Shown here: positions 1 through 28,293 of the stretch, one piece after another
How positions within the stretch are numbered: the first letter of the stretch is position 1
Layout: each line of letters begins with the position of its first letter
Program-made: the position numbers and the translations under genes
IMG/VR virus record: IMGVR_UViG_3300028840_001065
Span: 1 to 28,293 of that record
Origin: a virus
Direction: 5' to 3' (one strand)
DNA length: 28,293 nt
Notes under the pieces: model-generated
What the model saw: only the letters and a program-made list of their open reading frames with translations
Told to the model about the DNA's origin: nothing
The model's database searches: none

Positions 1-120
1 GCACAGGATTTCGAGGATTTCGGTGGGGATGCCACGCGCCAGCTCGGGCACTCGTCACGCGCGGTGACGATGCGGCATTACTTGAGGAAACCGCGGCGCG
101 TGGTGCCGCTGAAACGGTGA
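1..120 (+). CDS. int: Tyrosine integrase, C-terminal end (partial)
   Basis: The window opens inside a reading frame that ends at a TGA at 118-120. The visible 39 residues include LGHSSRAVTMRHYLRKP. This has the spacing of the last two catalytic elements of tyrosine recombinases: the His of LGH and, about ten residues on, the nucleophilic Tyr of RHY. A basic tail follows. The Arg and the HxxR box lie outside the window. It is the only plus-strand gene here and it runs toward the attachment core 80 bases downstream, as lambda int does. Its role would be site-specific integration into, and excision from, the host tRNA-Lys gene. The family is clear, but the fragment is too short to name a subfamily. 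Confidence 0.85.
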   Translation, partial: AQDFEDFGGDATRQLGHSSRAVTMRHYLRKPRRVVPLKR

Positions 121-124
121 GGAT

Positions 125-152
125 ATTCCCAGTTGGGAATTCAGGTGGGAAT
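125..152. repeat. Cluster of TGGGAAT heptamers (candidate integrase arm sites)
   Basis: Three copies of TGGGAAT lie just after the integrase stop: inverted at 125-131 and direct at 134-140 and 146-152. A fourth direct copy is at 289-295, on the other side of the tRNA-derived core (200-244). The first two form a 7-bp inverted repeat with a 2-base spacer. Short repeated heptamers on both sides of a core are what arm-type binding sites of the integrase N-terminal domain look like in lambda-type attP regions. The repeats are seen directly; the binding role is inferred. Confidence 0.55.
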
Positions 153-165
153 AGGGAAAAAGAAA

Positions 166-184
166 ACGCCGCAAAAAGCGGCGT
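166..184. terminator. Bidirectional intrinsic terminator between int and the late operon
   Basis: A perfect 7-bp GC-rich stem (ACGCCGC / GCGGCGT) closes a 5-base loop. Read on the minus strand it is followed by a T-rich tract (TTTCTTTTT), a strong intrinsic terminator for the leftward late operon. Read on the plus strand it is followed by a looser T-rich stretch and could end integrase transcription. Its place between two convergent units fits a shared terminator. Confidence 0.75.
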
Positions 185-199
185 AAGTCTTTGTTTTGA

Positions 200-244
200 T
201 GGTGGGCCGTGTTGGAATCGAACCAACGACCAATTGATTAAAAG
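200..244 (-). other. Phage attachment core: 3' half of tRNA-Lys(UUU)
   Basis: Read on the minus strand, this is the 3' part of a tRNA gene from the anticodon loop CTTTTAA through variable loop, T arm (TTCGAATCC) and acceptor strand to CCA. It matches the 3' half of proteobacterial tRNA-Lys(UUU) closely. The bases beyond 244 do not continue into a tRNA 5' half, so this is not a functional tRNA gene. It is the identity segment by which a phage restores the host tRNA on integration. Integrase lies on one side and phage late genes on the other, so it is best read as attP. Confidence 0.85.
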
Positions 245-277
245 ACTGAGGTGAAACCGCGCAATATTAACGCCTTG

Positions 278-304
278 GGCGCATATTCTGGGAATATAAG
301 CGCC
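278..304. repeat. Imperfect inverted repeat beside the attachment core
   Basis: Arms GGCGC-ATATTC and GAATAT-AA-GCGCC flank a 3-base centre, with a two-base bulge. The 3' side of the centre overlaps the fourth TGGGAAT heptamer (289-295). No T tract follows on either strand, so it is not a convincing terminator. In the gene-free stretch between the last late gene and the core it could bind Int, Xis or a host factor. Confidence 0.4.
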
Positions 305-326
305 TATTTGCGCGCTTTAGAATCAA

Positions 327-575
327 TCAGTTGCGTTTATCTGGCGCAGGAATATACCCAACGTCCTCCGGTGGCGCATATTTCTCGATTCGCACTGCGT
401 TTTCGTTGATCTGCGTCTGGATCTCCAAGATCGCCTGCTGGCGGATCAACAACCGGTCCAGATCCTCGATGCGCTGGTCCTGGTCTTTCTGCCACTGCAT
501 CGCCTCGTTGCCGGCCCAGCCAGCCACCGCGAACACCATCGCCACGATGGGCCAATACTTCAGCACGTCATTCAT
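327..575 (-). CDS. Small single-TM protein with coiled coil (holin-like candidate)
   Basis: An 82-residue protein and the last gene of the late operon. I start it at the ATG at 575 (MNDVLKYW), because an upstream in-frame ATG adds only a basic, unstructured stretch. Residues about 7-22 form one hydrophobic membrane segment. A charged, probably coiled-coil region with QKDQDQRIEDLDRLL follows, then a Pro-rich tail. The shape and position in the lysis region suit a single-TM holin, holin regulator or small phage membrane protein. I do not recognise a specific family. No strong ribosome binding site is visible. Confidence 0.65.
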   Translation of the reverse strand: MNDVLKYWPIVAMVFAVAGWAGNEAMQWQKDQDQRIEDLDRLLIRQQAILEIQTQINENAVRIEKYAPPEDVGYIPAPDKRN

Positions 576-711
576 ACGACTAGCGCCCCGATAAAAATGG
601 CGCGGCTTTGTGCGAGTTGCACGCACTCTCGGATGCCGGTCGTTTCGACGCGCCTCCGGCGCTGCGTCTCACGGCTGTCCGCCTCTCACGTTATGAGGAC
701 CGCATAAACTT
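576..711. other. Intergenic region without a supported gene
   Basis: No convincing reading frame is seen on either strand. The minus strand contains short GTG-started frames without Shine-Dalgarno sequences, plus a small hairpin with GCGCC/GGCGC arms. It might be a leader for the last small gene or the remnant of a lost one. Confidence 0.4.
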
Positions 712-882
712 TCAAATTGCCACCCACTGCTCGACGCACTCGGCCACGTAGACCGAGCCATCCGGCAGTGGAGGCAGGGACTGGATCAGGCCGTGGCATT
801 CCGCCATGCTGCGCGCAGGGATCTCAACTGCGTGGTCGCCCTGTGGCGTCAGCACGAACAGCAACAGCGCGATCTTGATCAT
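712..882 (-). CDS. Small exported protein, 56 aa
   Basis: This short frame starts at ATG 882, overlaps the upstream stop in an ATGA arrangement, and has a GCAGGAG Shine-Dalgarno sequence 8-9 bases upstream. The product begins MIKIALLLFVL, a typical short signal peptide. The rest is a small domain with two cysteines (C29 in MAECH and C49 in AECVEQW) that could form a disulfide in the periplasm. Small secreted two-cysteine proteins are common at the ends of phage lysis operons, but the function is unknown. The overlap, ribosome binding site and signal sequence support coding. Confidence 0.65.
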   Translation of the reverse strand: MIKIALLLFVLTPQGDHAVEIPARSMAECHGLIQSLPPLPDGSVYVAECVEQWVAI

Positions 883-1220
883 CGGTCAGGCTCCTGCAGA
901 GGATCGCTTGGGCTGTGCTTTCTTGCGGCTAGGGCCTCGAGCCACGAGACACGACCTTCGAGATGTCGTCGAGTTGTAGCGCAGTCTCTCTGCAAGCGAT
1001 GGATTTCCCGCTCGTTATCGATGATTGCCGCGCTGTTTGTGGCATCAACTCGCTCGATTGCGATAACCCGCTCATCAATACGAGCGAGAGTATAGCCAGC
1101 ACCAACGAGAGCACCCACGCTGGCCACAAACGACGCAGCAAGGATCTGTCCGGCGGCACCTTCGAGGAGCGAGGAAACTCTCGCGCCGAGGTTGTCTGCA
1201 TTACCTGTTCTCCTGTTCAT
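879..1220 (-). CDS. Single-TM protein with C-terminal coiled coil (holin-like)
   Basis: A 113-residue protein. Residues about 24-46 (GQILAASFVASVGALVGAG) form one Ala/Gly/Val-rich membrane segment. The remainder is highly charged and helical (IDERVIAIERVD, then INDNEREIHRLQ-like heptads) and ends in a basic tail. The start ATG at 1220 overlaps the stop of the tiny upstream frame (ATGA) and has GAGGGGA at good distance. It follows the spanin pair, and the fold type fits a class III-like holin or another small lysis-region membrane protein. The exact family is not recognised. Confidence 0.7.
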   Translation of the reverse strand: MNRRTGNADNLGARVSSLLEGAAGQILAASFVASVGALVGAGYTLARIDERVIAIERVDATNSAAIIDNEREIHRLQRDCATTRRHLEGRVSWLEALAARKHSPSDPLQEPDR

Positions 1221-1273
1221 TTGATTTCCCCTCGATCCTCGTTCCCTGGCTCCAGGGGTGGTTTCTCGTTCAT
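1217..1273 (-). CDS. Very short ORF, 18 aa (possible leader peptide)
   Basis: An ATG at 1273 is preceded by a strong AGGGAGG Shine-Dalgarno sequence with near-ideal spacing. The frame encodes MNEKPPLEPGNEDRGEIK and ends in an ATGA overlap with the next gene. The peptide is hydrophilic and has no recognisable domain. It could couple translation of the downstream membrane protein or be a genuine microprotein. Coding is supported only by the ribosome binding site and the overlap. Confidence 0.4.
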   Translation of the reverse strand: MNEKPPLEPGNEDRGEIK

Positions 1274-1319
1274 CGGTCCTCCCTTGTGCCGGCTGGCACG
1301 CGACATCATCGGACCCAAG

Positions 1320-1544
1320 TCAGTCGGCAATTTTTCTTATCGCGGCCTTGTCCGCGTTGCAGGCTTTTGCAGCTGCTTCCAGTTCCAGGCACCAAAGTGC
1401 CACGTCGCGCCATGTCTCGCCTTGCAACGCAGGGACTGGCGTCTGACGCAGGAAAGCGTCAGGGATTTTCGGCTGGCGAACCACGCAACCCGACGAGGAT
1501 ATCGTCAGCCACGCGGCTGTCAGCACAATCGTCTTTCGCCACAT
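1320..1544 (-). CDS. Rz1: o-spanin lipoprotein, Rz1-like
   Basis: A 74-residue protein whose start lies inside the Rz-like gene in another frame, the classical overlapping Rz/Rz1 arrangement. The N-terminus MWRKTIVLTAAWLTISSSGC is a lipoprotein signal with a lipobox ending at C20. The mature part contains the Pro-containing linker RQPKIPDAFLRQTPVP and a helical C-terminus with two more cysteines. Known role of the family: an outer-membrane lipoprotein that binds the inner-membrane spanin across the periplasm and fuses the membranes in the last step of lysis. This implies a Gram-negative host. Confidence 0.85.
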   Translation of the reverse strand: MWRKTIVLTAAWLTISSSGCVVRQPKIPDAFLRQTPVPALQGETWRDVALWCLELEAAAKACNADKAAIRKIAD

Positions 1545-1770
1545 AAATCACCCGCCTGCGTTCCGTCAGTTGTGCAGTGATTGCCCGCATTTCTTCTTCG
1601 CGCTCGCGCCAGGCTTTTTGCGTTGCCTCGTAATTGGCAATCAGTGCCTTGTAGGCTTTCTTTGTGTCCCGATGAGACTGGAATGAATGCGCCCAACCTG
1701 CCGCCGCGACGAACAAACCAACCGCAAGCGCAAACATCCAGAACCATCTGTTAAGCAGTATCGCGCCCAC
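1459..1770 (-). CDS. Rz: i-spanin, Rz-like
   Basis: I place the start at GTG 1770, which has GGAGGAAG four bases upstream; the longer ATG frame from 1794 lacks such a site. The 103-residue product has an N-terminal membrane anchor at about residues 9-26 (WFWMFALAVGLFVAAAGW). A long charged helix follows (HRDTKKAYKALIANYEATQ, WREREEEMRAITAQL), predicted coiled coil in the periplasm. The C-terminal part overlaps the o-spanin gene for about 86 bases. Together they form the envelope-spanning spanin complex. The 5' end overlaps the preceding gene by 20 bases. Confidence 0.85.
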   Translation of the reverse strand: MGAILLNRWFWMFALAVGLFVAAAGWAHSFQSHRDTKKAYKALIANYEATQKAWREREEEMRAITAQLTERRRVIYVAKDDCADSRVADDILVGLRGSPAENP

Positions 1771-2325
1771 CGAACTTCCTCCATGGATGAACATCGATCG
1801 TCAAACCGATCCAGTCGTCGTCCAGATCGCCTTGAGGATCATCATCCTCAAACAGTTTCCAGCCGAATTTCAGGTAGAAGCACCTGCCGTTGCCGTAGTC
1901 CCTGATGACGTACAGCAGTGGCCGATACCAGAACGAACCGTGGACGCCTGCATAGCCGATATATCGTCCCGCTATGCCTTCGTGATCGGATGGCATAGAG
2001 CCGCGTTGCTGAACGAGTACGCCATTGTGATCGAGATAACCCAGGATCATGGTGCCGTAGTTGCTTGCACGATTCCTGACTGCCGCCCAGTAAACCCGAC
2101 GAACCCAGGGATGCAGAATTTTCTCGCGCTCGATGTCTCGGCCGTCGATACCGTGGGATTTCCGATCATGGTGGTTGTCCCACAGCCACGCCCATAGTGG
2201 AAAGTGCCGTCCACCTTCCGCGCCTGCGTGGCCGCAATCGGCACCACGATCAGGCCGATCACTTGCAGGACGAGGTTGGAGAGGTGGAGCGGTAGGATCA
2301 GTGCCCACCCGATCAACTTACGCAT
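1751..2325 (-). pseudogene. Small phage membrane protein, interrupted by a one-base frame change
   Basis: The frame from ATG 2325 encodes a membrane N-terminus (MRKLIGWALILPLHLSNLVL and on to about residue 33) and reaches TQARKVDG. The expected continuation, HFPLWAWLWDNHHD and then a Trp/Tyr-rich domain (WVRRVYWAAVRN, WYRPLLYVIRDYG, FYLKFGWKLF), is in the -1 frame, which runs to the TAA at 1751. The two halves together match a small phage protein family I recall near lysis genes (possibly DUF7338; not certain). The span is 575 bases, one short of a multiple of three, so a single-base deletion or sequencing error near 2200-2225 would explain it. A programmed shift is less likely because no slippery heptamer is seen. 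Confidence 0.6.
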
Positions 2326-2419
2326 CACGAGCCATCATCATGAAAAACAGCGACACCAGCGCAACACCTGCCACGATGCCGACACCAAACGCCATCAATG
2401 TCCACGCCCAGCACGCCAT
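2318..2419 (-). CDS. 33-aa single-TM membrane protein
   Basis: A short frame from ATG 2419 to TAA 2318 encodes MACWAWTLMAFGVGIVAGVA followed by LVSLFFMMMARDA, a protein that is almost entirely one membrane helix. Its stop overlaps the start of the next gene (ATGCGTAA). It sits directly downstream of the endolysin gene, where a small holin or antiholin would be expected, but single-helix proteins this short cannot be assigned by sequence alone. No strong Shine-Dalgarno sequence is visible, so translation may be coupled to the upstream frame. Confidence 0.55.
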   Translation of the reverse strand: MACWAWTLMAFGVGIVAGVALVSLFFMMMARDA

Positions 2420-2420
2420 G

Positions 2421-2516
2421 TCAGAATCTTAAGCAAGCGTATCGAAGACGCATCGCGCGTTTCCATGCTGCGATCGCCGCTTTATTGCAGCCACAAGGCC
2501 GAATCAGTGGTTTCAT
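2421..2516 (-). CDS. Possible 31-aa basic protein after the endolysin
   Basis: An ATG at 2516 overlaps the endolysin stop as ATGA. It opens a frame to TGA 2421 that exactly fills the gap to the next small membrane protein gene. The product (MKPLIRPCGCNKAAIAAWKR and a basic end) is Cys-containing and basic, with no recognised domain. The coupling geometry is the main support; it could be a chance frame. Confidence 0.4.
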   Translation of the reverse strand: MKPLIRPCGCNKAAIAAWKRAMRLRYACLRF

Positions 2517-3169
2517 GTGCCGGTTTCCTTAAGTCGTTTCACCCGCTCGCGGTAGACCCATCCAAACGCCGCGATGCCGACGATCGCCAGCACCATGACC
2601 ACCACCCAGGCCGCGCTGACCTGCGTTTCGGAGACAGTCCCGAACAGGGATTTCACGTATCCCGCAATTTCCTGCGCCGCGACCAGGATACCGCCGGCCG
2701 ACGCCGCCATTCCGCCAACGCTGGCCTTGATGGTGGTCGAGTCTTTTTTCTGCTTGGGCATGCGGTAGCCCAGCAGGTCGGCTTTCGGGTACTCAGACAC
2801 CTTGACCTGGTTCGACTGGTTGCCGCCGAGCACCCGGATGCGGCTCGTCGTTTCTCCTACATAGAACCCGACATGCCCCTGCCACGGCTCGATGCCGCGA
2901 CTGAACACGCACAAGCATCCCTCGACCGGCGCATCGATAGGACGGCCCCAGCTGAGGAAAGAACGCGCCGCCGGCGAGCCCGTACCCGGCGTGCCGGACT
3001 CTTTCAGGCACCAGTTGACGAAACTGGCGCACCACGGCACCTCGTCATCGGAGGCGCCGATTGACGTCGCGGCATGGTAGGCCACGATCTGCGGATTGTT
3101 GCCAGCGCCTGGCACCTCGGTCACGCCGATCTGCGATCGCGCCACTTGTAACCATGGAATCTCGGGCAT
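2513..3169 (-). CDS. Endolysin, CHAP/NlpC-like (TIGR02594 type) with C-terminal membrane segment
   Basis: 218 residues from ATG 3169. The N-terminal domain starts WLQVARSQIGVTEVPG and carries the papain-like residues of this family: Cys47 in PWCASFVNWC, His99 in GHVGFYVG and a polar residue near Asn117 in GGNQSN. The expected reaction is cleavage of a peptidoglycan peptide or amide bond. After a Gly/Ala-rich linker, residues about 186-206 (AAWVVVMVLAIVGIAAFGW) form a membrane helix with a basic end (YRERVKRLK), so the enzyme appears membrane-tethered. The longer frame from 3235 is rejected because its first part only re-reads the end of the upstream gene. The ribosome binding site is unusual (see 3170-3195). 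Confidence 0.85.
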   Translation of the reverse strand: MPEIPWLQVARSQIGVTEVPGAGNNPQIVAYHAATSIGASDDEVPWCASFVNWCLKESGTPGTGSPAARSFLSWGRPIDAPVEGCLCVFSRGIEPWQGHVGFYVGETTSRIRVLGGNQSNQVKVSEYPKADLLGYRMPKQKKDSTTIKASVGGMAASAGGILVAAQEIAGYVKSLFGTVSETQVSAAWVVVMVLAIVGIAAFGWVYRERVKRLKETGT

Positions 3170-3195
3170 AAAAAACCGCCTAATGGCGGCCTCCT
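3170..3195 (-). promoter_or_regulatory. Hairpin plus T6 between Shine-Dalgarno and endolysin start
   Basis: Reading the minus strand: AGGAGG at 3195-3190, then immediately a 5-bp stem CCGCC/GGCGG with loop ATTA (3189-3176), then six T (3175-3170), then ATG 3169. The linear distance from AGGAGG to ATG is 20 bases, too far for normal initiation. Folding out the hairpin leaves a spacing of 6. The same element has the form of a short intrinsic terminator. An in-frame ATT five bases after the AGGAGG is a theoretical alternative start. The layout is seen directly; the effect on lysis timing is inferred. Confidence 0.65.
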
Positions 3196-3206
3196 GGTTG
3201 ATGATT

Positions 3207-3605
3207 TCAGCGTTTACGGCGGTCTTGCAGGACAACGCCGGCTGCGATTGGCCCCCATAACGGGTGCGTCGTCGGTGTCGGGATACGAACCGACTGAAAC
3301 CGCGTCAGGACATCGCTATCCATGCGCCGGTCTTCCGGGCCGAACAGGTAGATCGCGCGGCCTCTTGGATGACGAAACTGGTGAAGTGGGACTTTTCCAT
3401 TAGGATGAGCCACGACGGGTTTTGCCCGAAGCGAACACACCAACTCATCGACGTTCGCATCAGGCGAAACCTCCATTACGTTTGCCGCGAAGGACTGGCC
3501 GAGCTCGCGCCAAAAGTCCCGGTATAGACTGGCTGCCGACGCCGACGCAGTTGCCAGATCGAAGGCCGGTGTGAAGTAGGCGATGGTAATTGTTGACTTA
3601 GACAC
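3207..3605 (-). CDS. SPOUT-fold-like protein B (degenerate SpoU/TrmH-like)
   Basis: 132 residues from GTG 3605. The C-terminal half resembles the knotted end of SpoU/TrmH RNA 2'-O-methyltransferases: FRHPRGRAIYLFGPED (compare the family's 'vfGpE..G' motif 2) and, after VRIPTPTTHP, LWGPIAAGVVLQDR (compare motif 3 'sLNvavA.aivLyd'). The usual motif 3 Asn is not present, and the N-terminal half (residues 1-65) shows no clear motif 1 N-x-G-x-x-R. It therefore looks fold-related but may not be an active methyltransferase. It is clearly similar to the protein at 21543-21962, sharing VPLxxFxHP, YxFG, SDV and AxGxVLxD. Its gene lies between the tail-tip module and the endolysin. Confidence 0.55.
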   Translation of the reverse strand: MSKSTITIAYFTPAFDLATASASAASLYRDFWRELGQSFAANVMEVSPDANVDELVCSLRAKPVVAHPNGKVPLHQFRHPRGRAIYLFGPEDRRMDSDVLTRFQSVRIPTPTTHPLWGPIAAGVVLQDRRKR

Positions 3606-3606
3606 G

Positions 3607-3888
3607 TTATTTCTGCCTGGTCACGAAAGAATTGAACTCCAGCCCCGCTGCGCTGCACTTTCTGCACTCCACGTCGGCATCGAACAGCGCGCCCGGCTTG
3701 ACCTCATTCCACTGCAGCCAGACAAAATCATCGAACTTGTCGAGCGCAAGTTGCAGGATCAGGTGCCGCCGATCCCACTGTGCATAGATGCGCCTGCCGT
3801 CTGGAAGATCCGCAACTCCTAGCCGTTCGACATCAACCACGTCCATAATCTCGCGGCAGACGGGACACGCGCGGACGAACTTCGCCAT
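3607..3888 (-). CDS. Small zinc-ribbon-like protein
   Basis: 93 residues with two CxxC pairs, C8/C11 (RACPVCRE) and C75/C78 (VECRKCSA), separated by a domain rich in Asp and Trp (YAQWDRRHLILQLALDKFDD). The spacing suits a single zinc-binding site holding the two ends together. It starts in a TGATG overlap with the tail-tip gene upstream and is followed within two bases by the SPOUT-like gene. I do not recognise the family. It could be a small regulatory or nucleic-acid-binding protein or a minor tail accessory protein. Confidence 0.65.
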   Translation of the reverse strand: MAKFVRACPVCREIMDVVDVERLGVADLPDGRRIYAQWDRRHLILQLALDKFDDFVWLQWNEVKPGALFDADVECRKCSAAGLEFNSFVTRQK

Positions 3889-6242
3889 CAGGAAACCTTC
3901 GGGATCGCGCCGGACACGATAATGTCGGCGTTTGCCAAGTCGCTAGACAGTAAGGATTCGTCGAACGGACCGATAAATTTGTATCCGTCTGTCGACCACT
4001 TCGTCGAATTAACTTCCAAAAAACAAAAACCGACCGCGTTCGATAAATACGCCTGGGCGCAAAAATGGAAATTATCGATCCAACCACGCGACACGGAAAA
4101 CAAATCTGGACACGAGTTCGCGTAAGTCGTCGTCGTTGAGGCGCATGGCGCGGACGATGCAGAAATATATTCAACCAACGCAACCGCCGGGCCCGCCGTA
4201 CCCGATCCGCCGGACAGGACATCAACCGTCGTCGACAGAACGTTGCCGTCCGTGTTGACTTGGGACCAGTCCGAACGCTGATAAACGCCGTCTACCCACG
4301 GCGTCGACCAGATTCCGGTTGCCGTAGATTCGACCGACGTTCCGGCGACCGCCGAACAATCCGGCGCCAGCCCGGAATCATGGACATAGGTTCCGTTGAC
4401 AGTCCCGACAACGGCGTCGCTAGTGAACACGCCGCTACGTTTCGCCGTCCAAATCGTTTTAACCTGCGAATCCTTGATGTAACAGGCGCCCGTATCGCTG
4501 GACGCGGATTCCGCGGATTCATGATAAAACGAAACGACGCCGGACGACGTAACCTTGACGCGCGCCGTCCCTGTCCAAGTTGAACCGCATGAATAGAAAG
4601 CGTCGTATATACCCTGCCCGACGACGCATTGAGTTTTTGCGGTCTTTCTGTCTTCCGTGCCGAGATAATCTGGCACCTCGACAAAGGTCGCGCCGGACGA
4701 ATTGGCCTCTACTTTATAAGTCTTAGACACCGCGCCGTCGTATTTCCTGCACGTTCCTTTGAAGTTGCAAGAAACGTCCATTGCGGAAACCGTCCCTAAG
4801 CAAAAATGTTGCGATTCGGTTTCTTGCGCCTGTTCCCAATCGATCGACCAGGACGACCCGTTATAAGTGAACCACCCCATCCCGGACCGATCGTCCGCGC
4901 CAATCGCGCCGTTATACGAATAATGCCCGATTGCTTCAATGTCGCCGGACGAATTCCTGCCCGCCGCCGACGCGTGATATGGATAATTCGGCGATCCGTT
5001 CGTCGAGTTCGGCAAAGCCGGAAGCAACGTTTGATTGTGAACAATCTGTCCGCCGCTTGTGATCGGCGTTATATATTGCGGATAGCATGGATTGTTAGCG
5101 TCTAGTCCGGGATAAACGACAGAAACGTGGTGCAACGTCCCGGAAAAATCTTTAACCCAATGCGTCGACCCGACTTTCGGAATCGACCCGGTCGACTTAA
5201 CGTATTCGTCGCCGACGTCGTCCCACTGAACGAAAATATATTCCGAATTGTCCCCATCCCAAAATTGAAACCCGCCGGGATATTTGCATATTTTCGGGTG
5301 ATCGACGAACCCGATAACCGTCGGGTTGAGCCACGGTTGCGTCGACCCCTCGTCGAATGAAACGACGACATGGTCCCCGACCTGGAACGCCCACGAATTG
5401 CAGTCCATATAAACAATCGGGACCGCTGTTGCTTTGAAATTCTTTTTCGTATCAATGGACGACGCGTCCGCGCGCCAAACGTCGGACTTTCGTTCCAATG
5501 GGTCGAACGCTATCGAACAGGTATCTGCGCCGTAATCGATATCGATAATCGTCGCGTAACGAACCGTCGGGTTCCAGGTTTCGGCGCCGGGTAGCATTGC
5601 CATCGCGACGTAAAGTTCCGTCGATAGCAATTCGCGCGGCCCGAAATAGTGACCCGCGCCGGAATCGGTGTCCGCGTCCGGGATTACGTCGAGAATATTT
5701 CCCGGCCCGTCGTATTGTCGCCCCTGATAGCTAACCGATACCAGTTCGCCCGCAGCGATTTTCGTATAATGGCCCGTCGCTGGCGGATCGTTGTCGTCGT
5801 CGCGTAAATCGCGACACCATAGCGATTCGGTTTGTTCTATTTCGGCTTTTTTATTGGCTAGGTAAATTCCGCGCCAATACAAGCGCGAGCGTTCAAGCGT
5901 GACCAAATCCTGCTCAAGTTTCCACGGTCGCAATTCTGCGCGCGCTTTGCGCGCCTTCGTCGTCGCGTCTAGAACGGCGTCCCAATTTTCCGGAGACTTG
6001 TCCGCGTTGTAAGCGTTAATCGCCGAATCAAGTTCCGACAGCGCGGTGGAAAGTTGTGATTCGTATTCGGAAACCTTCGGGTCGACTTCGTCGTCGAGCC
6101 AGTCTTTCAATTCCTGCCGTCGATTCGCGACGATTTCTATCAGCGCGTCCAAGCGTTCCGCGTCGCCGTGCTGCATTTTTACGGAATATTGCGCGTCGCC
6201 CAAGTGCGAAATAATGGTTCCGCGCGCACTACTATTTGACAC
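3888..6242 (-). CDS. Large tail-tip/adhesin protein, 784 aa
   Basis: The last gene of the tail-tip module. It starts at GTG 6242, overlapping the previous stop. The N-terminus (GTIISHLGDAQYSVKMQHGD) is followed by a long helical, coiled-coil-like region at about residues 25-150 (IEIVANRRQELKDWLDDEVD and after). A beta-rich section with VSVSYQGRQYDGPG and VSFDEGSTQPWLNP repeats could be an OB-like or baseplate domain. The rest is Ser/Thr/Gly-rich with many Cys, typical of a distal fibre or receptor-binding part. I infer a central tail fibre or spike from size and position; no named family is evident. Codon use (AAA, AAT, CGA, TTG) is that of the tail-tip block. Confidence 0.65.
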   Translation of the reverse strand: MSNSSARGTIISHLGDAQYSVKMQHGDAERLDALIEIVANRRQELKDWLDDEVDPKVSEYESQLSTALSELDSAINAYNADKSPENWDAVLDATTKARKARAELRPWKLEQDLVTLERSRLYWRGIYLANKKAEIEQTESLWCRDLRDDDNDPPATGHYTKIAAGELVSVSYQGRQYDGPGNILDVIPDADTDSGAGHYFGPRELLSTELYVAMAMLPGAETWNPTVRYATIIDIDYGADTCSIAFDPLERKSDVWRADASSIDTKKNFKATAVPIVYMDCNSWAFQVGDHVVVSFDEGSTQPWLNPTVIGFVDHPKICKYPGGFQFWDGDNSEYIFVQWDDVGDEYVKSTGSIPKVGSTHWVKDFSGTLHHVSVVYPGLDANNPCYPQYITPITSGGQIVHNQTLLPALPNSTNGSPNYPYHASAAGRNSSGDIEAIGHYSYNGAIGADDRSGMGWFTYNGSSWSIDWEQAQETESQHFCLGTVSAMDVSCNFKGTCRKYDGAVSKTYKVEANSSGATFVEVPDYLGTEDRKTAKTQCVVGQGIYDAFYSCGSTWTGTARVKVTSSGVVSFYHESAESASSDTGACYIKDSQVKTIWTAKRSGVFTSDAVVGTVNGTYVHDSGLAPDCSAVAGTSVESTATGIWSTPWVDGVYQRSDWSQVNTDGNVLSTTVDVLSGGSGTAGPAVALVEYISASSAPCASTTTTYANSCPDLFSVSRGWIDNFHFCAQAYLSNAVGFCFLEVNSTKWSTDGYKFIGPFDESLLSSDLANADIIVSGAIPKVS

Positions 6243-8043
6243 TGGTCACGGTTTCCGAAAGATTATTGACCGACCCATTGATCGCGACGCGAGAAACCGG
6301 ATAGTTCACGCCGTTGATTCGTAACACGTCGCCAGGGTTGACCGATAAAACATGATGCAGACGAATGACCGTCGTTCCGTCCAAATCGGCGCGCATGTAG
6401 GACAAGTCGCCGCGATCGACCGACCAAACCTTCACCGACGGTTCCGGCGTCCCCTGCGCCTTCAGAATCACGCCGTAATCGGAGCCGGCGCCCTGTCCGC
6501 AGTAAACCGTTGCGCTTTGGATCGTCGCGTCGTTCGACATTTTTTCCGACGACTGGAACCCGTGAAACAGTCGCGCCCGCGAAATCACAAGTTCGGACCC
6601 GACTTCCGCGACCAGTGCCGCCAGTTGTGACACGTCCGGAACCGTGACCGAAATCGTTTCGATCCCTTCGCTTTTTTGAATTGAGATCGACCCGGCGTCC
6701 AGGTCGGCGCCGCCGATCGATGCGACCAACCCGAACGCGTCCGGTCGCCTGGACGACCGCGGCAATTCGTAACCGATCGAAAACGCGGAATAATCCGGCT
6801 TGAAAACAATCGTTCCGGTGGCGGTTGCCATTGGCGCCGTCGCCGTAATTGTTAAAACCGCGTCCCATTTGCCAATCGTTCCGGTGGCGGTTGCCATTGG
6901 CGCGGTCGCGGTAATTGCGATCGTCGCGCTTGCGCCGCCCGGAGGTTCGAACTCATGCCACCAGGCGTCATTCGTTCCATAAACATAATGCGCGACCAAA
7001 CCACTTCCGTCGACGTCGTCCATTCCGAACGAATCGTTCCAGTATGTTGTACCCCAATCGTTCGGATAATCGATCGTGTCGGTGTTCCACCCGCCAGCGT
7101 CTGAGTACGCTATAGATAGCGTCAGTGCGTTGTAGTCCTGCTCTAAAAAGCAAACCATATAATGGTTTGTCCAATCGTAAATAAACGGGTTAGAATCCGC
7201 GTTCGAGCTTCGACCCCCCCCTGTTGCTGTATATCCGTGATTTGTGAATCCGGTCGATGTTATTGAGATTTCATAGATTCGATGCTGAGTCGTTAAATAA
7301 TGCGCCGAATACCATAGCGTCGTATCAGAACGCGTCCAGGTATCGATTACCGGATAGACTGAATGCAGTCCGACTCCCGAGCCAAAATTAAACGTGTATC
7401 TTGTAGTCCCTAGCGCGACGGCGTTTACCATGTAAATCCATGTCGAGCTTCTGTATATCAACCAGTTCCCGTCAATGATCCCCGCGGTGAATGAATCCGG
7501 CGACGGATTCGCCGTCAAGTCTGTTGATACGTCATAATTTGACGACCATGATGTCCCTTGATTTGTCGACACGATATAGCTTACATCATAGACGGTGCTG
7601 CCCATCGACCGCCGGGAATGCGTGAATATTAAATACCAATTGTCGGAAGCGTCCGCGCCGAAACAACCCCTGTATTGAGATTCTGATGCGGTATGAACGG
7701 CGGACGGTGTCAACGCCCAAGTTTCCGTCGAGGTGTCGAATAACGCTAAAACAAGGTCTGCCCCGTCGACGAATTGCAAAATTAAATAACCGGACACGCG
7801 GTCGTAAGCGACTGACTCCGATCCCGCCGAAGTTGTTACGGTGTAATTTTGCGTGTAATCAACAGTTCCAAACCCGTCGCATGGGTTGGTGATTGACGTG
7901 ATTTTGTTAACGTTCCATGTTGCCGTTGTTCCAGACGTCGTGACGTAGCAGTCGAATATTTTGTTATTACGCGTAACGATTGCGCGCGAGTCTAGGTCAC
8001 CAGGGGTTTTTGTGCTGTCGCCGTCAACGTAACAGGATGTCAT
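6232..8043 (-). CDS. Tail-tip protein: beta-propeller-like N-terminus plus hub-like C-terminus
   Basis: 603 residues. The first about 365 residues look like a beta-propeller of the BNR/sialidase type: short repeated strands, with an Asp-box-like STNQGTSW at about 159-166. Then comes a 22-residue tandem repeat (ITATAPMATATGTI twice, about 380-412). From about residue 415 a separate domain begins (FSIGYELPRSS, SISIQKSEGIETISVTVPD, LSYMRADLDGTTVIRLHH, VNPGDVLRINGV). It resembles phage tail hub domains and also the 202-residue protein two genes upstream. The propeller may bind a host glycan while the C-terminus docks to the tail. The function is inferred from architecture and position. Confidence 0.65.
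   Translation of the reverse strand: MTSCYVDGDSTKTPGDLDSRAIVTRNNKIFDCYVTTSGTTATWNVNKITSITNPCDGFGTVDYTQNYTVTTSAGSESVAYDRVSGYLILQFVDGADLVLALFDTSTETWALTPSAVHTASESQYRGCFGADASDNWYLIFTHSRRSMGSTVYDVSYIVSTNQGTSWSSNYDVSTDLTANPSPDSFTAGIIDGNWLIYRSSTWIYMVNAVALGTTRYTFNFGSGVGLHSVYPVIDTWTRSDTTLWYSAHYLTTQHRIYEISITSTGFTNHGYTATGGGRSSNADSNPFIYDWTNHYMVCFLEQDYNALTLSIAYSDAGGWNTDTIDYPNDWGTTYWNDSFGMDDVDGSGLVAHYVYGTNDAWWHEFEPPGGASATIAITATAPMATATGTIGKWDAVLTITATAPMATATGTIVFKPDYSAFSIGYELPRSSRRPDAFGLVASIGGADLDAGSISIQKSEGIETISVTVPDVSQLAALVAEVGSELVISRARLFHGFQSSEKMSNDATIQSATVYCGQGAGSDYGVILKAQGTPEPSVKVWSVDRGDLSYMRADLDGTTVIRLHHVLSVNPGDVLRINGVNYPVSRVAINGSVNNLSETVTSVK
6807..6903. repeat. Direct repeat, 31 bp exact, period 66 bp
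   Basis: Bases 6807-6837 recur exactly at 6873-6903, with partial similarity beyond. This encodes two copies of a 22-residue unit (ITATAPMATATGTI plus linker) between the propeller-like and hub-like domains. The period is a multiple of three, so unit gain or loss keeps the frame and would only change linker length. Confidence 0.85.
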
Positions 8044-8045
8044 GT

Positions 8046-8447
8046 TTAACTAGCCGGTTGCGTCCAAGTGTACGAAGTCAGTTGTAACGCGTCGTCGACC
8101 GCGATCGTCGCGTTCGAAATGATCGCTTCGCCGCCGCCGCCGGATTCGGAAACCGCCACGTCGTTGACGACCGTCGTCCCGTCCGTCTTCAAAAATCGCC
8201 CCCACCCCGCCGTCCCCGCCGCGACCGCCGTTCCATTGACGGCGGCGGAAAGAGAACAGGCGCCGGACGCGGCGGCGGACATCGCGTCGGCGGGAAGCGT
8301 GAACGTGACTAGAAGCGTCCCGGTCGCGGTATCGTCCGCGCTTGTCGGTTGCGTTCCGGTGTACACTTTGAACGATCCGGAATTAAGCGAGTCGCCGTAT
8401 GCGTCCGCCAGCGTGTTTCGTTGCGCCGTCGATAGTCGGTTTGCCAT
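8046..8447 (-). CDS. Tail-associated structural protein, 133 aa
   Basis: The N-terminus MANRLSTAQRNTLADAYGD is followed by GSFKVYTGTQPTSADDTATG and then an Ala/Val-rich beta domain ending QLTSYTWTQPAS. This pattern (LST..RN...D, small numeric 'YTG.QP..ADD' motif, final 'itsWt') is a recurrent family of phage proteins encoded near tail-tip genes, of unknown exact role. It starts in a TAATG overlap with the previous gene and is followed by the propeller gene after two bases. Confidence 0.65.
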   Translation of the reverse strand: MANRLSTAQRNTLADAYGDSLNSGSFKVYTGTQPTSADDTATGTLLVTFTLPADAMSAAASGACSLSAAVNGTAVAAGTAGWGRFLKTDGTTVVNDVAVSESGGGGEAIISNATIAVDDALQLTSYTWTQPAS

Positions 8448-9055
8448 TAGGTCGGGTCCGGTTCGGTGATAATTTGCGTCGCCTGGGTTTCGTTTGCGTT
8501 GATCGAAACCGATTCGATCGAAACCGTTTCCGTGTCAATAAGCACGGAGTCGTCGGGATAAACCATATAAGACAACGGAATCGACCATTCGCGCCCGCCG
8601 CCGCTATTTTTGCGCTCGAAAAACACGTCGGCGATCGTGTTCGTTTTTGCCGCCGCGTTTGTGAACGTCGTCGAGCCAGTTAGCGTAATCGAAGAATTTT
8701 CGGCGCCGCGGGAATAATTCAGGTCGTTCAAATCGAACGTCGCGACGTCCGCGTCCGGCCCCGCGGTTCCGCCTTCATAAATCCACGCCTTTCGGATGAC
8801 TAGGTCGCCATTCGGCCGCGCGTCGATTGCCGAAATGATTTCCGACGCCCACGGCAAATAGACGGTTGCGGTCGAGTCACGCGACGAATGCAGCAAAAGC
8901 GCCAACCCATAAACAGGCAACGCGTAATCGGTTGTCGAGTCCGCGGACCCGGTCAGTTCCGCCGAATAGCGAACCGCCCACGGTTGCGGAACGGTTGCGC
9001 CGCCGCCGTTGACTTGCAGATGATAGCCAACCGTAAGCGCGGAAAAATCAGACAT
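8447..9055 (-). CDS. Tail-tip hub-like protein, 202 aa
   Basis: Starts MSDFSALTVGYHLQVNGG. Its order of motifs parallels the C-terminal part of the 603-residue protein downstream: a strand-rich core (GLALLLHSSRDSTATVYLPW), then LVIRKAWIYEGG, a GAENSSITLTGSTTF segment, FFERKNSGGGREWSIPLSY, YPDDSVLIDTETV and an INANETQATQI end. I take the two as paralogous tail hub or distal tail subunits. The 5' end overlaps the upstream gene by eight bases (ATGTCTGA). Confident as a virion gene, tentative as a hub. Confidence 0.6.
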   Translation of the reverse strand: MSDFSALTVGYHLQVNGGGATVPQPWAVRYSAELTGSADSTTDYALPVYGLALLLHSSRDSTATVYLPWASEIISAIDARPNGDLVIRKAWIYEGGTAGPDADVATFDLNDLNYSRGAENSSITLTGSTTFTNAAAKTNTIADVFFERKNSGGGREWSIPLSYMVYPDDSVLIDTETVSIESVSINANETQATQIITEPDPT

Positions 9056-9824
9056 AAACCTTTAGCCGGATATGCGACGCGTTCGATAGTTGCTGTTCCG
9101 TGACATACGTCGGGACGACGCGTTTCAGCCATAACCCGATCGATTGCCCCGCGGTTAACGAAACGGACAACGCGGTCGCTTCGGTCGGTTGAACCCAGGT
9201 CAACGATCCAGACGGTTCGGTTAGTTCGTTCGCGATCGTGGTCGCCGTCCCGCCCGCGCCCGCCGCGTCGAATGCCATAAAGACAGAGTCTTGACCGATC
9301 GAACCGGACGTCGACCGAAACCAAACGTCAACCGAGTAAGTTTGCGTCCCGTCCGTGTTCTTCAGGTACAAACAACGGTAATTTGTTGACCCGGCTTCCG
9401 CTTCGCCAGGGGGGATATTGTCGAACAGGTTTTCAATCGGGTTCTTAATGCTAACTTGATCGGTGTAATCCTGCGTCGGCAAACTTGCCGCGACGACGGT
9501 TACGGATAGAACCGCCGCGTTTCCGAATGACGGTAAGTAATACGTCCCGTCAGAACTAACGTCGACCGGCGTCCCGCCGCCGTTGCCCGGTTCAAACCAG
9601 ACCATTTCTTTCGTCGGCGTCGCGGAGTAATCATAAACGACCGAACCGACCCCCTCTAGGTTGCCGCGTCCATGATTAACAGTTAGCCCGGAAATATTGG
9701 TCGTCTGCCGGGTCGCGGTTTGATGCGAAATCGCCGTCGACGAAATCACGCCGCCCAGGGACGCGTCAGGGTCCGTGTTCGATGCCCCGCCGGAAAGGTA
9801 CGCGACGACGTCTTCGCCCGCCAT
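9048..9824 (-). CDS. Tail structural protein, 258 aa
   Basis: Acidic and beta-rich. A central stretch VSIKNPIENLFDNIPPGEAE followed by GSTNYRCLYLKNTDGTQTY recalls phage and tailocin structural proteins with the pattern 'NLFD...G...YRc.YvkN', whose exact role is not known to me. It ends with WLKRVVPTYVTEQQLSNAS and a short beta end. The start (ATG 9824) overlaps the stop of the previous gene by one base. Probably part of the tail tip. Confidence 0.6.
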   Translation of the reverse strand: MAGEDVVAYLSGGASNTDPDASLGGVISSTAISHQTATRQTTNISGLTVNHGRGNLEGVGSVVYDYSATPTKEMVWFEPGNGGGTPVDVSSDGTYYLPSFGNAAVLSVTVVAASLPTQDYTDQVSIKNPIENLFDNIPPGEAEAGSTNYRCLYLKNTDGTQTYSVDVWFRSTSGSIGQDSVFMAFDAAGAGGTATTIANELTEPSGSLTWVQPTEATALSVSLTAGQSIGLWLKRVVPTYVTEQQLSNASHIRLKVYV

Positions 9825-10174
9825 TATGCCGCCCCGGTCAAATAAACGTTTGCCGTTAAGACGCTTCCGGTGACGTATTTTTGTTTGATTACGCCCAGAT
9901 ATGCGCCGTCCGGCGTGACAACGGTCAGTTCAGAATAATTTTTAATCAAATAGTCCAGCGTTTCCAGAACGTCCGCGGGCGCCGGGTCGACCTTGATTCG
10001 CAACGTTCGGTCGCCGGGTGAATAGCCAGAGTCGTTCAGATAAACGCCGCCGGATAACAGTCGGGTTCGCTGGACCCGGCGTTCGATGTTTTCAATATCG
10101 GACGTCGCGACGTCACAATCAAACACGATCGCCCCGGACGGATCGAATGTTTTAGTGCCTAACGCAATTTTCAT
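9824..10174 (-). CDS. Tail protein after the tape measure, 116 aa
   Basis: Starts MKIALGTKTFDPSGAIVFDC. It includes IENIERRVQRTRLLSGGVYL, with LNDSGYSPGDRTLRIKVDP and a helix (DVLETLDYLIKNYSE). It is the first gene after the tape measure, the position of the distal tail protein or lambda gpM, and its strand-helix-strand layout would fit a small distal tail ring subunit. I cannot name the family. Five of its six Lys codons are AAA, unlike the head genes. Confidence 0.6.
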   Translation of the reverse strand: MKIALGTKTFDPSGAIVFDCDVATSDIENIERRVQRTRLLSGGVYLNDSGYSPGDRTLRIKVDPAPADVLETLDYLIKNYSELTVVTPDGAYLGVIKQKYVTGSVLTANVYLTGAA

Positions 10175-10186
10175 TTGTCGCCCCGT

Positions 10187-12880
10187 CTAGGCTATTTGAA
10201 CCGATTTCAATCCAAGCAAGAATTCGGCAGGAGAACCCGACATTTCGAGTTGAATCCGATTCAAAATCTTATACATGAACTGTTTCAAGTCTTCGTCCAG
10301 TCCGTCGGCGGAAATCTTGATTGTCCCGTCCGTGTCTTTCATCTGCGAAATGGTCGCGTCGATCATGGCAATCTGTTTGTTAATTAGTTTTTCTTGGAGG
10401 TCAAGTTGTTGCTCTATCCAGTCTTCAAATTGCCATTTGTCCGAAAACGCATCCAGGTCGGCCCATGTTTCGAACATCGACGCGAGCAATTCATTTTGAG
10501 ATTGGATCGAAACCCCGATCGATTCAAACGCGGCAACGGTTTTTTTCGCGTCCGCTTCGACTTGCGCGACGTTGATCGCGACGCTTGCTTCTATGTTGGC
10601 GATTCGTTCGTCGGACGCGAGTTCCAACGCCTTTTGGCGGAATTCGTCTAATTCTTGCTTTGCCTTGTCCGTCGAGTCTTTTGTGGTTTCGATATTTTTC
10701 GAAATAGCCGAAAACGTGCCGTCTAACTTGACCAGATTTCCGTCGGCGTCCCTGACTTCCGTAGAAAATCCGTTCGTCGCGTTTTCGATTTTCGTTAACT
10801 TTTCCGCCAGTTCGTCGGCGTTTTTATATGCCGCTAAATAGCCGTCAGCGGTTTTCTTGACGATTAGCCCCTGTTTTTCCAACGCGATCCGAACCGCTTC
10901 GGCTTCGTCGGCTAACTGTTCTTCGCTTCGTGCGAATTCGTCCGTCCGATCGATGTTCCCCGCCAGGACGGATAAAAGCGATTCTTTCGTCGCGCGGAGT
11001 CCTTTTAGCGTCGCGTCATATTCAAGAAACCGCTGTTCCTGGTCGGCAAGCGCGAATTCTAAATCCCGATACCCATCCTCTAACCCCGTGACCCCGTTCC
11101 AAAGGTCGACGATCGTGTCGGCGACCTTGTCGTTTAGCCCCGTCCATTCCCCAAGCGCGTAAACCAAACCGATCACGGCGCCAGCCAAACCAAGCGGCCC
11201 GATAACCTTGACCAGTCCCGCGGCGCCGCCCATCGTCGTAAACAGCGACGTTATGCCCGACCCAAGCGCGACGATCTGTTTCAGCGCGCCGCCCAAACCG
11301 ATAAACGCCAACCCTAACGAAGACAGGGACGGCAAGATTACGTCGAGAACCTTCGACCACCCGAGGAACGACCCGACCGCCCGCTGAACTTCCGGGTCCA
11401 AGTCGGCAAACGCGCCGATCGCCGTTCCGATCACGTCCAACAACGGACCGAACGCGGTCACGATCGACCCCGTCGTTTCCAATAGCCCGCCAGTGACGTC
11501 AATCAACCCCTGAAACGCCGCGCGCAAACCGTCAGGCGTCGTTAAGTCGATGCCGTCAAACAAGCCACCGAACGCATCCTTGAGCGAATACAGCCCGTCG
11601 ATGATGGGTTGCCAGTCCAGCCCCTCGAACGCCGCCGGAATGTTCTTCGCGATCGCTTGCAGATCCGCCTCGAACTCCAGAAACAACGGCTCCAGCGCCG
11701 AAAAAAAATCATCGAACGCGCCGGACCGCGCCGCGTCTTCAATGGCGCGGTTGATATCGGTGAAGGCGTTAACGATGCCGGTCGTCTCCGGGAGGAACTG
11801 CTCGCCGATGGCCGCGGCCGCATCGACAAACGATGCCTTGAGTGCGTTGATGGACTCCTCCGCCGCCGCCATGCGTAGCGCAGCCTCCTGGACGGCGGAA
11901 CCGGCTGCGCTCGAGGCGGACGCGACGATACGGTTGACGTCGGCGAACCCTTCCAGCACCGCAGAAAATTTCGACGTCTGGTTGATTCCGGCGATTTCGG
12001 CAGAATAGAACGCCTTTTGCTCGTCGGTCAGCGTCGGCCAGATTTCGGCGAGCTTGAGGAGGACGGCTTCGGCGGAGCGGAATTCATCCGCACTCGCTTC
12101 AGTTACGACGCCGAGGTCGATCAGGGACTGGACGACAGGCGCGGTATCCGTGCCAAGTCGCGCGAGGATGGTCTTGAGGGCATTGCCCGCTTCGGCGCCG
12201 GCGAAACCGCGCTCGATCAGGACAGCCAGCAGCGCGTTCATCTGCTCGAAAGACAGGCCCGCCAGGGAAGCGGCAGGCGCGAGGACGGTGAACCCTTCCG
12301 CAAGCGCCGCGATATTCGCGCCCGCGACGGATTCGGTTTTGTTGAGGACGTCGAGATAGTAGGCGGCGTCTTGCGCAGTACCGCCCAGAGAGTTGATGGT
12401 CGCGACGAAGAACTGCGCCGCGGACTCGGCGTCGAGTGTCGACACCTTCGTGGCAATCAGCGCCTGCTCGGCGAGCGTGATGGAGTCCTGGATGGAAAAG
12501 CCGGCCTGGACGAAGATCCCAGCGGCGTCGACCGCAGCCGCCGTCGTCACGCCCCATTCCCGCGCAATGGATCTCAGGTCGTCCTCTAGCGGTGCCAGTT
12601 CTTCGCGCGTCTGGCCCGTGACCTTGGACAGGTCGATCCATGCCGACTCGAGCTCGATCGCCTTCGAGGCCGCATACACCAGGCCACCGGCGGCGACCGC
12701 GGCCAGTACCGCCTCGAACTTGAGCAGCGCATCGGTTGCAGATGCAAGCGGTCCGGTGACGCGCGTCAGGTTGGTCTCGAACCGATCCAGTTCGCCACCG
12801 ATCGAACGCAGCGTTGCAGACGCCTGGTCAGTCGCCCCGAAGATAATCTCGACGGTTTTTGAAACGTCAGCAGTCGCCAT
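10187..12880 (-). CDS. Tail tape measure protein (TP901-like)
   Basis: 897 residues. The N-terminal part has the hallmark of this family: FGATDQASATLRSIGGELDR, then the helical LESAWIDLSKVTGQTREEL, SIAREWGVTTAAAVDAAGIF, and the AALAEGFTVLAPAASLAGLS, LIERGFAGAEAGNALKTILA stretch (about 185-240). Hydrophobic segments at about 51-70 and 510-578 could enter the host membrane during DNA ejection. The C-terminus is coiled coil. Known role: sets tail length and fills the tail tube. Codon use changes inside the gene at around residue 380-430, suggesting recombination. It starts just after the GT stop, with AAGGA as ribosome binding site. Confidence 0.9.
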   Translation of the reverse strand: MATADVSKTVEIIFGATDQASATLRSIGGELDRFETNLTRVTGPLASATDALLKFEAVLAAVAAGGLVYAASKAIELESAWIDLSKVTGQTREELAPLEDDLRSIAREWGVTTAAAVDAAGIFVQAGFSIQDSITLAEQALIATKVSTLDAESAAQFFVATINSLGGTAQDAAYYLDVLNKTESVAGANIAALAEGFTVLAPAASLAGLSFEQMNALLAVLIERGFAGAEAGNALKTILARLGTDTAPVVQSLIDLGVVTEASADEFRSAEAVLLKLAEIWPTLTDEQKAFYSAEIAGINQTSKFSAVLEGFADVNRIVASASSAAGSAVQEAALRMAAAEESINALKASFVDAAAAIGEQFLPETTGIVNAFTDINRAIEDAARSGAFDDFFSALEPLFLEFEADLQAIAKNIPAAFEGLDWQPIIDGLYSLKDAFGGLFDGIDLTTPDGLRAAFQGLIDVTGGLLETTGSIVTAFGPLLDVIGTAIGAFADLDPEVQRAVGSFLGWSKVLDVILPSLSSLGLAFIGLGGALKQIVALGSGITSLFTTMGGAAGLVKVIGPLGLAGAVIGLVYALGEWTGLNDKVADTIVDLWNGVTGLEDGYRDLEFALADQEQRFLEYDATLKGLRATKESLLSVLAGNIDRTDEFARSEEQLADEAEAVRIALEKQGLIVKKTADGYLAAYKNADELAEKLTKIENATNGFSTEVRDADGNLVKLDGTFSAISKNIETTKDSTDKAKQELDEFRQKALELASDERIANIEASVAINVAQVEADAKKTVAAFESIGVSIQSQNELLASMFETWADLDAFSDKWQFEDWIEQQLDLQEKLINKQIAMIDATISQMKDTDGTIKISADGLDEDLKQFMYKILNRIQLEMSGSPAEFLLGLKSVQIA

Positions 12881-12882
12881 GT

Positions 12883-13520
12883 TTATCCTTGCGCCCGACG
12901 CGCATTGAACTCTTCGTTGCGCTCTTTATAAAACCGCGACCACAGCTCGATCTCCGTCACCGTCAGAAACGGGTCCGGGAACAGGTCTGGAACTGTCTCG
13001 AACAAGAAACGATTCCGGCGCTCTGCCATAGACAGCGCAGCCTGGACGCGCGGGTCTTGCCACAGACTCAGGATTTTTTTTTAATGTCAGACCCGAGTCC
13101 TGTGAGCTCGGTGATGGTGTTGGTCAGGTGGTAGAACTCCACTGGCCGATGCTTGGCCAGCTTGACCGCCACGTCGAGCGAGATCACGGGATCGACCGAC
13201 CCGAGCACCAGCATCTCCAGCCGCTTCGCGATTTCCGCCTCGACGTCATCAGTGTATCCGAGCGACCGCTGGATCTCGAGAATCTTCTCCGACTTGGTGC
13301 CGGCGGACAGCGCCTCGATGATGGCGCCGGCGTTGGCGCGCGACTCCGCCGCCTTGTGCGTTTTGGCGAGCTCGTTGCCGGTGAGCCCCCGCACCACCCA
13401 CTCCGCGGCGACCTCGCCGTTCTCGCCCGGCTCGAAGAATGCCTCGAGCGCGGGAAGAGAAACGCCCCGCTTCCGGGGCGTCCATTCTGCTGCATTGAAT
13501 CGATCAATATTGAACGACAC
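12883..13520 (-). CDS. Tail assembly chaperone GT fusion by -1 frameshift
   Basis: If ribosomes slip back one base on the A9 run (13082-13074), reading continues past the TGA of the shorter protein. It enters a frame encoding ILSLWQDPRVQAALSMAERR and, further on, LFPDPFLTVTEIELWSRFYK to TAA at 12883. This frame has no start codon of its own near the slip, has good codon quality and exactly fills the gap to the tape measure gene. The fusion would be 212 residues (149 + 63). Known role in lambda: GT binds the tape measure and recruits tail tube subunits. The extension was found by reading the -1 frame; the shift itself is inferred. Confidence 0.8.
13068..13520 (-). CDS. Tail assembly chaperone, short form (G-like)
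   Basis: 150 residues from GTG 13520, with AAGGAGG four bases upstream. It is helical (GLTGNELAKTHKAAESRANA, VEAEIAKRLEMLVLGSVDP) and ends HLTNTITELTGLGSDIKKKS just after the slippery A9. It lies between the tail tube and the tape measure, where lambda-type phages encode G and GT. The length is close to lambda G (140). Known role: chaperone coating the tape measure before tube assembly, absent from the mature virion. Confidence 0.85.
   Translation of the reverse strand: MSFNIDRFNAAEWTPRKRGVSLPALEAFFEPGENGEVAAEWVVRGLTGNELAKTHKAAESRANAGAIIEALSAGTKSEKILEIQRSLGYTDDVEAEIAKRLEMLVLGSVDPVISLDVAVKLAKHRPVEFYHLTNTITELTGLGSDIKKKS
13074..13082 (-). promoter_or_regulatory. Slippery sequence for programmed -1 frameshift (A9)
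   Basis: Nine consecutive A on the mRNA strand are read as AAA AAA AAA TCC TGA in the zero frame. This contains the A AAA AAA heptamer, the most efficient bacterial -1 site. The zero-frame stop comes two codons later. A possible upstream stimulator (AGGA within ACAGGACT) lies about 20 bases before. A9 also invites transcriptional slippage, which would give the same fusion. Confidence 0.75.
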
Positions 13521-13535
13521 GCGACCTCCTTATTA

Positions 13536-14525
13536 TCAGCCGGAGAACTCTACCCCGTCAGACTCTGCCGAGATGGTGCAAGCAGACTGGATGGAATCCC
13601 CGGCCGGGAACGTGCGCGCGATGCCGAGCTTGCCCTGGTCTACACGGTACGGCGAGTCGTACCGGTCCGGGTAGAAGCGGAAAAACAGCGTCTCGTTCTT
13701 CAGCGTCACCAGACCGTCGGTGATGCCGTCCTGCAGCCTGGCCGTAAACGATCCCTGGCCGAGCGAGGAGGAAGTCGACCCGAGCGTGGAACCGTAGACC
13801 TGCGTCGAACTGACCGAGTGCGAAGTCTCCGGCGGCACGAAATCGGACGCCAGCGCCACCTCGGCAAAGATCGGCGCCGAGTAGCTGGCGTGGACGGCCT
13901 TCGCCACGTCGCCGGTGTGGATCTGCGGCAGCGCGGAGTAAAAGGTCACCGTGCCGCCGATGTAGTTGACATCGTAGAGCGGATAATCCGCGCGCTCGGT
14001 ATGCGTGCCGACCACTTGGAAGATCTCCGCCGAGGTGATCGGCGCGGCGGTATCCGAGGTCACCCGTACCTGGCCGATCTCCACCGAGTCGGTCGGAATG
14101 TAGGGGGGGCCACCGGCGGCACCTCGCGTCTCGGAAAATGCGGTCGTCGCGCCATCGGTGCCGGCTACGGCCGCGATCGCGCCGGCGGACGATACGGTGA
14201 TACTGATCACCTTGGACACTGCGGTGGCGGGACGGGTGATGGATACGTCGGTATCGGCGGCCACGCTGTCGCCGGCGACGCCGTTAAGGTTGAGCGTCAG
14301 CGCGGACACGTCGACGACATCGTTAGAACCGGACACGGCCGGGATGATCACGCCACCGGTCAGCAGTCCGTTCGGCAGTACGCTGGGAGAGTAGCCGGAC
14401 CGCCGCGACCACAGCGACGCGCTGGAGTTGAACGTGGTGTTGTCGCCGCTGTCGGTCAGCGCGCCCATCGCATAGGACTGTTGGCCGGCCTCGTATTCAA
14501 GTTTCGCATTTTCAGCAGTTGGCAT
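13536..14525 (-). CDS. Major tail tube protein
   Basis: 329 residues, mostly beta strands, beginning MPTAENAKLEYEAGQQSYAM. The central part has Ig-like features (VSKVISITVSSAGAIAAVAG, rich in Ala/Val/Thr) that may be an inserted decoration domain. The C-terminal part (SFTARLQDGITDGLVTLKNE, FFRFYPDRYDSPYRVDQGKL) recalls tail tube subunits. The gene lies immediately before the G/GT chaperones and has a strong intrinsic-terminator-like hairpin just upstream of its ribosome binding site. It is longer than lambda gpV (246), consistent with an extra domain. Confidence 0.75.
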   Translation of the reverse strand: MPTAENAKLEYEAGQQSYAMGALTDSGDNTTFNSSASLWSRRSGYSPSVLPNGLLTGGVIIPAVSGSNDVVDVSALTLNLNGVAGDSVAADTDVSITRPATAVSKVISITVSSAGAIAAVAGTDGATTAFSETRGAAGGPPYIPTDSVEIGQVRVTSDTAAPITSAEIFQVVGTHTERADYPLYDVNYIGGTVTFYSALPQIHTGDVAKAVHASYSAPIFAEVALASDFVPPETSHSVSSTQVYGSTLGSTSSSLGQGSFTARLQDGITDGLVTLKNETLFFRFYPDRYDSPYRVDQGKLGIARTFPAGDSIQSACTISAESDGVEFSG

Positions 14526-14556
14526 GGTGGCTCCCCTTCATTTGCTAGGGTTCAAG

Positions 14557-14578
14557 AAAAAACCCCGCTGGCGGGGTT
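14557..14578 (-). terminator. Intrinsic-terminator-like hairpin upstream of the tail tube gene
   Basis: On the minus strand AACCCCGC-CA-GCGGGGTT is followed at once by T-rich sequence (TTTTCTT). It is a textbook intrinsic terminator, located within the late operon between the tail terminator gene (ends 14590) and the tail tube gene (starts 14525). Too little space follows for a full promoter before the tube gene. Late transcription must pass it by antitermination or partial read-through, or it serves as an RNA-stabilising 3' end. Confidence 0.75.
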
Positions 14579-14589
14579 GATGTTCTGGC

Positions 14590-15048
14590 TCAGATGAACG
14601 GCCGACTGGTCGGATCACCCTTCGCCGTCGAATACACGATCACGTAGGTCAGGGACGCTACGATGTACGTTTTGCCGGCGTCCGGATACACGATGTCGCC
14701 GGAGGTATAACGCACCGACTCGGCCAGGTCAGTCAGTTCGTCACCGTAGACCTCGACCGCACGGCGACCGTCGCGAAGCAGCTGGTTGCCGATCACCGAC
14801 GGATTGCTGCCGGCCAGATCGTCGATCAGCTCGACACGGACGCGCATCGTCTGCCGCGACACCTGGAAGTCGTCCGGCGAGGCATCCTCGGCGCCGTCCC
14901 AGATCACCGCCGCCGGGAACGACGCCGGGTCAATATCGAGCACCGCACGTTGCACCGTGGCGTCGATCCCGTAGCCGTTTGCGGTCTGGATGGCCTCTAC
15001 CCGCCGGACCAGCGCCTGGATGACCTGTTCGCGCACGCTGTCCTGCAT
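14590..15048 (-). CDS. Tail terminator/completion protein (gpU/gp10-like)
   Basis: 152 residues beginning MQDSVREQVIQALVRRVEAI, followed by FPAAVIWDGAEDA, a long strand TMRVRVELIDDL, a helix-rich middle and the pair SLTYVIVYSTAKGDPTSRPF at the end. This alpha/beta layout and the final 'vvY.t..gdP' segment are typical of phage tail terminator or completion proteins. It lies between neck and tube genes, as expected. The start overlaps the previous stop in TGATG with GAGGAGG upstream. Assigned by layout and position rather than by a strict motif. Confidence 0.7.
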   Translation of the reverse strand: MQDSVREQVIQALVRRVEAIQTANGYGIDATVQRAVLDIDPASFPAAVIWDGAEDASPDDFQVSRQTMRVRVELIDDLAGSNPSVIGNQLLRDGRRAVEVYGDELTDLAESVRYTSGDIVYPDAGKTYIVASLTYVIVYSTAKGDPTSRPFI

Positions 15049-15380
15049 CAGACCCTCCTCGCCGTGACGGTGAGCGTCACGCCGTCGTTGCCGGCCTCGT
15101 TTTCGACGCGATAGGTGCCGGAGGCCACAGTGATGGTGTCGCCGATCCGCGGATCCGGCACGTCGGCGATCTGGATCAGAATTTCCACCGACTCGGACGA
15201 GGCCCGCATATCGATGCCGTTGCCGAAATACGTCGAGTCACGGTCGATGACCACGATGATCGGGTCCGGTATCGCCGGACTCGGCACCCATCCGTTGGCG
15301 GTATAGGTGGCCGACTCGCCGAGGCCGTCGAAGATATCCACCGCGGCCTGCGCGGCGATCGACTGGAAGGTGTCGGCCAT
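15048..15380 (-). CDS. Head-tail joining protein (FII-like candidate)
   Basis: I start at ATG 15380 (MADTFQSIAAQAAVDIFDGL), which overlaps the upstream stop as TGATG; a longer frame from 15422 begins in Arg-rich sequence and is not likely. The 110-residue product has an N-terminal helix and a beta domain ending GDTITVASGTYRVENEAGND and GVTLTVTARRV. This resembles the lambda gpFII/neck family, where the final 'G..Y.V......G...l.l' turns form a small barrel. Role: connector between filled head and tail. Moderately confident. Confidence 0.65.
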   Translation of the reverse strand: MADTFQSIAAQAAVDIFDGLGESATYTANGWVPSPAIPDPIIVVIDRDSTYFGNGIDMRASSESVEILIQIADVPDPRIGDTITVASGTYRVENEAGNDGVTLTVTARRV

Positions 15381-15709
15381 CAGGCGATGTTCCCCTGCAG
15401 CAATTCGACGCCGACGAACCACGTCGTTTTGAGTCCGCCGTCATCGACCTGTATCTCGATCCACGCCGGACCGGTGGCGGAGATGGCAGTATCCGTCGAC
15501 GAGAACACCACCACGACCAGGCTGTTGAGCCAGTCTGCGCCAGAGGTGCCGGACGACTGCGCCACATCGCCGGTGAACTTCGTCGTGCGCGAGTTCGATA
15601 CGATCGCAGCCTTGACGGCGGCCGACGACATGTCGAAGGTCGCGCCGTTTTTCTTCAGCGTCACCGGCAGCGTTACATCATCGCCGGTCACGATCTTCGG
15701 TTTCAGCAT
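15380..15709 (-). CDS. Neck or minor structural protein, 109 aa
   Basis: Starts MLKPKIVTGDDVTLPVTLKK, then NGATFDMSSAAVKAAIVSNS and a beta end (AWIEIQVDDGGLKTTWFVGV). This recalls the small Ig-like N-terminal domains of phage baseplate proteins (BppU-like) used to attach subunits to a virion. It lies between accessory virion proteins and the FII-like gene. It overlaps the previous gene by seven bases (ATGCTGA). Family assignment is tentative. Confidence 0.6.
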   Translation of the reverse strand: MLKPKIVTGDDVTLPVTLKKNGATFDMSSAAVKAAIVSNSRTTKFTGDVAQSSGTSGADWLNSLVVVVFSSTDTAISATGPAWIEIQVDDGGLKTTWFVGVELLQGNIA

Positions 15710-15915
15710 GTGTCCGTCTCCAGCGTCTCGGCGGCGGCGTGCGCGGTCATGGTTTCGATCAGGTCAACGGACAGGACGTGCACGTCTACCGACGCGGTTG
15801 CCGCCATCGTCAGATCCGCCGACGACTCCTGGTACGCGTCTGCGGTCAGCACCGGTCCCACGAACACGGTATCGCCGCCACCCGTGCCGGGCGGCCTCAA
15901 TCCGAAGAGTTCCAT
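15703..15915 (-). CDS. Small virion-module protein, 70 aa
   Basis: I start at ATG 15915 (MELFGLRPPGTGGGDTVFVG), because the longer frame from 16071 begins with an Arg-rich stretch that merely re-reads neighbours. The product is Thr/Ala-rich with beta propensity (ADLTMAATASVDVHVLSVDL) and no recognised domain. It overlaps the 33-residue membrane protein gene by 19 bases and the next gene by 7. The tight overlaps support coding. Confidence 0.55.
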   Translation of the reverse strand: MELFGLRPPGTGGGDTVFVGPVLTADAYQESSADLTMAATASVDVHVLSVDLIETMTAHAAAETLETDTC

Positions 15916-15998
15916 ATATCCCTGATCAGGTAGAGCGCGGCGACGAGCGCAACGCCGGCAGCGACGAACAGCACGACCTGCAATCCGAAAAAGTCCAT
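15897..15998 (-). CDS. 33-aa single-TM protein inside the structural module
   Basis: The ATG at 15998 is preceded by AGGAGGGA with good spacing; that Shine-Dalgarno sequence overlaps the stop of the previous gene. The product MDFFGLQVVLFVAAGVALVA plus LYLIRDIWNSSD is one membrane helix with a short acidic end. Its place among virion genes, far from the lysis region, is unusual. It could be a membrane-targeting assembly factor or a small injected virion component. The function is unknown. Confidence 0.65.
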   Translation of the reverse strand: MDFFGLQVVLFVAAGVALVAALYLIRDIWNSSD

Positions 15999-16006
15999 GT
16001 TCCCTC

Positions 16007-17281
16007 CTACTGCGGCGTGATCTGCGACAGGTCCGCGTTGGTGTCGAACTGGTACAGCGGCGTGGTGCCATCCTCGGCGTAGATGGTGATGACGTTGCCG
16101 TTTTTGTCCCACACGCGGCGGTTGAAATGCGCTTCGTGGATCATCTGCAGCATCTTGCCGGAGCTCGTCTCGTTGACCAGCGTCATGCCGTTGTAGGTGC
16201 CCGACGGCATCCAGTCGCCCGTCACCGAGTCGATCACCTTGCCGTCACCGCGGACGACGATCGTCCCGCCCGTTACCGTCGCCTGGTCGATCTTCACCTG
16301 GCCAGAGGCCAGGTCGATGCTCACGCTCTCGCTGCCAGTCTTGTTGGTCAGCAAAATGCCGCCGTTGTAGTTCCTCATGGCGAGCGCCTGGCCGGACCCG
16401 CCCAGATCTATGGTCGGCGTGGCGGTGCCGGGCACGCCGGACCAGCAGTCGAGGAAGTGCGCCTCCTGCGTGCCGCCGAGCGTTACCGTGCCGGGCGCGA
16501 GGACGCATCGTTCCAGGTATCCCGAGACATAATCGAGATCGTGGATCTCGCATTCCTTGACCTGCGCCAGACCATCCAGCGTGCCCTCGATGTGCGCCTC
16601 GTAGAACTCGGCCTTGTAGACATTTGCCGCGGCGGTGATGCTGATCGTCGACTTGCTCACCGATTCACCGATGAAGGTCATCGCGGTGTAATCGTTGCCG
16701 CTGGTAATCGTCAGGTCGCCGATGACAAAGATCGTCGTGAACCCGCGCGTCTGCGCGATGGCATAGGCGTCGCCGAGGTTGTTCACGGGCTCCTGCGGCG
16801 TGCCGACCGGAAAATCAGTGCCCGAGAACGCCGACAGCACGTCCAGCGTGACGCCGCCGTTGTACGACGCATACTGGATGGCCTGCAGTTCCGACAGCGT
16901 GGCCGATGCCGAAGACGTTTTCGTCACCGTCACGTAGGCGCTTGGCGCCACCGGGTTGCCGAACGTCGGGTTTGCCTCGTTCTGACCTTCGTTCTGTCCG
17001 ACCAGGTTGCCGCCGGTGATGTCGCAGACCACCGTCGTCGGCCCAGGACGCGCCTCGAACCGCAGCCGCCACCCGTAGAGCAGCGTCAGCGTGATCCCGA
17101 CCAGGACGCCGCCGCCGAGCGGCTCCTTGCCGGATGCCTTGCAGATCTGCGGCTCCTCGAGGTTGAGCATCTGCCCCTCGTAGTCCTTGATCTGGTTGTA
17201 CAGTTCCTGGATCGTGATCTCGGTGTCCGGCGCAGCGACCTCGATAATCTTTTCAGGTTGATCGAACGTCAGCGTCGCCAC
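16007..17281 (-). CDS. Accessory virion protein, 424 aa (beta-helix/fibre-like)
   Basis: GTG start at 17281 with GGAG seven bases upstream. The N-terminus (DTEITIQELYNQIKDYEGQM, then LYGWRLRFEARPG) resembles the N-terminus of the 793-residue protein upstream, suggesting a shared virion-binding domain. A hydrophobic, Ala/Thr-rich stretch follows. Then comes a long region of short repeated strands with Gly turns (GTLDGLAQVKECEIHDLDYV, GGTQEAHFLDCWSGVPG, GQALAMRNYNGGILLTN) typical of right-handed beta-helix or fibre proteins. I infer a head- or neck-attached fibre or spike. Confidence 0.65.
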   Translation of the reverse strand: MATLTFDQPEKIIEVAAPDTEITIQELYNQIKDYEGQMLNLEEPQICKASGKEPLGGGVLVGITLTLLYGWRLRFEARPGPTTVVCDITGGNLVGQNEGQNEANPTFGNPVAPSAYVTVTKTSSASATLSELQAIQYASYNGGVTLDVLSAFSGTDFPVGTPQEPVNNLGDAYAIAQTRGFTTIFVIGDLTITSGNDYTAMTFIGESVSKSTISITAAANVYKAEFYEAHIEGTLDGLAQVKECEIHDLDYVSGYLERCVLAPGTVTLGGTQEAHFLDCWSGVPGTATPTIDLGGSGQALAMRNYNGGILLTNKTGSESVSIDLASGQVKIDQATVTGGTIVVRGDGKVIDSVTGDWMPSGTYNGMTLVNETSSGKMLQMIHEAHFNRRVWDKNGNVITIYAEDGTTPLYQFDTNADLSQITPQ

Positions 17282-17447
17282 GGAGTTTCTCCATCTTCAG
17301 GCGATGATCTGCCTCGCGAATGTAGAATTCGAGTTCTTCGATCGTCGCCCGCTCTTTCCTGATCGCCTCCTCGAACGTCCGGATGTTTCCCCGGCAACGA
17401 TCGATATTCGCGCGCAGCGCATCGACGTCATACTGAATCGTCGCCAT
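17253..17447 (-). CDS. Small coiled-coil protein, 64 aa
   Basis: Starts MATIQYDVDALRANIDRCRG and continues as one long charged helix (IRTFEEAIRKERATIEELEF, then YIREADHRLKMEKLRGDADV) with clear heptads. AAGGAG lies 10 bases before the ATG at 17447. It lies between two large virion protein genes and overlaps the next by 29 bases. It could be an assembly chaperone or trimerisation helper for the neighbouring fibre-like protein; unrecognised as a family. Confidence 0.65.
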   Translation of the reverse strand: MATIQYDVDALRANIDRCRGNIRTFEEAIRKERATIEELEFYIREADHRLKMEKLRGDADVRST

Positions 17448-17461
17448 CAGGCGCGCGCTCC

Positions 17462-19843
17462 TTACTGGTAGATGGTGTCCGGGTTACGAATCACCGCCTG
17501 CGACATGCCGGATGACTTGATGGAGTTCGCCGCCTCGAACGGCAGGATGACGCCGGCCTGGCGTGCACGCACCACCACGTCGATGTCCGTCGAATGGATG
17601 ATCGTGTCGAACTCGTTTCCTGGAGAGCCGTCGGTGCCCTGTGTTTCGTACACGAACAGAAACGGGATATAGGCCGTGTCCGATCCGGTCAGTGCCTCGG
17701 GCACACCGTTGACAATGTACGCATCCGACGACCAGTCGGTAACCGGCGCGTTTGAGCCGTCGTTGGTCAGCGTCAGCGTGGTGGCGGTGACGTTTGTGAC
17801 AAAGCCATAGGTGTTCTCGGTGTCGTTGAACACCAGATCGCCGACGAGCACCCCGGCATTGACGAAATCACCGTCGGCATCCACCAACGAGGTAGCCGAC
17901 CCGCCGGCGTCTGCAGTGGCGGAGAGGGTGTCCAGCGTCAGCACGGCGGCGGAATATGACGCGTAGCGCAGCGGGTACTCGTACTGCTGGTCGGTGTCCA
18001 CCACGATCACTGTGCCGTCAGGCGGCGCCTCGTTGGAGATCGACGCCGACATGGTGATGGACGTCGCACCCTGGGCGGTCACTGTACAAGTGTACTCGTC
18101 CTTCTTGAGGGTGCCGTCCGGGTTGGTGCGGTACACGCCGATGCGGTCGCCGGCGCGGGTGTTCGTCACCGACACCGAGACCGTGTTCGGCGGGATCTGC
18201 ACGGTACCGTCGTCGTCGATCAGCTGGAAGCTCTGGTCGGCGGCATAGTTGGTCAGCCAGACACCGGGAGCCGCGAACATCGTGCCGCCCGCGAAGGTGC
18301 CGAGAGGCGACTGCTTGGTCGGGTTGATGGTGCGCACCGAGTCCACCGTTGCCGTCACCGTGGACGAACCGAACACCACGTTGTCGCCGGCTTTTGTCAC
18401 CGCGCCGGAGGTGAAGAATCGCACCTGGCGCAAGATCACGTCGCCCGTGGTGCCATCGTCATGGTCGGCAACGATGACGCCCTGCGCGGCCAGCGTGTTA
18501 TCCGACTCGAACAGATAGATCGTATTGCCTTCGGTCCAGTCGCCGCCGGCCTGGGACGAGTATTCGACCTGATTCTGCGAGCCGATGTACTGCTCGCCGT
18601 CTGTGCCGTCGATGGCCGTCGCCGAGCCGCGGCGGGTGATGTACTTGAAATACTCGTACACCTCCGACAGCGGCCGCCCGGCGCAGTTGACGCTGATCGA
18701 GTACGGCCGCGTGCCGCTGCCGTTGTTCAGGTTGCCGGTGGTGGCGGCATGGGTGATGGTGACGTCCGTGAACGTCGCGCCGTAGACGTCGCTCGGCGCG
18801 ACCGCCGTCGCGGTTTCGCTCGAGGTCTGGCCGGTGAACCCGCCAGTGCCCGCACTGAAATCGTTGAGCGGGTCGCCGATCAGGTAATAGTCGACCGTGA
18901 CGTTCGGGGCGGTGCCGGAGGACGCGGCGACCACACCCTGGATCGTCGCGTCGCTGTCGTCCTGGATGATCTCGCCGACGGTGAAGTTGCCGGAGGCCGT
19001 GGTGAGCACCATCTGGCGCAGGCCGCGGGCCTCGTTAAGGTCCGGCGCGGTGGCCAGCGGGATCGGGTTGCGTCCGCCGTTGGTGAGGTCCACCTCGAAA
19101 TTATCGTAGAGCGACCCCGGCCGGCGGTTGAACACCTTGACGACGCCATCGTCGATCTCGGTACCCATGTCCTTGACCTTGACGAGGATGTCGATGTGGC
19201 CGTATCCCCACCAGTCCGTGGATGCCTTGGCGTCGGTGACCTTGCTGCCGTCCTGGATGACGTACATGGTCGTGTTCGACGCCAGCGAGCCGATGGTGTA
19301 GATGTTGGCCCACAGCTGCTCGCCGGTGACGTTCGTCGACACCGTGATGTTGCCGGTGCCGGTGCCGCTGGTGATGGTGAACGCCTCCGCGGAGTCGAAC
19401 AGGTCAGTCGCCGGGTCGTCCGGCCGGATCCACAGGTAGTTCGTCGCGCCGGTGTCATTGTAGTCGAGCACCGTGCCGCTGTAGCTCGACGTCGTGATGG
19501 TCTTGCCGATGTCGCCGGAGACCATGGCGACCGTCTCGGAATAGGCGACCTTGAACACCTCGTTCGAGGCCCACCCGTTCGTGGTGATGGCGCCACCGTA
19601 AAGGTACTGCGTCGACACGTCGTCGATGAACCAGCCGTTTACCAGCGTGAACTCGGTCGGCGTCTGTGCCGTCATCGGCACCTGGTCGTCCATCTGGTTC
19701 AGTTCGTCGAACAGATCCTGCAGCGCGGAATAGAGCTGGCGCACGGTGTAGGTGGTGCCCGCGCCCGTGTAAACGATGCGCTTCTGGTTGTTCTCGCTTT
19801 TGTAGTAGACGGTAAAATCACCACTGAGGATCGTGTCGGACAT
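17462..19843 (-). CDS. Large accessory virion protein, 793 aa
   Basis: Begins MSDTILSGDFTVYYKSENNQ, then YTVRQLYSALQDLFDELNQM and FTLVNGWFIDD, similar in order to the start of the 424-residue protein downstream. Later parts are modular and beta-rich: WWGYGHIDILVKVKDMGTE, GEIIQDDSDATIQGVVAASS, YEYFKYITRRGSATAIDGTD and ADAGGSATSLVDADGDFVNA. The low Cys content and high Gly/Thr/Asp are typical of virion surface proteins of environmental phages. AGGAGG lies upstream of ATG 19843. I infer a virion surface or whisker-like protein. No enzyme motif is visible. Confidence 0.65.
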   Translation of the reverse strand: MSDTILSGDFTVYYKSENNQKRIVYTGAGTTYTVRQLYSALQDLFDELNQMDDQVPMTAQTPTEFTLVNGWFIDDVSTQYLYGGAITTNGWASNEVFKVAYSETVAMVSGDIGKTITTSSYSGTVLDYNDTGATNYLWIRPDDPATDLFDSAEAFTITSGTGTGNITVSTNVTGEQLWANIYTIGSLASNTTMYVIQDGSKVTDAKASTDWWGYGHIDILVKVKDMGTEIDDGVVKVFNRRPGSLYDNFEVDLTNGGRNPIPLATAPDLNEARGLRQMVLTTASGNFTVGEIIQDDSDATIQGVVAASSGTAPNVTVDYYLIGDPLNDFSAGTGGFTGQTSSETATAVAPSDVYGATFTDVTITHAATTGNLNNGSGTRPYSISVNCAGRPLSEVYEYFKYITRRGSATAIDGTDGEQYIGSQNQVEYSSQAGGDWTEGNTIYLFESDNTLAAQGVIVADHDDGTTGDVILRQVRFFTSGAVTKAGDNVVFGSSTVTATVDSVRTINPTKQSPLGTFAGGTMFAAPGVWLTNYAADQSFQLIDDDGTVQIPPNTVSVSVTNTRAGDRIGVYRTNPDGTLKKDEYTCTVTAQGATSITMSASISNEAPPDGTVIVVDTDQQYEYPLRYASYSAAVLTLDTLSATADAGGSATSLVDADGDFVNAGVLVGDLVFNDTENTYGFVTNVTATTLTLTNDGSNAPVTDWSSDAYIVNGVPEALTGSDTAYIPFLFVYETQGTDGSPGNEFDTIIHSTDIDVVVRARQAGVILPFEAANSIKSSGMSQAVIRNPDTIYQ

Positions 19844-19881
19844 TGCGTTGGCCTCCTAGAATGCGCCGGTGACTTCCACCG

Positions 19882-21552
19882 TCAAGAAACATTGCCGTCG
19901 ACGATCAGCGTGATCGTGACGTTCAACCCGTTGGTTGTAATCGTTGCCGGCGACACCACGGGCACGTATCGCGTGCCGGTGCTGCTCTTGCGCACGCGGA
20001 TAATCACGTCCAGGTCGCCGGAGTAGTTGTACGAGTCCGATACCTGGCCGGACGCGTTGGTCGTCGTCGGCGAGACGATGGCCGACCCCTGCACGCCGCC
20101 GGTGTAGTCGTAGATCGCCACCGACGCGCCGGAGATGACCGTGCCGCCGGCATCCTTGACCGTCACCAGCAGCGTTTTGTTGTTCGTGACCGTCACCGTG
20201 CCGCTGGCGGTACTGCTGAACTCGGAGGCCGACGCGTTGCCGGTACCCGTTACGCCGATGGTGATGTCGGCATTTGTTCCAGAGTTCAATCCATGCCACA
20301 GCGTGCCGGACGAGAAATCCCCGTAGAAGTTGAAGTCCTGCCAGGTAACCGCGTAGTCGCCGGTGTACGTGAACCGCGTCATGTACTGCGTCGATGGCGT
20401 CCCAGACGTGATGAACGACAACTTCTTCAGGTTGTGCGTCAGCGTCCCGGCGCTCGGCGTCTGGCCGAACAGCACCCCGTAGTTGTTGGCCGTGCCAGTC
20501 GGATCGATGATGAAACACGACAGCATCTCGGCGCCGTTGTTCGTCGAGCCAGGAGCGATCTCGCCGCAGTTGGTGAACGTCATCGAGATCGCGCTGGTCT
20601 TGGTGTTGTCGTCCAGCGCGATGCCGGACTCCGCGCCCGTCCACTGCGCGCCGTACAGGTACACGGTATCGAGGTCGGCGATGTCTGTCGCGCTGTCCCA
20701 TTCCCATGCCGGGCCAAGCGTCTTGATGCTGCCGCCGGCCACGCCCTGGCGCGAATCGCCCGAACCGACAACGCTGCCGATCTGCACGTCGGTGGTGCCG
20801 GTCCCGTTGCCGGCGACCGTAATGCCGTAGTAGGCGTCGCCGACCTTCTGGTTGTCAAACACCAGCGCGTCGCCGCTGTAGTCGGAAAAGTCCGTCGTCG
20901 CCGTGCCGGCGCTGTCGCCGATCTGAAACGGCGTCTTGACCAGGTAACCGCCTGGGATCGGCTTGACGTAATCCAGCGTCGCGGTGTTGTCGAGGCTCGC
21001 CACCTCCGACCACCCGGCACCCGCGGTGGTATTCGAGCCCGACACCGTGAACGCCGCGCCGGACCCGTAGCGCATCCAGTCCACAAAGCAGTTCTGGCTC
21101 AATTTTGACTTTGCGGTGTTCTTGAACCCCGCGCCCATCTTGACGATATCCGTCAGCGTGGCCGCCGTGCCATTGTTCCAGTCCGGCGTCTGCGACGTAT
21201 GCGCCCCGAACAGCTCCCAGCCGCCGCGATAGTTGTCCGAGCCGCCGACGTACCAGCACGACTGGTTGCCGGACGAGTCCTCGACGCAGATCTGGATGCC
21301 GCCGGCACTCTTGGTGTCCAGCGTCGAGGCCGAGAACGACAGGAACTGGGCGCAGATGAACGTCGACGAGAGACTGGTCGACGTCTTCGACGCGCCGAAC
21401 ATCCGATGCGTCTCGATGTCGACGTCAATGCCGATACATCCTGTGCCCTCGCGCTGGAAGTCTGCATCCAGTCCGACAGTCGGGTCGCCCGTCCAGTTAT
21501 CGGTATCGCAGTCGTCCCATTCCGACAAATTATCCGTGACAGTCAGCGCCAC
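19882..21552 (-). CDS. Accessory virion protein, 556 aa, lectin-like N-terminus and Ig-like C-terminus
   Basis: GTG start at 21552, overlapping the previous gene by 10 bases, with GGAG upstream. The N-terminus (LSEWDDCDTDNWTGDP, FQREGTGCIGIDVDIETHRM) and following strands look like a concanavalin/lectin-type sandwich. The middle is beta-rich (DTVYLYGAQWTGAESGIALD). The C-terminus (NNKTLLVTVKDAGGTVISGA, YDYTGGVQGSAIVSPTTT, ASGQVSDSYNYSGDLDVIIR) resembles a transthyretin/carboxypeptidase-regulatory-like Ig fold often seen on phage surfaces. Possible capsid-attached carbohydrate-binding protein; inferred from fold resemblance only. Confidence 0.6.
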   Translation of the reverse strand: MALTVTDNLSEWDDCDTDNWTGDPTVGLDADFQREGTGCIGIDVDIETHRMFGASKTSTSLSSTFICAQFLSFSASTLDTKSAGGIQICVEDSSGNQSCWYVGGSDNYRGGWELFGAHTSQTPDWNNGTAATLTDIVKMGAGFKNTAKSKLSQNCFVDWMRYGSGAAFTVSGSNTTAGAGWSEVASLDNTATLDYVKPIPGGYLVKTPFQIGDSAGTATTDFSDYSGDALVFDNQKVGDAYYGITVAGNGTGTTDVQIGSVVGSGDSRQGVAGGSIKTLGPAWEWDSATDIADLDTVYLYGAQWTGAESGIALDDNTKTSAISMTFTNCGEIAPGSTNNGAEMLSCFIIDPTGTANNYGVLFGQTPSAGTLTHNLKKLSFITSGTPSTQYMTRFTYTGDYAVTWQDFNFYGDFSSGTLWHGLNSGTNADITIGVTGTGNASASEFSSTASGTVTVTNNKTLLVTVKDAGGTVISGASVAIYDYTGGVQGSAIVSPTTTNASGQVSDSYNYSGDLDVIIRVRKSSTGTRYVPVVSPATITTNGLNVTITLIVDGNVS

Positions 21553-21962
21553 CGGTTCATGCTCCAGTCAGCCAGGACGATGCCGCAGGCGGTATGCGCG
21601 TGCAGCGGACGGTCGGACGCGATCTCCACGTCTGATCGGTCAAGCTGCCCGTAATCAGAACCGAACACGTACGCCGGATCATCCGGGTGCGTGAACAGCG
21701 GCAGCGGCACGCCGCCTTGCTCGACGAATACCGGCGTTTTGTTCTGGTACAGCGCCAGCGCCTCGTCGAGCGAACCGACCACGGCCAGGTCGATCTCGGC
21801 GTCACCGAAGCGCGGATTGAGCGCGTCGCAGTCAACCACGCAGAGCTTCGTCACGCCGAACGCCTTGCAGGTGTGCGACCAGTGGGTGAAATATTTCTTC
21901 TGGACCCGCGGATCTTGCAATACCACCGGCAGATCCCAGTGAAAAATGACCGCGCCACTCAT
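21543..21962 (-). CDS. SPOUT-fold-like protein A (degenerate SpoU/TrmH-like)
   Basis: I start at ATG 21962 (MSGAVIFHWDLPVVLQDPRV), with GGAG nine bases upstream; a GTG five codons earlier is less likely. The 139-residue product follows the layout of SpoU/TrmH methyltransferases. LPVVLQDP is followed by CKAFGVTKLCVVD (family: 'vvL.dP.NpGNiG...RtadAFGv..l.lv'), then AYVFGSDYGQLD (motif 2) and LHAHTACGIVLADW (motif 3). The motif 1 N-x-G-x-x-R positions read as THWSHTCK here, and the motif 3 Asn is His, so catalysis is doubtful. It is related to the protein at 3207-3605. Its gene sits between decoration protein and large virion proteins. Confidence 0.6.
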   Translation of the reverse strand: MSGAVIFHWDLPVVLQDPRVQKKYFTHWSHTCKAFGVTKLCVVDCDALNPRFGDAEIDLAVVGSLDEALALYQNKTPVFVEQGGVPLPLFTHPDDPAYVFGSDYGQLDRSDVEIASDRPLHAHTACGIVLADWSMNRWR

Positions 21963-21976
21963 CGCGAACTTCTCCA

Positions 21977-22004
21977 CCCCGGCGCAGCGTCAACCACGCC
22001 GGGG
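21977..22004 (-). other. Strong hairpin between the decoration and SPOUT-like genes
   Basis: A perfect 8-bp GC stem (CCCCGGCG/CGCCGGGG) with a 12-base loop lies between the decoration protein stop (22012) and the next start (21962). No T tract follows, so it is not an intrinsic terminator. It may protect the upstream, highly translated mRNA from 3' exonucleases or mark an RNA-processing site. Confidence 0.55.
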
Positions 22005-22011
22005 CGACCGG

Positions 22012-22377
22012 TTACGGCGTGACGGTGCCAGCCACGCGGCCCAGCTTGACCTTGATGGTCTCGCCGGTGGTCGCGCCCTTGGACTCCATCGCGATGGCCG
22101 CGCCGGAAACGTCGCCGGATGCCGGCGTCGCCTGGTCGTCGTCGAACTCGCCTGCGGACGAGTCCCAGATAACACCTTCTCCAGCGGTGATGACCGCCGC
22201 ATCGGCTTTCGGCAGATCGAAGGTGCCATCGATCATGATTTCACCGCTTGCACCGTTGGCGATGTTGGTAACGGCAATGCCGAGCGTGCTGCCCTGCACC
22301 ACCACGTCACCGGACGAGATGTCGGCGCCGGCGGTGATCGTCATCCGGGTGCCTTCGTTTACATAGTTGGTCGCCAT
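22012..22377 (-). CDS. Capsid decoration protein (DUF2190-like)
   Basis: 121 residues: MATNYVNEGTRMTITAGADI, SSGDVVVQGSTLGIAVTNIA, a stretch EIMIDGTFDLPKADAAVITA and VKLGRVAGTVTP at the end. The pattern '.Y...G....yta.a.issGd.v..g...GIA....a.G....v..eGvf.lp' is the DUF2190 family of small capsid-cementing proteins encoded directly after the major capsid gene. Role: trimeric decoration that stabilises the expanded capsid. A strong AGGAGG site precedes ATG 22377, suiting high expression. Confidence 0.85.
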   Translation of the reverse strand: MATNYVNEGTRMTITAGADISSGDVVVQGSTLGIAVTNIANGASGEIMIDGTFDLPKADAAVITAGEGVIWDSSAGEFDDDQATPASGDVSGAAIAMESKGATTGETIKVKLGRVAGTVTP

Positions 22378-22403
22378 TTTCTGGCCTCCTGTTTTCTCAA
22401 ACT

Positions 22404-22425
22404 AAAAGGGACGCCTGAGCGCCCC
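22404..22425 (-). terminator. Terminator-like hairpin after the capsid gene
   Basis: On the minus strand GGGGCGC-TCAG-GCGTCCC (one mismatch in a 7-bp stem) is followed by TTTTAGTTTG. It lies between the capsid gene stop and the decoration protein start. The T tract is broken, so termination is probably partial and could set the ratio of capsid to downstream mRNA. Confidence 0.55.
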
Positions 22426-22446
22426 TCATGGGTTGCTGCCTATGAA

Positions 22447-23802
22447 TCAGGCTCCGGGGTTTTTGTATCCGCCACGCCAGTCGATGGCCGCGACACCGTA
22501 GTCGAGGCGCACCTTGTAGCGGATCGCGTCGGTGAGGAAGTCCTCGTCGTCGGCGATGTACGGCGTCTGCATGCCGTCGAGGAACGCGACCTCCATCAGC
22601 GGCGCGTCCATCGGCGAGGCCGCAAGATACCAGGCCGTCAGCGAGTCGGCGTCGAGGTACGGATCGGAGATCACCTCGACCATGTTGCGCACCGGGTTAG
22701 CCGCGCGGCTGTTCGACTTGGAGACGTCGGTCTCTGAGGCGATGATCTGGCGCACCGTATCCTCGAGCACCACCGGCACCAGCGCATACCGCGGCTGAAT
22801 GTTCAGGTAGTCATTGGCGTCGACGTCGGTCTGCTTGCGCATCGCCGAGCGCGCCGCGCCCAGGGTGGACACCGACGGCGCCGCACCGGCGCCGGCCAGG
22901 TTGTTATGGCCAGCGGCGAACAGCGCCACCGCGTCACTCATGGTCGGGTTCGCTGTCAGCGTGGTGTAGACGTCCTTGTTGACGGTGCGCGCGGCGGCGC
23001 GGCCCAGCATGCCGGCCATGCGCGTAAACCCGCCGAGATCGTCATTGACGATCATCTGGCGCGTCATCATGATGAAGCGGCCCTTGGTCACGGCCTGGAT
23101 AGTCTCGGCCTCTTCGCCGACCGTGCCGGCCTCGTACTCACCGCCTGCCTGGATCGTGTTCAGCGAGTTGAACGAACCCAGGCGGATGCGCGAGTTGGAC
23201 TTGAAGTCCGGCACCTCTGAGGTGTCGCACCACATGCTCCAGGTGCTGGGGAAGTTCGCATAGGCGTTTTGCAGTGCCTTGTTCGCCGAATCGGCAAGCA
23301 GCAGCGGGAAATCTGACGTGGAATGCGCCGCCAGCACGCGCGAGGCGATCTCGGATTTGTTCGCGCCGGACATATTGACACCAACGTGCTGCATGGCGAC
23401 GCGCGCAATCTCGTGCAGCGACATGCCGCGGTACTCGTTGCGGCCGTCGTCATTGGACACGCCCATGCGCGAGGCGATGGCCGCGGCGGCGCCTTCGCGG
23501 AACTTGTCGCGGGAGTCCATGACAGTCTCGATCACCGGGTCCGCGCCCGCAGGCGCCGCACCGCGTCCCATGTGGTCACACATCGCCGCGCGCGCCTGGT
23601 CGGCGTCGATGGCCGGGTCGTCGAGGCAGCGGTCGAGCACCGGCTGCATTCCGGCCTTCGACAGGAACGGCGCAAATACCGCGCGAACCGACTCGCGGCG
23701 GGATTTCTCGGCGGCCATCGCCTCGGCCCGGATCTGCGCTTCGGGCTTGGCGGATTCGGTTGCGGTCACAGTGTCGACCGCCGTCTCTTTCGATTTGGAC
23801 AT
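22447..23802 (-). CDS. Probable internal translation product: scaffold plus capsid protein
   Basis: At residue 254 of the fusion an in-frame ATG (23802) is preceded by AAGGAGG with a 5-base spacer, a near-perfect ribosome binding site. Initiation here gives a 451-residue protein (MSKSKETAVDTVTATESAKP and on) lacking the protease. This would supply capsid subunits in excess over protease, much as lambda Nu3 is made from inside gene C. The site is seen directly; its use is inferred. Confidence 0.65.
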   Translation of the reverse strand: MSKSKETAVDTVTATESAKPEAQIRAEAMAAEKSRRESVRAVFAPFLSKAGMQPVLDRCLDDPAIDADQARAAMCDHMGRGAAPAGADPVIETVMDSRDKFREGAAAAIASRMGVSNDDGRNEYRGMSLHEIARVAMQHVGVNMSGANKSEIASRVLAAHSTSDFPLLLADSANKALQNAYANFPSTWSMWCDTSEVPDFKSNSRIRLGSFNSLNTIQAGGEYEAGTVGEEAETIQAVTKGRFIMMTRQMIVNDDLGGFTRMAGMLGRAAARTVNKDVYTTLTANPTMSDAVALFAAGHNNLAGAGAAPSVSTLGAARSAMRKQTDVDANDYLNIQPRYALVPVVLEDTVRQIIASETDVSKSNSRAANPVRNMVEVISDPYLDADSLTAWYLAASPMDAPLMEVAFLDGMQTPYIADDEDFLTDAIRYKVRLDYGVAAIDWRGGYKNPGA

Positions 23803-24561
23803 GGCGTCCTCCTTCGTTGGTCTTACAGAATTGGATACGGCAGTCGCATCCGATGAATGTGCCTGGTCTGCGGCCGGCGCGTCGTCCGGCAGAAACGGAA
23901 ATGGCGCGCTCGGAGCGCGCAGAGAACCATTACCGTCGGACTTCACGCGACCGGCCCTGTCGTAACGGTTGCCGCGATAGGTGGCCGCAGCCGCCATGGT
24001 TCCGGTGATCTCGTCGATGAACCCGGCATCGAGCGCCTCGCTCGCGGTGTAGTAGTGGTCGATGCCGTCGGTCAGCAGTTCGAGTATCTCCTCCTCGCTC
24101 TGGCCGGACTGGCTGGTGTAGGACGGCGCCATCGCGCGGGCATGGGTATCCAGGTCGTCGGCGATCTTGCGCATTTCCTCGGAGTTGCCGGCGGCAAACG
24201 TCCACGGCGCGTGAATCATCAGCAGCGCGTTTTCCGCCATCTCCACCCGATCGCCGGCCATGGCGATCAGCGAGGCGATGGAATAGGCCACGCCGTCGAT
24301 GCTGGTCACCGTCGACGCAGGATGGCGTCGGATCGCGTTGTAGATGGCGATGCCGTCGGACACGCTGCCGCCGTAGGAGTTGATGCGGACCGTGATCTCG
24401 TCGGCCTCAATGCCCTGGAACTCCTCGACGAAGTTCTTTGCCGTGACGGTCTCCTCCCACCACGACTCGCCGATATCGCCGAACACCAGCACCTCGGCGG
24501 TGCGGCCCTTCTTTGCCGCCTTGATCTCGTACCACTTACCCTTCGCCTTGTGTTTCGGCAT
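22447..24561 (-). CDS. ClpP-like prohead protease fused to major capsid protein
   Basis: 704 residues. Residues 1-190 form a ClpP/S49-like serine protease: INSYGGSVSDGIAIYNAIRR, Ser94 in GVAYSIASLIAMAGD, His117 in LLMIHAPW and a likely Asp168 in GIDHYYTASEALDAGFID. A charged linker of about 200 residues (from about 200) could be the scaffold. The C-terminal domain (STSDFPLLLADSANKALQNA, GEEAETIQAVTKGRFIMMTR, RNMVEVISDPYLDADS, DYGVAAIDWRGGYKN) is the major capsid protein. Such protease-capsid fusions are a known phage arrangement. The protease should cut itself free and mature the capsid. Good GGAGGG upstream; overlaps the portal gene by 26 bases. Confidence 0.9.
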   Translation of the reverse strand: MPKHKAKGKWYEIKAAKKGRTAEVLVFGDIGESWWEETVTAKNFVEEFQGIEADEITVRINSYGGSVSDGIAIYNAIRRHPASTVTSIDGVAYSIASLIAMAGDRVEMAENALLMIHAPWTFAAGNSEEMRKIADDLDTHARAMAPSYTSQSGQSEEEILELLTDGIDHYYTASEALDAGFIDEITGTMAAAATYRGNRYDRAGRVKSDGNGSLRAPSAPFPFLPDDAPAADQAHSSDATAVSNSVRPTKEDAMSKSKETAVDTVTATESAKPEAQIRAEAMAAEKSRRESVRAVFAPFLSKAGMQPVLDRCLDDPAIDADQARAAMCDHMGRGAAPAGADPVIETVMDSRDKFREGAAAAIASRMGVSNDDGRNEYRGMSLHEIARVAMQHVGVNMSGANKSEIASRVLAAHSTSDFPLLLADSANKALQNAYANFPSTWSMWCDTSEVPDFKSNSRIRLGSFNSLNTIQAGGEYEAGTVGEEAETIQAVTKGRFIMMTRQMIVNDDLGGFTRMAGMLGRAAARTVNKDVYTTLTANPTMSDAVALFAAGHNNLAGAGAAPSVSTLGAARSAMRKQTDVDANDYLNIQPRYALVPVVLEDTVRQIIASETDVSKSNSRAANPVRNMVEVISDPYLDADSLTAWYLAASPMDAPLMEVAFLDGMQTPYIADDEDFLTDAIRYKVRLDYGVAAIDWRGGYKNPGA

Positions 24562-26023
24562 CGGCCGACCCTCCTGCGTTGCTGTCTGTATCGTTGACGG
24601 CGCTCAATCCGCGCCGGTCGAGTTCTTTCTCCCACTGCTCGAACTGGTCGAGCACCGCGTCTGGGTTGCCGCCGCGCTCGCGGATGATCTGCTGAGGACT
24701 CTTGATGCGCGACTCGATGAGGCTTTCGATCCCGTTCGCCTCTTTCTGCGGGTCCACCCAGGGCATCACCGGGCCGCGGAATTCCGCGTCCATCAGCGCA
24801 TCGAGGCTCGCGCCTCTTGGCACCTGCAGCCGACCCGCCGCCACCGCGTCATTGATCAGCCGGCGATACACCGGCTCGACGAACTGCTCGACGAACAGCG
24901 TCGTCAGCGACGCATAGTTCATCCAGCCCTCGACGAGTTCCTGGCGCTGCGCCGAGTAGGTGCCGTTGTAGTTGCGCGAGATCGTCGAATAGTTCGCGCT
25001 GGTCGCCGCCGATACCGCGCGCAGCATCGCCTCGCGGAATCCCTCGAGCAGCGAACTCGGCCGATTGCTCTCGATGGTGCCGATCTCCTCGCCGGCGATC
25101 AGCGTGTCGAACACCATGCCGGGGCGCACCGAAAACGACCGGTCCTCCTGGCCGTCCTCCGGCGCGATGTACTCCGCGGGCGAGCCCTTCTTGATGTATG
25201 CGGTCATCGCCGCCGCGATCCGCGCCGCAACGCGCTCGGACTCCTCGTAGTCCTTGATATCCTCCAGTCGCTGCATCACCGCCGCGAAGATCGACACGCC
25301 GCGCGCCTGGCGGAAGCGGTCGACCAGCTTCAGGTGCAGGCAGTTCTCCGCGTCGAGCCGCTTGGTGTCGGACAGCAGCACCACTTGCGAATCGCCAGGA
25401 TGCGCCTTGTAGATGTGGTAACCGCGCGGCCGGCCCCAGGCGTCGCGCTCGACGCCCTGGACGATGCCACGTTTCGCGTCGTTCAGGTCCATCGGCAGCA
25501 GATCGGCCTCGATCAGCTCCAGCGACAGCGGCACCGGGCCGGCGTGGTCGAGGTATTGCACGTTGCCGCTCAACATCTGCGTCAGGCACTCGCCGTCGCG
25601 GAACCAAGTGCGCGCCACCAGTCGCTGCAGCCCGCCGAAGGCGTGCTCGCGGGTGACTTCCGGCCGGCGCGCCCAGCCTTTCAACAGTGCGTTGATCGTG
25701 CCGCGCAGGTCTTCGTCCACCTCGCCGTTGGCATTGCGTGGCATCGGCTCGATCGAGATCCCGTTTGGCCCGACCACGTTGTTGACGAGCGTGTTGAGGA
25801 TGCCGCGGGCGATGTCGTGATTCTGGTCGAGATTGCGCGCATAGCCGCGAATCCGCGTCCCGGCGCGCTCGGTCAGCGCGTTGCCGGAGCGGTTGTCAGG
25901 CCGCGTCTTGCGCGTGCGCCCCGGTCCTGCCGACTCATAGGCGGCCAGCACCCGCCGCGCCTGCGTGCGGCGCACGGCCGCAGTCGGCGAGAACTGCGCG
26001 ACGATTCTGTCGAGCCAGTGCAT
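24536..26023 (-). CDS. Portal protein, lambda gpB type
   Basis: 495 residues: MHWLDRIVAQFSPTAAVRRT; the family stretch RGYARNLDQNHDIARGILNT, LVNNVVGPNGISIEP; FRDGECLTQMLSG; GVERDAWGRPRGYHIYKAHP; KLVDRFRQARGVSIFAAVMQ; NYNGTYSAQRQELVEGWMNY. These are consecutive landmarks of the lambda-type portal family (Phage_portal_2). It forms the dodecameric DNA channel at one capsid vertex and binds the terminase. The start overlaps the gpW stop as TGATG. Confidence 0.93.
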   Translation of the reverse strand: MHWLDRIVAQFSPTAAVRRTQARRVLAAYESAGPGRTRKTRPDNRSGNALTERAGTRIRGYARNLDQNHDIARGILNTLVNNVVGPNGISIEPMPRNANGEVDEDLRGTINALLKGWARRPEVTREHAFGGLQRLVARTWFRDGECLTQMLSGNVQYLDHAGPVPLSLELIEADLLPMDLNDAKRGIVQGVERDAWGRPRGYHIYKAHPGDSQVVLLSDTKRLDAENCLHLKLVDRFRQARGVSIFAAVMQRLEDIKDYEESERVAARIAAAMTAYIKKGSPAEYIAPEDGQEDRSFSVRPGMVFDTLIAGEEIGTIESNRPSSLLEGFREAMLRAVSAATSANYSTISRNYNGTYSAQRQELVEGWMNYASLTTLFVEQFVEPVYRRLINDAVAAGRLQVPRGASLDALMDAEFRGPVMPWVDPQKEANGIESLIESRIKSPQQIIRERGGNPDAVLDQFEQWEKELDRRGLSAVNDTDSNAGGSADAETQGEG

Positions 26024-26229
26024 CAGCGAAAATCCGCCAGCGCATAGTCAGACGACCCGCCGCCGCTTTTCGCCGCCTGGCTGTTCAGGTCACGACGAAT
26101 AATCGCCAGCGCCCTCTCCAGCTGCTGCACGCTGCGATAGGTGATCTGCTTGCCGCCGATGGTCACCATCAGCGTGCCGGAGGCGATCGCCTTCTCGACG
26201 TTCGTGAGATCGGTCTGTGTATATGCCAT
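26023..26229 (-). CDS. W: Head-tail joining protein gpW
   Basis: 68 residues: MAYTQTDLTNVEKAIASGTL, MVTIGGKQITYRSVQQLERA, LAIIRRDLNSQAAKSGGGSS, DYALADFR. Length (lambda gpW is 68), helix-hairpin-helix layout and the 'l..a..sG...v...gr.v.y.s...l...i' pattern match gpW. It sits between TerL and portal as in lambda, with TGATG overlaps on both sides. In lambda it stabilises the packaged head and prepares it for the tail. Confidence 0.9.
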   Translation of the reverse strand: MAYTQTDLTNVEKAIASGTLMVTIGGKQITYRSVQQLERALAIIRRDLNSQAAKSGGGSSDYALADFR

Positions 26230-28247
26230 CAGGAAATCCAGTCGCGGTCAGTCTTCACCCAGTCGCCGCCCGAGCGCGGCCGGTGGGTGCGTGCCGCTTT
26301 CTGACGCGCCGCGCCCGGTTCGTTGCCGGATGCGGCCGCCGTTGAAAAGATGTCAGCCTGCAATAGCGCGGATTCGCGCGCGTCCCATTGCGCCGGCTTG
26401 AGCAGGTGCACCTTCGCCGCCCGGCTGGCGTGCAGCGCGTACACCTCGCAGTCCCATGCCTCGATCCGGGCACCGCTTTTCTGCTGCCACACCTTCTTGC
26501 CGCGCAGTCGCCGGTGCGGCGCCTTCACTTCGCCGGTCATCTGCTCGAAATAGTCCTGGCGCACGCTCTGGTACCAGTGCATCCGGCCCGGCCCTGTGCC
26601 GGCCAGTTTCATCCGCCCGGCGATCAGGTCTTTGGCCTTGTGCGTGCCGACCATGTAGATCTGCAGGCCGTGTTTCGACGCCTTCGTGTTGCGGTGGCCT
26701 TTCGCGTCGATGGCGCGCGGTCGGCTGAAAATCTCCCGCGTGCCGTAGTCGTTCGACGATCCCTTGATCGCCATCACGCCGCGCCCCTGCCGGGTGCGAA
26801 CCCACTTGTACACTGCGTCCGAGGTAGTGCCGTCCGAACTGTCGATGCTGATGGCGTTCATTCGCATCGACGCGCCGCTCTCGTGCTCGAACGCCCCGAA
26901 AACCAGCTTGTCTAGGCCGTCCCATACCGGGTCGCGGTGGTCGATGGTGTTGCCGTAAAGCTCGCCCCAGTACACCAGCCAGCTTTCCTCGTCGCGGCCC
27001 CAGGCGCGGATGATGATTGCCAGTCGGTCATGCTGGACGTCGATACCCGACGTCAGGATCAGCCCGCCGGACGGGACTGTCAGTTCGTCGTATTCGAGCG
27101 CCTTGTCCTCAAGCGCCTTGCGGTCCGGGGCATCGCTGGCGTACTCGTACGGCAACCCGAGGCACGAGTTGACGAACACGATCCAGTCGCTGTCGTCGCC
27201 CTGGTCGAGCGCGTGCTGCGCTTCCAGGTACCGCTCCACCAGGCGCGACAGCTTCGAGCCCGGAAACGGCGAGTAGAGTTCGTTGATGTAGAACCCGGCG
27301 ATGCCGCGAAACGGCGCCTCCGCGCGCCAGTCACCCCGGCGCACGTTGCGGTTCTTCTCGTGGTCGCTCCACGGCGTGCCGCAGTGCGGGCACACGTAGG
27401 TTGCCGTCTCCGGCCGCGACTTGCCGTACACCACATGCACGATGTCCGCGTCCTGGTCCCACACGACGTGATCCCACGACAGGACGTGCGATTCACCGCA
27501 GGCGTGGCACGGAATCCAGAACCGGCGGCGGTCCGAGGTGTTGTACGCCTCCTCGATGGCGCTCAAGCCCTTCACCGACGGCGTGCCGCCAAACACCACT
27601 TTCCGGCGGTGGTACGTCTTGGTGCGCTCCTCGAGCAGCTTGATCGAGTCGCCCTGCTTGCCGACGTTGATCTGCGCGTCGTCCGGCTCCTCGACGAACA
27701 CTCGCGGCGCCGGCGTCGATTTCACGTTTGACGGCGAGTTCGATCCCACCACCTTAAGGAACCCGCCGGGAAACTTCTTGAACTGCCAGCGGTTGCCGGC
27801 CCGGCGTGTGGTTTGGACGTCGATTCGGTCGCGCAGGCGCGGCGTGGCCATCACCATCGGCGCAAACTTCTCGTCGACGTACTCTTTCGCCGACCCCTCC
27901 TTCGCGAACAGTCCGATGACCGGCGCCGGATCGATGTCGATCGTCCGGCCGATCCAGTTGTTGATCACGCCGTCCGTCCACGCCACCTGCGCCGACTTCA
28001 TGCAGACAACCTTCCACGCATTCTTGTCGTCGAGCGCGCCGTGGATTCCGGCGATCCATGGCGTCAGTTCGGCGCGATATTTCCCCGGCAGCGCCGAGGA
28101 TTCGGCGGCGAGGTAGCGATAGGCGTTCGACCACTCCGTGGTGGTCAGCTTAGGCGGCGGAGCCCACGCTGCTGCGATCCTCGACTGCATCCGGCGATAG
28201 TTCGCCGTGATCTTGTCGCGCCAGGTTGCTGAGTGCGTGTTCAACAT
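26229..28247 (-). CDS. Terminase large subunit, lambda gpA type
   Basis: 672 residues from ATG 28247; a second ATG 20 codons on (MQSRIAAAWAPPPKLTTTEW) is a plausible alternative start. The N-terminal ATPase has the gpA-type Walker A-like KSAQVAW (about 84-90) and an acidic VFVEEPDD (about 183-190). Cys pairs CHACGES (247/250) and CPHCGTP (286/289) suggest a zinc site. The nuclease part starts TSGIDVQHDRLAIIIRAWGR (Asp403) with a second acidic cluster ISIDSSDGTTSD (about 467-477). Role: ATP-driven packaging and cohesive-end cutting. Confidence 0.95.
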   Translation of the reverse strand: MLNTHSATWRDKITANYRRMQSRIAAAWAPPPKLTTTEWSNAYRYLAAESSALPGKYRAELTPWIAGIHGALDDKNAWKVVCMKSAQVAWTDGVINNWIGRTIDIDPAPVIGLFAKEGSAKEYVDEKFAPMVMATPRLRDRIDVQTTRRAGNRWQFKKFPGGFLKVVGSNSPSNVKSTPAPRVFVEEPDDAQINVGKQGDSIKLLEERTKTYHRRKVVFGGTPSVKGLSAIEEAYNTSDRRRFWIPCHACGESHVLSWDHVVWDQDADIVHVVYGKSRPETATYVCPHCGTPWSDHEKNRNVRRGDWRAEAPFRGIAGFYINELYSPFPGSKLSRLVERYLEAQHALDQGDDSDWIVFVNSCLGLPYEYASDAPDRKALEDKALEYDELTVPSGGLILTSGIDVQHDRLAIIIRAWGRDEESWLVYWGELYGNTIDHRDPVWDGLDKLVFGAFEHESGASMRMNAISIDSSDGTTSDAVYKWVRTRQGRGVMAIKGSSNDYGTREIFSRPRAIDAKGHRNTKASKHGLQIYMVGTHKAKDLIAGRMKLAGTGPGRMHWYQSVRQDYFEQMTGEVKAPHRRLRGKKVWQQKSGARIEAWDCEVYALHASRAAKVHLLKPAQWDARESALLQADIFSTAAASGNEPGAARQKAARTHRPRSGGDWVKTDRDWIS

Positions 28248-28293
28248 GAGTTTGAATCAAGTCCGCGTCGATGTCGACGCCGTGCAGCGCCTG
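28150..28293 (-). CDS. Possible small terminase subunit, C-terminal end (partial)
   Basis: The frame enters from the right edge and ends at TAA 28150. The 47 visible residues (QALHGVDIDADLIQTHVEHA, LSNLARQDHGELSPDAVEDR, SSVGSAA) are helical then acidic, with good codon choice. The gene just before TerL is normally the small terminase subunit. The overlap with the annotated TerL start would be about 98 bases, or 38 if TerL starts at its second Met. Too little is visible to confirm the family. Confidence 0.45.
   Translation of the reverse strand, partial: QALHGVDIDADLIQTHVEHALSNLARQDHGELSPDAVEDRSSVGSAA

Follow-up and report, generated by a model that had tools for sequence, protein, structure and literature searches.

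Two degenerate SPOUT-like proteins encoded in the late structural operon of a temperate-looking phage

SPOUT proteins are best known as methyltransferases, and a 28,293-base virus record (IMGVR_UViG_3300028840_001065; the whole stretch analysed, hereafter the window) raises the question of what two SPOUT-like proteins that lack invariant residues of their family could be doing among virion genes. An earlier note had singled out the two proteins, A at 3207–3605 and B at 21543–21962, without giving their strand; both are present, on the minus strand, and the motifs that it quoted are found letter for letter. The whole structural operon, including genes A and B, lies on the minus strand of the window and runs in the order terminase, portal, protease-capsid fusion, decoration protein, B, a block of large proteins, head-tail joining genes, tape measure, tail-end proteins, A and endolysin, so that B directly follows the decoration protein and A precedes the CHAP endolysin in this late operon, as had been described (Table 1). 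A has a GTG start one base past the stop of the preceding gene. B may start either at ATG 21962, which has GGAG upstream (139 aa), or at GTG 21977 (144 aa), and its last 10 bases are shared with the start of the next gene. Frame scores favoured the coding frame for B and, weakly, for A.

Table 1 Features of the window that bear on proteins A and B.
Feature	Position in window	Strand	Remarks
CHAP-domain endolysin gene	2513..3169	-	Downstream of A
Protein A, degenerate minimal SpoU/TrmL-like SPOUT protein	3207..3605	-	132 aa; GTG 3605 to TGA 3207
A motif 3 region	3219..3263	-	PLWGPIAAGVVLQDR; invariant Asn replaced by Trp
A motif 2	3330..3356	-	AIYLFGPED, intact
A family block	3366..3392	-	VPLHQFRHP
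A motif 1 region, Y28–F39	3489..3524	-	YRDFWRELGQSF, against N-x-G-x-x-x-R-A-A-x-C-Y; hand alignment
93 aa protein with two CxxC pairs	3607..3888	-	Adjoins A on its upstream side
Two large tail-end proteins (603 and 784 aa)	3888..8043	-	Upstream of A
Large low-similarity proteins (556, 793 and 424 aa, and small ones)	15380..21552	-	After B
Protein B, degenerate minimal SpoU/TrmL-like SPOUT protein	21543..21977	-	Ends at TGA 21543
B motif 3 region	21564..21608	-	PLHAHTACGIVLADW; invariant Asn replaced by His
B motif 2	21648..21677	-	PAYVFGSDYG; Glu replaced by Asp, Asp by Tyr
B family block	21684..21710	-	VPLPLFTHP
B motif 1 region, Y29–F40	21858..21893	-	YFTHWSHTCKAF; Asn and Arg lost; hand alignment
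Head decoration protein	22012..22377	-	phrog_122; adjoins B on its upstream side

The source phage is temperate by appearance. Read by eye, positions 1–119 of the plus strand look like the C-terminus of a tyrosine integrase and are followed, at about 203–250 on the minus strand, by an apparent 3' half of a tRNA gene (tRNA-Lys-like), and the two elements together resemble a prophage attachment site. Between A and the ATG of the endolysin gene lies a hairpin (3160–3200, minus strand) with a CCGCC-GGCGG stem, six T and an AGGAGG in its 5' arm, which might terminate transcription or act as a switch on translation of the endolysin; its fold z is −1.4 and it is absent from the list of the terminator scan.

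A and B are related to each other (BLASTP E 5e-6, 29% identity over 95 residues, in one comparison) and to SpoU/TrmH proteins, as the earlier note had held. An HMM of intact family members, which is biased in that these members were fetched with patterns taken from A and B, scored A at 45.5 bits and B at 26.0 bits, against 2.9 bits for the best of 1000 shuffles. With one family block masked in the HMM, A still scored 33 bits, and with both pattern stretches masked A scored 8.7 bits and B fell to noise, indicating that the sequence signal of B lies mainly in PLxxFxHP and the YVFG region. Three lines of evidence are free of this pattern bias. In Pfam, A matched PF04452 (E 0.0077) and PF00588 (E 0.02, 15.4 bits) and B matched PF00588 (E 0.069, 13.7 bits), all under the Pfam cut-offs, which for PF00588 is a curated 29.7 bits; five intact relatives score 54.6–72.7 bits. 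Among 72,556 plasmid records searched by tblastn, the top matches of A (best 8e-4) and of B (best E 0.1) were nearly all annotated RNA methyltransferases. The sequence of A also matched that of a Thermus TrmL structure (PDB 5co4) at 7e-4. A Pseudoalteromonas 'RNA methyltransferase' (P0008), found via B, matched A at 6e-11 and B at 2e-8. Chance similarity to the family is rejected on the shuffles together with the independent matches to the Pseudoalteromonas protein, 5co4 and the plasmid records. Judged from sequence, the case that A and B are homologous to the minimal, extension-free SpoU/TrmL-type SPOUT RNA 2'-O-methyltransferases is strong for A and good for B. The uncharacterised Pseudoalteromonas protein, encoded beside a YcgN-family gene, is the clearest sequence match to both and has the PLxxFxHP and YxFGPED blocks in common with them; unlike A and B, it has all catalytic motifs intact and resides on large bacterial replicons rather than in a phage structural operon.

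The residues lost from A and B were identified by reference to 34 intact relatives (32 viral and 2 bacterial), in all of which (34/34 for each residue) the motif 1 Asn, the motif 1 Arg and the motif 3 Asn are present. The motif 1 Asn is replaced in both proteins, and the motif 3 Asn is Trp in A and His in B, in agreement with the earlier observation that both lack it. In a gap-free hand alignment the motif 1 Arg corresponds to Glu in A and to His in B, but A has an Arg, R33, one residue off the catalytic position, so the loss is certain only for B; in A the Arg is lost or shifted, and probably lost. The claim that motif 1 is missing or altered thus stands for the Asn of both proteins and the Arg of B, and for A it is narrowed to an Arg that is lost or shifted. 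R33 might still act as a catalytic Arg in an altered activity. The motif 2 F-G-x-E reads FGPED in A and FGSDY in B, and A also keeps the Ile-Pro ahead of motif 3. In the predicted structures the motif 1 region overlaps helix 17–35 of A and helix 27–39 of B. Catalysis has been ascribed to the motif 1 Arg and to the motif III Ser/Asn (PMC12123411), and R20 of E. coli TrmL is critically conserved across the SpoU family and has been discussed alongside tRNA-binding residues (PMC3763551).

AlphaFold modelled A with a pLDDT of 77 and a pTM of 0.71, confidence being lowest (~52) at residues 31–40 within the altered motif 1, and B with a pLDDT of 84 and a pTM of 0.80. Among the matches listed by Foldseek, SPOUT methyltransferases were on top, the best being 5co4 (TrmL, 6e-6) for A and 1v2x (TrmH, 3e-7) for B. 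VIA-align matched the A model to YibK (Z 13.2, 119 residues, 2.6 Å) and the B model to TrmH (Z 16.9, 142 residues, 2.8 Å). The alignment behind both models consisted mostly of intact SPOUT proteins, so the models support the fold without being independent proof of it. The SPOUT alpha/beta core is predicted to be retained in both proteins, and the A model, aligned over 119 residues with the knotted YibK, is consistent with a trefoil knot. The models are SPOUT and neither protein was placed in an unrelated family; of the earlier proposal that a knotted methyltransferase fold has been reused, the predicted fold and the lost residues hold, and the new use is what we infer. TrmL/YibK, a minimal SPOUT tRNA Um34/Cm34 2'-O-methyltransferase of the SpoU/TrmH clade, resembles A and B in length and in having no extension domains, matches their predicted folds over nearly the full length and, for A, was the top match both by structure and by PDB sequence. 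Unlike TrmL/YibK, A and B are encoded in a phage late operon and lack the Asn of motif 1, that of motif 3 and, with certainty only in B, the catalytic Arg.

The family is present at about 70 viral loci, with intact motifs at nearly all of them. Scanning IMG/VR with a profile gave 56 loci and scanning by pattern gave 23 stretches, some contigs being hit by both, and the translated proteins were read; the 23 stretches came from the pattern with the spacing of B and all read as intact members of the family, and the pattern with the spacing of A had no match in viral contigs. These phage-borne minimal SpoU methyltransferases (L032, L053 and L016 in IMG/VR, and those of Rhodococcus phages NiceHouse and Trina) belong to the same family as A and B, and the IMG/VR members share their blocks and similar size. 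Unlike A and B, they have intact motifs in nearly all cases inspected and occur mostly as one copy per contig. One phage subgroup (L016, L069, L071–L073, L075, L076, L079, L081, L082, L084, L087, L088 and L090) has YLLGA(E/K)D instead of YxFGPED as motif 2, with the other motifs largely kept. A 108 aa protein without motif 1 (L022) has a full-length second copy in the same contig, a 119 kb viral one whose two SpoU-like genes lie at 1395–1721 of L099 and 2162–2623 of L098; a 444 aa ORF near the short gene is presumably an RNA ligase. Two matches in one record were found only in the window and in the L022 contig among 47 records, which are contigs and may be incomplete.

The neighbours of intact copies were surveyed by tallying 84 proteins around 18 loci in smaller viral contigs (about 18 to 66 kb). 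Among the 25 commonest of 147 PHROG families of neighbours, the ones that carry a description were NinG, DNA methyltransferase, integrase, HNH, replication initiation, primosomal, ssDNA-annealing and tRNA-splicing ligase families. RecT/Erf/Sak and RtcB were among the recognised neighbours in the 18 contigs, and the Pfam tally of 25 neighbour families around these loci held no recognisable structural protein. As far as sampled and recognised neighbours go, intact copies sit among replication, recombination, DNA-methylation or integration genes, unlike A and B. Two degenerate copies in a late operon therefore make the window phage unusual, the other viral copies being nearly all intact and, in the contigs sampled, having recognised neighbours of the replication and recombination type.

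No second genome or phage with such a degenerate pair, or with A or B, was found in the collections searched, in keeping with the earlier remark that no described system with this pair was known. A tblastn search of 50,697 phages with A and B gave no match. Single-protein scans of viral contigs with A, B, the 784 aa tail protein and the capsid protein returned no relatives, nor did a scan with a poorly aligned A+B profile, and a scan of genome contigs with an A+B C-terminal profile and the capsid protein returned none; these contig scans depend on a handful of short exact patterns and are weak evidence of absence. PADLOC models, a library of defence rather than counter-defence proteins, matched neither A nor B, a result that has no bearing on the counter-defence role raised in the earlier note. 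Searches of the open-licence literature found nothing relevant on phage SPOUT pseudo-enzymes and no functional study of the intact minimal phage SpoU methyltransferases.

A tree built on 51 hand-aligned columns joined A and B with support of 98/91 on extremely long branches, whereas a full-length tree placed them apart, with branches of 4.2–5.2 changes per column (median near 0.5). Of 10 jointly novel positions, A and B share the residue at 2 (p 0.15, not significant), and the idea that A and B have many derived residues in common was dropped. Because so few novel positions are shared, and because the tree that joins the proteins depends on a hand alignment and very long branches, descent of A and B from one degenerate ancestor is unproven.

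The surroundings of B differ from those in related phages. No PHROG or confident Pfam match was obtained for the block between the decoration and head-tail joining genes, and tblastn of its 793 aa protein against phages gave no match. On the tail side, the second large tail-end protein (784 aa) has relatives in Marinobacter phage PS3 and ctUtU524. The related head modules of seven named phages continue after the decoration gene with small genes unlike those of the window, and when nine named phages with head or tail genes in common with it were searched by profile, none gave a SpoU-like match; given these differences, B and the block that follows it look inserted. Across 2513–28247 of the window, GC3 is ~0.8–0.88 in most head-side genes and 0.60–0.73 from the tape measure through the tail genes, and the drop at the tape measure gene suggests a mosaic origin. 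The GC3 of A (0.62) and that of B (0.80) are each like those of the gene's own neighbourhood and differ from each other as the neighbourhoods differ. The reading frames of both genes are unbroken, and the core strands and family blocks are kept, which together with the neighbourhood-like GC3 suggests long residence.

The reading that we favour, and to which we give about an even chance, is that A and B are pseudo-methyltransferases kept as compact, probably dimeric binding folds that act as late assembly or (adhesin) accessory factors. They would descend from the minimal SpoU/TrmL class that many phages carry intact and, being encoded in the late structural operon and having lost residues needed for 2'-O-methyl transfer, would be made late, along with the large, putatively adhesin-like or fibre-like proteins beside each of them, and would bind protein (or RNA) but not methylate it. 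What favours an assembly or accessory role is these adjoining large proteins and the overlap of B with the next gene. A is basic (pI 9.9, net +5), towards the upper limit for intact viral copies, and B is acidic (pI 5.2, net −7); that the two form a knotted mixed dimer as a virion or assembly component, which would mean recruitment of the SPOUT fold into phage particle morphogenesis, is a long shot. It is unlikely, though not far-fetched, that they serve instead as RNA-binding decoys or regulators, which would retain some of the RNA-recognition surface of the family and associate with tRNA, rRNA or phage mRNA late in infection without methylation, perhaps blocking or shielding a site. Members of the SPOUT family modify mostly tRNA or rRNA, and one is reported to modify protein (PMC9508554), and the charge of A would suit such a role; the acidity of B speaks against it, though intact bacterial relatives are acidic too, as do the loss of the motif 1 Asn/Arg surface, to which the TrmL residue discussed with tRNA binding belongs (PMC3763551), and the result of ARAGORN, which found no complete tRNA gene in the window.

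Two captured methyltransferase genes that lost their function and are drifting as decaying remnants would account for the very long branches, the loss of invariant residues and the failure to find relatives of the same form. Both frames are nevertheless fully open with core strands and family blocks kept, and the same state would be needed in two separate genes, which makes decay decidedly unlikely. Phages usually discard dead genes quickly, and this too counts against it. It is improbable that A, B or both are altered enzymes that still bind SAM and methylate RNA by means of a different residue, or a protein, as does the SPOUT enzyme Sfm1 (PMC9508554): motif 2 of A still has GPED, an Ile-Pro still precedes its motif 3 and an Arg stands beside its catalytic position, but the Asn residues of motifs 1 and 3 are gone in both proteins and the motif 2 Glu is gone in B. 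That B is not a SPOUT protein at all, its resemblance being one short block arisen by chance, is very improbable; the vanishing of its profile score when two family blocks are masked and its Pfam E-value of only 0.069 would fit, yet it is similar to A, its best plasmid matches are nearly all RNA methyltransferases, one of which, the Pseudoalteromonas protein, it matches at 2e-8 when compared directly, and its confident SPOUT model extends over nearly the full length.

The pair is real and somewhat unusual, a single example in the collections searched, and the search that led to this view brings out a broad phage family of intact minimal SpoU methyltransferases. If A and B are indeed binding folds kept for assembly or an accessory task, a virion operon with two disarmed members would mean that the knotted fold has been reused without its chemistry, and the pair would give a tractable test of what else the SPOUT fold can do.
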